Assembly: GCA_963969365.1 (NCBI GenBank)
Contig: OZ017748.1
Location: 3,283,001 to 3,347,000, forward strand
DNA length: 64,000 nucleotides
DNA from: Asterochloris sp. CNOR1
Lineage: Eukaryota > Chlorophyta > Trebouxiophyceae > Trebouxiales > Trebouxiaceae
Direction of reading: 5' to 3'
Both the position numbers and the translations under genes were made by a program. The notes under the pieces were generated by a model. It made no database searches. It saw nothing but the letters and a program-made list of their open reading frames with translations, and had not been told where the DNA came from. Positions within the stretch are counted from its first letter, which is position 1. The number at the start of each line of letters is the position of its first letter. Shown in pieces: positions 1-64,000 of this stretch.

Positions 1-539
1 CTGCAGGCCTGCCCTGGCCAGTGGCATGTCCCAAGGGTGTTTTTGGCAATGAAGGAGGCATATGCTTGTTTGCTGTACCTGCAGATAGGGAGTTTAGGCT
101 TATGCATGCATTCCTGTTGGAACGCGCTCTCAACATGTGTGCTCACACTTTGTTGCAGTCGATCAGATTCGCAGAGCTGTCAGGTGGGCCCACCATCACG
201 TCAGGTCAGTGAATTCTGCATCGCACAGAGCTGCAAATTGCAGTTGGGCAATGAGGCTGACAAAAGGTGATCCTTCCCTACTGACTGTGATTTCACAGGG
301 TGTGAGGTTTGTAACTTCCAAGTCCGCCCAGAACCTGTTGCTAATGATTGTTCAAGCAACAAGCCTGCTGGTGTGCGATCTGCAGAGCATCATCTGGGCT
401 TGGGCAGACGCAAGTCCTGCAGCCTTTCAGGGGTATTGGCCACTCAAAGTTCAGCCTGAGGCCCCAGCAATCCAGGAGGATCTCCAAGCAGCAGTTCTGG
501 AGAGGCAGCCGCGGGGAGGACACCTGGAGAGTCTGCAGC
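1..539. other. 5' flank of the lactate dehydrogenase gene
   Basis: No gene is recognised here. The frame used by the first dehydrogenase exon stays open upstream to 348, just after an in-frame TGA at 345-347, but it holds no ATG before 540. That stretch is Arg/Ser/Gln-rich and looks like a targeting peptide. It could be 5' UTR or the end of a longer first exon spliced from outside the window. Confidence 0.4.
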
Positions 540-3500
540 ATGCAGTCAGCTGCTGGTACCTGTCAGGGCAGGTTCCGTGTTGCAGTATTCTCCGCAGAAC
601 AGTATGTGAAAGACTTCCTGCAGCTGCCCCTGCAGTCCAATCACTTTGATGCCTCCTTTCTGGAGGTGAGCAGCCTTCTGCATGCTGGTCAGGAGGGAAA
701 TGGCTGCCTGCAGCATCATGATGGCAAGTGTCAGCTTCTGTTTGCTGCCATCAACCAGGAAGCCCTTTGTGCTTTTGGCTTCAATCCACCACGAGAGACC
801 TGGCAGCCTGCGGCGTCGTGACAGAGCACTCCCTTGCTGTGCATGCTGCCGTCAGCAAGGATGCTATCAGCCCTGATCCATCAGGGGGCTGGCAGCATGT
901 GGCATCTTTGACATGCACTTGAATTCTGCTGCATGATGTCATCAGCCAGGATGCCAACCGTGCTCGTGGGTACGGGTTGAGAGGAGCTCAGCATGGGCTG
1001 TCTCAGACAGCATCTTCACCATTAGTAATTTTGCTTCTGCATGCTGGCTGATGCCAGGGTCGTTGTGCTGACAGGTCATGCAAATGGTCTGCAGGTCCCA
1101 CTGTCACTTACCACAGCACCACTGGCAGCGGGCTTCCTCGTCCTGAATGTCTTTGTGAACGATGACTGCAGTGCAGAGGTGGGCCTTGTGCAAGGTGCTG
1201 CAGAAGCTATGCCACCCATGTGTGCCAGCTGGAGGCAAATATGCGCACCACTCACTGTGTCAGTTGGGTCATCTGCAGGTCCTTGAGATCTTGGCCAAGA
1301 ATGGGACTCGCTTCATCACGCTCAGGTCAGCTGGTGGCACAATTCCAAGAGCGCTGCAAACTGCAGCTGAGCAGCTTTGTAGCACACCTTGAGAAGCCGG
1401 CTTTGGTGCCAGGATGTACCTGAGTGCCCTCTCCCACAGCAGGCTGTACAGCAGGCTGCACCTCACTCCATTCCATCCTGTGTCCATGCCAATTACCTGC
1501 ATGCAGGCGCAACAAACTGCAGCGGCTGTGTTCAAGTCTCACGACGAGGCTGGCCCACTTGCTGCTGCTTCATTCACAAGCTGCCCCTCTGCGTTGTTGC
1601 AGGTGTACTGGCTATGACAAGGTGGACCTGGTGGCAGCCAAAAGGCTGGGGGTGGCAGTCACTCGAGTGCCCTCCTACAGCCCAGCCTCAGTGGCAGAGC
1701 ATGCAGTGGGCATGATGCTGTGCCTGAACAGGTGGGGCCTGACATTCATAACCCTGAGCTGCCGCTTTGAGCGAGGCGCTGTGCCTGGACAGGTGGGGGC
1801 TGCTGGCAGCACACATGAGCTGCCGAGTTGAGCAGGGTGGGGGTTCGGCAGGGTGCTATGTCTGAACAGGTGGGCCAGCTGAACAAACACAGAGCAGGTG
1901 CTGCAGGGGGAGCATTGCTCTGCCTGAGCAGCTGACAGTGCAAGCTGCCAACAGCCTTTGCTGCCACCTGGGCTGTCTGGAAAGTTGACGATGTGGGGGC
2001 AGCCTGCCTTTGGCCCATGCGCATGAAAGCCACAGTGGCAGGGCATATCGGGTGCACAGTGCTCTGCCCGAACAAGCAAGCGCGCTACACATCAAAAACC
2101 AAATCAAGAGTAAAAGTGCTGCCACTGGGCGTAATTGGTTCGAGCTCTGTGCGGCCCTCCCTCAGCTTTGACTCAATCATGGCAGCTTGCCAGAACTGCT
2201 CGCAGGCCCTTTGTTTTCCCTCAGGCCTCACTCACCCTACAGGAGTTTTCATTTGGCTTATGCCAGAGTGTCCCAGCAGAACTACTCCCTGTCAGGGCTG
2301 GTGGGCTGTGAGCTGAAGGCAAAGACTGTGGGCGTCATAGGCACTGGTGGCATCGGCAGTGCTGCGTGTCGAATCCTGAAGGTGGGTGGCGGCTGCTGCA
2401 GACTCTGGATGGCGGCTGCTGCAGACGAGCAACCCTGCAAGCGAGGCGTGTGGCATGGTCTGCCTCTGCCCTGTACCGCCCAGTGGCAGGCAGACCCCTG
2501 CTGCCTGCCAACCGTGCCAAGCTTCTGATACAGGCACACAAGCCTCTCAATTGCCTTAGGTTCTGCTGCAGGGCTCTGAGCATAAGCTCTTGCCAAAGCT
2601 GCTGACCTTGAGCAGGCCTGCAAGGCACGATCTCTTTTGTGTACGGCATTCCTCTGCAGGGCTGCCAGGGCAGATGATGGAGCCTTCCTATCCCAGGCCT
2701 GTAGGTAGTCTGCTCACACCACCCCAATGCCGTATGCAGGGCTTTGGGTGTCGAGTGGTGGCATACGACCTCTACCCCAGCCAGGCCTGCAAGGAGGCAG
2801 GCGTGCTCTACATTGACACCCTTGAGGAGCTGCTGCCCCAGTGTGAGGTGGTCACGCTGCACTGTCCCCTGCTGCCGACAACCAGGCACATGATGAATGC
2901 AAGCAGGTAAGCTCGGGAATGACTGCACACACCTGCTGCTGCGGCTTGTGAGGTGATGACGCAGCACCATGCCCTGCTGCCGGCCGCCCGGCGCGTGAGC
3001 AATGCAAGCCATTGGCTGCTGATTAAGCGCACTCACCTGCTGCCGTGTCGTGCTCGACAGCCCCACTCTCCCCTGCCGCTGGCTGTCAAGGAGATCACCA
3101 AAGCAGGTGGGTTCCCTTCTGCGGCTTGGCAATGCTGGCCGCTCCCTGCTGTGACAACCAAGCACCTTGGCGCCGCCAGCAGGTCAGCAACCCAGGGGTG
3201 AGGTGGGCCTCAGGGGCACAGCTGGCACAGACTGCACTCAGAGACGCACATCATTTGAATCTCAGGGCCTGGGCAGCTGGCACAGCCTTGACTGCTGCAT
3301 TGGTCCTGCTGCCGACAGCCAAGCACTTGACAGGGCGGTGCATGCACATGCTGCAGGAGAACCAGCAATCTGCTGCGTGCAGTCCAGTGCAGGGCACTGC
3401 ACTGCACAGCTGGACCGCAAGGCTAGCATGGAGCTGGCAGTCTGATGCACTTCTCGCCGCTGCTGATCATGTGGCGCCTGTGCCTGCAGGCTGCAGCTCA

Positions 3501-4114
3501 TGCAGCCTGGTGCGATGCTGATCAATGTGAGCCGCGGCGGCCTGGTGGACACAGCAGCCCTCATAGAGGCACTGACCAGTGGACACATTGGCGCAGCAGG
3601 TGACGCTGCACCAGTGCTCGGCCACCCTCCACAACAAGAGGGGCTCTCAGCAACAAATAAAGTTTGCCATCAGTGCGCTGCATCCCCCTGGGTCTGTGCA
3701 GCCAGTTGCTCCCGCTTGCTATGAGCAGCCCAGTGCTACTTCCAGGCTGTCTGCAGCTCTGGTGCAGCCCATGTGCAGTGCCTGCAGTCAGTGCTCTTGG
3801 TATGTGCTCACTGCAGGCCCTGTCCAGTACCACCTGCAGGGGCAAGCGGCCCAGCTCCTGTGCCTGCAGGTCTTGATGTGTATGAAAATGAGGCCAGCAT
3901 CTTCTTCTCAGACTTCAGCCAACATGACCGGGCCAGCAAAGTCAGGGCTCGGGACAGCATGCTGTCCACCCTCCAAGGCTTCCCCAACGTGCTCATCACA
4001 CCACACTCCGCGTTTCTGACCACTGAAGCACTGCGCGGCATTGCTGGCACCACAGTGAAGAGCCTCCACGAGATTGCTGAGGGCAAGCCCCTGACCTACC
4101 AGCTCCATGCCTAG
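540..4114 (+). CDS. D-lactate dehydrogenase (D-isomer 2-hydroxyacid dehydrogenase), 8 exons
   Basis: The enzyme should reduce pyruvate to D-lactate with NADH, a fermentative step in many green algae. Exons are 540-665, 1095-1178, 1279-1325, 1603-1731, 2243-2381, 2740-2906, 3490-3599 and 3870-4114. All are GT-AG and the phases close to a 348-residue protein, the usual family length. Visible motifs are the Rossmann glycine loop [11 protein letters not shown], an Asp at the end of the next strand (AYDLYP, NAD-type), the substrate Arg in NVSRGGLVD, the acid Glu in LDVYENE and the catalytic His in ITPHSAF. The start is the first in-frame ATG; a spliced upstream targeting exon remains possible. Introns 4 and 6 hold degraded copies of their own upstream exon ends. 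Family assignment is secure; the compartment is unknown. Confidence 0.93.
1720..2075 (+). repeat. Donor-side junction copies in dehydrogenase intron 4
   Basis: The end of exon 4 with its donor, GTGCCTGAACAGGTGGG at 1720-1736, recurs as GTGCCTGGACAGGTGGG at 1781-1797 and ATGTCTGAACAGGTGGG at 1858-1874. Weaker copies lie near 1914 and 2058. The copies keep AGGTGGG, so they are potential decoy donors. Confidence 0.8.
2835..3365 (+). repeat. Degraded exon-6-end copies in dehydrogenase intron 6
   Basis: The exon 6 tail (CCCCTGCTGCCGACAACCAG with ATGAATGCAAGCAG) is echoed near 2950-3010 (CCCTGCTGCCGGCCGCCCGG, then AGCAATGCAAGCC), near 3140-3185 and near 3300-3360 (CCTGCTGCCGACAGCCAAGC). Similarity falls with distance from the exon. 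Confidence 0.7.
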
Positions 4115-4568
4115 AGCTGCTCTGCTCCATCTGCACAGTCAGCACAACACATCTGCTGTCCCTTCCTTCCTCCCTCTGCCCTGCAAGTGCTGTCCCTTCT
4201 TTGTGTCCGACCCTGCTTTTCTGCAAGTGAAAGGTCGCCCTGCCCACTCTCCCATCCCTGTACCTGGAATGCTTGCTCAATTTGGATACCAGGCAGCCTG
4301 AAACTCGCTCAGCAGGCAGTAAGCAGTGGTGAAGTCAGGTTCTTGTTCCAGCACTTTCAACGGCTGTGGCAGTTTGTAGTTGGAATGCCTTACTGACGCT
4401 CAACTGAGATATAGACCTGCACATCATAGCGTGCTGCAGAGAAGCTGTTGTCAGTAACATCGGCGCACAGCTTGTCCAGATTGTCAGCTCCCTTTCATCT
4501 GCTGAGGCACACAACAACGCACTGCAAGCAGGCCACACGTTTGGGTGGGGTGGCGGCGAGGTGTGGAG
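4115..4568. other. Convergent intergenic spacer
   Basis: This spacer separates the stop codons of the dehydrogenase (+) and the armadillo-repeat gene (-). It should carry both 3' UTRs. I see no TGTAA signal on either strand in the proper orientation, and no further ORF of note. Confidence 0.6.
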
Positions 4569-7500
4569 CTATGCAGGGTTAGAGGCGTCAGCAGGATCAT
4601 CTAGCTCCTCCTCTGGAGAGGTCTTGTCAAAAGCGCTGGCTGGAACCTCTCCGGCCTCTAAGGGCACAGGGAAGTGTGTGCGCCACCGGTATGGAATGGC
4701 TCTGATGAGGGGCTTAGGCACCTCGGCCTTCTTCATGCACGGCACCATCTCGCTGCAGCCCGACAGGTTGAACAAGATGGCTGTGGCCTGTCGCTCGAGC
4801 TGCCTGTTGCTGCCTGCCAGCAGAACAGCCAGCAGGGGCACTGGGTCCACCTGAGCCAGCTGCTGCTTGGCTTCATCCCGCACCGTCAGCGCTTGCAGCA
4901 GCCCTGCATGGCAGACAGCATGGGCAATCCAGCCTTGTTTGCTTCATCTCGCACAGCCAGCACTTGCAGCAGCCATGCAGATGGGTCAACTCGCTTTCCT
5001 GCACTTGACTGCCACTGCTCGCCCCCTGCCTGCCTGGCAGGCGCCTCTGTGACAGTGTGACAGCAGAGCCCTTTTGAAGGGCTGCACAGTGCAACTTGAC
5101 CCTGGTTGTATGCTGTAGGATGCTGGGACCAATTGGAGCCTACTGGGAGGCCAAGAGCGCTTCAATGTACTGCTGCAATATGGGCTGGGCTGCTGCGTTG
5201 CAGGGCTGCTGCAAAAGCTGTCACAAGCTCCACAGCTGCGCAGTATGGCCCCGGCCTCCAGCAATGTGCATTGTGCGCTGCTCATGCACGGCAGCCATGT
5301 TCCTGTCCAGCCAACAGCATCCAGACAGGTTTTTCCTGTTCAAAGCACACACCAAGACATGCTGCATTACAGAAGCCCCGTGGGCATGCTCCGCATCTGA
5401 TGCACCTTGACACAGCCTCCCACAGCTGGCACCAAAAAGATTGCTGGACAGCAGCTCCTCCTGCACTCGCTTGGGCACTGCCCTGCCAGTCCAGGCTGCC
5501 CCCAAGGCATGCAGACTCCTAGCCCTCAGCCCTTTGAGACACTCAGTCAGTGTGCTGGACAGCAGTGCCTCCTGCCTTGCGCTCAGCCTCAGGCCCAAAA
5601 CAACACCCGTGCAGGCTTCATGCTGCAAGCTCTGAATGACCGGCCTCTGCGCATCAGTGAGTTCCAAGCCCTAAGACCACCCTGTTGCATGTGCTTACTC
5701 AGCAAGCTGACTGGCAGCCCCTCGTGCTCCTCAGTCAGCCTCAGGTCACCCCATATCAACCAAGGATGCCTACGACGCATTTTTTTTGGTGTGCCCGCGC
5801 CTCCCCCCTTTGCAACAAATGTCCAATTGGTCGGGGCAGAGCGCCTCCTGCCCCTCGCTCAGCCTCAAGTGCGGCCTCCAGCTGCCCACAGGACCATCTG
5901 CGAGCCTGACCCTCTCCCCGCGTCAAGACACTCGAGCCTCCCTCCACGACCCCAAGATGCCCATCTAGCATGACTTGTTGGCAGCACCTTCTGGCCTCTG
6001 CTCAGCCTAGCCTCAGACGCCTCTGTGGCTGCCCACGAAGTTTTCTGCAATGCTGACCCTCTTTCCCCTTTGAAACTTACCAAGTGCACTTGTTAGAAGC
6101 GCATCCTGCCCCTCGCTCAGCCTCAGGCGCCCGTCTGCCGCCCCATCTGGTACCAGCTCCGCCAGAATGCTGCCGGTCCAGCGGGCAGTCCTCTGCTGCA
6201 CCATCATGTCCAGCGCAGCCGGCTGGGCGGCAAAGCGCAGGGCGCAGCGCGCCGCCGCTGTCTGCTGCGCCTCTGTGCCGAAGCGCAGGTGGCTGTTCCA
6301 GGCCTGCAGGGGGCAGCCTGCCACCAGTGGCCTCTCTCCAGACTCGGAGGGCCTGTGCTGCTTGTCTGGGTGCTGCACACGCAACCGGTCTCCTTACATG
6401 TCCCAGGAGCTGTGGCTTTCTGTATGCCATATGCTTGAGCTCCGTCAGCTCTGGGCTACATTACAACATCAGGCCGAACAATCATGCAAGCCGGTTCATT
6501 ATCCTCTTCGCCAGGAAAGAGAGGTGACCAAAGTGTCCTGGCGCTCACCTGCACTGCCCCGCACTCGAGGACCAGGCGGCCTGAGCCTGGCAGGCCGACC
6601 AGTCCCTCCAGCAGGACGGATGCTGGCAGGTTCACGTGAGCCCCGTGACGAGGGTCCAGGAATGAGGCGGCCAGCTGCAGCACGCCCTGGTCCATCAGCA
6701 GGCGCTGGAAGGGCCTGCACTTGCACAACAGCACCCTGCCTGGCAGCTCAGGCCCCTTTTCTTCCACATCTGGAAGCACTTGAGGCCAGCATTCCAGTCC
6801 ATGTCCTGCACCTTGGCCTTCATCTGCCCCAGGAGCTCCCCGTTCCGACGGCCGCAGTACACAACATAGGTCTTGCTCAGCCCAGTAGCAAGGCACAGCT
6901 GCAGATGGACTGAAGGCTTTGCCAAAACTCAGCCCCCACCTGACCGGTTTTGGGACATCCTTTGGCACCGGTGGTGCAGCCGTTTTCTTCTTTCCTGGCG
7001 GGGACTTGGTGCGCCCTGCTCCTGCCTTGGACCCTTTGCCCTCCTGAGGAGATGTCACCTGCTTGGCAGGCTGCACATAGGTGGCCAGCGCGGCCAGGCA
7101 GGCCAGGCTGCTGGCCTGTGCCTTGCGCAGGCCGCTCCACTGGTGCTCGTCTTGCTGCAGGTGTGGAGGAGGACACGAGATGAGCTGCTGGCTTGGACAC
7201 CCTGCACGATGTTACTGGAGTGCTTCTCCTGCTGCAGGGGGCACAGGACAAGACCGGCGGTTGCTGTACTGACAATAGCTTCATCTTGCTGCAAATGCAG
7301 GGCACAATGTGTGATCGCTGGCAAGACTGCTGGGCCCATGCCTGCTGCAGGCATCTCCAGTTGTGGTCGTCGTGCTGTAGGTACAGACAATAACTCAATA
7401 GCTGGCTTGAAGTATCCGCAGGCCGCCCCATGGATGCTTGCCTGTCAAATTTGACAGGACGTCATTGGCTTTTGCTGAGAGGCGCAGGAGCACATCCCTT

Positions 7501-8731
7501 TGCATCAGCAAGGCCTTGATTGTGTGCTCATCCTGCTGCACCAGGTTCAGACTGTCTGGGAACTAAGCAACTGTACCTGGGTCCACGAGTTGAGGTTTGT
7601 CGCCTGAGACAGCGCGCTCTGCTGCGGCAAGACGCCACGACAGGCAGCAGCCTGCAGCAATCAGGCTGCAGGGCGCTCCTTGCGCAGACCACGGGGGTGG
7701 CCCCACCTTGAGCAGCTCAACGAAGGCGGGCACTGCCTGCTCCAGAGAGGGCACCGCTGCTGGCACAGCAGAGATGTGCTGCAGCAGCTGGGCAGCGTGG
7801 ACCTTGCTGCGTTCGTGGCTCCCAGTGAGCGCCTGGACCACCGTTGCCATCCTCTGCAGCCACTTGTAGCACGTTCTGGGACTGCATGCAGCCGAGCTGA
7901 GCATGGTCAAGCTGCTGAGCACAGATGCGAACAAAGACCACAGTGACACGAGCCTGTCCTGTGCGGCAGCAGTGCCATCCCCGGATGGAAGAGTTCGTGA
8001 ATGGCATGTCTGCATGGCACTGAGCTGCATGGGCTGCAGGTCTTCATCAGCTGAAAGATCTTGGCTGCAGTTCAAGCTTGTGCTGTGCATGAGGGGTGAG
8101 GGCGATGGCCCGGTTATAGCACAAACCCAGACCACCCTCGCATCGCCAGTGCCATCCAGCATGTGTGACTGGATGTTCAGCACGTCTTACCTTGTTGCTG
8201 AGCACAAATTCTGCCACCATCTCCTCGCTTTGGTCCAGCATCTCTGACAGGCAGCCCAGGGCTGCATATTGCTCCTCCAGGCTCTTGTCCAGTAGTGAAC
8301 ACACCCAGGGTAGGCATGCAAGCTTAATGATCTCAGCCTGCATTGCAGATGACTTTGATATCAGTTGGGAGCTCACAAGCTGTGCTGATTAGCAGTCCAT
8401 GCTGGCAGCATGATCTGGTGGACAGGATCGCCTGCTGCTCTTGGCGCAATTGCTGCCATAGACACATCTTGCTGGCCTTGATCAGGCAAAGCGCTTACCG
8501 TCCTGTCAGGGTTCTGGGCAAGAATCCAGAGGTACAGTGCTGCCTGAGCCTTGCTGCAGTGGGGCAGCCCCTGCATTGACACAGCCTGATAGCAATGACA
8601 CACAAATACTCAAGCACACCAATTGCTCCGGCAGTGTTAGGTGATGCACTCACATTGCTGCTGCTCAAGCAATCTGACAGCAGCTTCACACTGCCCTTCA
8701 TCTGCCTCAGTTTATCTGTGGCTGCTGCCAT
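4569..8731 (-). CDS. Armadillo-repeat protein of unknown function
   Basis: The product is helical and repeat-rich, typical of an ARM/HEAT scaffold; no catalytic motif is seen. Well-supported exons are 8654-8731, 8499-8570, 8191-8337, 7707-7958, 7442-7535 (GC donor), 6945-7150, then coding blocks around 6760-6910 and 6549-6750, then 6081-6372 and 4569-4903. The phases close except around 6750-6910, where the boundary is unresolved. ARM-like helices include PWVCSLLDKSLEEQYAALG, VPAFVELLK and VPLLAVLLAGSNRQLERQA. A Lys/Pro-rich linker (PPGKKKTAAPP) lies mid-protein, and the C-terminus is acidic (SPEEELDDPADA). The start is an ATG after a TGCAG acceptor-like site. The gene lies head-to-tail behind the ABC1 kinase with about 150 bp between. 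I do not recognise an orthologue; a nuclear-import or ciliary ARM protein is possible. Confidence 0.75.
4868..4985 (-). repeat. Acceptor-side copy before the last ARM exon
   Basis: The last exon begins GGCTGCTGCAAGCGCTGACG (minus strand, from 4903). About 79 bp upstream in the intron lies TGGCTGCTGCAAGTGCTGGC, followed by GTGCGAGATGAAGC against GTGCGGGATGAAGC in the exon. This is a tandem duplicate of the acceptor region. Confidence 0.85.
5580..6130 (-). repeat. Donor-side exon copies in the last ARM intron
   Basis: The exon end encoding LRLSEGQDALLTSALG (near 6117) is followed in the intron by recognisable copies near 5866 (LRLSEGQEAL), 5745 (LRLTEEHEGLPVSLLS) and 5590 (LRLSARQEALLSSTL). 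Each keeps the same reading sense but none is needed for a closed model. Confidence 0.85.
7441..7458. repeat. Perfect 18-bp palindrome at a GC-AG donor
   Basis: CCTGTCAAATTTGACAGG equals its own reverse complement. It covers the end of an ARM-gene exon (encoding SNLT) and its unusual GC donor on the minus strand. Confidence 0.9.
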
Positions 8732-8878
8732 CTTACAGCCAGCGCTGCATGCAAAAGCCAAACGATCAACAGATGCGTTAGAGTTTAGTATTCAGAGTGC
8801 TATGCTCACATTATTCATGATCAACCTTCTGTCAATCATTAATGTGCTGTGGGGTCTCAAGGTTCAGGTAGCAGAAGT
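8732..8878. other. Short spacer between ARM gene start and ABC1 kinase stop
   Basis: About 147 bp must hold the 3' end of the kinase transcript and the promoter of the ARM gene. It is comparatively AT-rich. No TTACA (minus-strand TGTAA) was seen. Confidence 0.5.
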
Positions 8879-11800
8879 TCAAGCTGATCTAGGGCTGTTA
8901 CGTTTGGGAAAGGCACGCTGGGAGGGCGGCACATCCCGGCCACCTGGTTGGCTGGCTCTAGAGGGCTCTTGCATCATCTGGGCGGGAGCAGGTGTTAGCC
9001 ACCAGGCCTGCCCGTCTACAGCATCTCCACTGTATGTATAGCCTGTGGCGGGCTGCCCAGCAGAGGGCTGCTGCATGTCCTGTGCCACACGAAGGGCAAT
9101 GCGTGCAATGAGCTGGCGTAAGAACATCTCCACTGCAGCAGCAGAAACATCAGCTTAGCTGCTGGGCCTGATCAGGCTGGCTTAGGTTGTGACCCTGGTC
9201 TGTGCAAGGGCTCAGCATAGGGCATAGCTATGCAGCACACCATCCTGGGCACCGCATACAGCACTGACTGAGGACCTCAGGTACATCTATTCCAGGGCTG
9301 TCAAGTCTGCATCATGTCAAAGAGGCTGCCCCAGCCACACAGATGAGAACAGGCTCCATAAATCCCGTGTAGGTGGCACCCCAGGCAGCAGCTGGGGCAG
9401 CAAGTGGCGCAGCTCAGCCCACACTGGACGTGCAGGAGATTCTGTGTGTCGCCAGCCTCAGAGCTCGCGCCTTTCCAGCCCCACCTGTGTGGAGCACGCC
9501 AGGCAGCAGCTCTGGCAGGAGGGGATACAGCTCAGTCCACACGCTCCAGGCGCCGCCATTCATCATCGAGTTGATCTGGAAGGGGCCACCCTCGAGGATG
9601 GCAAAAATGCCGCGGATGGTGGTCAGAGCCTCCTCGTCCTCCTGGGTCACAGTCACTGCTGGCTGAAGCCTGCAGGCAGGTAAAGGCCTGTGAGAAATGC
9701 AGCTCAGCAAGGGCAGATGCTGGGGTGGCGAGAAAGTGGTGCTGAATTGCAGGATGGCTGTCTGCTGGCCAGTGCAGGCACAGGGGCCATGCTCCATGTC
9801 AGAGATCACCAATCAATGCCTCCTGCTTGTCCTGGGTCACTATCACAACCATCTGCACCCTGCGACTGGGCCCCATTCTGCGTCAGCAGACGTGTTGGCT
9901 GTGCTGGCAGAGCGACGCAGGCATTGGTCAAGAGCTCATCATGCGTGTCCAGAGGTTTTAGGCGCAAGCTGCAAGTGCAGCGCTCTGCCAGGCCTCGGAT
10001 GTGATAGCAGTCAAGACTTGGCCATGACCTCCGCAGCCGCTGCAGCAAACCCTTTTCTTTCATTCAGCCCGGGCAAGCACTGGGGAGGTCTTGACAACCA
10101 GACCCGGTCAACATCAGTCCAGGTCTGTGAAGGGAAGCCAGGCCCCACCTGGTGAGGATTTCGAAGGGCGTAGGGACGGGCAGCAGCAGGCCGCGCAGGG
10201 GCCCCAGCGCGCTCATGGTGGTGCCGACTGCAAGCGCGGGCAGGCTGCCCAGCAGGGAGGTCACCAGGCGGCTGAGGGCCTCCCTGCTGAGCGCGTCCAC
10301 TGCAGCCACCATCTCATCCACGAGCAGCTCCTGCAGGGCACCAGAGTGAGGTCACAGTCAGCTGGACACACCATGGTACTCAGGACCAGTTGACGGCTCA
10401 GGCACAATCTTTTCCATTGAGGCCTGACAATCAGAGCAGGGCACCTGTGAGGTCGAGGTGACTGGCTTGGAGGCGCCCCTGCTGAGTCATCCAGAGCTTG
10501 GCCCTGACTCATACTAATCCATGTGCAGCTCCTGCGGATTATATCAGTCTGGTGCTATGGCCAGCTCAATGTGAGGCATGCCAGCGTGGGCTGCTGCCAC
10601 CGGCTCAATACCCCTTGCGGCCACAACAAGCTCTCGGCACCCATGCCGTGCAGCTATCCCTGCACGCTGTGTTGCCGCTCTGCCAGTCAACCCCAGCATG
10701 CTTGCAGCCGGTAGCTAACAGGAAAACCCCACTGCAGGCGCTGCGGTGGCTGTTTGCTTGCATTGGAAGCAGAGCTTCAGCACCTCAGCACAGGCCGCTG
10801 AAGGGAGTTCTGCAAGTGAATCCAACAACACAAAGGCTGCATGCCACTTGAGCTGCTGAGATGACTGACAGGCTACACAGCTTTCATGTTCCAAGCAGCA
10901 CGCCCTGTCAGCACGAAGTTTAGAGGTCTTGCTGCAGCCGCACCTGGACATAGCTCCCGTCTCGGCTAAAGATGACCTTCAGAGCCTCTCTGGCAGTGTC
11001 GTGCAGCACCACCTGTGGCTGGCCAGCGACCGCTGCTGGCTGCGCCTGCGTGCCGGCCACTGTGAAGCTGCCAAACCCTTCTGCCAGGCGCTGCAGCCTT
11101 GTGATGTCCAGGCGAGTCTTGTCCTGCAGGGCCGAGATAAGCGGTGTTCAGTGATGGCCATGACACGCCCGCTGCGCCGTCCTGCTGCGCTCTGCACATT
11201 GCTGACCTGCAGCAGTGCCACACAACAGCCCTTGGGCAACCTTGCTGCCCTGGTTGAGTGCCCACAGGAACTTTCAAATCAACCATGGCTCGTCAGGTAG
11301 GCCAAGGAGCATCAAAGCCAGACAGAGCAGGGGCTGAGACCCTCAAAGCCAATCCTATAGCTGGGTTCCTTGTGAGCAGCTCACTGCTGTTGATCTGTTT
11401 GAGGTTGAGTGCGCTTCGAACATGCTCACCCCATACAGCAGTTGGCGCAGAGCTGTACGCGTGCGCGGGTGGTTGTCAATCAGCAGCCGCCGCGACAGGT
11501 AGGGGAAGCACTCCTTTACAATGGCATACTGTGGGTCCACCCTGAGAGCAATGCCCTCAATCACGCTGAAGGCCCGCAGGATAAGGGCAAAGTAGGCTGG
11601 GATCTCAAAAGGGTAGTCTCGCGACAGGCTGTCCAGCTCCGCAGTGACCTGCAGCAGATGTCATGCAGAATTAGGCGAGTTTGTGCAGCCAGCGCAATGC
11701 AGCTCTCCAGCCATGAACCATCACATGTCCAGCTCATGGTCCTGTTTCAGAAGGTAAGTCGGTTCCTTGACACACAACATCAAGCAGGACACAGCACCGT

Positions 11801-14800
11801 ACCTCGTCAATATTGACGCCCCTGGCACCGCCGCCGCGCGACAGCTGTGAGAGGATGTTGCCAAGGGCCGGCACAAGCCCCGGCTGGTCGCGGGGATCAG
11901 GGGCACCTGCACCGTGTACAGCTGACAGCCTCACAGCAGGTCAAGCTGCCTGCTGCTCATACCCACAGATGGCATAGCACACCGGTGAAAGCAAGTCTGG
12001 TCAGCACCACAGGAGACCAAAGCACCCCGCCTTGCCATTCTGATTCATGCTGCTGCCACTACCCTGTGTGTTGCTTGCTACAAATGTCAGCAGTGAGATG
12101 CCAGGCCCCATATCAATGCCCCCACCCTGGCCAACAAAGCTGCACCTTGCCTACCACAGCTGCCGCTGCACCCTCGCCCCAGCTTTCAAAAGATGCCCCG
12201 CTTGCTGCTGCGCGTTGCCTTCCATGGCCCAGCTCCCCCCAATGCAGGCTGCCCTCCCAGTACACCTGCCTCCTGCACACTTTGCTGACATCTCTGCAGC
12301 CTTGCACCCAGCCCCTCACAGGCACCTTGGGGGATCATGCCCAGCCTGTGCATTTGTGAAGCCACTGCATTCCAGCGTTTCACAGACTGATGCGCCCTGC
12401 AGCTCTCTGCAGAGAGGCTCCCCGTTGAAGCCTCAGGCAAGTCATAGACATCATGAATGATCTCGGACCTTTGTGGCTCACCTGGGGGAATGAAGCCGAG
12501 TTTGCGTAGGTCAACAGCCACTGCGTCCCAGTCCTCGACAGACAGGTGAGAGATGTACTCCACTAGGGCAATGCTCTGCTCAGGGGTGACTTCGGTCATG
12601 AGGCCAAAGTCGAGGATGCAGATCTTGCCCTCAGGTGTCCTGATCAGGTTGCCCTGCAGCCGTTCCAGGACGACCTCATTACCCCCAGCCGCCATGTCAG
12701 GCTGCAGGCGCGAATCTGGCCCTTGCGACTGGCATGCAGCCGCCGCAGCAGCCACAGGAGATGCCCGCAGCCATACAGTGCAGGGGTTTACAAACTGAGC
12801 AGCAGTTATCAATGCAGCACGAGCCCAGCTTGCAGACACTGCCATCGGCGTTCCCCACACATAAGACAGGCATGCAGTGTTCACACACCCAATTGTGAAG
12901 GACAATAGACCAGCTGGGCTCACTGAGTGGAGTTCTGCGTGCAGAGCTCCACCCCAATGTGAGACAGGCAAGAAGTGTTCATGCATCCACTTGTGGCTAG
13001 CAGGACGCTAGCTGGGCTCACTGGGTGGGGGTCTGCATGAAGGAACCCGGTCTCCAGAAGCTGAATGAGGTAACAGTTGAGCAGGGTGTTGCAAAGCTCC
13101 CGCACGTCCCCTGCCCGGCTGTCGCTGAGCTTCTCCCCTGCAGGCAAGGAACTCACCTGATCACAGGCTGAATCAAGGCTTCCAAATGAGTCTTGAAACC
13201 ACACAGCATGACGCCCTGGCCAGTGGAGACCAGCCTGCACTGCACTTGTTATTGGCAGGCATCCTGGCCAGTAATGCACTGCCGAGTAGAGCAGGCCAGC
13301 TGGGCCCAGGCAGCGTCAAGGTCTCCATCAGCTGCTTGTTGCCGTGGCCAGCAGCGTCTGCAGCTACACCCTGCGCAGATCACCCATCGGTCGCATCACT
13401 CACCTGGAACCCAGGACGTCACCAGAACCTCCTTGTTGCTGAGTTGCACGTACACATCTGGCACAAAGATGCCGTCCAGCCCTGCCATCTGCTGCTTGAA
13501 GACTGTGCTGTTGATGGCTTCCCTCTCATAGTCCAGCTCGTGAAAGAATCTGCCGGCCCACTCATCTATAAGGGATGTCCAGTCTGACCGGATCTGCAGG
13601 GCAGGGGCCGCCCCAAGCTCAGTCAGGGGACAGTTGCAGCGACACTTGCAGCGCAGCAGGCATGCCACAATTTGCAGACAGCATGGCAGGATGACTGCAA
13701 GAACGCAGTGCAGCGCTGTGTACCCATTCCAAAGGCGTACCTTGCAGAAGCTGCTGCTGATGGGCCAGGCAGCCAGCACCCTGTTGGTGTCTGTTCGCAT
13801 GCAAAGCTGTCCAGTGCCAGCCACACCTGAGGGAACTGTCTGAGAAAGATGGCCAGCCGCCGCATGAGGAAGAGGTCCAGCGCCACCGACTCCATGACGG
13901 ACGGGCGCTGCACCTTGACAGCCACCTCCCCGCCCCCATAGGCTGGGGACAGGGTGCCCTTGTAGACCTGGCCCAGTGAGGCTGAGGCTATGGGGATGGC
14001 TGACAGGCGGGTGAAGACGTCCTCGATCGGCTGCCCAAAGGCTGCAGCAGGGGCATGGGCTCAGCCTGGTGCAGCCAGGGACCAGGCGAGTTCAGCGACA
14101 GACTGTCTTATTGAGCAGCACTCAGCCTGGGCAAAGTTCAGCCTGGTGCAACCTGGGACCAGGTGAGGGCAGCGATTTGAGCAGCAACAGACTGTCTTGA
14201 TGAGCCGAACTCGCCCTGGGCAGCTGTCTCGAAAGAGGGCATACATGAGAGCATGCAGTAGGAATGCACAGCTCAGAAGGGGTTGCCTGACTGCAGACAA
14301 CCAAAGGACATGCCAGTCCCCACCTGCTGCCTGCTGTCCTTTGTGCCTGCTCAACTTGGGGCCTGCCATGGTCAGCAAGCATTGCAGCATGCCCTGCTAC
14401 AGAGCCTTGACAATGCAGGCGGCCAACAAGGGGCAGCAATGCGCCGCTGATCTCCTGTGGGCCCCTCTCCCATGCAACGGCTGTGCCATCTCGTTCAGAC
14501 AAGATCTTCCCTGAGCCACGGCGATGCGGACAGCTGGCGAGAGGAAGGCGGGCTCAGGCTGTGCCTGCCTGACACGGAACCGCCGTAAGGCACATCAGCA
14601 GGTCACCACCCTGCACTGCGAGAATGCATCCACCCAGCATGATGCATGCAAATCCTTCCCTGTTTTGTGTCAGCCCCACCAAGGAATTGCAAAAGTCGTT
14701 CTGGCTATGGCAATGCGAGCGGCTGGCATGAGACGAGGGGAGCTGAGGCTGTGCTGCCTGTGGCAGGCACCACAAATGCAGTCTCACGGCAGATTGGCAG

Positions 14801-17800
14801 GTTGGCGATGCAGGCAGCCAGCAGGGGCCAGGTGGGATCCTGATGCACTGTGCCAGCCCCACTCAGATGATAATGAACTGAGCCATGAAAACGCAAGCAG
14901 CTGTCGGAGCTGACGTGGGACAAGCAGACTCACCAGACCCGGTGCCTGCTCATCTACACATGTTGTAACTCACCCTGAGCCATGACGATTCTTGCAGCTG
15001 GCGTGGGGAAGGGGGGCACCCGGTCCTGCAGGCGCTCAATCTCAATCAGGTAGTTGAGGTCCAGGATGTCCACCCGCGTAGATACAGCCTGGGCGACTTT
15101 GATGTAAGCGGGACCCAGGCGCTCAATGGCCAAGCGCAGCTGCCGGGCTCGCTGGGGGGAATTGGCTTCCAAACTACCTGCAAGTGCAGGGATCAAGGTG
15201 TTCTCAGGTAGTGTGGCATTGAGCTTGCGTGCCGACAGCTGTGAAAGGGGCCAGGCACAGTCTCAGCTTCCTCGCTGGCTCGAGAGTTGTGGCTTCCACG
15301 ACCCTGCAAGTGCAGTGGACAGGAACTGTCCAGGCTGTGTATCAGACGGGTGGCTGTAAGGGGGCCCAGGCGCAGCTGCGTGGCTAGCTGTGGCTGGAAG
15401 GAATGGGCTGCCAGGCTGCCTACAGGCTGTGTGTTTCCTCAAGAGTGTGACAGAGCAAGGGGCGCCCCTCGCTCTGGACCAGATGGCCTCACAGCAGCCT
15501 GCAGGGTGTGGAGGGGGGGCTTGCTGGCAGGGGGTGCTTGAATGGGGTTGACAGGCGCAGCACAGGCCCTGTGTGCAAGCCCAGCAAGGCGCTCCAGGGG
15601 AGTCCAAGATGGACTGACAGCTGCTGGGGCTGATAGTATTGCTGGAGCCCAACTCAGGGTATAGATAGTGCAGCCCAATTCATAGGCCATCCAGAGAGCT
15701 GCCCTACAAAAGGCGCGGTTCTCAGGCTGCTGCTCTGCATTCCAAGCCCAGGCGCCACCTTGAAAGGGATGCCAGTTTACCGGTGAATCTGTCCAGTGCC
15801 AGGCTGACGCTGACCCTGGCAGCAGCCAGAGCCACAGCAAGTGAGCGTCGAGCCACAGCCACAGGCCGCCGAGCCCAATAGGAGGCGACAGTCTGAGGTA
15901 AATAATTGGGTGTCAGAGTGTCATCTGGTTCGCCTGGCCGCAGGCGGGAGTCCCAGTCCTGTCTGGGCATGCTGGCAGCGACCACAGCAGCCACAGCCAG
16001 CGACAGCCAAGCCAGGGTTCGGATGCTGTAACCACCAACACCTGCAGCGTGCAGAGGTTTGCTTGGTCATTAAGCATGTTGTCAAGCAGCGCCACCTTTC
16101 AGCTGCTTCACTGCTGAAGTCTGCTGCTGAATTGCACATGCAAATCACTTGCAAGAGTGCAGGATGGGATGGTTCTGTACTGATGTTCACTTTGCTTGCT
16201 GTGACGCATGAGTTCATTGCTGCCAGATACCACAGCACCCACCATCTGTCTCAGCATGCGCAAAAGCCGTCTGAACAGACTCGATCAGGCCCCTGGCTTG
16301 GGCGTTTTGCACACCAGGCAGGTGCACACTGGGGGCAATGCCGGCTGCCAGCGAGCTCAGCTGGTCTGAGAGGTCATGCAGTGCTGAGCGCAGGCTGCTC
16401 AGTGCCTGTTGCACAACTGACTGCTCCGCTGACTGAACTGCCTGCAGCGAGGCAAACGTTCCTCAGGGTGTCAGCGCATTTGCCAGGCCTAACCATCTTT
16501 GCATAGCTCAGAGTGCTTACAGGGTCGAAGGGTTGCAAAGGTGCAGGTGAGAGAGCAGCTGCCCAACTCTGAGGGCGCCAGTGCTCAAGCAGCACTGTCA
16601 GACAGTGCTGCTTTGCTGGCTCACCTCATAGGAGCGCTCGATGTTCCCCTCAGCAGCCCTAAAAGGGTCCAGTGCGCTGCGCCCAAAGAGGCTGCTGGTC
16701 TGGGCGTCAACAAAGTGTGACAGCCTCTCCCCGGCCCTGAGAAAAGCCCTTGTCCCAAAGTGGGGCTGCAGCACGCGATCGCCAGCCAGGGTCTGCAGCA
16801 TGCAGGTATGGTCCCTCTGTTGTGTGATAGCCTTTCAGGCTTGCAGAGGAGCACCTGGCTGACGCAGTGCCTGACCTGCTGCATGCTTGCAAAGAGTGCC
16901 TCACCTGCTGCATGCTTCGTGAAACGCAATGTCAATGCTTGACGCACTCCTCTTGAGTGTGCAGAGGCAACTTTTTACCACTCACCGCCTCCTCTGTCTG
17001 GAGGCTGTCTCTGATGCTGTCTGTGATGCTGTTCACATACCCCTCCACAGTCTCCACCTCACTCTCCACTCCCTGCACAGCTCTTTCCACTGCAGCAAGA
17101 TGGCGAGCCACTCCAGTAAGCAGGCAGCTGTGCTCAGGGCCCTCTCTGCAGACAGCCACCTGCGCTGGTCGCTGCATGCAGCGGGCATGCAATGCAAAAT
17201 CATGCACCTCAATCTGGTGGTCCTGGCATTGCTGCTGCTGCCACGTGCTGAGGATGGTGATGGTATGCTCTGTCCACGGGTAAGTGCGAGCCACCCTTCC
17301 TGCCCAGCCAAAGGTATGGTAGCGGTGGGGTGTAACAAGCAGCACACTGCATGAAAGGCCTGCCTCTCACCTTCACGCTCGGCCGCAAAGAGCGGCGCCA
17401 GCTCAGGCGACAGCACCTTGACGATGCTGTGCAGCCCATCGTTGACCTGGTGCAGTGCTTGAGCCAGTGTGCTGGCTGCTGCCCTGCTGCCATGGTGTGG
17501 CGGCAAGCTGTGCCACCAGTTGTCATCCTCCAGCTCATTCAGCAACTCCTTGCCAGTAATTCTGCAGTTGTTATTACGCAACGGTTGCATGGTCTCTGCT
17601 GTCAGCAGAAAGGGCTTGTGAGGGCCTGGCGGTGCAGAGCTGCAGCAGGGGCCTGCCCATCATCACCTTGCTGCAAAGCCCGTTGGCAAGCCATGCGCTG
17701 GCTAGCCTGAGGCTACACAAGCAGCATGTCAAGCATTGGGGCATCTGTTGTCGCTCCGTGCAGCACAGTGTTCAGACAACAGGCCAGATGCAGCCTGCCA

Positions 17801-19290
17801 TCACTCAACAACAGCAGGATTGCAGGTGCAGCACTCCAGATACCAGCCACGTCCACCGGGTCTTGATGTGCATGGTTTCCACCCCACCTGGACAGCCCCG
17901 AGTTGATTCTGGAGATGGCAGATGCCAGGGCGACATGATAGCGGGCACCCAGATCATCAGCCACAGCCACAACCCGCGAGGTGGTGCCCCCCCAAGTCTG
18001 TGAGACCTGGCGCACAGCCTCAGAGGCGGCGGCCTCCCAGGACTGTGATGCCTGCCGCGCAGCCTCAGAGGCGGCCCCCCAAGTCTGTGATGCCTGCCGC
18101 GCAGCCTCAGAGGCGGCCCCCCAAGTCTGTGAGGCCTGCTGTGCAGACTCAGAGGCGGCGGCCCCGGAAGTCTGTGATGCCTGCTGCGCAGCCTCAGAGG
18201 CTGCGGCCTCCCAAGTCTGTGATGCCTGCTGCGCGGCCTCAGAGGCGGCCCCCCCCAAAGTCTGTGAGGCCTGCTGCGCAGGCTCAGAGGCGGCGGCCCC
18301 GGAAGTCTGTGATGCCTGCCGCGCAGCCTCAGAGGCGGCCCCCCAAGTCTGTGATGCCTGCCGCGCAGCCTCAGAGGCGGCCCCCCAAGTCTGTGAGGCC
18401 TGCTGTGCAGGCTCAGAGGCGGCGGCCCCGGAAGTCTGTGATGCCTGCTGCGCAGCCTCAGATGCTGCGGCCTCCCAAGTCTGTGATGCCTGCTGCGCGG
18501 CCTCAGAGGCGGGCCCCCCCAAAGTCTGTGAGGCCTGCTGCGCAGGCTCAGATGCGGCGGCCCGGAAAGTCTGTGATGCCTGCTGCGCAGCCTCAGAGGC
18601 GGCGGCCTCCCCAGTCTGTGATGCCTGCTGCGCGGCCTCAGAGGCGCCCCCCCCTAAAGTCTGTGAGGCCTGCTGCGCAGGCTCAGAGGCGGCGGCCCCG
18701 GAAGTCTGTGATGCCTGCTGCGCAGCCTCAGAGGCGGCGGCCACCCCAGTCTGTGATGCCTGCTGCGCGGCCTCAGAGGCGGCCCCCCCCAAAGTCTGTG
18801 GGGCCTGCTGCGCAGGCTCAGAGGCGGCGGCCCCGGAAGTCTGTGATGCCTGCTGCGCAGCCTCAGAGGCGGTGGCCTCCTGAGTCTCTGAGGCCTGCTG
18901 CGTGGCCTCAGAGGCGGCCCCCCCAAAAGTCTGTGAGGCCTGCTGCGCAGGCTCAGAGGCGGCGGCCCCAAAAGTCTGTGATGCCTGCTGCGCGGCCTCA
19001 GAGGCGGCGACCCAGGAAGCCTGTGGTGCCTGCTGGGCGGCCCCAGAGACGGCGACCCAGGAAGCCTGTGATGCCTGCTGCGCGGCCTCAGAGGCGCCCC
19101 CCCCCAAAGTCTGTGAGGCCTGCTGCGCAGGCTCAGAGGCGGCGGCCCCGGAAATCTGTGATGCCTGCTGCGCAGCCTCAGAGGCAGCGGGCACCCAAGT
19201 CTGTGATGCCTGCTGTGCAGGCTCAGAGGCGGCGGCGGCCTTAAGATTCTGCTGAGCGCCATTGTGCAGGCATATAGCAAGGCCGGGCAT
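8879..19290 (-). CDS. ABC1K3: ABC1K3-like atypical kinase fused to a 28-copy amphipathic repeat and membrane segment
   Basis: ABC1/UbiB kinases of this plant branch sit on plastoglobules and thylakoids and act in prenylquinone and tocopherol metabolism. Seventeen exons close in phase: 17888-19290, 17371-17561, 16986-17269, 16625-16792, 16243-16441, 15781-16041, 14974-15177, 13827-14041, 13404-13593, 13022-13137, 12482-12653, 11803-11906, 11430-11648, 10944-11123, 10149-10330, 9485-9669 and 8879-9132, about 1,508 residues. In order they encode 14/15-residue repeats, helical linkers, one hydrophobic segment ([14 protein letters not shown]), the ABC1 signature region, [23 protein letters not shown] and an alpha-helical tail. 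[12 protein letters not shown] and [10 protein letters not shown] resemble ABC1K3 best. The KxGQ motif reads KVAQ. Plant ABC1K3 is roughly half this size. The ATG at 19290 is tentative; an upstream exon at 19629-19730 is possible. The kinase assignment is secure; the fusion rests on phase and continuity. Confidence 0.88.
9785..9850 (-). repeat. Acceptor-side copy in a kinase intron
   Basis: On the minus strand TAGTGACCCAGGACAAGCAG, then GAGGCATTGATTGGTGA, copies the start of the exon ending at 9485 (CTGTGACCCAGGAGGACGAG, then GAGGCTCTGACCA). Confidence 0.65.
12325..12532 (-). repeat. Copy of a kinase exon end ([17 protein letters not shown]) in its intron
   Basis: The exon ends with [17 protein letters not shown] before the donor. 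The intron contains an open block reading [17 protein letters not shown] in the same orientation, about 155 bp downstream. Residue-level conservation shows the copy is exon-derived. Confidence 0.9.
12840..13040 (-). repeat. Decoy copy of the HADPHP catalytic-loop exon end
   Basis: The true exon ends with GFLHADPHP at the donor (13022). About 100 bp further into the intron the block reads GALHAELHS followed by the same VSPA. The downstream intronic text ([11 protein letters not shown] against [12 protein letters not shown]) is duplicated too, so the unit spans the junction and about 80 bp of intron. Confidence 0.9.
14500..15015 (-). repeat. Three degraded copies of a kinase exon end
   Basis: On the plus strand the exon end reads CTGAGCCATGACGATTCTTG then CAGCTGGCGTGGGG. 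Echoes are CTGAGCCACGGCGATGCGGA then CAGCTGGCGAGAGG near 14512, CTATGGCAATGCGAGCGGCT near 14703 and CTGAGCCATGAAAACGCAAG near 14879. Spacing is about 100-190 bp. Confidence 0.85.
15115..15430 (-). repeat. Acceptor-side copies in a kinase intron
   Basis: The acceptor end (plus strand TTGGCTTCCAAACTACCTGC then AAGTGCAG) recurs as GTGGCTTCCACGACCCTGCA then AGTGCAG near 15290. A further echo of the GGGCCCAGGCGCAGCTGC exon text lies near 15361. Confidence 0.7.
17930..19240 (-). repeat. Coding minisatellite, 28 copies of a 42/45-bp unit
   Basis: On the minus strand 28 tandem units encode the consensus [15 protein letters not shown] (15 residues), with a few 14-residue units ([14 protein letters not shown]). 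A higher-order trimer is visible in which the units alternate as TSGAAA, TLGGAA/TWGAA and TWEAAA/TGEAAA. All changes keep the frame. Each unit is an Ala/Gln/Ser amphipathic helix candidate. Unit edges on the plus strand read GCCTCAGAGGCGGC. Confidence 0.95.
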
Positions 19291-19971
19291 CAGCAAGTGC
19301 AGACCTGGCCCTTCACTGGTGCAATCTGGAAATGGGTCCACAGCAGCAGTGAAGGGCGCCAGGAGGCCTTGGGCCTGCTCAGGCACCTCGGGATCTGCTG
19401 CTGCCCGACATGGTGACACTTGGTGCCTCTGCTGTCGCCCTCTGTACTGCTGCCGAGCATGTAGCCTGCATCCTCAATGGATACACGTTATGGCACACCT
19501 ACGTGCAGAGCTGCTGAAGTAGTTCCAAAATAAGCAATGGCACAGACAGTCTTGGCAGACTTCACAAAATGAGCAATGGCACAGACCATCTTGACAGATC
19601 CAGGGGCACACAGAAGACAGAGTCTCACCTTGATGGGCCACTCCACTCGGCCAATGAACTGCCACGTTGTTTGAGCAGGGGATTGCGCATTCTGACCAGT
19701 GCTGTGGATACCGATCAGGACTGCTTACCGTAAGGGCTCAGGGCACAGGGCATGATGGGCCAGACATGGCACCGGGTGAATTCTGAATTGATCAAAAGTA
19801 GGTCTCCCGAAACAAATGAGCATGTGGTGACTCCGAGCTGAGGTGAATAGCTGCAGCAGAAAAGCAGCTAGATGTCAGGAGAGACAAGCAAGGTGCTCAT
19901 GGGTCAAAATCATGACGTTGATGCTGCATGTGGTGTGAGGCAATGATGGAAACTTGTATGTTGAATTGCTG
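19291..19971. promoter_or_regulatory. Divergent upstream region between ABC1 kinase and CFAP100
   Basis: The kinase (-) and CFAP100 (+) are transcribed apart from here. An open block at 19629-19730 (minus strand, ending QFIGRVEWPIK at a GTGAGA donor) would join in phase 0 to the kinase acceptor at 19251, so it may be a first kinase exon. CFAP100 has an in-frame TGA near 19935 just before its ATG. No core promoter element is recognised. Confidence 0.4.
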
Positions 19972-22900
19972 ATGCAGGCTGTATCTGCAGATATATCGCG
20001 CAGCGTATCCTATGCAAGCAATGTGGGTGGACTCTCCAGCAAGAAGCTGCAGGTCCCGGCGGGCCTTGCCAGCAGTCAGCAGCTGCCTCCAGACATGTGA
20101 GCATGAGCTCTCCTTGTGCCCTATCCCTGTGAGAAAGCCTGCAGCAAGGACAGCTTCTCTGCCGTTCCCAGGATTGACGCTTTCAAGAACTACCCCTCTG
20201 CATGCTTTCTCTGCAGCATCATCCATGGGACTTTGCAGCTTGCCCCTTGCTGGCTGCATTCTGAGTTGTATGCGTCTGTGCCCCTGCCTGCAGCGAGGAG
20301 AACCCCTTTGCTCTCCCCAGCGATGAGGAGATCTTCATGCTGCAAGAGGATGAGAAGCGGCGGCGCTCTGAGCAGATCAGGGCCATGCGCAGTCTGCCTG
20401 TCTACATGAAGTCCACTTTCTCATCCCAAATTCAGGCCACGGTGGCGCGGGATGCTGGCACAGCTAATGCGCAACGCAGGCCCATGGGAGTGGACCCTGT
20501 CAGGTGTGGGGAAACAATGCTTGCCCTGTCAAGGTCACTGTCACAGCTGGTGTGCAGCGCTGCAATGCCCCTGGTCAGGTGCAGCACGGTGCATGCGCAT
20601 GCTCAGTGCAGACTCATTGCGGGACGCTGGCATTGTTCCTGGGAGTGGAACCTGTCTGGTGCCGCCCCGCAGCTGCAGTGTGGCGCGGCATGGTGCAGGC
20701 TCAGAGCACCAGCATGTCCAGTGCCCCTGTCCGGTGCTGCCTGTGTGCGGCCTGCTCAGTGTGAGATGCTGGCACGGCCAATTTCTGAGGGATTGTACCA
20801 GACATACTTTTGCAACTTGAGGTTCATGCAGCCCTCTGCGAGCCGCTGCACATGGTCTTGATGCTGTCTGCACAGGTGACCCCATCACTCCATGAGAGCA
20901 CTCCAACAACAAGCCAGTGCTGGCTGCATTTGCCCTTGCAAGCCATCGCTATGTGCTGCGGGGAAGTCATGCCTGTTGTGCTGGCTGGCCTCTTTGCATG
21001 GCACAAGCTGTCACTAGCGTGGCCAATGAACATAGCGATGCTGCTGTAGGGAGATGACGGCTGCAGCACTGGCCTCTGGCCCCTCCAGCCGCCGCCCCGA
21101 AAAGGAGAACATGACAGATTTCCTGGCCAAGAAACGCGAAATCTTCCTGGTGCAGATGAGCCTGGACACCAAGCGGGCTGAGATCACTAAGCTGGAGGAG
21201 CGGGCCCTGCAGGCAAGCAGCAACATCCCACACGCATCATGCACATCACGCTGGGGTCAGCACTGGTGGGGATATTGAGCAGCATTGCCAAGGGGGTCAG
21301 GTTGGCATTGCTATCGTGTTGTGCTCGATGACCCGAGCTGGAGGGGTAGGCCCTGCAATCATCATGCCTGACTGACAGCACTGCAGATGCATGCAATTGA
21401 GGGACTGGGAAGAGACAATGTGGCATGAACCAGGAGGGGTTGTGGGCGAGCAGCATGTTGCGGGTGCTGCAGGTTTCAGCCTGCTGACTGCAGATCACTG
21501 AGCTGAGCGCATGCTTGAGAAGGCGGCCCTGCAGGCAAGCCAGCGCTGCGCAGGGCAGCATCATCAGTTTGAATGTGCCTGCCAACAGCAGGCAGGCATT
21601 GCTGTTGAAGGAAGGCACATCAGGCGAGCGTCTTGCCAGCCCTTTCTGCGGCAATGCCAGAGGCCTCTGGCAGTGGTTGAGCCAGATATCTGCAGATGCA
21701 CCAAGTTCCACACTGTTGCCTGCAGAGGGAGGAGGCGCTGAAGAAGTCTGAGCAGATGCTGGAGGAGGATGCCCTCAGGTTAAAACCCAGCCACTGCTTG
21801 CCCATTTACTGCTTGCGTCAGACCTCGCAGCCTCGCCTGGAAACCTCAGCTCACACTGTTCAAGTGTGATGCCAACCAGCTTAAGGTAGCTTGGCTCCGT
21901 CCTGTGTCTGTCCCCAGACTCCACAGATGGAAGTAATCGCCTTACCTTAGCCCCAGAGGGTGGCAGTTCGCCTGTACCCAGACTCTGAAATATTGCACTC
22001 ACACTCTGCAGAAACTCAATACAATGCCTGCCATGCCTGCAGGTTTGACGCTTTCCTGAAGGAAAATGACGAGAAGGTGCAGGATGCCATCAAGAAGGCA
22101 GAAATTGAGGCCAAGGCCAAGCAGGATAAGGTAGGACCCCAAGTGCCTCTGCCTGAGCGCCTGTGACTACATCGTGGCCTTGCTAAAAAGCCCTCTGCTC
22201 AGGGTATTCGTACACATCGCAGTGCAGCAGCACTGGGCAGCTGCCAGAGGCGTGCTCTCATGGGTGGGGTTGGAGATGCTATTTCCAAATTTGAATGAAG
22301 ACAGCCCTGGCTCCCTGCATGCACCTGTCTGGCAACGGGAGTGAGGGGCTTGCACCCACCTGCGTGCCCCTCACTGCATGACACATTCAGCACCCAAGGC
22401 AGGCGACATGCACTGTCAGTACGTAGTCTGCAGCTGCTTACTCTACTGCACACAGCAGGGCTGGCAGCTCAGACTGCGAGCCCTGTCTCTAGGTACTGGC
22501 GGTCAAATGCCTCAAGCCCTGTCTCAAAGTGCAGCTCTCAGGGCTCTGCACAGCTGCAAGCAGCTCTGAACTTGCCACTCGCCTGACACTTCACTGTCCT
22601 GCCCTGTGTTCCTGATCACCAAGCCTCCATTTGCAGCGCCAAGCCCTGCCCAGTGGCCAGCCTGTCACCATTCTGGGAGGCAGGCACTTTGATGCTCTGC
22701 TCTGCCTGCAGCTGCTGGAGATCAAGCGATTGAATGCGGGCCTGGGGGCCCTGCGCAGCGAGCTGAACAAGTTTGAGGAGCAGCTGGAGGACTGTCGCAA
22801 GTACCGCGAATTCCTGGACAGCATCACTCCAGAGGCAGGGTTTTGCAAGCATTGCAGGGCAACAGGATGCCTGTGGCCGACATTTTTTGTGACTGATACG

Positions 22901-25900
22901 GGCTGACAAGCGGCACGGTCTGCAGCCTGCACTGCAGAGGGCACAGAGAGACTGTAGTCTATAATGCAGGGGGGGCTGGGCTGCTGTAGTTTGCTGGACA
23001 GCATGGTGCTTGACATGTGGGCTGATTGTAGGGCTCTTTTGAGTGCGGCCACACAGACTGGGTGGAGAGCGGTGACGTGGTGAGTGAGCAGAAGTGTGAG
23101 CAGTGCTCAATGGCCTGTGGCATGGCCTGCAATCGGCGCAGGCAATTTGCATCAAGTTCCTGACCAGCAGTGCCCCAAGGTGGGGTGGCATGAGGGTGGC
23201 AGGGCGGAGGTGTTGTGATGGGCGCTCCAGCCTGATGTCATGTGAGAGCCAGGGCAGCAAGGCAGATGATCACTTCAGCTGCACATGTGTCTTACAGGAC
23301 TGCGGGCCAGGATTGCGCCGCTGCCCACGGCGCGTCTGTGCCTGCCCTTGGTATAACAGCCTTCCTGTCCCCGCAATGGACGGGGTCACCACTGAGCTGC
23401 ATGACTGGACGCTGTCACTGCCAGCACGAGCAAGTCATGCATGACATCATTTCTGAACAACTGCTTATAGAGGGGCATAATGGACACAAAGCTGCCTTCA
23501 GCCTGCAGGAATGGTTCACACAGATGGAGCGTGAGAGGGAGGCGCGGCATCAGGACCGCATCAAGCTGTGGCAGGCGCAGTGCGAGACAGTGCGCCAGCA
23601 GAAGCAGGACGCTCGGAGTGAGCAGGCGGTCTGCTGCGGGCTGGACGTCTGATAGCAGCCATGCTGCTTGCATTTGGGCCAGCAGTTGCATGTGCACTAT
23701 GCAGCCGTGCCGCCCATGCGGTCAACGTGAGGGCAGCAGGCCAGGTTGTCCCTGCACGAGTGCACCGCTGTGTTCTGTCAGGCACAAATTGATGACTTCA
23801 GGCAGCAACAGGTGCTGTGATGCTGACACACCCTCCTGTGCCTGCCTGCAGCTGCCAAAAGCAAGGCAGAATTCGACTTTGCCAACGCGCGCACCCAGCA
23901 GGAGGCCGAGCAGGCAGAGCAGGCCATCAGGGACACCACTGCCTTCCTCAAGGACGCTCTGCGAGTCAAGGTCAGTGCCCAGCTGCAGGAGCACACAGGC
24001 TCAAACGTGCACTGCCTGCTGAGGGCTGTGGCCGGTGGGGCTGCATGTGCAGCTGCATGCATTTCATCTGCCGGCCTGGTCCAATTGCAGCAGTGGTAGG
24101 GCAGCTGTGCTGTCCTACATTGCAAATGCTCTGTTCCTGCTGCCCAGAACCATGCCCAAGGCACAAGCTGGGCGCTCACACTGCAGCTTTTTGCCCCCCA
24201 GCAGGCAGCCTGCATTTATAAACCTCACAAAAGGTTCCATGTTTCCGTCGAAGGGGGTTGCCCACCGCCACCTGCATGTTCTGCAGGAGCCCCCGCCCCC
24301 GGTGGCTGAGGCAGCGGGGAGTCGGGAGCAGAAGGGGATGTTCTTTGTGGAGCCCCGGCAGCTGCTCAACATCTACTCCCAGCTGGAGGAGCAGAACCTC
24401 TTCCTGATCCAGAATGCTCAGGAGAGCGAGGAGGCGCTGGAGGAGCTCAGGGCCAAGCTCAGGTCGGCAGGAGATGCTTGATGCTCAGCTCTGCCATGCA
24501 TAGCCACGTCTTGCGTGTCAAGCTCACATTCCCAGGAGCCTTTGGGGATGGGCACTGGGCAGGGAAGCGTGGTCTGCACATTTGCAGTGCTGGCTGTCCT
24601 GGGTGAGGCAGCCAGGCAAGGAGGCAGCCAGTAAAAGGGTTGCGCAGAAAGCTGGGTGCTGCTGGCCAGTACTGTGTCCCGGAGTGACACGGTTGTGCAC
24701 TTCATTCCTCATGCTGCATCACTGCCACCGCCATCGTACAGCAGGGTTGGTGGTAGTAGCGTGTAAGCCTGCGTGAACACCAAGATGAACTTCCCATGCG
24801 CCCACGGGGCCCTTGCGGACTGCTGCGCCGGCCCAGCAACACGCTTCACTGCAGCCTGCATACAAGGCTGTACAAAGGGACAGCGCCTTTGTCCAACAGC
24901 TCCACAAGTTGGGCACTGAGGCCAGCCCTCCCTGCCGCCAGGAGCACGAAGAGTCGTATGGACCAGGAGGGCCAGGGCCTGCAGCAGCAGCTGCACCAGA
25001 TTCGGCGAGGCATCCAAGCAGAATCAGAGCGCTGCAGGGTGCTCAAGGTGGGCAGCCCGGGCGTGCAGGCAGACACTGCTGGTGTCGCTGCTCCCCGCAG
25101 GTGTTGGCGCGCACAGACCTGCAATGCATACGTTGCAGCAGATGGTCTGCAGCCTCGGGCATTGCTGTGTGCATCCTTACTTGTCCCAGCACGCAGTTGC
25201 CATGTACCCATGGTGTCTGCCAGCAGGTCACCTCCCTGCCGCATCCAGTAGTGGGCGTGGCAGAGGACCTGCAGTGCGAGGGGCAGCGCCATCCACTGCA
25301 GTACACCTGTGTCATGCAACTCATCTGAGTCCCCATGCGAGCTGCAGGAGCGTGCACAGCAAAACTTTGAGGTGACGATGGGGATCTCGACGCATGAGGT
25401 GACCTTGGACCAGCTGGCTCGTCAGATTGCCGAGGTCTACGAGCAGTGCGGGTTCGACCGAGATGTCAGCATGAGCACCCTCCAGATGCTGACCAACATT
25501 GAGGTGAGTTTGGGCCCTGCCAAGCATCAGATCAGGTGCCACCAGTCGCTGTTGCACAGGGGACAGCATTGCTGGGTACGTTCATACGAACATGTTCCAG
25601 GTGCTGAACGGCATTGAGGTGAGTGAGGGCCCTGCTGTACCTGAGGTGTCACCTGCTGCTCAGATACAGTGAAGCTGGGCATGTCAATACGAGCATCTTC
25701 AAGATGCTGACCAATGTTGGGGTGATTGTGGATCCTGCTGTGCCTCACTCAGGGGCAGTGAAGCTGGTCACGTCAGCCTGAGCACCTTGCAGATGCTGAC
25801 CAACATTGAGGTGGGCGTCTCTGCCTTGGGCTGTCCGCTTGCTGGGCAGAGCACCACTGGGGTACAGTTGTTGGATGCTAATCAGCTTGCCTGGCTGCCA

Positions 25901-26855
25901 AGGTTTGATGCAGTGCGGGGCGGACTGGGGTGTCAGCATGAGTACCCTCCAGATGCTGACTGACATTGAGGTGAGCTCTTTGCCCTGCGGATTTGTCTCA
26001 GGGGCAGCTGTGGCCTTCGCCGCAACTAGCAGTGCCTGCCCACCGAAACATCAGCATGGGCACCCTGCCAGAGCTCCATCATGCTCGAGGTCGGCCTGAG
26101 CGCCTCCCTTGCTGGCTGCAGTGGTGCCCAGTGTTCAGCATGAGCAGAGGCCTGCCTGTTGGCTACAGGGGCAGCAGTGCAGCAAGGGAGGTGCAAGCTA
26201 CCTGGCCAGGCTGCAGTGTGGCAGAGTTCAGCTAGCCACAAGGGTGTGGCCAGCTTGTGAGGAGGACCTGGCGGCAGCCCACAGGTGCTACAGATGGGCA
26301 GCAGCAGGAAAGCATGATCCCCAGCGCAGAGTCGCTTCACAGTCGATGTGCTGTGCTGCAGGTCAAACTAGAGGAGCTGCTGCTGCACGCGGACACCCTG
26401 CCTTTGGAACTTGTCGAGGGGACAGAGAAGGCGCGGGAAAAGGAGCGGCGCCAGGTTGCCAGGGAGGACAAGATCCTCCAGCAGAAACACGAACACGTGA
26501 GTTTGTATGATGTTGCACTTGCTTTTGGGAGTGAGACACAGCAGCTGCTACAGGTTGCTGCATCCTGCTGCAAGCCCGGGCGCTCAGCAGGGCAGCTTGC
26601 AGGGCTGCAGGGTGCGCCTGTGCGCACAGGCAGTCTATAGCTGGCCTAGAGCCACTGCCGTCCTGGTTCATGCAGGAAGCAAGAGTCAAGCGTGCTCTGG
26701 AGCGAGCGGCAGCCCCAGTCTTCAAAAAGATAGGCAAGCCTGTCATGGCACGCAGCCAGCCGCTGAGGAAGAAAGCAGTGCAAGTCGAAATCAAGCAGAA
26801 TCAAGACGATGAGGAGCTGGAGCAATATCTTGCCAGAGACATGCTTGCAGCTTAG
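19972..26855 (+). CDS. CFAP100: CFAP100 (FAP100/MIA1), ciliary inner-arm dynein regulator
   Basis: CFAP100 pairs with CFAP73 in the modifier-of-inner-arms complex on axonemal doublets and controls inner dynein arm activity. Thirteen exons (19972-20096, 20294-20503, 21050-21212, 21726-21778, 22043-22130, 22712-22834, 23509-23617, 23852-23970, 24287-24462, 24942-25047, 25348-25503, 26362-26496, 26676-26855) close to 580 residues, near the animal length. Diagnostic blocks are NPFALPSDEEIFMLQEDEK, DFLAKKREIFLVQMSLDTK, ALRFDAFLKENDEK, LNKFEEQLEDCRKYREFL and EEWFTQMEREREARHQ, in family order. The protein is mostly coiled coil with a basic C-terminus. Introns 3 and 6 use GC donors. The 42-residue first exon was found by phase and has an in-frame stop upstream. 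It implies a flagellated stage. Confidence 0.95.
20450..20670 (+). repeat. Copies of the CFAP100 exon 2 end in intron 2
   Basis: The exon end (GGGATGCTGGCACAG, then GGAGTGGACCCTGTCAGGTG) is echoed as GGGACGCTGGCATTG, then GGAGTGGAACCTGTCTGGTG at 20623-20660. A shorter echo, GCCCCTGGTCAGGTGCAGC, lies near 20566. Confidence 0.8.
21180..21545 (+). repeat. Copies of the CFAP100 exon 3 end, GC donor included
   Basis: The exon end GAGATCACTAAGCTGGAGGA, then GCGGGCCCTGCAGGCAAGCA recurs near 21326 (CCGAGCTGGAGGGGTAGGCC, then CTGCAATCA) and at 21490-21543 (CAGATCACTGAGCTGAGCGC, then AAGGCGGCCCTGCAGGCAAG). The last copy keeps the CTGCAG|GCAAGC junction exactly. Confidence 0.85.
25464..25990 (+). repeat. 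Tandem copies of the CFAP100 exon 11 end in intron 11
   Basis: CTCCAGATGCTGACCAACAT, then TGAGGTGAGT, ends the exon at 25480-25508. Copies are TTCCAGGTGCTGAACGGCAT (25595), TTCAAGATGCTGACCAATGT (25698), TTGCAGATGCTGACCAACAT (25788) and CTCCAGATGCTGACTGACAT (25947), most followed by GAGGTGRG. They translate as STLQMLTNIEV-like peptides. A weaker sixth echo lies near 26050. Confidence 0.95.
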
Positions 26856-27071
26856 GGGCAGCCAGTGCAGCCTTGTGCTCAAGAGCGCCAACAGCCTTGC
26901 AGCCGGTGCAGCTGCAAGGTGACCTTCCAGATCCAGCTCTGCCCATATTTGACCGTGTCAGTTGAATTTGTGTGGAAAGTGGTCCACTTGTCAGGGCCAA
27001 CTGTCTTTTTAAAAGATGTGTGGCTGCAGCCCACAATCAAACTGTCGTCGAGGCCTGCCAAGGCTGTTCAG
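26856..27071. other. 216-bp convergent spacer between two cilium genes
   Basis: This spacer separates the CFAP100 stop (+) from the MNS1 stop (-). It must hold both polyadenylation regions. No TGTAA was found in either orientation. Confidence 0.6.
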
Positions 27072-30000
27072 TCAATGTTTGCGATAGTATGTGTAGTCCA
27101 GGGTTGCAGGCTCCAGTGGTCGCTGCTTGATATCCTCAGGTATGTAGTTGGCATAGTGCAGGCGAGGCTCCTGGTGCTGGTACTGCTGCACATCTCCTGC
27201 ACAAGCCAACAATGCAGTCTGCTTTCACGCATGCAGACATGGGGTGCCAAAGTCCAGGATGGTGCAGTCAGATTTTCAGGGCAGGCTGGCCATCACGAGC
27301 TGCTGTGACAGGCAGCAGGCAGCTCGCGCGGGCGTTGGCCACAAGCATTGGCCACAGCATTGACGCATTATTGCGGCCCGGTGTCGTGCTGCGTCTGCTG
27401 ATGTCCTGGGCAAGCAAGATGTGTTCCACAGATCTGGCCTGCTGCAGACAGCCAGCACAGCGCTCGACTCACAGCCAGCCGCATATGGGCCTCCTAACCC
27501 CAAAAGCCCACCTGGCGGCCCTGTGCCCTGCTGCATCTGCTGCTGGTCCGCAGTCTCCTGCACCAGGTGCAGGTCCTCCATGTCGCGCAGCATGCCCTTG
27601 GGCAGGTACTCGCGGAGGTGGGCCGCCTCGCGCAGCAGGCGCTGGCGCTCCCCACGCACGAGGCCTGCCTTCCGAGCCTCCTCTTCTGCTGCGCGGGCCT
27701 CCTCAGCCGCCTCAGCTGCCTGCAGGTGAGCAGGTGGTCAGACTTTGAGTGCGTGCAGGGACACTCGCAGGGCTGATGGGTGCAGCCTTGGGTCATCAGT
27801 TTCTGCCTAGCACTTCACTGCTGCAGGGGCCTCCTCTGCTCCAGGGAGGCAACTGCCTAGAAGCTTGAGCATGTGATCACAGCAGCTTGACAGCGTTGAT
27901 GGCCCCCTCCAGGCAGCTGGACTGCGGCTCAGCCCTGTGCAGCTTGCATCACACGCCCCTCTCAGCCAGAGTGCGTGGTCACACTTGCATGCAAGCCTTG
28001 CACACTTGTTCCAGACATGTGCCAGCAGCAGCCACTGCGAAATCCACCCTGAAGTCAGCCCAGCACAATCACGAAAGCAGTGCTGGACCAACTGGCACCC
28101 CTGCTCACCCGCGCGGCCTCGTACATGGCCCTCTTCTCGGCCACCAGGCGGTTGACCTCGCGCACATGCTCGGCCACCTTGAGGCGCCGCTTCTGGGCGT
28201 TCATCTGCTCCAGGCGGTCCTCCTCAGCAAAGCGCTCCAGGGTGCGGCGCCGGAACTCGTCCTCCTCTGCACGCTCATGCGCCAAGCGCTCGGCCTGCAC
28301 AGGGGCTGCCGGTAGTCGGGGACTGCATGTGAGAGCTGCAGGTGGGGCATCCCTTTGAAGCCGGGTGTCTCGCCAGCGAAGGGATGAGAGGCAGTGTCTG
28401 CAGTTGACAGGCGAATTTGTACAGCCTGCAGGGTCGGGCATCAGATCTCGTCCTCCTTTGCGCATCTGCAGGTCTGGGGGTAATTCCTGCAGTGAAGTAT
28501 TGTCAGTCAGAGGAGAGGCTGTGCAGACTTGACATGATGTTGAGGTGGAAGTCCCTCTCAGCGAGTGGAGGTGTGGGCCCATGCGTCTGGCTCCCTTGAC
28601 CCACTTTGCAGAGTCTGGTAGCCCAAAGCTGCAGGGCTTGGCAGATGTCAAGAGTCTGCAGATCTGAGATCTGGCTTGAACCACACAGGGCCCAGCCCAC
28701 ATCATGTCTGCAAACCTGATGATGGAGGCACGTACAGCAGTCCTAGAGCAGACATGGAGAGAGCAAGCAAACAAGTCACCAGCCTGCAGGGAAACTGCAG
28801 GGGCCTGGGCCTCATGGCTGGCAGACATGTCTGTCATGCTGCAAAGGCAGGCCCACAGGTAAGCTTACCTTGATCTGCTTCTGGCGCTCGTTGGCAGCCA
28901 TCATGTCCGCCCGTGCCTCATCCTGCTTTCGGCGGCGCTCCTCAGCATCCCTGCAGGTGGAATGACAAGGCTCACAAGGTGAACCTGAGTGCACAGATGT
29001 CAAGTGAGCCACGTTCAGGCCTGGGCTTGTGCAGCCCAGGCAGCATGGCTGCTGCAGTCTCTCAGCACACATGCATGTGCAGCATGGTGTCGCTGCAGAG
29101 CTGCAGGTGCTGCCAAGAGAGCTCAGTCTGTATAAGCACTGTGCAGCGCCATTACTGCTCTCCTCCATTGTCGGCAGCTCCCTGGCATGCCTGCACCACA
29201 CAGCTACGCTGCATCAAGACCAGCTGTGCGCCCAGCCCAGCAGAGCTGGCGACCCTATACACCCAGCTCAGCCCCGTCCTTGGCAATTTGATGCTACCTC
29301 AGCAGAGAGCGCCAATGTCCTCAGAGCTGGCTGCTTACGTGTGCACATCTGTAGCCTCCTTTTCAACTGCACCAGCCCACACAGTTTCGTGCTTTTGATG
29401 ACTTATTGCACGTTGCGATTTGCCTTTTCCAGCTAGCTGAACAAATGAGGCATCAACCCACGTACGTCATGCTGGGAGACCACCACACCTGTACCAGGCT
29501 CTCGATTCAATTCGCAGCCAGGCGCACTTAGCCTCATCCTCAGCTTGCAGCAGGTAAGTAAGGCAGCGCCCCAGTGAGCACGCATAGCCTCAACGGCCAG
29601 CACCACCCATCTCAGCTTCGGCGGCAGGGCTGTGCAGACACTGCTGGACTCACAGCCGTGCCCGCTCAGCCTCCTCCTCAGCTTGCAGCAGGTTGATGAG
29701 GCGATCCTCCTCATCGCGCCGGGCCTGCGCTGCCTCCTGCTCGCCCTTAAGACGCTCGTAGATGCGGTCAGCGCTCTCCTTCTTGGCTGCCTTCTTGGCA
29801 GCCTCGGCATCTTCACGGGCCTGGCGCTCGGCCATGTATGCGCGGATCCTGCAGAGGATTCGAAGGGTTGAGAGTGCACTTGAAGGGGCAGGCTCATTGA
29901 TTTGGGCGCTTAGCCATATGTGCGCAAATCCTGTGGAGGATGCAAACATTTGAGAAGGCATTTGAGGGGGCATGCTGATTTGGGGCAGCAGAGGAAGATG

Positions 30001-33000
30001 GGTGCACTCGACCTTTCTCGCGCTTGGTCAACTAGTTGCATGCACGGCTGTGCACAGCACCGCAAAGTGCATGCATGCGCACGAGACAGGAAGCATGGAG
30101 AAAGGGGCAGCTAATGACATCTGTACAGAATGCCTGCCACATGATTTGCCTTGTATGCTGTGAGCAGCAGGGGAACTGCACAGGGCTATGCGGTGCTCTA
30201 AACGTGCAAGTCCCGTAGGGAGTGTAATGGGCAGTGCATTCGTGCTGCTGTGCATCTTTGGGGTGGAATGGCAGCTCCTTGCTGACCAAGAGGCTGACAC
30301 ATGGCAGTTGACCTGGCTGGTCTGCATGTTGTGGGTGGCAATCGATGCTGCACAACACTCTCATGCAGCCAGTACTGTGGCCAAGCAAACATATGACCAG
30401 CAAAGCTGCCCTACCCCCTACCCCCCCGCTTCCCTACTCCCCCCAACATGCAAGTCAGTGATGCCTGCCCATTGCCCAGCAGCCCAGACTCCAGGCCCGG
30501 TGGCACCCGCACTTCCTTTGCTCGAGCCCCTCTTGGTGCCACTGCTTGAGCTGCACCGAGTGCCTCAGCATCCAGAGACTGAAGACCCCAGCAGAAACAA
30601 CACAAGCCCCTTACCTGAGGGTACCCAGCTCCTGCCTCCTTTCAGTGACTCTCCCAGAGCCCAGCGGACCCCCTGGCCCAGCAAAGCGCCATCAGCTCAA
30701 AGCCTGGCAGTCCATGCCCCGAGCCCCTGGATACCTTCGGTCCTCCTCCTCCAGCTCCTCCTGGCGCCGCTGCTTGAGCTGCGTCTGCTCGGCCAGAAAG
30801 TTCTGCACGTAGGCCTGCGTGTCCCGCTGGCGCTGCCGGCGGGCCTCGTGCTCCGCGCGGTCCTCTGCCTCGATGCGGGCCACCACGTCGTCCACCATGG
30901 CGCGCTCGCGGGCAAACTCCTCCTGCAGGGGGGATGGGCAAAGGGCATGGGCAGGATGATGCAACCGGCCCCCGAGGGTAGTACTCCTGCTGCAGGTCAC
31001 GGGCAAGAGGTGTTGCTGATTGTGACAATGCATTCAAGTGTGCTGGGCAGAGAGTTGTGGCAGGGACTATGGGGTATGTCCACTGGGCCAGGCCGCGATG
31101 ACCATGGCACCGAAAGGGGCCGGAGCCCTTCCTGGCAGGCAGGGCCCTGCCGGCTGAGAGTGTCCATGTGAGGGGATGGACGTAAGGGATACAAGGTGAG
31201 CTTCCCACCATCGCGCACTCAGCAGTCCCATGCAGGCAGGACCTGCTGGCTGTGCAAGTGCAGTTGTGTGGGCCAAGGAGGCTCCTCTGCTGCAAGGTTG
31301 GCAACCACACTTCACTTGCTGCATGCATTGCAAGAGGCCGTGCAGCAGCAAGGCCCACCACACCGCATGCACCATTCCTACAGGTGGATGTGGAGCTCGT
31401 CCGCTGTCAGTTCAGGTTCTCCAGGGCGCCTCATCAGATTGCTTGCACCCACTGGGCGGGAGGGTCACCTGCTGCTTGCGCTGCAAGTCGATCTTCTCCA
31501 GCATCTGCGCCTCCAGGTCCAGACGTGCCTGGCTGCTGCCTGCCTTGCGCTGGGCGGCTTCCTCAGCCTCTTTGGCTAGAGCCTGCAAGGGGCATGTTGC
31601 TGCTGGGCTTGGCAACTGTGTGAGGCCAGGCTGGACATCTTTCCTTCTCTGCACATCAGCCGTACAGCCTTCTTGGCCAGGGGCAAACGCCTGTGAGTCT
31701 GGCTGCGGCAGTATAGAGCATCTGCCAGGCAAGGCTGCCTGCTGTCAGCCCTGTGCTTGGCAGCCTTCTCAGCCTCTGTGACCACAGCCTGTGAGGCCAG
31801 TCCTTTGCAAAAGACCACGATGAGCGTCCGTTCAAGACCCCTTCACCTGCTGGCGCTCGTGGTCCATGTACTGGTCAAAGGCCACATTGTACTCCCGCTC
31901 GCGGGCCTGCTTCATGCGCTGCTCCTGCAGCTGCATCTGGCGGGCCATGGCCACCTGCAAGCGCAGCCCGGGTAAGAGCGGCCAGAGTCTGTGACATGGC
32001 AGGGGCTGCAGGCACAGCCGCCACCGCAGACGCTGTTCAGTGAGGATGAGCTTACCCTGTAACAACTGACCTGCCACGTTGCAGCGCACTGATCCTGGAG
32101 GCCCTGCTGAGCCCTGACATGCAGCGCAAGCATGTGCCACCTGCGCAGATGAGCAGCCATGCCTTGAATCCACCGGCAGAGCTGGCCCTCCTAGTGTCAG
32201 CAAGGCCTCAGACCCCACTTTGACATCCCAGAGCAACGGCAACTCAGAGGCCAACTTAGCAGCTTTGATCTGCTCCTGCAGCTCTTACAAGCCTTTCCCT
32301 ATCACTTCTTTGCAGCCAGCAACTGTTTTGACGGAAAGATCCCCAGCAGTGCCCACCTTGGCAGTCTTGATCTGCTCCTGCAGTTCGCGCAGCTCGCTGC
32401 TCTCGTTGCGCAGGCGCTGCAGCTCCTTCTCGCTGCGCTCAGCATCGTGCTGCCGCTGCTCCAGGACAGCTGCAATGCGGCCCTCCTCCTCATGCCTCAC
32501 ATGGGCCAGCTGCTGCAGGCGCTCAGCCTGCAATACGCAGATAGTCCTGGTCACAACCGGAGAGAGCGGAGATTTATCTCCTGTGATGTGCCCCTCCTCA
32601 CGTCACACACGGAACAGCTGCTGCAGGCAGTAAGTCTGCAGGCCACTTCGCACATGGCTGGAATCAAAGTTGCATGGCGGCGATGCAGAGCCTTATTGGC
32701 CCGTGCTCCTGTGTCACACATAGCCTAGCTGCTGCAGGCGCTCAGTAGCTTGCCTTGGCAAGGTTGTCCAGCAAAGCAAATTCTGCCTGCCGCTCGCGCT
32801 GCACCCGCTGGCGCCGCTTCTGCTCATCCTTGGAGGCCGAGGTTGATGCAGCATCCATTGCACGCTGTTGGGCATAGTAACTGCAGCGCAGGGTAGAGGG
32901 CACCTCAGGGGTTGAGGGCCTGGCAGCTTGTGCCGGCGTGCTTGACATGGCCCTTGTATGTTGCCTGCAGCATGCTTGTTGCTGCCACTAACAGCCTGGT

Positions 33001-33494
33001 GCTGGCCTGTCTCAGCAGTTCCTGCATCATAGCATCTGCAGGCGCCCAAGCTGCCGGCTCAGACAACAGTGTACTCCAACATCTCTGCTGCAGCACAACG
33101 CATCTTACTCTGCGAGCTCTGTGCGTGCAACCTCCTGCTCCCTGCGCTTGTGTTCCCGCACATCTTGAGCTGCAGGCACCATGGAGCATCTATGAGTGAA
33201 GTCAGTAGCCTGGCGGCGCTGTTACAAGAAGCCCTGAGAACAGCACATGCTTACCTCTGGCAAGGCTGAACCGGCTCACAGCAGCCTGCAGCATGTCAGT
33301 GATGAAAACTCATTCGCTGGAGTTGCTCATTGGTGCAGTGCTTGCCAGCATGGCCGTCTCGCACCATATCTCAATGCCCAGAGATCTTCACTGTTGTCTG
33401 GGGACTGCCCCCAAGGGATGAGGGCTCAGCTTCAATACCGACCTGTCCACGCCACTCGTTTATTGCGATTGGAGCGGGTGCCGTGATTGTGCAT
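27072..33494 (-). CDS. MNS1: MNS1 (FAP127), ciliary microtubule inner protein
   Basis: MNS1 lies in the lumen of axonemal doublet microtubules and stabilises them. Twelve exons (33443-33494, 33109-33169, 32754-32880, 32357-32527, 31847-31954, 31469-31582, 30735-30922, 29654-29848, 28869-28950, 28109-28294, 27512-27719, 27072-27196) close to 538 residues. The whole chain is highly charged coiled coil of the trichohyalin/plectin-homology type. RRRTLERFAEEDRLEQMNAQ and LREAAHLREYLPKGML match the most conserved part of animal MNS1. The C-terminus HYANYIPEDIKQRP is intact. The exon ending at 32754 uses a GC donor. Exon 1 was chosen because its phase joins cleanly to exon 2. The gene is convergent with CFAP100. 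Confidence 0.93.
32500..32760 (-). repeat. Acceptor-side copies before MNS1 exon 4
   Basis: Exon 4 begins GCTGAGCGCCTGCAGCAGCT (minus, from 32527). Upstream in the intron lie ACTGAGCGCCTGCAGCAGCT (near 32745) and a weaker TACTGCCTGCAGCAGCTGTT (near 32630), about 110 bp apart. Confidence 0.85.
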
Positions 33495-33576
33495 GAGCGC
33501 GAAGACCCAAGCACTTGACCTTACTGTTTGTTTCACAGTTGACCCACATGCCAGTGAGAGGTGATGACATTGTACA

Positions 33577-35585
33577 TCAAAGGGTCTCATATCCTATAGC
33601 AGGCGGTTCAGCGCCCTCGGGCAGCATCCTGTTCACCATGTTCTGCAAACCGTCAATGCAGGGCTTAGCAGCAAAGGGGGAGTTGAGGGGGGGCGCCAAT
33701 GCCAGGCGCCGCATTATTTTGCGCTGTCGATACTCAATGGCCTGTCGCTTGGCAGCTCTGCCTTGGGGAGTGTTGGCAAACTGTGGTGGCCGCTTGGCCC
33801 TTTTGGCTTTGGCAGCCCTGTCGCCATTGAGAGGCGACTCCCCTGCGCCTCCAGCGGCAGAGGCTCTCCTGGCACTCAGCTCAGAGGTGGGAAAGGTCAC
33901 TGCCTGGGAGAAGGGCTCTGGCAGCTCCCTGGTCCTCTGAAAGCGGACAGCCTCAGAGACACCTGCAGCACCAGTAAGTGGACTGCCATCCACTCTGCCA
34001 CGGCAACACAGCAGAACTGCTGGCCCGTCTTGATCAGCGCCTATGTGTGTCTCCAGATCAACCCAACTAGCAGGGACAGATGCAGAGCTGAAGTTCCCCT
34101 GCTGACGTGTCCTGCTCCGCTTCAGCAACCACTTTGTCTCCGCCTTCAATGCAGCACCCACTGCAAGCAGCCCTGGTTCCTGCTGACTGCACAGAAGTAG
34201 GCTGGCTCATGTAGCAGGCGCACCTGCCAAGAAGGTGGCAACCTTTGACTTGCTGCTGCGACCTTCAAAATCCTCGTCGAGAGGCGCCAGGTTCCTATGT
34301 GCCTCGATCCAGCAGAAATTGTAGGTGCCAAAGAAACGGACCTGCCGCACACGTAACACAGCTGAGCAATGCCACCTGATGAACCAATGCTTGCTCAAGG
34401 CAAGGCATGCAAAGCTTTCGAGCCACAACATGCAATCTTCCATGGTGCGCATCTCTATAGTCATGAAGCATCATCTGCAGGACAGCAGCTCACCGGTACA
34501 GCTCCATAGCGGGGAGCCTCATTGTCCTCAGGAATGAAAGGATCCCGCTCATCCAGCACCTGCAGTGCAAGCATCGATTGGAGCATGCAATAGCAATGTT
34601 GACCTAGCCCAGACAGGCAGTGCAGACCCATGCTGAGGGCTACCCACTGCGTGCAGGAAATGCTGCCTGTGGCCTGAAGCTGATCTCGGAGCATTTGCAC
34701 CACTTCAAACCAGCAAGACACTGCAGTGCAATGGGCCTTCTGCCTCACCTGGGCAGGCCACCAGGGATAGCGCTGCAGCTTGGCCCAGACGACAGCACCA
34801 GGCGCCGTTTTGCTGGCAATGCTTGAGCTGCTTCGCCCCAGGCCTGAGGTGCTGCCGTTCTGCCAGGCATTGGGTGCAGATGGCGCGTGCGCAGACCTCC
34901 CTGACTGGCGGTCGCTGGACTGCTCCGAGGTCCCCCCAGACTGCTGCCTGAGCAGGTTGTGGACCCCAGGGGGCTGCTGCTGCGAAGGTGGCAGCTGCTG
35001 GGTGCCACTGCCGCTGCCTGGGGCCACAGTGGGTATGGTCTGGTGTGAGTGGGCTGGTGCCTGCATGCTGGGCCTGGCAGGCGGGGCCACTAGGGGGGGC
35101 TGGCCTGAGTATGCCTGTGTGGCTGGCAGTGGCACGGAGGGGCTGCTCGGTGACCGACTCAGCAGCACCTTGAAGCCAGAGGAGGCCCCAGCACTGGGGT
35201 GCCCCAACTGGTGAGGTGGCATGCTGGCAGGTGTTCCCGTGGCAGGCATGCCAGGGGCAGCAGCAGCTGGGGCAGACAGTGGCGCCTGCTGCTGCTGCTG
35301 CACGCCGCCAGGAGCTGGCAGGGCACCTGGGGTGCTGCTGGCAGGGGGGGCAGCTGAGCCTGGCAGCTGGTGCAGCATCTGGCTGCTCACAGGAGGCTCC
35401 ATAGAGCTCGGCCCTGGGAGGGACCCCACTGGCGCCTGCTGGCTTGCAACAGCTTGGGGTGGCAGCTGCCGGTGTTGGGCCCGCTGCTGCAGCAGGGCCT
35501 GCTGCTGCTGGAAGGCCATCTGCTGCTGCAGGAAGCGCTGCTGGTGCTCAGCAGTGAAGTTCCACTGCTGGCCAGGGTCACTCAT
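33577..35585 (-). CDS. PWWP-domain protein with Gln/Pro-rich N-terminus
   Basis: PWWP domains bind methylated histone tails and DNA, so this is probably a chromatin reader. Four exons (34749-35585, 34494-34559, 34224-34341, 33577-34160) close to 534 residues. Residues 1-260 are low complexity, rich in Gln, Pro, Ala and Ser, with short Gln runs (FLQQQMAFQQQQALLQQ). The PWWP domain is split over three exons: VVWAKLQRYPWWPAQV, a loop DERDPFIPEDNEAPRYG, then VRFFGTYNFCWIEAHRNLAP. The C-terminal part is basic (AAKAKRAKRPP) and likely disordered. The start is the first true ATG, just after a CTGCTGCAG acceptor-like site, so a 5' UTR intron is possible. No second domain is recognised, so the subfamily is open. 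Confidence 0.88.
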
Positions 35586-36154
35586 TCCTGCAGCAGCGGA
35601 CTGGCCAGCAAGCCACAAGCGGGGTCAGCGCCTGCCGTGCAGCGTGCTTGGTGCAGGCGTGTGCTGCAACTGCTGGCCAGCCACAGACGTGCATGAAGCA
35701 GCAAGCTGCGCACCTGCAACGGCAGAGCGACATCGAGAAACAAGATGCCATGCAGCACTGGCTTCGACGGCTTGCGCGCAGCGGCATGCACTCACAGGCC
35801 AGAGCTTGTGTCAACACCTTAACTAAATAGGCAGTGCGGCGCAGGTGCGGCTTGCTGGCTGAGACTTCTGGCAGCAGCAAGTGACTGCAAAGAGTGGGCC
35901 CTGTATTGGGTTCACCACATGCCGCATATTGCTTCCAGCCCAGCTCCTCCTTCTCAGCAAAGCTAGCAAACAAGTTGACCAGGTCTACTGGCCGGCAGGG
36001 CACCTCACAGCCGCTGGACACAGCTCCAGGCATCTGCTTGCTGTTCAATGCTTGCCCCACTTCCAGTGGTGGTGATTTACCTGCCGGCTGCAGCACACAT
36101 ACGGCTGCAGCACACAGTCTTGCCAACTGCTCGGACTCACCTGGCTGCTAACGC
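35586..36154. other. Spacer upstream of the PWWP gene
   Basis: This stretch lies between the PWWP start and the UBL5 stop, both on the minus strand. Open frames here show no family signal. It probably holds the PWWP promoter and 5' leader and the UBL5 3' UTR. Confidence 0.5.
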
Positions 36155-37143
36155 TCAGTTATAGTACAGCTCAAGGCCCATGCCGTCGTGGATCTCATAG
36201 TCCTCCAGCGTGATGTGGTCCTTGTAGATGGTGTACCACTTCTGAATGCGTATCTTGTCGGGGCGGGTGCCAGTCTGGGCCGCCACCAGCTTCTTCAGGT
36301 CGCCTACCGTGTCGTCCTCACTGCAGACAAGGTATGAACCCTTTGACACAGAATCCCGCAAGCCTGGCTTATGTTTGGCAGAACTCTACAGGTCTGAGGC
36401 TTGGGCAAATTCCAGCTGTCTGTGGAGTCATCCTCACTGCAGGCAAATTGAGGGAACTGGGGTTAGAGTAAGGACAGCTTTCTCAGGTCTGCTCTGGTAA
36501 TGCCACACTGCAGCCACTCTGCGAAGTTCTGCACCAGATACATGCCCTGCCGGGCAATTACCAGCATGTTGAGGTTGCATTTGGAGTCATCCTCACTGCA
36601 GGCAAGGCGCAGCAGTCAGCACAACATACAGCTGCCCTGCACGTGTTGATGTGGGCAGCCACCAGCTTCTCAGCGTCTCCTGTGATGGTGTCCCCACAGC
36701 AGGCAGAAGGTGCAGGCGCGAGTCCAGCATCAGCTGGCCGCAATATTTGACTTGGGCTTCAGCAAGCCTCAGAGTAACATTAGCTGTGCATGGCACTACA
36801 GGCATAGCTCAGACTTATGATGAGTCTCATTTGAGGCCACGCAGCTTTCAAAACAGCAGGGCACCTAAAACCTGGCAAAAGCCAGGTGCTTAGAGTGTGC
36901 TTGCATTGCAGAGAGAACAGCAGGGCGCCCAGAACCCAGCGGAGGTAAGGTGCATAGGGTATGCTCTTTAGCAAAGCACAGCTGGGGTCAGATGTGTCTC
37001 AAAGCAGAATGGAACTTGGCCGCAGAAGCTGGGCCTTGTTGTGGGTCCAGCAGCATGGACAGCACCTGTGCAGCTGCAGTGACTCACTTGCACTTGACAC
37101 GCACTTTCTTCCCCAGCCTGTCATTTAAAATCACCTCAATCAT
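36155..37143 (-). CDS. UBL5: UBL5/Hub1 ubiquitin-like modifier, 73 residues
   Basis: Hub1/UBL5 is a non-conjugated ubiquitin fold that binds the spliceosome and modulates use of weak splice sites. Two exons, 37088-37143 and 36155-36320, give exactly the family length of 73. The start [19 protein letters not shown] and the blocks [19 protein letters not shown] and [20 protein letters not shown] are nearly unchanged from animals and plants. The chain ends in LELYYN without a Gly-Gly tail, as expected. The 767-bp intron contains a degenerate copy of exon 2. Its role in splicing is notable given the decoy-rich introns of this genome. Confidence 0.97.
36305..36750 (-). repeat. Exon-2-derived copies inside the UBL5 intron
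   Basis: The acceptor text (plus strand TCCTCACTGCAG) at about 36315 recurs near 36431 and 36591. Between 36635 and 36700 the minus strand reads [18 protein letters not shown], a decayed copy of [17 protein letters not shown] from exon 2. Confidence 0.92.
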
Positions 37144-38088
37144 GCTGGACCCAGGCTGGGCTGCCAGACAGCCTGCAGCACACAAAACAATCTGATCTGA
37201 CTCCGGCGACCTCTAGGAGCAATGCTGACCCTCCAGACGTCGGGTCTGAGCAGAGGCACGGCATAGTTTGGGCTGCTTTCGGGCCTTGCACCATGCTGTC
37301 CTTACCCTACAAGCCAATCTTGGCCCGCTGACAGAGCAAGGCTTGTCTGCAAAGCAGCTCCTGTGTCAGAAAGAAATTATGATTTTCCAAGCAGCCTTTC
37401 TGAGCCGCAGAGGCTGCAAGACTGTTGCGCTGGCTGAAGACTAATCATGGTCGTGCATCAGAGCCAGATTGTAGCAGCTTCTTCCCCTTCACCCGCCTTT
37501 TCTGCATGCCACCAGTCTTGCCATTGACTGTGGCTGACAACAAAGAGTGTCTAGCAGGGTCATGGCAGAGATCCCGGGGATGGTCTGCTGCAAAGGCAGC
37601 TGCAGGCTGGTCTGCGGAGACTGGAAGCACCTCCTGCAGCCTGGGTCTGTGCCATTGCAGGCAACTCAGCAGAGCTGCTGGGGCCTCCCTGGAGGGCACT
37701 GAGGACTGGGTGCCTCCCAAGCCCAGCCAGCAGTGGGATGGCAGCTGCATGCAGCATGTGAGAGGTTTTCCAACAGCTTTGCAGTCTGTCCTGTGCAGGA
37801 TGATGACAAGTGCTTGCAATCCAGGTGGAACATAGCAAAGTCAAGTAGTGGGTGTTCGTCAGCCACTCTTATACTTTGTCCCCTTCACATGCATCTATTT
37901 GTGCCTCGAATTCAATGCTTCCCAGATGTCAAGCCCTCACATCTGCCACTTCTGGGCATCTTCATATCATGTTGCATGCATGATAGATCATCTTGCGATG
38001 CGCAGTATTCTTCACTTAGTACAGTCTATTCAACATAGCTGACAGCAAAACACACAAAACCTGCAGGCAGACATTCATGATGCAAATG
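37144..38088. other. Gap between UBL5 and palmitoyltransferase genes
   Basis: This gap of about 945 bp holds overlapping open frames on both strands near 37445-37866, with no recognisable domain and no consistent splice signals. A small unrecognised minus-strand gene cannot be excluded. It should include the UBL5 promoter. Confidence 0.4.
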
Positions 38089-39752
38089 TCAAGCGGGGTG
38101 CAGCGTCTGTGCAGGTCGTATCTGGGGCAGCTGCGGGTGATCCTGCACAGCAAGCTCGTGCAGCTCCGGTGGGGCATAGGTGGGCTGGTAGTTGTGAGGC
38201 CTCTGGGCTGGGAAGAAGAAGGTGTTAAGGTTCTCGACAACACCTTGACTGTAGGGGTTGGGATACGCACTTTTGCTAGACATGTGCCGTACAACCATCT
38301 TCCAGATGAGTGGGGTAAAGATTCTGGGCTTGCGGCCATCTGCAGCCTTTGGCTCTGCAGCCAGGTCCTCCCACCCCTGGAAGTAAGGCTTCAGGTATGC
38401 CACCCTCTCCCCTGCAGGTCAGGGTCTGCTGCATCAATGCTTGCAGCACATGCTTCACAGCATTGCAGCCCTATGCAATGCACTTCCGCTTGGCTTTACA
38501 GAGTGCTGCAGGTGCAAAGGTGCACACACAGGCAGGCAGCAGGACTCACGCTTGAGCATTTCATAGGTGGACTGGTTGGTGCAGGCCAGGTACATGTGCA
38601 GCAGGATGAGGGCCAGAAAGATGAGTGAGGCTGAGGTGAGGAAGCTTGCGGAGGAGAGCAGCAACAGGCCCCGCATGGTGCCCTTGCTCCAGCACACAGC
38701 CTGCACCAGAGCTGACAGGTGTTCATTCCATCACTGGTCTGCACAACGGGAGGGAGGCAACTGGCAGAACTGGCAGGTGCACAGTCCGACCTGCACTGTA
38801 CTCACAGCGTCAGAGAGGCGGAAGGCATTGTAGCAAGGTGCCGCATCGTGCCACGCCACCAGGCAGCCCCAGAAGATGTAGAAGCCTTGAGCGCAGCAGT
38901 AGATCAGGAAGCGGGCATGATTTCCGTCACCGACGCTGCTGCTGATCATCCTGCACACAGAAGTGGCAAGTGAGACGCTCAACAAGGACCTCAGCCTCAA
39001 CCTGCACGACGCAGGTGCTACATGCAGGCTCCGCATGACACGCGCCAGCTTGAGCAGTGCCCGGTGTGCTCAGGCACAGGGCAGCATCGTCTGCTCACGG
39101 CAGCGGCATCCAGCAGCAGATCTGGTGGGATGATGGGCAAGGCAGCGCGGTGCAGGGCAGGCTCACATGCAGTAGTGATCAAACTTCACGACACAGGCTC
39201 CTGCACAGCGAAGTGCGGGGTCATGACCAGCATTGCACACACCGAGAGCTCATTAAATGCTTGAGCTCCTCACCGCTGACAAAGTCATGCCTGACACGCA
39301 GCGTCCTGCTGGTTCTGCCGCAGTGCTTGCAGGGCATGGCTGCTGGGTCACCCAGGCTGGCAGGGACCCAGCCAGGATCACTGTGGTATAAAGAGTGATA
39401 CAGCCAGCAGACAACAGCCAGCCATACAAGCACAAGGCCAGTGTATAGATGGCTGTAGCCTGGCACACCCTGCCATGTGCATGCCCCTGCAAATGCAGGA
39501 ACAACATGTTGCCTCTGCCTGCTTCAAGTGCTGGCAGGCAGCTTCATCCATCTCACGTCTGAAGTGGTGGGTGACCTGCGTGTCCAGGCTCAGGAATAGC
39601 AGGGGCAGGCCACAATTGCCAGCAATAAAGATGCTGAGAGGCAGATCTACTCTGGGTACTTTGGAAAGAGGGGAGCCACTCAGGCTATCTGCGGACATCC
39701 TGGTCTGGCTCGGCTGCCCCCGGAAAGAAAGTTGATCAGCGTGGTGCAGCAT
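38089..39752 (-). CDS. DHHC-family protein S-acyltransferase with DHYC active site
   Basis: The family palmitoylates cysteines of membrane proteins from a four-helix membrane domain. Six exons (39576-39752, 39274-39469, 39167-39200, 38806-38950, 38550-38700, 38089-38411) close to 341 residues. Two hydrophobic segments (IFIAGNCGLPLLFLSL, GLVLVWLAVVCWL) precede the cysteine-rich domain and two follow it. The active site KFDHYCM lies on a 34-nt microexon. The TTxE-like motif is STYE and the C-terminal motif NPYSQGVVENLNTFF is intact. The zinc domain is degenerate: the usual HCxxC pair reads HDFVS, PW reads MM and NCVG reads SSVG. The catalytic Cys remains. DHYC is known from fungal Akr1-type enzymes; no ankyrin repeats are seen here. 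Confidence 0.92.
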
Positions 39753-40339
39753 TTGGAGGGACTCTCAAAAGTCAAAAGATGTCACAAGAGCAGCAGCATG
39801 GCTAGGTTATTGGCAGCCGTGTGAGCTGAAAGAGTGCTCGACTGATGGAGCTAGCTGGATGTGGACGCAGCAGAGGCAACAGCTGTCACAGCATTCAGCA
39901 TACAAACTCCCCTCATTGCTGCTCTAAATGCTGAATGGGCAAAGTCATGACTTATGGCTGTCTGCAGGTCAGGGAGTCACCACTGCTCGGGATGCTACCA
40001 GCTGTACTGCCAGGCAGAGACACGCCATCAGGGGCCTGACCTTAGGCGTGGCCCACACATGACCGTGTGGCAATTTCTTCCTTGAGCAATGCAGGTGCTG
40101 AAAACAACCATGCCAGGCTGTTCAGAGGCAGATTCCTCCCTTCTCAGCGTCACTCACTCAAGCAAGCCTCAGCAGCAGCTGCTGGGGCAGACTGGGTCGC
40201 AGCCACACTGCTTGACATATGTGAGCCTGCTGCCACACAGCGAGGTCCCAGGGAATGAGGCTCCCTTGCACAGCATAGCCAGTCTGGGATGCTGCCACAG
40301 CTGCAGTAGGTGGGCTGCTTTCCTGGTGGACCTGCCTGA

Positions 40340-41700
40340 CTAGAGGACGCCCCCCGAGGGTGTCCAGTTGCTGCAGTGCCACTGTCCCCTACAGTAGCGC
40401 TGACCTGTAGGCATCAGGCTCAGCCTTCCTGTCCTCACTGACCTCGGCTGCAGGTTGTCTGCCACCAGTGCAGCACAGCTGCCGACTTCTGCCTGGACGC
40501 GCAGGCTGACGAGGTCGGCAGGCGCAGCCCGCCAGTTAGCAGCTGGCGTTGAGAGCCTCCCAGGCCGCCAGAAGGAGGCTGGCAGCTGCCCCAGCGCCCC
40601 AGCGCTGGCAGCCTCATCATGTGGATTGCACACCACCTTGACAGTAAGGCTGTGCAGGCTGCTAGCATAGAAGTGCATGGCGTTTCAGGCGTGCAGTGAC
40701 GGAGGGAGGTGCATGTCAGCTGCGCAGGGGACAGCTTCAGTCAACTCATAGCAGCAGTCTTTGTCGTGGTTAGCTACCTCCATGGTGTGTGTGCCACGAT
40801 AGGACTGCCTGCCTGCAGCCCCTGCAGCAGCTTGGCCAGGCACTGGAAGTCGCTGAGGTGGTCGACAGCGAGAATGATGCTGCAGCCTGCTGCCAGCAGG
40901 GGCCTCTTCTGGCTGCTCCAAGTAGCACCCTGAGCCCCAGCGCAGGAACAGCATGTCAAGGCATTGCACTTTGGCCACAGCGTGGAGCAGCCTCATGCTG
41001 CTGCAGCGCAGGGGAGAGGCAGACTGCTCTGAGCTTTGTGTTGGCCGCCACCAGAGATGCGCAGCTGTTGCCGCCTGAAGCCATCTTGTGCAGGTGAGGC
41101 CCTCGACAGAGGATCCCTCCAGCTGCTGAAACGGCATCACGAAGTCCTGGAGTGGCCAGCCTCTGAAGGTGTGGCTCCAGGGCAGCGCAGGCTGCCACCA
41201 GAGGCGCACAGCGCTCTCCTCCTTTTCAGAGATGGGTCAAGGCATATGTCGACTGCAGCCTGGACAGGAGCGGGCGGCCTGCTGCTCTTGCAGCTGGACT
41301 GTCCCCATGTGCAGCCCCCCATGTAGAGGGCTATGCGACGGCTATGCAGCGGAGGGGACTGACAGACCAAGCTGTCCACCCAGGCGGGGCAGCGGCAGGC
41401 AGGTACTGTTCCTGATACATGCTGAGGGGGCTTTACTGCGAGGGATCTGCAGCTGCGGCTAACTTTCGGCTGAGGCACTCTTCTCAGCCTGACCCTGGGC
41501 GTGCTGACACCCTGGGAGCCAACCAAATGCAATATGCGCTCCCCAAATTCTGCAGAAGGGCCTGCAGCTGGTACAGCGGTTGCCAGCCTCCAGGGTCTAC
41601 TGTGACACCTTAAGGCAGTAGAGCCGGCTTGTCGAGGCAGGGTGTGAAGCCCAACTCCTGCCACGCAAGTAGTGCCTCAAACTTGTCTGGTTTGACCCAC
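40340..41700 (-). CDS. Possible leucine-rich hypothetical protein, model unresolved
   Basis: I do not recognise this gene. Minus-strand blocks with coding character include LDMLFLRWGS, CSIILAVDHLSDFQCLAKLL, SCASLVAANTKLRAVCLS and SLRVQAEVGSCAALVADNLQ. The last two resemble each other and suggest a divergent leucine-rich repeat. A separate open block ends KFEALLAWQELGFTPCLDK before a stop at 41610-41612. I could not join these with consistent phases. It may be one gene, two fragments or a decayed gene between the palmitoyltransferase and MRS2. Confidence 0.25.
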
Positions 41701-42077
41701 GGTGCTGCACACTCAGCTGAAGTGCACTGAGTTAATATTGCAGGCTGTTGTGCCTGGAAGCTCAAATGACTAGATTCAAATTCATGCATGTTAAAACCTT
41801 GAACAGCATTATAACCCAACATTCACACTGCAATGCTGCATGCACTCACTTCAAGCTGTTCAAATCATGTTTCAGATGTGCTTACTTCAATCGAATAGTG
41901 GCTGTGGGATCACGACCAATGTGTTGCAACCTTCACTCAGGTACGGATGCTTGATGTGAGGCCTCCCTGACTACAGATCTGCGGCACAGAGCACCGTTTG
42001 AAGGAGGGGCTAAGCCTGAAGAGCTAAGATGTGCTGACAGGGTTGCCAACGGCAGGCACCTCCATCGCTATGGCTGA

Positions 42078-45000
42078 TCACGGGACCGGCGGGGAGGAGA
42101 CCCCAGCAGTTGGGTTTGCGCTTGGTATGAAGAGCAGCTTCTTGTATCGTGCATACAGCAGGATGAAAGCCGCCATACATATGGAGACTGAGATCGATGT
42201 GAAGGTAGCAGCAAAGAATGCGTTCTGCAGCATGGGACAGCGCTGCAGCTCAGAAGTTTGTCAGCAGCGCCTGCATACATTGCCCTTGCAGCAGACAGCT
42301 CAGCATTTGGCTGGCAGCCTGATGTGCCAGGCAGCAGACAGCAACCAGGCAGCCTACAGAGTAGCCTGATGTGCCAGGCAGCAGACAGCCACCAGGCAGC
42401 AGAGTGCTCACCGTGCCAGCAGACCCCTGGCTCAGGAAGCCAAGATTTTGTCTGCAGCCAGCAGGTGTGACTCAGAGGTGGGAGGCTGCATGCAAAACGC
42501 CAGACAGGGGCGAAGACCCCATTTGCATGAGTGAGCTGCCTTCAGCTCTGATCGTCAGCCCTGATCGCACGGCCTCACCCGAAGATGCCAGCAGTCATGG
42601 CGACAAAGCCAAAAGAGAGGGTCACCGTCAGAACAACCTGCAGGCAGAGCTGACAGCTGTAGCCTGGCTGCCACAGATATACTTCTCTGTGTGTAAGGAC
42701 AGAAGTCTCACACAGACTGCCAGAAGTGTGTCAAATGGACTGTCAGGCCCCACCAGATTGAGGGCTACAAGCTCATTCCGCCGGTTGTCCAGGTCAATCG
42801 CAATCAGGGATTCCACAGCAGAGATCTGTGTCTTCAGGTTCTACGCAGCAGCAGCAGCAAGGTTGGAACAGAAAATTGCCAAGCAGCAGAACAGGCAGCA
42901 GCTTACCTGAAGATTTGTGAGGGTGTGATCAACCTGCATGAAGTATGTCTCTAAAAGAGCTGCACAGCAGACATTGGCCTCTTCAGCAGCAAATGCGTCC
43001 CAGGTTGAGAGCGCCAGCAACATAGTTGAGCACCATACCAGCGCTCGCCAAGGAGCCACTGTCAGAAAGGTGCACATTTGTGCAGGGCTGGCTCTGACCT
43101 TCGCAGGCCTCAATGTCAGTGGGGCTCCCTCCTTCTGGAGGGTCAAAGACCAGCCCATGCTCCACAGACAACCTCTGCAGGTGGTCCAAAAGCTTTGGCG
43201 CCTCTAAATAAGAATTGTCATACCTGCAGGCCAGCAACAGTGGCTCAAGCCTTTTCGTTCGCGGCCAAGATGTCTTGAGACACACGTGCTGGGTCGGCAG
43301 CAACACAGATTGCTCCAGAGGCCTGCGCTTGGGCTTTGAGGACATGTTGTGGCAGCCTGTGCTGCTGCCAGGCGAGCTGCGGCCCGGCAGCACCTCTGCT
43401 GCGGCCACACTAGCATGCAGCTGGGACAGGCTGCACCCCAGATGCCTGCAGCTGATGCTGAAGGCACCACTGGTGCAAAGGTTTTGAAACTCAGGCTCCT
43501 GAGGCAGCAACATCAGCAACAGCATTCGGGCAAATGCTGTGTACGCCCACCCTCTTTGCAGGCAAGCCATCCAGCAATCTGCAGGCGCGCCACCTACTTG
43601 AAGTTATTTGTTCTTGCGTCATGTCTATGGTAGCCCTTGAGAACCTTGTTGAACAAGGATTCTGGCCCTGAGGGTTGTGCCAAGGGTGGGGCTGACACTG
43701 CGTGGGATGGCTGCCTGGAAACCTTGGTATTCTGAGGGTCTGCAAGTCATGCAGCACCATCTTGGAGGACTGAGAGCATGCCACCCATTCTGCAGATGCC
43801 CTTGTCGCCTGGCATGGTGCTGCCCCTCTCAAGCTTCGCAAGTCTTCTGCAACGGAGGCAGCAATCATGACACTGAAGTTGCGGCAAGGTCTTCAACAGA
43901 CAGTGAACACGCCCAGACTGTCCACCAGTTTGTGGGTACCCTGTGCAGGTCACCTTTGGGCTTCCTGTACGGATCCTGGCGCTGCTGTGGGGCGCCTGGC
44001 TGCTGCAGCGGGCCTGGCTGATGCCCCGCCCCCTGCTGCACCTCAGGTGCAGCAAAGGGCGTCCCTGACTTATCTCCTGCGCTAACAGGGTGGCCAGAGG
44101 CAGGGGCTGCCCACAATCCTGCTCCCTCCTGGCCTGCAGGACGCACAACGAGCTTGCAAGAGAAAAATCGCTACGACAGCATGAGCCCAATCGACTGCGC
44201 AGTATGACAGGCAGACGACGGCGCAGACATCAGTCAACCTGGCTGCAGGCCTGCCCTGCACATGGACTGAACGCTATGGCGCAGCTGTGTGCACAACCAG
44301 CAGGTATGCAGCGTGGACTCAGTCGGCATGAGCATGGCACTACCTTGGACACATTGCAACAGTTGAGTCTCCTCGTACCTAGCGGCCGTGGCTCCTGCTG
44401 CCCGTCATCTCGATGCAGTGCCTGGTCCCACAGACCCTGCATGTCTGCCTCGTCGAGCTGCCTGCTGTTGCGCTGCTGTGCCGCCTCTGCCATGCTGCGA
44501 AGCTCCTTCAGTGCCTGTTGCCCTGCCCTCCTGCATGTGTGCCAGTCCAGTTTCAGCTGCCTGACTGAGCCTGTGCACACCACAGTGCGTCCAGGCATGG
44601 CCGGCAGGCTCAGGAGATGTTTGTTGCCGGCAGTTTTGCACATAGAATGCCAGACTGGCGGCCTGCCCATTGACAGTTGGTGAGCATAGGCATCAGAAAG
44701 TCTAGCTGCAGGCCTTCATGACTGTGTCCCAGCGCGTGTCTTTCCTCCTTCTGATACAACACAAGTGCCAGCAGTGTCCATGCTCTCAGTGGCCCACCCC
44801 ACCAGTGGCCTGGCCCATGAGTCAACAAGGGCAATCTACAGATCTGCATCCTGCTCCTGATGCTTTGGGCCCACAGCCTGTAGTTACGGACTGTTTCCCC
44901 GGTGCTTTCCAAGACAAAGTCAGCTCGGACCCTGGGTGGAGGCGCCTGCCGTCACAAAGCTGCCGAGAACCACTGCGTGCACCCTAAGCTGCTGAGAAGC

Positions 45001-46768
45001 ATTGTATGCACCCCAAACCTACCTGCCAAGATACATGTTCCGCATGTCGTGGTCGTCATCCAGCAAGTCTTCAAGCTCCTCCTTGACCCCTGCCACCCTG
45101 GCCAGCTGCCCATCCAGACGTGCCTTGGCCTGCCTGACCACCTCCAGGTCACCCTTGCTGATCTGCAGGGCAGCCAAACAGGTAGCACACCAGTCGCTGC
45201 CTTCTTCTGGACTGCGGGACCTCATTCTAGGAACCTGACAGCTGTCAGGACAGGGCTGACACCTGCAGCCGCCACTTGTGCTTGCCAGTCTGGGATTCCA
45301 GGCGGCGTGCAGCCATTGCAGTACTGATGCCAGTGCAGCAGCCACTCGTCAGCGGTGGCCAGCTGCACTCTGCCACACCAGCAAGACAACATCCACAAGC
45401 CCACCTTGTGAGCCAGCCTGTCCAGAGAGGGGGCCACCTGCTGCTCCACGTCAGCAGCTGCCCACTCCAGGAAGCGGATGCAGGCCACCAGGGCAGCCTC
45501 CAGAGCTCGCAGCTCAAAGGGCAGCGTGCGATCCACATGCAAGGCCGACTCCGACCTGCGCCACAGGGCATCTGGTCTGTGTGAGATGCCCTGCCGCTTT
45601 CTGTGTTGACATCACTGCCTGCTCTGTGAAACACAGACAGAAAGATGCCAGTGACTGACTGCCTGCCAACATGCAGAGGCAGATGAGCTTCACAAAATGC
45701 TGGTGAGGCAGCTGTTTGGGTCTTCTGGTGCGATCTGGCAGCAGGAAAGGCAGCACTTAGATGTAAGACTGCTTGCTCACTCCTGATGACTGCTGGTGCA
45801 CACACTGTCAGGGCAGCGGGTGCAGGCGACACGACAACATCAGCCAGGAATGGAATGCCTGCCGAGTGAAAAGGCTGTTCAGACAAAGCGAATCAGTGAA
45901 ATGAGACAATCAGTCAGGCAATGCCTGCCTGCCCCTCATAAGCGCCAGTGCGGAGCCTGTCAAAAGCAGTGAAGTGTTTGGGCAGGCCTTGTTGAGATGG
46001 GCAGAGCTTGCTCACCCGCCGTTGGGCACGGCTGGCGATGAGTCAGAGACCCTGTGCGCCAGATCTCGGACAAATGGTGCATCAGGTGTGGCTGGCACAG
46101 AGTTCTTCCAGTTGACTGTGTCTGGCACAGCCAGCACCAGCACAGCCTCTGCAGGCAACAGGTACTGAACGTCGGGAGCATGGCAGAACACTGTACCAGG
46201 CCAGAGGGAGAGCAGTCATCTCTGCGGTCCCATAGGCAGCACTTGAACAATGTCTGTGCAAGGCAGCAGCAGACTGCCTGCCCTGGCACCCTGGCAGCAC
46301 AGCTTCAACAAGAGGCAGCATGAGTTGGCAGCAGCTGGGTGCTGCTGGATGCTCGGTGTGTACAGCACTGCACTGACATGGCCGTGGTGGGGACTGAGAT
46401 GGTGGTGGCATGCATTCTTATATGGACGGTGTCTGCCAGCTGATCTGCCGGCAGCCAGCAAGATGGCGCATGCACATGCAGGCAATGCCGCAGAGACCGC
46501 ACCTGCATCAATTATCATTCTGATGGAGCTCAGGTTGACAACAATGGCCTTCTCCCTGATGAATATGGCTGTGGGATACGGCGTGGGAATCTGCAGACAG
46601 GCAGCAGCAGGCTTGGAGGGTGGAGGGCCTTCAGCACATCCACAGTCAACTATCATGTGGAACACAACAGTCAGGGCTGCTGAGCTCCTGGGGACCTGCC
46701 TGTGGATCCAGGACGCGCAGGTCTCGCCATGGGATACCAAGGTCTGCAATTACTGACCTCCTGTCCAG
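42078..46768 (-). CDS. MRS2: MRS2/CorA-type magnesium channel
   Basis: MRS2 proteins form pentameric Mg2+ channels of mitochondrial, plastid or vacuolar membranes. Exons found are 46700-46768 (GC donor), 46503-46590, 46016-46148, 45405-45555, 45023-45162, 44379-44530, 43940-44133, 43039-43223, 42907-42959, 42754-42840, 42579-42637, 42412-42451 and 42078-42242. Phases agree except across 43223-43940, where an exon is probably missed. Diagnostic blocks are IPWRDLRVLDPQ, IFIREKAIVVNLSSIR, LPFELRALEAALVACI, LEDLLDDDHDMRNMYLG and SLIAIDLDNRRNELVAL. Two membrane helices follow (VVLTVTLSFGFVAMTAGIFG and AATFTSISVSICMAAFILL). The loop after helix 1 reads GQN instead of GMN. A Gly/Pro/Gln-rich insert is encoded at 43940-44133. 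The first exon was not resolved. Confidence 0.9.
42290..42412 (-). repeat. Tandem repeat in the intron after the GQN exon
   Basis: On the plus strand CCTGATGTGCCAGGCAGCAG, then ACAGCAACCAGGCAGC, is repeated as CCTGATGTGCCAGGCAGCAG, then ACAGCCACCAGGCAGC, about 48 bp on. It lies immediately downstream (in gene sense) of the donor of exon 42412-42451. Confidence 0.9.
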
Positions 46769-47157
46769 CTGCAGGCGGGGAAGATGAATTGAAGTGATGA
46801 GTTTCTCACTTATGTATAGCGGATGTGGCAAGCAGGGCCTCACCTGCACCATACAGGCCTCACCATCTGCTGTGACTCTGCAAGCGTGGAAGATGACTTG
46901 AAGTGATGAGTTCTCACTTGCATGCAGCGGCTGTGGCAAGAAAAAACGGCAGACCTGCACCACTCTCGCACAGGGGACACTCCCAACTCAACCACAGAGC
47001 TGTGGGCCTGTTTCATGGGGCCCATCTCTGCAAACTGCCAGCCAGCAGGTCCGGATTGACCATCTCAGATGAGCTTACCTGACAGCTGCGGGGAGCAGGT
47101 CAAGGATTCCACAGAGACCCCTTGAACACAAGGAGTTAGTCACAAGGGGTTGCCATC
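46769..47157. promoter_or_regulatory. Divergent region with unresolved MRS2 first exon and KDTA promoter
   Basis: MRS2 (-) and KDTA (+) diverge here. On the minus strand the acceptor text before the first defined MRS2 exon (CATCTTCCCCGCCTGCAG, near 46785) is copied near 46880 (CATCTTCCACGCTTGCAG), so intronic duplication reaches this far. The true first MRS2 exon probably lies between 46930 and 47090. Confidence 0.5.
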
Positions 47158-50100
47158 ATGCAGCGGCACGTGTCCAGACTGCGAAGCCTGCTTGTGAGCT
47201 TTCAACGGAGTCACATGCCCACCTTGTTGAACTGCAGCTTGACCGATGCTGTGTTTCTGCAGAGCATTGAAGCTGATGGCAGCAAAGCGCTTGCTGAGGA
47301 TGCGCCACCTGTTGTGTGGATCCATGCAGCCTCAGCTGGCAAGCACTTCCTGGCCATGGTCATCCTGCAGCGCTGCCTGGAGGCAAGTGGCCTTCACTAG
47401 CGATGCAGGCTGCACCACCTTTGACAACACAGCAATCACTGGCTTTCTCCTGCCTGCAGGAGCTGGAGGAGTCACGCATTGTGTACACCTGCAATGATGC
47501 GGAGATTTACAAGCAGATCAAGGGGGCCAAGCTAACCAACGTGAGCACTGATGGGGCCAGTGTAGTACAAGAAACCAGCCCAGTCTCGTGCTGGGCTCAA
47601 GCCCACAGCTATAATCCCCTGAAGGCCTGTCTGCCAGCATACGCTTTAGGCACCTTGTGCACCACCATGTCATGCACACGGTCCTCACAAACCCACCTCA
47701 AGGGGGGTGCAATTTCCCCTTCCTTGCAAGAGGAGTCCCTATGTGTGCCAGCATACTGATCAAGCACTTCAGGCAGAAGCCGCCATACAGAGTCGGCAAG
47801 CACCCCTTCTGGGTTGCTATCTGGCAGTGCTTCTGCAACGGCGCCAGCTGCGCAGACTGCAGGCCTGGCAAGGCTTTCAGCAGCCAATGATCCCAGGCAA
47901 GAGCTGCCTTGGCCACCCTGCCCCCATGGTTGCAGGTGCATGTGGAGCCAAACCCTCTTGGTTGGACAAACAATGCCACGGCACTGCTGAACAAGCACAG
48001 GCCGGGGGCTGCCATCTTTGTGGTGAGCAGCGGCCCACAGGGTGCAGGTGTTGCAGGCAGCCAGCTCCGATGGCTGGCAATGCAGGCTAGATAGCCCTTC
48101 TGCCCTGGACTCTGCTGCCGGCAGAGCATGTTTGCAGCAGCTGCCGCATGCCTGCTCAGGAGCCTGAACTGCCCAGGCCTCCCGCGTGATGAAGACTCGC
48201 TCTTGCATGTGCACGTTGCGTTATTCATTGCTCTAGCAGAGGCCAGCTTGCTAGCTGAAGAATGTGGGGGACTGCCGAGCATGAGGACGCTACTTGAGGC
48301 TCAGGACGCGTGCATGGCATGCAGACGATGCCAGCAGCTGCACCACTGTGCTTGGGCCACCTGAATGATGGCCTGTGAGACCCTTGCAGGGCTTGGAGCT
48401 GGAGCCTGTCCTGTCAGAGTGCGCAGCCCGCAACATTACAGTGGGCATCATAGAGGCTCAGATGCCTGCCTCTCTGTTTGAGGACTACTTCTGGTGGTGG
48501 AAGGCCTGGGCTCCCACTGCGTGGCAGCCGGGGGAGCTTCTGCGGGATGTGGACATGCTGCTGCCCAAGCGAGGCATGGTGAGACGGCGCATGTCGCATG
48601 TGTGAAGCAGTGCATGGTAAGGGTGTGCCTCATGAGGTGTTGCTGCTCCTGGAAGCCGGGGGGCTGCTGAGGGAGGTGGCCATGCTGGTGCCCAAGCGAA
48701 GGTGTGGTGAACAACATGTGCGCGCACATGGTAGCAACGGGAAAAACTTTCGCTGAGGACAGAGGGTGTGGTGTGGGGGTACTCGCAGCATGCGTGTGGA
48801 GCTTATGGCAGCCTGAGGAGCTGCTGAGGGCGTGTGGGCATGATGCTGCTCAGGGAGGCGTGGCGGGAGAGTGGGGGCATGCACAGTGTGGGGCGAGATG
48901 GGGCAGCGTCTGCTGTGCGTGCATCCAGGTGTTACCAAGTCCCTCTCACACCCCAGCCCCACACCTGAGCAGAGCTGTGCTGCTGGTTGCAGCGTTGCAG
49001 CTCGCATTCCAGCCCACGAGCTGCAGAGCTGTGCTGCTGGTTGTGTTGCCGATGTGAGGGTCTGGGGCTGGCCTGCAGGACATTGCCAGGCTGCGCATGC
49101 TGGGCGCGCGAGTGCAGCAGATGAATGGGTGGTGCGCAGAGCTGCAGTTCGCGGCGGCCTGCGACCCTGCCCCTCACATGCGCATCCTGCCCAGCGACCC
49201 CGGTGTGGCCGCTCTCAGAAAAGGTGGAGACATGCACACAGGCAGCAGGGCAGCATGCCCCATGCAGCGCTGGTCCTCCCCTGGGCAGCAGCTTCTGCCT
49301 GGTCATGCCTGACCAGAGCCCCCGTCAGGGCCCGTCAGGTGCAGCATGCTTGCTGAATCACAACCAAGCCAACAGCCACGGCCTGGTCTGTGACAGGATA
49401 CTTCTAGTCTAGGCTATGCTTGTGCTGCTGCACATGATGGCGGATGCAATGCGCCTGACCTCCCACCCTTGCTTGGCAGCTGCAGCCAGCCTGCCCGCAT
49501 GGCCCTGCTGTCTTCTCACAAGCTGTACACCTCGCATGCTGCATCTCGTTTGAAACTTCTAGCTGGTCGGTCCATCTGGCTGGCTCACATCACATGTGGT
49601 CATTCAAGCCAGGCTGCGCTCTGCCCTGCAGCTGTGGCTGGGCGCCGCACCTGGCTGCGTCTTGCTCGCAGCTTGCCCAACGCCTCTCACGCTCTCTCAT
49701 GCTTGCCCTGGAGCTGAGGCTGGGCATCGCCCCTTGCCGACCGTTCATGTCGCACCTGCCTGGAAACTGATTGATGCCCCTGCACTCATGATCTTGCCTG
49801 CCTGTAGCGATGGCTGGGTGCCCCGTATAGCTAGCCCTCCATTTTGCACCTGCCCCTGAGATGACCCTTCCTGCCTGAAGCTGTGGCTGGCCGGCCCACC
49901 TGGCTGGCTCTGGGGGAGGTGTCTGCTGAGGACCCCCAGGCCATTGAGGTCCACCAGCACCTGCAGAGCCAATGGCCGGGGTTGCTGACCATCATTGCCA
50001 CAGAGCGCAGCAAGCTGGGGGCTCAGCGGGACCTGATCAAGGCCACCTGGGGCTTGGAGGCGGCCCTCCTGCACAAGGGGGATGACCACAAGGTGTGCAG

Positions 50101-53100
50101 CCAGCCTGACAGGCTGCTGGGGCTTGCTTCAGCGCTGAGCACATGTGCGACTGACATGGGCATGCATACCCTGTATGAGTGGCATGCACTTGGTGCAGTG
50201 CCAAATGAAGCGTCTGCTCCCCGCCCAGTGCTGAGGAGCAGCTTGGAATTCCTCAGCTGCCTGTGCAGCAGCACACGTTCGATTTGGACTCTGAAGCAAT
50301 GCATGAGGCGCTTGACTGTGCCTGCAGGAGCACCACGGGGTCAGCGTTGTGCTGGCTGCCATGGAGCACCTGACATCGCTCTGTCAGGTAGCAGAGATCG
50401 TGTATGTCCAAACCCTGCAGCTGGGGTGAGTGAGCCAGCGCCCTGCCGCTGTGCAGCTGCAGCACTGACCTGACCGAGCTGCTCTTGCTGCTGCTGCAAA
50501 GTGGCCTCACCTGCAACCTGCATGCTTGCACCAGTCAGTACTTGCCTGTGATTAATTGCCGGGCATTGCCTGCCATGTGAGGGACATCCTGCGCATCCCA
50601 AGAGCTCCCCCTGCCTGCGGTGCATGTAAGGCGTTATGGCCCTCTGCTCAAAGTCAGCCTGCACATGCAGCAATGCTGTCATGGGTCACGCTGCTGCCGC
50701 CGGCTGTGCTGTCATTGTGAACAGTGACAGCGAGGCCGACGAGTTGAGGGCGCTGAACGAGGCGGCTGTCAACATTGCAGAGGAGGCTTTGGCAGCAGCC
50801 TTCTCCTCGAGGGCCTCCAACCCCACTCCTAGGTGGGATGAAGGCGTGTTGTGTGCACCGCCGACGAGATCCCTGAAGGCACCAGCCCCTCAAAGCCCAC
50901 TCCGAGGATACTGCCTGCACTGTGTGACCTGTGCATTGCCATGCAGGCCTTTGCACCCAGGGAGGGAGGGCTCAAACCTTGACCATCAGGGCTGCACAGC
51001 TGCCTGCGTTGAGAGCAGCAGGCACAAGCAGCGCTGCAGATGCACAGTCGACACTCACTGAAGCACTGCATCATCTCAGGGACGCCAGGGGCTGCCCTGA
51101 GACAGGGCAATGCCCCTTGCAGCCTGTTGGACATGCAAAGACATGTTCTAGGCTACAACATGGGCCAGTTTAGGAGCTATGCAGCATGCGCAGCCTGCCT
51201 TGGCACAACTGCCACCACAAGCCCCTGGGCCAGCCCAGCAGCTGTGTAGCATGTCTCACCTGTTTTGAGCCTGTCCTGCTGCTGTGCAGGGCTGCCGTGG
51301 ACATCCTTGAGTCAGCCCATGAGCTGTGTGGTATGCCTAATTGCTGGAGCCTGTCCCTCTGTCGTGCAGGGCGGCCATGGGCATCCCTGGATCTGCACGG
51401 TACCTAGCGGCGCTGCGGCCAGACACCATCTCAGAGGACTCCGATGGGCAGCCATCAAGCAGCACCTCCCAGCCAGACCGTGGAGTGCGCCTGCGGGTGG
51501 GCAGCCAGTTCCGAGACAGCAGCCAGCAGCAGCCAGCCACTGCGCCAGCTGCTTATGCCCACAACTGGGCGTTTGCTGAGCCTGACAGCAGCCCCTATGC
51601 TCCCTCAGGTGTGCTGCCTGCCATACCGCGCAGCCTATCAAGCCTTTGCCAAAACCTGCAATGGGCCTCTGCAGCCCCCTGGGGTGCACATGGTCATCAT
51701 TGAGCAGAGTGTGCTGCTATTGTTCGTGGCCTGACAGGCGGCCGGCACAGAAGGTGCTGCCCATCGCCTCGTAATGTGCTGCACAGCTTGCTGCGCAACA
51801 CACCTGCTTTGTGTGCATAACAAGTGAAGGCAGAACCAACACCACCCATGCCACACCCAATCACGCCACGAGTCTGCAATGCTGCAGGGCGGCTGCAGCA
51901 GACTGTCAGTGCGATCCCCCACCTGGAGGGCCACCTCTTACAGGAGCTGCAGGTTGCAGCAGCAGCAGAGGCCCAAGCAGCAGCAGCCTCAGGCAGCCCA
52001 ACCAGCAGCAGCCAGCAGCCTGACCCCCTGGAGCAGGGCGGCGGGCCCTCTGGCAGTGAAGGTCCGCAAGCGGGCGAGGCAGGGCAGGTTGTGCCTGAAG
52101 GCCGCCAGTCTGCAGCTTTGGCGCCGATGGGGGCGCCCAGCGGGGACCCTGAGGGTTCCGCTGCTGGGGGGAGCCAGGAGGCATTGGACAGCCCCCAGCA
52201 GGCAGGGAGTCCCCAGTCGCCCTGGCGCTCCCCGGGGAGCAGGCGAGCTTCCTCATTCACGCAGCGGGAGGCCAGCAGGTAGATCTGCTGCTGACATGGC
52301 CCTGTCTTTCCAGCTGATGAGCGTGTGACTGCCAAAGTCCCTTGACCCACTGCTGCATGCGGTGTGCCACATCAGGTGATCCTTGCGAGACAGCACTTTG
52401 AACTGCAGCTCAGAGGTGCACATTCCTTGTCTTGGCGTCCAGAGTCCACAGCACTGGGCCGCAAACCTGCATGCACTGCGCTGATGTGAACTCGAGTCCA
52501 CCAGACAGGCTTGCAGACGCCCTGTCCAGGCATGAGAAGCGCAACTCCCAGCAGCAAGCTCAATTGCACAAGCAGACCGCAAGCAGGCTCTGTTGGCTGG
52601 CACTGTCACCTGCAGCGCACCCTGGCCTGCAGCGCCCTGTGTGAGCTCAAACTGCAGGCTGGTCCAGTTTGGCAGCCCCGGCGCAGAGCAGGACCTGGCT
52701 TACTCGCTGAGCTCACCAGCTCACTCGCATTGTGCTGCGGCCACCGCAGGCTTGCTCTCCCAGCCTCAAAAGTGGTGCAAGCTGCAGCGCATCTGACAGG
52801 GCCGCCATGACGAGGCACAGCTCTTCTCCCTGAACCCTGCCCAGCCCGCGCTGCTCCTGCTGCAGGCTGGGACAGGCCAGCAGTCCCCGCGCAGGGCAAG
52901 GCCTGGTCCGCCAGCTGAGCGGGCTGGAGGCTGGCAGCAGCACCGAGCTGTGGCAGCGCGCCTCAGATGCTGGGGAGATCAGCGCAACCTCCGCCCTGGC
53001 ATCCCGCAAGCTGAGCAGGGAGTCTGCTACTGGCAGCGGCACAGGCGAAGCTGGCACCTCTGCCATGCTGGGGCACACACCTGTATCTGCGGGGCCTTTG

Positions 53101-54199
53101 TTGGATCAGCAGCCCAACAGGCAAGGCTGTCAATTTGCTTGGGGCTGGGGGGCCTTGTGGTGGTGACAAGCAGGGTCATGATCAGACCATTGAGTAGCCC
53201 AATAGTCCACATGTGGTTATGTGCACCCATGTATATGGGCCTGTGCGGGACTCGGTAAATCCACAAGACGAATTGCACCTTTGCCCGCCTTGCTGTCCTG
53301 CCACTCAGGGCCCCTGCAGCAGACACTTGGCATGCATCAAGCTGCGCCACTCAGACTCATGGCGGCCCAAGTCTGTTGGAGCCAATGTATGACCCTCTTG
53401 CCCTGCTCTGCAGGCCCTTGTGGCGGACGTCTAGCTCATCCAAGAGCCTGCGCAGGGTAGACAGCCAGCCCGAGGCAGGCACTGGGGCTGCAGCAGGGTG
53501 GGGCCAGGAGAGGTGTGCAGAATGTCTGCCTAGGTCTGCGTATGCACAGCAGTGACCAGTCAGACTGCAGTGCTCTCAGCTGCAGTGCCCTGATGTCCCC
53601 ACCATTACAACCCATAACGGGCCTTTAGCCAGACAGTTTGCTTCTTAGCTTGCAGTAGTCTCAGTTGCTTGACAGTTTTCAAGCATACCATTAGAGACTT
53701 ATGGGTGTGTGTGCAGGTATGAGGGGGAGTACCTGCTGCCTGCTACACACTTACCTCAGCCCCCCCAGGGGCCGGCAGTGTGGTGTGTCCAAGACAGCAA
53801 GGAGGCCGCTGCAGCAGTGGCCTCGCTGTTGCGGGACCCACTTGAACGGCGCTCACGGTACATGCCAGCACTACCAGCTGCAAAGATGGGGTGTCCAGAT
53901 TCTGTCTGGTTGGCGCAAGCACTTGCCGCCCTGCATGGCTTGCACTGCTGACACTGCAGCTGCAGATCTGCGTGAGCTCAGTCAGCCGCCATCTTGACAG
54001 CTGTCCTGCAGCAGCCAGACTGGATGATGCAATCATCATCTTTGTGCTGTGCAGTGGCCTGGGCGCCGCGCAGGCAGCTGCAGGAGTTGGCGCAGCTCTA
54101 ATTGACCATGTAATGATGCTGCTGCGGATTGATGTCCTGGACCCAGCCTTCAACCCATCTGACAGTGTGGACGACAGCGACGATGCTGCATCAGATTGA
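47158..54199 (+). CDS. KDTA: KDTA/WaaA-like glycosyltransferase with a large disordered insert
   Basis: Bacterial WaaA adds Kdo to lipid A; plants keep a mitochondrial homologue. Fourteen exons (47158-47382, 47460-47540, 47936-48022, 48390-48578, 49079-49223, 49881-50092, 50328-50425, 50671-50832, 51370-51608, 51888-52278, 52866-53120, 53414-53512, 53717-53857, 54001-54199) close to 840 residues, about twice a bacterial WaaA. The N-terminus MQRHVSRLRSLLVSFQRS looks like a mitochondrial presequence. The GT-B N-half shows VVWIHAASAGKHFLAM, LLNKHRPGAAIFV and LELEPVLSECAARN. The C-half shows RPTWLALGEVSAEDPQ, LLTIIATERS, MEHLTSLCQVAEIVYV and GHAAAAGCAVIV. About 330 residues of Ser/Gln/Ala-rich disorder follow, then the C-terminal helix region (EAAAAVASLLRDPLERR). 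The SVGE motif reads SAGK. Introns 1 and 11 use GC donors. Activity on Kdo is doubtful. Confidence 0.86.
48520..48875 (+). repeat. Donor-side copies of KDTA exon 4 end
   Basis: The exon end GACATGCTGCTGCCCAAGCG (48552-48571, before GTGAGA) is repeated as GCCATGCTGGTGCCCAAGCG (48679-48698). Upstream residues PGELLRDVDMLLPKRG are echoed as AGGLLREVAMLVPKRR. A third copy (PEELLRACGHDAAQGG) lies near 48810-48865. Confidence 0.92.
49555..49910 (+). repeat. Acceptor-side copies of KDTA exon 6 start
   Basis: The exon starts at 49881 as CTGTGGCTGGCCGGCCCACC. In the intron before it lie AGCTGGTCGGTCCATCTGGC (near 49560), GCTGTGGCTGGGCGCCGCAC (near 49630), GCTGAGGCTGGGCATCGCCC (near 49712) and GCGATGGCTGGGTGCCCCGT (near 49806), spaced about 75-95 bp. 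Confidence 0.9.
51282..51405 (+). repeat. Acceptor-side copy before KDTA exon 9
   Basis: The exon begins CAGGGCGGCCATGGGCATCC (acceptor included, near 51367). The preceding intron has CAGGGCTGCCGTGGACATCC near 51288. The peptides RAAMGIPGSA and RAAVDILESA align. Confidence 0.88.
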
Positions 54200-54270
54200 C
54201 CTGCATATTCTTTGATGTTATGAGACTCAGTATGAATTGAGATCCATCTGCTGCACTGCAGCTTTGATAC

Positions 54271-54275
54271 TGTAA
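54271..54275 (+). terminator. TGTAA poly(A) signal of KDTA
   Basis: TGTAA lies 72 bp after the KDTA stop. This pentamer is the usual polyadenylation signal of core chlorophytes such as Chlamydomonas. Confidence 0.5.
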
Positions 54276-54354
54276 CTTGTGGTGCCAGTAACGCGTTGCT
54301 GTATCTGACAATAATGCTTGAACATGAGTACCTGCTCAGCACATGTCCTGATAA

Positions 54355-56800
54355 TTACACCTCCCCTTTAATTGATAGGGCAAGATGATATGCCTTGCTT
54401 TTTCGGACATTAAGTTGCAAGGAGGCCTGCTTTGCGGCATCATTCAATGAACAGCCGGACGACAGCAGCTGGCGGAGCACTTCATGCAGCTGGCCTTCCA
54501 CTTCCTGCTCTGTGAGTTGTTGTGGGGCTGGTGCGCCTTGCACAAGCAGGGTGATCTCACCCTGCAAAAAGACAGACCTTAGCGGGCAGCAGGCATGACG
54601 AGGATGTTGACAGGATATTTGATAGTGCACATCAACCAACTGCAGAACGAACAAGGGTGCCCAGCATTTATGCACCACACCTTGGGAGGCTCAGCCGCAT
54701 ATCTATCCGCAGCTTCTTGCAGCGTGGCCCGAAAGAACTCCTCATGAATCTGCAGTGTTTGTAGAATCATTGTCAGCATTGCAGTGTCCAAAGCAAGCTA
54801 TGCTGCCACAGCTGAGTACCCAGTGCCACAAGTGCTGCCTGTAGCTGAGCAAAGTGCAGATGGAGCAGAGCACAATGCCACACAAAGCACAAATGAGCGC
54901 TGTGCCATGCACCCAGGTATTTGTGAGCCTGCTTTTTGTTTATATGGCTGTATAGCGTCACCTTCGTCAGCTCACGCGCCACTACACAGTTCCTGTCTGA
55001 GCCCAGAACGGAGACCATGTCAGCCAGGGTGGCTGCCAGGTCATGGGGGGCCACATACCAGGCTAGGGTGTGGGCCAGGCCTGCAGCATGGCGCTCACTC
55101 CCTCAAACGTAGCTCTTGCACTTGAGCACCTCATGATGCAAAGAAGCAACATCGTGCCCTGCAAAGCAGCACTGGAAGTCCCTCGTTCACCACCTTGGAA
55201 CGATCGTCCAAGATGTAGGGATGTGTACAGATTGCATGGGTGCCTTCCCCAGTGAGGCAAGCAGCTGGCTGCATGCCAAGCCACAGGGAAAGCAAGCACC
55301 TGCAAAGCCCCTTAGCGCTTGCCTGCGCTTCTCGCGCTTGTCAGGTAGGTAGCCGCAGAAGGTAAACACACTGGTGGGCAAGCCAGAGGCCACCAGGCCT
55401 GCCAGGAAGGCACTGGGCCCTGGGATGGGGATTACCTGCACAGCATGGAGTGACATTGAGAGTAGCTGTGCATGTCATTGCATGTGTACACCAAGGCTCT
55501 CGAGACTGGAACATTTAACTTCCTTAGCCAAGGCATTGACAATGCAGACGAAAGTTGGATTGCCAACGTGGCTGAAGGCAAGACCCAGATGTGAAGTCAT
55601 GACGCTGATCGCCCTGCCTCACGCTCCGCTGACTGGCAGCGCTCCATGCTACTGGTCTGGTGATCTCCAGATCAGATTGTGCACAACTGGCCTGGCATCT
55701 GGTCACACCTTGATACCTGCAGACACTGCCTCTGCCACCAAAGACGCTCCAGGGTCGTTCACCAGCGGCAGCCCAGCATCGCTGACCATTGCCAGCGCCT
55801 GGCCGCTGCGGAGCAGCTGCATGACCTGCTGGCAGCAGCAGCAAGACGTGTTGCTGATGTACCACCATTGCTGGTGCCTCTGGCTTGCTTCAGGCATGCA
55901 GAGGACTCAAGTCCAGGCACGATGTTGTGCAAAAGTGGACAGGCACCTTGGAGGGTGTGCGCTCTCGTTATTCAAAGTGTGGAGCAGGCCAGGAGAGATG
56001 CTGTGCCCACCTGCTCCTGGCGGCTGTGCTCGTTGTGGCGGTGGAAGCTGAGCATTGGGGTGGAGATGCCCAGGTGGGCACGCAGCAGGCCTGTCCGCCG
56101 TGTGTCCTCTGCCAGAATCAGGGAAGCCTGCCTGCAAGCAGCTGGTGGGCGCAAAGTGGACACATCCCACCTGGATCGGGGAGGCCTGACTGCAGGCAGC
56201 GGGAGGGAGCCATGCCTGAGGACTAGGCTGGCACAAGGGCTATTTGAGGAGTCGGGGCAGCAGCTCTGGGTTTGCTGCCATGACACTGCGCCCTTGTCGG
56301 GCATGCAAAGTCGCCAGCCCAGCCCCCAAGCTGCTGGTGCCACAAGCTTTTGAATTGTTGCCTGGGTCAGCACATCGGTCTTCAGGAAGCAGTGCTGTCT
56401 CTGCCAGATGAAGAGCGTGTTGATGCCCTACCTCAGGACACGAGCCGCCCTCAGCGTGATGTCCTCCAGATTCCCTATGGGAGTGGCCACCTACATCAGA
56501 GGTCAGCTCAGCATCGGCAGTGGGAGGCAGCCTCAGATGTGCATGCTCAATGAGCAACATCTGACCAAACAAGCTCACCAGATACAGGCCTGGCTGTAAC
56601 GCAGCCTCAGGAATTGGGGAGGGAGGCCAGTCGGCCTTGCTGGCATGGCATCTGAGGCTGTAAGGGGTGCTGAGGCGCAGTGCATGTGCCTGAGTGCCTC
56701 TGCGCTGGCACACGTGTCCTGGCGGGATCAGGAAATGCACCCTCCTCAGCACTGCTGGCCATGCACAGACATTCAGTGGCTTCAGGCTGCATCCTGGCAT
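54355..56800 (-). CDS. rsmI: RsmI-type 16S rRNA C1402 2'-O-methyltransferase, plastid-targeted
   Basis: RsmI methylates the ribose of C1402 in the decoding centre of bacterial-type small-subunit rRNA using S-adenosylmethionine. Eight exons (56579-56800, 56432-56490, 56011-56131, 55709-55825, 55300-55435, 54962-55080, 54681-54749, 54355-54561) close to 349 residues. The first exon gives a Cys/Arg/Leu-rich leader of about 70 residues that looks like a transit peptide. It is followed by VATPIGNLEDITLRAARVL, ILAEDTRRTGLLRAHLGI, FHRHNEHSRQE, MVSDAGLPLVNDPG, VIPIPGPSAFLAGLVASGLP and VVARELTKIHEEFFRATL, all family signatures in order. The C-terminal helical region (LNDAAKQASLQL) is present. The usual SDAGTP reads SDAGLP. 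The gene shares a 158-bp promoter with TIM50. Confidence 0.95.
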
Positions 56801-56958
56801 GATATTCAGCTTCCGTGCGCATGCTGCATGGCCCCAAGCTGCACGAAATTAACACCTGAATGCACATATAGGCTGCTTGAGCCCTAGGCAGGTCACAGAA
56901 TTGGCAGGCACGACGCAGCACGGCTCCAGCGCATGAGGGGTGATCTGTAGGTAGAGAC
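56801..56958. promoter_or_regulatory. 158-bp bidirectional promoter of RsmI and TIM50
   Basis: The two ATGs diverge with only 158 bp between, so 5' UTRs and core promoters must share this space. No TATA box is evident. Confidence 0.6.
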
Positions 56959-59900
56959 ATGCTGCGTGGGGCTGCTCAAGCCTTGATCCGAGGTGGACAC
57001 AAGCGATCACTGGGTGCAGCACTGAGGAGCTTTGCCAGGTCTGCTGTCTGTCTGAGTGTTGCTGCACTCCAAATCAAATGGCTCTGCTGCTCCTGCATGG
57101 GCATGCCATGCAATGCCTCACCTGAAGCGCTGTGACATGACCCTGTGCGGCCTGCCACCTGGATGTGTTTGCTGCCAGTGCTGGGAGCTGGTCAGAACAA
57201 GAGGGCTGCCTGCATCTCATGGTCCCATCACGACCTCCCCCATTGCTGAGCAATGACCCTGCCCGTCTTTGCAGTGAGGGGATACCAGCATCTGTCAAGC
57301 CAACAGCAGCAGCAGCAGGAGCTGTCTCAGAAGCCAGCAGCACAAGCAGGCCCGCCACTGGCTTCAGTACAGCAGACGCAAGCAGCAGCCGCCTGTTTGA
57401 GAATGTCCGGGGCCTGACAGACACGCAGGCAGCTGCCACTCAAGCAGCAGCAGCTGCTGCTGCGGCAGGGGCTGGGACAGGGGGCGGCGGGGAGGCCAGC
57501 ACAAGTGGGCGAGCAGGTGAGTCTGCGCATAGCGGACAGCAGGAGAGGTGCATGTCAAGGGATACACCCTTTGACCTGCCCGCTGAAGCAGCGTGTTCAA
57601 GAGGCTGCCTGACACCCAACAGGGACAGCCCACCGAGTGGTCTAATGTGGTCTGCAAATTGCACCTATCAGGACGCTGAGCTGCGGCACGCATGCCTGAG
57701 CAGTCCCGCTCCCTGTGCTGCAGCCCCTCTGTTCTTCCTTCAGGTGGCATCTTCGATGCCTCAGGGAATGCCGAATTTGCAAGAATATGACGGGCTCAGC
57801 AGGCAGACCTGCCCAGACCTGCCTTCAGCACACTCTACACAGCCTGCAGGAGAAGATGGGTCTGGGGAGTCATGCTGCCTCCCTTGAACCACGGCTTGAA
57901 GGCACTGTTGCACTATGCAGGTGGCATATTGATGCTGCCTTTATTGCTTCTACCAGACCGTCTGACAATCGTGTTCCTCCAAGCAGGAGGCATCTTCAAT
58001 GCCCTAGGGAACGCTGCCTTCCTTGGCGTGCTGGGTGCTGGTGCCTTCTTCGGCTACTACACGTGGCGCTACACCAGCGACGAGCTGGAGCACATGTTGG
58101 ACGAGCAGACCAAGCCTGAGAACCACTTCCCGGGCAGCCAGCAGGTGAGCAATGCTGATGCACCACATTGAGCCAGAACTTGTTTCCTAAGGAGGCTAGC
58201 AGGACAAAGGTTGCCTCATAGCAGCATCACAGCACTTGCTGCCCACAACGCAGTCAGCCTGGTAAGAGATCCTTCAGCATTCATGCAGTGGGCGCCTTTC
58301 ACATGAGCAGGCACCTTGGACCTCACTAATACCAAGGCTCGTCAGATCTGCAATTGAATGATGCAACAAGTTGCGCAGAGCATGCAAAGACAACCGCATG
58401 ACCCTTTGCCCGGTGCAGTTGTACGTCTCTGCAGATAGGTGTGATTTCACCAATATTGTTAGCTTTTCAATGGCAACAAGGATCTCTTCACCGGAAAGTT
58501 CTCAAACCTGCAGCCCTGGTGCCCTGCAGGTGTGGCTGCCTGTGATGGAGTGGTACCTCAAGCAGCGGCAGCAGATAGAAGACGAAATGAAGAAGTACCA
58601 GAATCCCCCCTCTGACCACCTCCTGCCGCCGCTGCCATCCCACGCATCGTGAGTCATGCACAATGGCTGCATTGTTGCCTGTGTGGCATGCTCAGCAGGC
58701 AGATGGTTTACCCTGTGCCGAGCTAGGGCATGCGGGCAGGGTCATCTCAGCAAGCAGGGTTTCACCCAGACTGAGGGTTTGTTGCTGTCGCTGCTGTGAA
58801 TGGCGTCATTTCCTGCTGTCCTGTGGTCCTCCGTAATGCCCATGTTTCCAGGCCAGGGTATGTGCAGATGAGAGGCAATCTTTGCCTTTCTGTTGAGGTG
58901 TCAGTCAGCCAGGTTACATGTCAGCCCTGCCTTGCTGCTGGCACAGTTGGGGGGCCCCACCACAGTCAGCACCCTCTCCAGCAAAGCACATGTGCTTGAT
59001 GCAGCTGAAGGTGCACAGCATGCCTCTCGACACCTGAGGCACTTGATGCAGATCAGCACCGCGTGCCTGGCAGGCCTGTGCTTTTTGGCCTGGAGAACAA
59101 ACATCAGCACTCTGCCAAACGCCAGCAGGGTGCAGCAGGCACATGTGTACCGCACGCTGGACCAGGGTAGCGCAGTTCAGTTCACACAAATCCAGCCGGC
59201 TGCCTACGTCGCAGGCACGTGCGCACCCTGGTGCTGGATCTGGACAACACCCTGGTGCACAGCGACTGGACACGGGGGCGTGGCTGGCGCACTTTCAAGC
59301 GGCCTGGGGTCGACGACTTCCTGAAGCAGATGGCGCAGATGTATGAGATTGTGGTGTACACGGCTGCCCTGCCCACCTACGCAGACCCCATCCTGGACCG
59401 CCTGGACCCCAATGGGTGCATCGCCTACAGGTGGGGCTGGGTCACTGGGGAGGACGGCCTCTGGGCACCACGACGTGTTGTGCAAGGCTGTCCGGGCATC
59501 GTGCTGCAAAGCATGCAATCAGACTGTGCAAGGGTGCCGGCCTGGACGTAATGGGTGCGTCGCCTGCGGTGTGCTTGGTTGAGCGCATGTCTTCGCCGGC
59601 GGGCATGGGTCATCAAACTGCATGACGTCTTGTGCCTTGCCATGCAGCAGCAGCTGGCTCTAATGGAAGCTACCCCTTGCAGTCTGTGACCAAGATGAAA
59701 GTGGGCATGCGCATGTGCAAGGCAATGACTGCATTCTGTTAGCAGATGGCCAAGCCTGTCGATGTCAAGCTTGTGCACTGCAGCAGTTGCGTTGCCCACA
59801 GATAGGCTCAGTTTGTCGTCCATCTTGGCGAATGAGATCAGGGGTACCTTGGGCGACATGGCTGCATCAGGCATATGCTGCCTGTCAGGCAGGGTACAGC

Positions 59901-60704
59901 AAGGCTGATGCAACAGGCTGCTGATGGCCCCTGCACTTTGCTGCTTTGAGTCCCTTGAATGAGCTCACTGGGCACGCAGGTTGTACCGGGACAGCACGCA
60001 GTGGCACAGAGGGCGCCATGTGCGTGACTTGTCCAAGCTGAACCGTGACCTGTCGAAAGTCCTGTTCGTCACTGCGGACGAGAATGCACTCTCGATGCAG
60101 CCAGAGAATGCTGTCAAGGTGAGTGTGCAGCACGCTGCAGTGCATTGGCATGCACACTTCTTGCCGATTGCTGGCCTGAATTGCTTTTCCTGTGAACCTG
60201 CTGCAGCAGTCATAGCAGTCTGCCTGTGCCACTGTGCAGCTCCCTGGCGCTTCACAGCAGGGTGACAAAGCTGCAGCAGAACCAGATGGTCTGGTGGTCG
60301 GCCACATGCAGACTGAATGAGCTTGAGCAACCATCTCATCATTCCCCACTGTAGTTGGAGCCTTGGAAGCTCGAGCCTGGAGACCACACACTGCTGGACC
60401 TATTGCCCTTCCTGGAGGCGATTTACAGCACGCACAGGGGAGACGTCAGAGCCGTCCTCAAGACATATGAGGGCCAGGACATCCCTTCAGCTTTCAGGTG
60501 AGTTCATGAACTAACAGGGCTCCGCAAGTCTGCTTGCAGTGGCCATTTGGTTGGAGCTCTGGTGTGCTTCCCATCTCATGAGTCTTCAGCCCACCAGCCT
60601 CACATGATTGCTACAGGGAGCGCATGAGGCAGCAGCAGGAGCTCATTCAGCAGCGGAGACAGCGCAGGCCTGGCCTCTTTGGACTGCCTGCCAACTCCAG
60701 ATAG
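56959..60704 (+). CDS. TIM50: TIM50, mitochondrial TIM23-complex receptor subunit
   Basis: TIM50 receives presequence proteins in the intermembrane space and passes them to the TIM23 channel. Eight exons (56959-57038, 57275-57516, 57987-58144, 58530-58648, 59215-59430, 59980-60118, 60355-60497, 60617-60704) close to 394 residues. The N-terminus MLRGAAQALIRGGHKRSLGA is a clear presequence. A low-complexity Ala/Gly/Thr linker follows, then the membrane segment FLGVLGAGAFFGYYTW. The FCP1-like NIF domain contains TLVLDLDNTLVHSDW, WRTFKRPGVDDFLKQM, EIVVYTAALPTYADPILD and DLSKLNRDLSKVLFVTADEN. The C-terminal tail ERMRQQQELIQQRRQ is typical. Exon 1 was located by its ATG, presequence character and matching phase. 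Intron 2 holds two decoy copies of the exon 3 start. Confidence 0.95.
57741..58003 (+). repeat. Decoy copies of the TIM50 exon 3 start
   Basis: Exon 3 begins GAGGCATCTTCAATGCC (57987). CAG followed by GTGGCATCTTCGATGCC occurs at 57741-57760 and CAG followed by GTGGCATATTGATGC at 57918-57935. The first decoy translates GGIFDASGNAEF against GGIFNALGNAAF. Confidence 0.93.
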
Positions 60705-60769
60705 TTGCAGTCCGGAGACATCTCAACAATGTCTGCTAGATAGAAGACAACGCTACTCCCTGACGCATG

Positions 60770-60774
60770 TGTAA
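60770..60774 (+). terminator. TGTAA poly(A) signal of TIM50
   Basis: TGTAA lies 66 bp after the TIM50 stop, in the right orientation for a chlorophyte polyadenylation signal. Confidence 0.55.
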
Positions 60775-60956
60775 TGCATCCCTCAGTGTTGTTCCTGGTG
60801 TTATTCAGCACAAACCCCGGGCACTGGTGGTTGAATTCTCCATGAAAGGGCTAGAGCAGCCCACCTGGTCTGCAGGCTCACCACTTCTGAGAGATGCCTG
60901 CTTGCTCTGCCACCTTGCCATCTCCTGCTCAGCTTGTAACAATGATGGCTGGGATG

Positions 60957-62361
60957 CTAAGGGGCGTCCCACTGGGCAACGGTGGCAGCCTCATCCAGAA
61001 TGGCATCAGGGAAGACCCACTTCTCTGCTCCTGGGTCCTCGCAGGCGCTGGACTGCCTTGCTATGATGACCTGCTGCAGATGCTGGGGCAGCTCTGACAG
61101 CAGCTCTGCCCGGCGCCGCTCAAAATGTGAGATCCTGTCAATCAATTTAAGCTGCGCTTCTCTGCCAAAAAGATGGACATAGGCTGCAAGGGGTTTTAGG
61201 AGGTCAGTAGCAAGGGGTTCCTGGCCAACAACAGGGCATTAGCTGCAGCACACGGCCAAGTATTTGAGGCAGCTACTGGTTTGCTGTGACTAGTGGCCTT
61301 GCATCCCCACCTCTGAATATGTTGAATGAGTTCTTGGCAACATCATCCTGCAGGCATGGACAGCAATGAATTGTTGCAAGACAGGATGGGCACATATGCC
61401 TGGGCCACTGCTCGTCATAATTTGGGCCTTCACTGTGTGCAGCCAGCTGCCCATTGCATGTGCCCAGTGCACCTTCGCACCTCATAATCTGTCAGGTCAT
61501 CCCCAATGTCCACCAGGTGCTCGTCCACAAAGAGGAACTCCATCAGCCCCTTGTCTGGCACACTGCCAGGCTGGCGGAGCTGGCACAGCAGCAGGTGCAG
61601 CACCTGCACTGCGTCACTGTAAGCTCCACGCACAGATGGGAGCATTGATGTGAGCACAACCATGTCTGATGGAGGGGCCAGCGCAAGTGCCCCACCCTGT
61701 AGTCAAAGCTCTTGGCCTCGCTTGCTGTGTGCACGTCGTTCAGACTGAAGGTAGCAGGCTGCCCCGCGCTGGGCCTCCCTGCCCTCAGGGCAGCGCAGAT
61801 GCACCGCTCTCCCTCCCAGTACGCTTTGCCCTGCAGACCAGACCAGTTGCAACCTCTGGCTAGCAACCTCTGTTGGCAGTAGGCCGCTTCCTGCCAGAGA
61901 TCCTGGCATGCCGGCCAAGCTGGTTTGTGGGGCAAATGTGCACCTTGGCAAGCTCAGCGGCCATCAAGTCTGTCTGGATCCCCCTCTGCTGCAGGCCTTG
62001 GCTGATGAGCTCATGACCTGCAGCACAGTGAAACTGCTGAACTGACCAGCTGCATGTACCAAACACAGATTGACTTGAGTGAGGCTTGGTGCACCTATCA
62101 TGCTCTGTGGTGGGGCCTGGCCATTGCTGCACAGCAGCTCATTGTCCTCGTCCATCTGGTAGATGCTGGCCTCAACCCAGACCAGCACGTCCCAGAAGCG
62201 CCAGAAGTCCTGGTGGCATTGGCTGGCGGCAGGTGGGTGGGCAGCAGCAGCCAAGTGCAGCACAGCAGGGTCATGTTGGTATACATGCCTTGGGGATGGC
62301 CAACCCATACAGCGGAAAGTAGGACTCTACAAAGTCCTCGATTGTGGTGCGCGCTCTGGTG
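60957..62361 (-). CDS. Unnamed conserved-looking helical protein with an Asp-rich segment
   Basis: I cannot name this gene. Reading minus strand, coding blocks are about 62285-62361 (RTTIEDFVESYFPLYGLAIP), 62120-62240 (DFWRFWDVLVWVEASIYQMD), 61950-62030, 61690-61900 (YWEGERCICAALRAG, FSLNDVHTASEAKSFDYR), 61484-61600 (MEFLFVDEHLVDIGDDLTDY), a small exon near 61317-61353 (DDVAKNSFNIFR) and 60957-61184 (YVHLFGREAQLKLIDRISHF to stop). The C-terminal half joins cleanly. The junction near 62240-62285 and the 5' end are unresolved. The DDxxDYEDD run recalls Asp-rich helices of isoprenoid synthases, but this is only a resemblance. The gene is convergent with TIM50. Confidence 0.6.
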
Positions 62362-63570
62362 CTGCAGATCAAGTGGCAGGCACTCAGCTGCAGGACTTGA
62401 TCATCTAGCAATCAGGCTTCGGGGAGAGAAGCTTACAGTGCCCAAAAACTGACATTCAGGACATGCTGTGCACTGCTCTGACTGCCCCTGCTTGCTGCCA
62501 TGCTGAGCAGCAGCCAAATCAACTATATTCAACTGTTGATCAGCCTGATCAAGCTCTTCTGCACTCTGTTCAACGATCCCTGATCTGCTGTTCAAGGTCC
62601 TATGTGCTAATGCCGGCCTACGGACCTTCAGCCGAGTTGCCATTGCCTGTAGACCCCTTTCGAATCAAGCCTGGGATAGTAGATGCCATACAGCATCTCA
62701 TACATGCCTTGACTGCAAGCTCTGGAGCTGCCGGAACATCCCCTCAGGGATCCTTCAAGCTGGCTCAGGCCCCTGCTGGATAATCAGGCTCACGTGCAGC
62801 TTCTGGGCCACAGCGGCAGGACTCTGTGGACAAGTGTGCTGGAACAATGCAATGCTCTGTGTTATCGACAATACTCAGAGCTCATGGCTGTCTCCAAGGT
62901 GACGTGGCTTTGATCAAATCAGCACACAACAACATGGTGGTCTGAAGTGCGTCATGCCCTGCAATGCCATGATGTGTCACCTGCCTGCATGAAGTAGTGT
63001 GCAGGGACTCCTACAGCAGCACAGTGCTCCGCAGTGCCCAGTCTGCTGTAGGAACAACAGTGCCATGGAGAGGGGTGTGACTGTGGCTGAGGCCAGGCAC
63101 AGGTACGTGGCGGAGGCCCAGGCTCGGCTACAGAGGGAGCTGACCGCTGCCCATGGCTGGGCACATGGCTGGCTGCCGCTGCGAAGGCAGCTCAGAGTGA
63201 GTGTAACGATCTCACCTACTGCAAACTGGGGTGCTGGCATTGTGTTGCCTTGCCATGCCTGGAGAACAGAGACCAGGGTTACAAACATGGCGGGATGCCA
63301 GCAGCAAGCTTCAAGCCTGGTGAAAGCCTCAATGAAGACAAGCCAGGTTCATGCACTCCCCCTACAAATGCCACTGTTTTGCCCTGCTCAGCTGCTTGCT
63401 GATGGTGCCCACCACAATCCAACAAAAGGCACAGTGCCCATCTGGTGCCCTGGCTATGCTCACAGCTCTGCTGCCTACAAGCAGGCTGGTGCCCTCAGCT
63501 CTCAGCAAGACATAAGAAGCAGTGCTCCATCCCAGGCCAGGCTTTGATGCTTGCTGGAAAGCCTGCCGTG
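62362..63570. other. Region with unassigned coding-like blocks
   Basis: This stretch should include the 5' part of the unnamed minus-strand gene. A plus-strand block at 62600-62780 (DPFRIKPGIVDAIQHLIHAL) and another from an ATG at 63065 to a GTGAGT donor at about 63197 (VAEARHRYVAEAQARLQREL) look coding. I could not join them or match a family. Confidence 0.3.
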
Positions 63571-64000
63571 TCAACCAAGCTTGAAGGATAGCTTGGTCCT
63601 TCCTCCTTTCTTGCCGAGGATCTTGGCCTGGTCCTTTTTCTTCTTTGTGTCCTCCTTCTTCCGCCTGCAGACGACGGAGGCTGCAGCTGGGCAGGTCTTT
63701 TGACTTGAAGCTGCATGTACATTGCCCTGTCCCTCTTGTTAAGATTGATCCAGATGTGCCTCCACCACCCCACACCATGACAATCGCACTGACACCATGC
63801 ATGCTGGGCCTGCCACGCATGGTGCCCACCGTTCTGCATCTTCTTTAGCTTTGCGCTGAAGCTCCTCAAACCTTTCCTCAGCCTGCTGGCGCTCTGCAGC
63901 TTCTGCTGCATGCCGCGCCTCCTCAGCCTGCACGGCGAAAAGGGCTGTTGCAGCATATGTCAGTACATATGTGGCAGAGTGTCTGCACAGCTTTGACTTA
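63571..64000 (-). CDS. ARGLU1: ARGLU1-like splicing-associated protein, 3' end only
   Basis: ARGLU1 is an Arg/Glu-rich nuclear protein linked to transcription and alternative splicing. Two terminal exons are seen, 63830-63927 and 63571-63664, joining in phase 2. The first encodes a Glu/Ala/Arg coiled coil (AEEARHAAEAAERQQAEERF). The last encodes KKEDTKKKKDQAKILGKKGG and ends RTKLSFKLG, matching the conserved ILGKxxxRPKLSF tail of ARGLU1. The gene continues past the window edge. The call rests on this short tail plus composition. Confidence 0.65.

What the first reader, a model, noticed from the sequence alone, without database searches (positions are those of the whole stretch)
1720..58003. 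Introns are built from decayed tandem copies of their own splice junctions
In at least ten genes the introns contain serial copies of the adjacent exon end plus donor, or acceptor plus exon start, at spacings of about 50-200 bp, usually more diverged with distance. The copies are private to each intron and keep gene orientation. The simplest inference is recurrent local tandem duplication across splice sites: one copy stays in use and the others become intron. Duplication-based intron gain is a known proposal. A genome where it seems to be the main route of intron growth, on both the donor and acceptor sides, would be new to my knowledge.
Basis: partly seen in the sequence, partly recalled or inferred. 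Interest (0 to 1): 0.92.

Follow-up and report, generated by a model that had tools for sequence, protein, structure and literature searches.

The report
Introns hold decayed splice-junction copies
In this stretch of a genome that looks like a green alga's, many introns carry worn, same-direction copies of the exon edge next to them, best read as leftovers of small DNA duplications that lengthened the introns without changing the proteins.

Summary
In 11 gene models (61 introns, 58 long enough to test), exon-edge probes found same-strand matches in their own intron at 14/58 donors and 12/58 acceptors (z>3), against 2/58 and 1/58 on the reverse strand; 24 introns in all. I located 39 copies in 23 introns, 35 crossing the splice junction. 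They match their own intron only, sit on the side that a junction-spanning duplication predicts, and decay without codon-position bias.

Two reader claims fail. Divergence does not rise with distance (rho 0.15, P 0.36). Copies lie in 7 of 11 modelled genes, and recognisable copy is only 8% of intron sequence.

Most likely mechanism: ordinary local DNA tandem duplication, not aimed at splice sites. The same-strand excess also exists outside gene models (34/757 windows, reverse 3/757). Exon edges stand out because the used copy is conserved while intron-only pairs decay twice over. Simulations reproduce the edge peak and identity range if duplication mostly stopped some time ago; steady duplication does not. 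Tandem duplication is known; I found no report of this density in ten library searches.

The parts
20294..26855 (+). CFAP100 (FAP100/MIA1) gene model, 12 exons (5' end not modelled)
   Evidence: PDB phmmer E 3.2e-153 to CFAP100 of entry 8glv; curated exons
27072..32527 (-). MNS1/FAP127 gene model, 9 exons (5' end not modelled)
   Evidence: gap-free 408-residue alignment to MNS1 of entry 8glv, E 1.5e-77
36155..37143 (-). UBL5/Hub1 gene, 2 exons, one 767-nt intron
   Evidence: 72 residues aligned to UBL5 without gap, E 7e-37
57932..60704 (+). TIM50-like gene model (5' end uncertain)
   Evidence: E 1.8e-46 to Tim50p
9485..17089 (-). ABC1-kinase gene model
   Evidence: Pfam PF03109 E 8.8e-59
42575..46590 (-). 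MRS2-like gene model, 0 of 6 tested introns with copies
   Evidence: Pfam PF22099 E 5.7e-24
4569..8243 (-). ARM-like gene model, ab initio
   Evidence: below Pfam cut-off
47158..51608 (+). ORF47 gene model, ab initio
20585..20661 (+). copy of CFAP100 exon end + donor (intron 1)
   Evidence: z 6.1
20680..20736 (+). copy of CFAP100 exon end + donor (intron 1)
   Evidence: z 3.5
21465..21544 (+). copy of CFAP100 exon end + GC donor (intron 2)
   Evidence: z 6.6
25596..25635 (+). copy of CFAP100 exon end + donor (intron 10)
   Evidence: z 10.7, 85%
25681..25747 (+). copy of CFAP100 exon end + donor (intron 10)
   Evidence: z 13.9, 75%
25772..25813 (+). copy of CFAP100 exon end + donor (intron 10)
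   Evidence: z 15.9, 93%
25897..25988 (+). copy of CFAP100 exon end + donor (intron 10)
   Evidence: z 27.4, 84% over 90
26025..26108 (+). copy of CFAP100 exon end + donor (intron 10)
   Evidence: z 10.3, 80%
32245..32284 (-). copy of MNS1 exon end + donor (intron 1)
   Evidence: z 7.5
31725..31796 (-). copy of MNS1 acceptor + exon start (intron 2)
   Evidence: z 12.3
30479..30554 (-). copy of MNS1 exon end + donor (intron 4)
   Evidence: z 8.5
29905..29960 (-). copy of MNS1 acceptor + exon start (intron 4)
   Evidence: z 6.5
29512..29564 (-). copy of MNS1 exon end + donor (intron 5)
   Evidence: z 7.9
28423..28461 (-). copy of MNS1 exon start (intron 6), does not reach the junction
   Evidence: z 7.3
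27818..27879 (-). copy of MNS1 acceptor + exon start (intron 7)
   Evidence: z 3.4
27373..27406 (-). copy of MNS1 exon end (intron 8), does not reach the junction
   Evidence: z 4.9
36427..36446 (-). copy of UBL5 acceptor + exon start
   Evidence: z 4.4
36475..36516 (-). copy of UBL5 acceptor + exon start
   Evidence: z 4.0
36543..36607 (-). copy of UBL5 acceptor + exon start
   Evidence: z 13.2
36652..36711 (-). copy of UBL5 acceptor + exon start
   Evidence: z 12.8
59540..59579 (+). copy of TIM50 exon end + donor (intron 3)
   Evidence: z 6.3
15366..15421 (-). copy of ABC1K acceptor + exon start (intron 3)
   Evidence: z 6.4
14509..14553 (-). copy of ABC1K exon end + donor edge (intron 4)
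   Evidence: z 8.4
12912..12944 (-). copy of ABC1K exon end + donor (intron 7)
   Evidence: z 8.7
12323..12392 (-). copy of ABC1K exon end + donor (intron 8)
   Evidence: z 9.1
10455..10535 (-). copy of ABC1K acceptor + exon start (intron 11)
   Evidence: z 5.1
9813..9863 (-). copy of ABC1K acceptor + exon start (intron 12)
   Evidence: z 4.9
7317..7382 (-). copy of ARM acceptor + exon start (intron 2)
   Evidence: z 11.0
5973..6035 (-). copy of ARM exon end (intron 5), stops short of the junction
   Evidence: z 4.1
5805..5887 (-). copy of ARM exon end + donor (intron 5)
   Evidence: z 12.3
5716..5751 (-). copy of ARM exon end (intron 5), stops short of the junction
   Evidence: z 3.2
5530..5594 (-). 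copy of ARM exon end + donor (intron 5)
   Evidence: z 8.8
4938..4979 (-). copy of ARM acceptor + exon start (intron 5)
   Evidence: z 7.0
48650..48710 (+). copy of ORF47 exon end + donor (intron 3)
   Evidence: z 10.8
48806..48890 (+). copy of ORF47 exon end + donor (intron 3)
   Evidence: z 9.0
49551..49586 (+). copy of ORF47 acceptor + exon start (intron 4; junction uncertain)
   Evidence: z 3.6
49621..49662 (+). copy of ORF47 acceptor + exon start (intron 4; may be the true acceptor)
   Evidence: z 6.6
49775..49838 (+). copy of ORF47 acceptor + exon start (intron 4; junction uncertain)
   Evidence: z 4.8
51267..51316 (+). copy of ORF47 acceptor + exon start (intron 7)
   Evidence: z 8.6

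Best explanation
Short stretches of DNA (tens to a few hundred bp) were repeatedly duplicated in tandem, in place, across this genome. Where a unit straddled a donor or an acceptor, the junction next to the exon stayed in use and the extra copy became intron, so the protein did not change and the intron grew. Units inside exons were presumably mostly lost to selection; units inside introns or between genes were tolerated but are now hard to recognise, because both copies drift. Exon-edge copies stay visible because the used copy is conserved. The scarcity of near-identical copies suggests that most of the duplication happened in the past. Shown: the copies, their statistics, orientation, side, privacy, lack of coding bias, and a same-strand excess outside gene models. 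Inferred: the duplication mechanism (slippage, template switching or unequal exchange not distinguished), neutrality, and the past timing.
For: Same-strand excess with a reverse-strand control near zero. Copies fall on the side that a junction-spanning duplication predicts: exon-only probes, right side 13/58 and 10/58, wrong side 2/47 and 0/47 at z>3. By probe position (z>4, 45-nt windows, 53 introns of 200 nt or more): last 45 exon nt 12/51 (reverse 1), 30-75 nt in 3/47, 60-105 nt in 0/42, 90-135 nt in 1/28; first intron 15-60 nt 1/53; acceptor window -15..30 9/53 (reverse 3), 15-60 nt into the exon 6/50 (reverse 0). Similarity goes on into the intron in 14/35 copies (P 0.0002; again P 0.0001) but not into the next exon once 6 nt of splice consensus are skipped (2/35, P 0.34). 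Neighbouring units in CFAP100 intron 10 resemble each other more than distant ones. Mismatches by codon position 23/18/23% (P 0.44), 9/27 copies net-frameshifted. Homologues have no residues at the copied segments of CFAP100 intron 10, UBL5 and MNS1. Introns with copies are longer, median 574 (n=23) against 301 nt (n=38), P 3e-5. The old-duplication simulation that fits best gives exon-edge and intron hit rates 0.19 and 0.05 and identities (10th-90th percentile) 0.78-0.91; observed 0.18, 0.03-0.06 and 0.77-0.91. Three continuous runs give 0.13-0.18, 0.11-0.28 and 17-41% of matches at >=95% identity; observed 1 of 15.
Against: Simulation settings were chosen by hand: 8 old-pulse sets and 7 continuous sets. 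Some old-pulse sets fit poorly (edge 0.19 with intron 0.13-0.17; edge 0.11), and all three overstate matches 30-75 nt inside exons (0.11-0.20 against 0.06 observed). No relation of divergence to distance, which simple serial duplication at the junction would predict; larger units carrying several copies could explain it, but one direct check of a ~467-bp unit found no colinear match. Only 3/27 copies have an in-frame stop. Exon interiors show a same-strand excess too, 11/202; in a repeat 5 of 9 lay at ends of gene models beside unmodelled sequence and 2 within 60 nt of a junction. The intron-side test is partly circular, since some alignments already reached into the intron. MRS2 has copies in 0 of 6 introns, MNS1 in 7 of 8. 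No transcript data, no relative, no whole genome.
Confidence: 0.75

Rival explanations
1. A process aimed at splice junctions (linked to transcription or splicing, or to splice motifs acting as microhomology) copies exon edges into the neighbouring intron.
For: The match rate peaks at exon edges (12/51 and 9/53) over the intron interior, and continuous untargeted duplication does not give this peak.
Against: Same-strand local repeats also occur outside gene models and in introns (34/757 and 74/917 windows, reverse 3 and 5); untargeted old duplication can reproduce the peak; copies do not run on into the next exon beyond the splice consensus, so copying from spliced RNA is not supported.
Confidence: 0.12
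2. The copies are kept as alternative or mutually exclusive exon ends, or as decoy splice sites.
For: 28 of 35 junction-crossing copies keep the core dinucleotide (15/19 GT or GC, 13/16 AG) against about 66% expected from decay (P 0.11); of 11 scored GT copies 2 exceed the median used donor and all 11 the median random intronic GT. Only 3/27 have an in-frame stop.
Against: No codon-position bias and 9/27 net frameshifts; the conserved CFAP100, UBL5 and MNS1 proteins have no room for them; the retention count favours alignments that reach the junction.
Confidence: 0.07
3. The copies belong to a dispersed element such as an Introner or MITE that captured exon edges.
For: Introners are reported mainly in rapidly evolving lineages such as green algae (PMC9860276, passages).
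Against: Copies match their own intron above all others; self-BLAST finds 0 distant same-strand pairs and 1 inverted pair, array excluded.
Confidence: 0.02
4. Ab initio models placed junctions at repeats, so the pattern is an artefact of gene prediction.
For: The gene finder took copies as exons in CFAP100 and UBL5, and the ORF47 intron 4 acceptor is doubtful.
Against: Homology-supported genes alone give 11 donors and 8 acceptors of 42 introns; the repeat excess needs no gene model.
Confidence: 0.02

Closest known systems
[quoted passage not shown] reviewed in PMC3443670, passages seen; Gao and Lynch 2009 not held)
   Same: Local tandem duplication of gene sequence supplies new intron sequence without changing the protein.
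   Different: There a new intron is born between duplicated AGGT sites. Here existing introns seem to lengthen and hold one to five decayed copies of one of their own junctions.
Potato RdRp duplication of an intron end plus exon start (PMC4974935, passages seen)
   Same: The duplicated unit spans an acceptor junction.
   Different: It made a new spliced intron and added exon sequence, one event; here copies are left inside the intron, in 23 of 58 introns tested.
Pseudogenic (decaying) exons in mammalian genes (PMC2718932, abstract seen)
   Same: Duplicated exon sequence decaying within gene structures.
   Different: Exon-level pseudogenes, associated with 0.4-1.0% of genes; here exon edges with one splice site, in 7 of 11 modelled genes.
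Novel introns by tandem duplication in Drosophila (PMC2891723, abstract seen)
   Same: One copy of a duplicated exonic stretch becomes intron.
   Different: Novel intron positions, not serial copies inside existing introns.
Introners (PMC9860276, passages seen)
   Same: Rapid change of intron content, also in green algae.
   Different: Introners are similar between introns genome-wide; these copies are private.

Membership tests
Tandem-duplication intron gain (AGGT model) | duplication is local, tandem and in gene orientation | tested here: met
Tandem-duplication intron gain (AGGT model) | intron lies between the duplicated sites: its 5' end copies the downstream exon start, its 3' end the upstream exon end | tested here: not met
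   of 39 copies no acceptor-type copy starts before intron position 50 and no donor-type copy ends within 176 nt of the 3' end
Tandem-duplication intron gain (AGGT model) | intron position absent in close relatives | not testable with these tools
   no relative found
Introner / transposable element | similar sequence in many unrelated introns | tested here: not met
   (this window only)
Pseudogenic exon (whole-exon duplication) | copy covers an exon between both splice sites | tested here: not met
   donor-side match rate falls to 0/42 at 60-105 nt into the exon and 1/28 at 90-135; wrong-side controls 2/47 and 0/47
Pseudogenic exon (whole-exon duplication) | disabled by stops or frameshifts | tested here: inconclusive
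   9/27 net frameshifts, 3/27 with stops
Mutually exclusive exons | copies keep reading frame and coding constraint | tested here: not met
   no codon-position bias, 9/27 net frameshifts
Mutually exclusive exons | copies appear in transcripts | not testable with these tools
   no RNA data
Minisatellite array | high-identity head-to-tail array | tested here: not met
   TRF reports 9 rows in the window, none in CFAP100 intron 10 or the UBL5 intron

The most novel reading that the evidence does not exclude
In this alga introns are largely made of past local tandem duplications, several per intron; splice junctions act as recorders, because the conserved exon edge lets old duplications be seen and dated that elsewhere have faded. 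Intron length here would come from a pulse of small tandem duplication rather than from transposons.
Probability: 0.4. Interest if true: 0.75.

Novelty: new variant of a known kind. Interest (0 to 1): 0.55.

Why it matters
Where intron sequence comes from, once an intron exists, is poorly known outside transposon-rich genomes (my judgement). Exon-edge copies give a datable record of small duplications in otherwise unalignable DNA, so rate and timing of intron growth become measurable. Intact-looking spare splice sites beside the used one also make a natural test of how splice sites are chosen.

Tried and rejected
The first gene finder over-predicted introns and was replaced by a stricter one plus hand curation. 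My first codon-position and stop counts (18/19/27%, 14 stops, 55 gaps) used a wrong reading phase for CFAP100 and ABC1K; one search corrects them (23/18/23%, 3 stops, 9 net frameshifts) and only those are used. Notebook note 1 cites the earlier codon numbers, says that 36 copies cross the junction (right count 35) and gives 'about 0 deeper in exon' loosely; the true profile is. Part failed after printing the site table; the scoring was redone. Continuous-duplication simulations did not fit. Copying from spliced RNA: a first run showed a small excess of similarity to the next exon (P 0.0016, 5/35), which faded when splice consensus was skipped (3 nt P 0.09; 6 nt P 0.34). Searches for relatives in viral contigs (3 scans) and genome contigs (1 scan) found none. 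Literature: 10 searches, mostly read as listings, gave no report of serial decayed junction copies as a common feature of introns; many subscription papers are not held. Haematococcus was only a guess at the species; one paper was looked at (passages) and settled nothing. Two further papers were opened and not used (PMC6071210 abstract; PMC3488318 passages).


Full report
What was checked. The window has no whole genome behind it in these tools. I trained a simple coding model on recognisable exons, predicted genes and curated them by hand (two exon ends corrected). Six genes have homology support: CFAP100, MNS1/FAP127, UBL5/Hub1 and TIM50 by PDB matches, an ABC1 kinase and an MRS2-like transporter by Pfam. 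Five more models are ab initio, one with a PWWP domain match. That the best axonemal matches (entry 8glv) are from Chlamydomonas, and that the best UBL5 match is human, is recalled, not shown in the output. The axonemal genes fit a flagellated green alga; the species is not identified. This gives 61 introns; three shorter than 120 nt were dropped, leaving 58.

The observation. Without any gene model, nearby same-strand repeats are far above chance: 57 pairs against 0, 0, 1 in simulations, and a self-BLAST finds 12 nearby, 0 distant and 1 inverted pair (both leave out the 17.9-19.3 kb array). With gene models, a probe of 60 exon nt plus 25 intron nt finds a match (z>3) in its own intron at 14/58 donors and 12/58 acceptors, against 2/58 and 1/58 on the reverse strand. 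24 of 58 introns have at least one. With slightly longer probes I placed 39 copies in 23 introns, 35 crossing the junction.

Two clear cases. The CFAP100 exon ending at 25503 is followed by an 858-nt intron with five copies of the exon end and donor, 75-93% identical. The reference CFAP100 runs straight across this point with no extra residues, so the copies are not part of the conserved protein. UBL5 has one 767-nt intron with four copies of its acceptor and second-exon start, three of which keep CTGCAG; the protein aligns to the reference UBL5 over 72 residues without a gap.

What the copies are. Exon ends are copied into the following intron and exon starts into the preceding one; the opposite sides give 2/47 and 0/47. 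The source is narrow: the last 45 exon nt match in 12/51 cases, 30-75 nt in 3/47, 60-105 nt in 0/42 and 90-135 nt in 1/28 (z>4). In the acceptor window next to the junction the reverse strand also gives 3/53 against 9/53, so that control is weaker there. Mismatches fall evenly over codon positions (23, 18, 23%; P 0.44); 9/27 copies are net-frameshifted and 3/27 have a stop. Similarity often goes on into the intron (14/35) but not into the next exon beyond the splice consensus (2/35, P 0.34), which favours genomic DNA over spliced RNA as the source. Introns with copies are longer (574 against 301 nt), though long introns also give more room.

Divergence is unrelated to distance (rho 0.15, P 0.36). 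The copies are in 7 of 11 modelled genes; MRS2 has none in 6 introns, MNS1 has them in 7 of 8. Recognised copies are 2227 of 27418 intron nt.

Is it about splice sites? In 45-nt windows every 30 nt (17.8-19.4 kb left out), the same-strand rate at z>4 is 25/173 at exon edges, 74/917 in introns, 34/757 outside the models and 11/202 in exon interiors; reverse strand 0, 5, 3, 0. So local duplication is general. On a repeat, 5 of 9 exon-interior hits lay at ends of gene models and matched unmodelled sequence beside them, so some may be further junction copies, for example at 57961-58035 in TIM50. The extra height at exon edges could mean targeting or better preservation. In simulations of untargeted duplication, a steady rate (7 sets) gives about as many hits inside introns as at edges, and where identity was read (3 sets) too many near-identical copies. 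A past pulse followed by decay (8 sets) gives a range of fits; the best has the observed edge-to-intron ratio (3.7) and identity range, others give 3.5 and 5.3, and some fit poorly. The best fit uses about 3.7 duplications per intron, which would make much of each intron duplicated material, but it overstates copies 30-75 nt inside exons.

Relation to known work. Tandem duplication as a source of new introns is described (PMC3443670 and PMC4974935, passages; PMC2891723, abstract), decaying exon copies are known in mammals (PMC2718932, abstract), and Introners are a different, dispersed process (PMC9860276, passages). What I did not find in ten searches of the open library is serial decayed copies of an intron's own junctions in some 40% of introns tested.

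Verdict. A real and unusual pattern, best read as debris of ordinary local tandem duplication, probably from the past, kept visible by conservation of exon edges. It looks like growth of existing introns rather than intron gain.

Noticed in passing
17988-19236: Minisatellite of about 28 copies of 45 bp (135-bp higher unit), with long open frames on both strands.
   Followed up: no
21213-21725 and 22835-23508: Two CFAP100 introns appear to use GC donors (CAG|GCAAGC, GAG|GCAGGG); the copy at 21465-21544 keeps the GC.
   Followed up: partly
47158-51608: ORF47 weakly resembles the KDO-transferase N-terminal domain (E 0.011, below the Pfam cut-off).
   Followed up: partly
49551-49880: The modelled ORF47 intron 4 acceptor (CTGAAG) is poor; an upstream copy has CTGCAG and may be the one in use.
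   Followed up: no
1717-1833 and 2842-3009: Local repeats of 61 and 105 bp spacing in a region with no gene model; possibly further junction copies.
   Followed up: no
57730-58035: TIM50 exon sequence near 57961-58035 matches sequence at about 57730-57790 upstream of the model; probably an unmodelled acceptor with a copy.
   Followed up: partly
35479-35647: Only inverted self-match of the window, 65% over 178 positions, around the start of the PWWP gene model.
   Followed up: no
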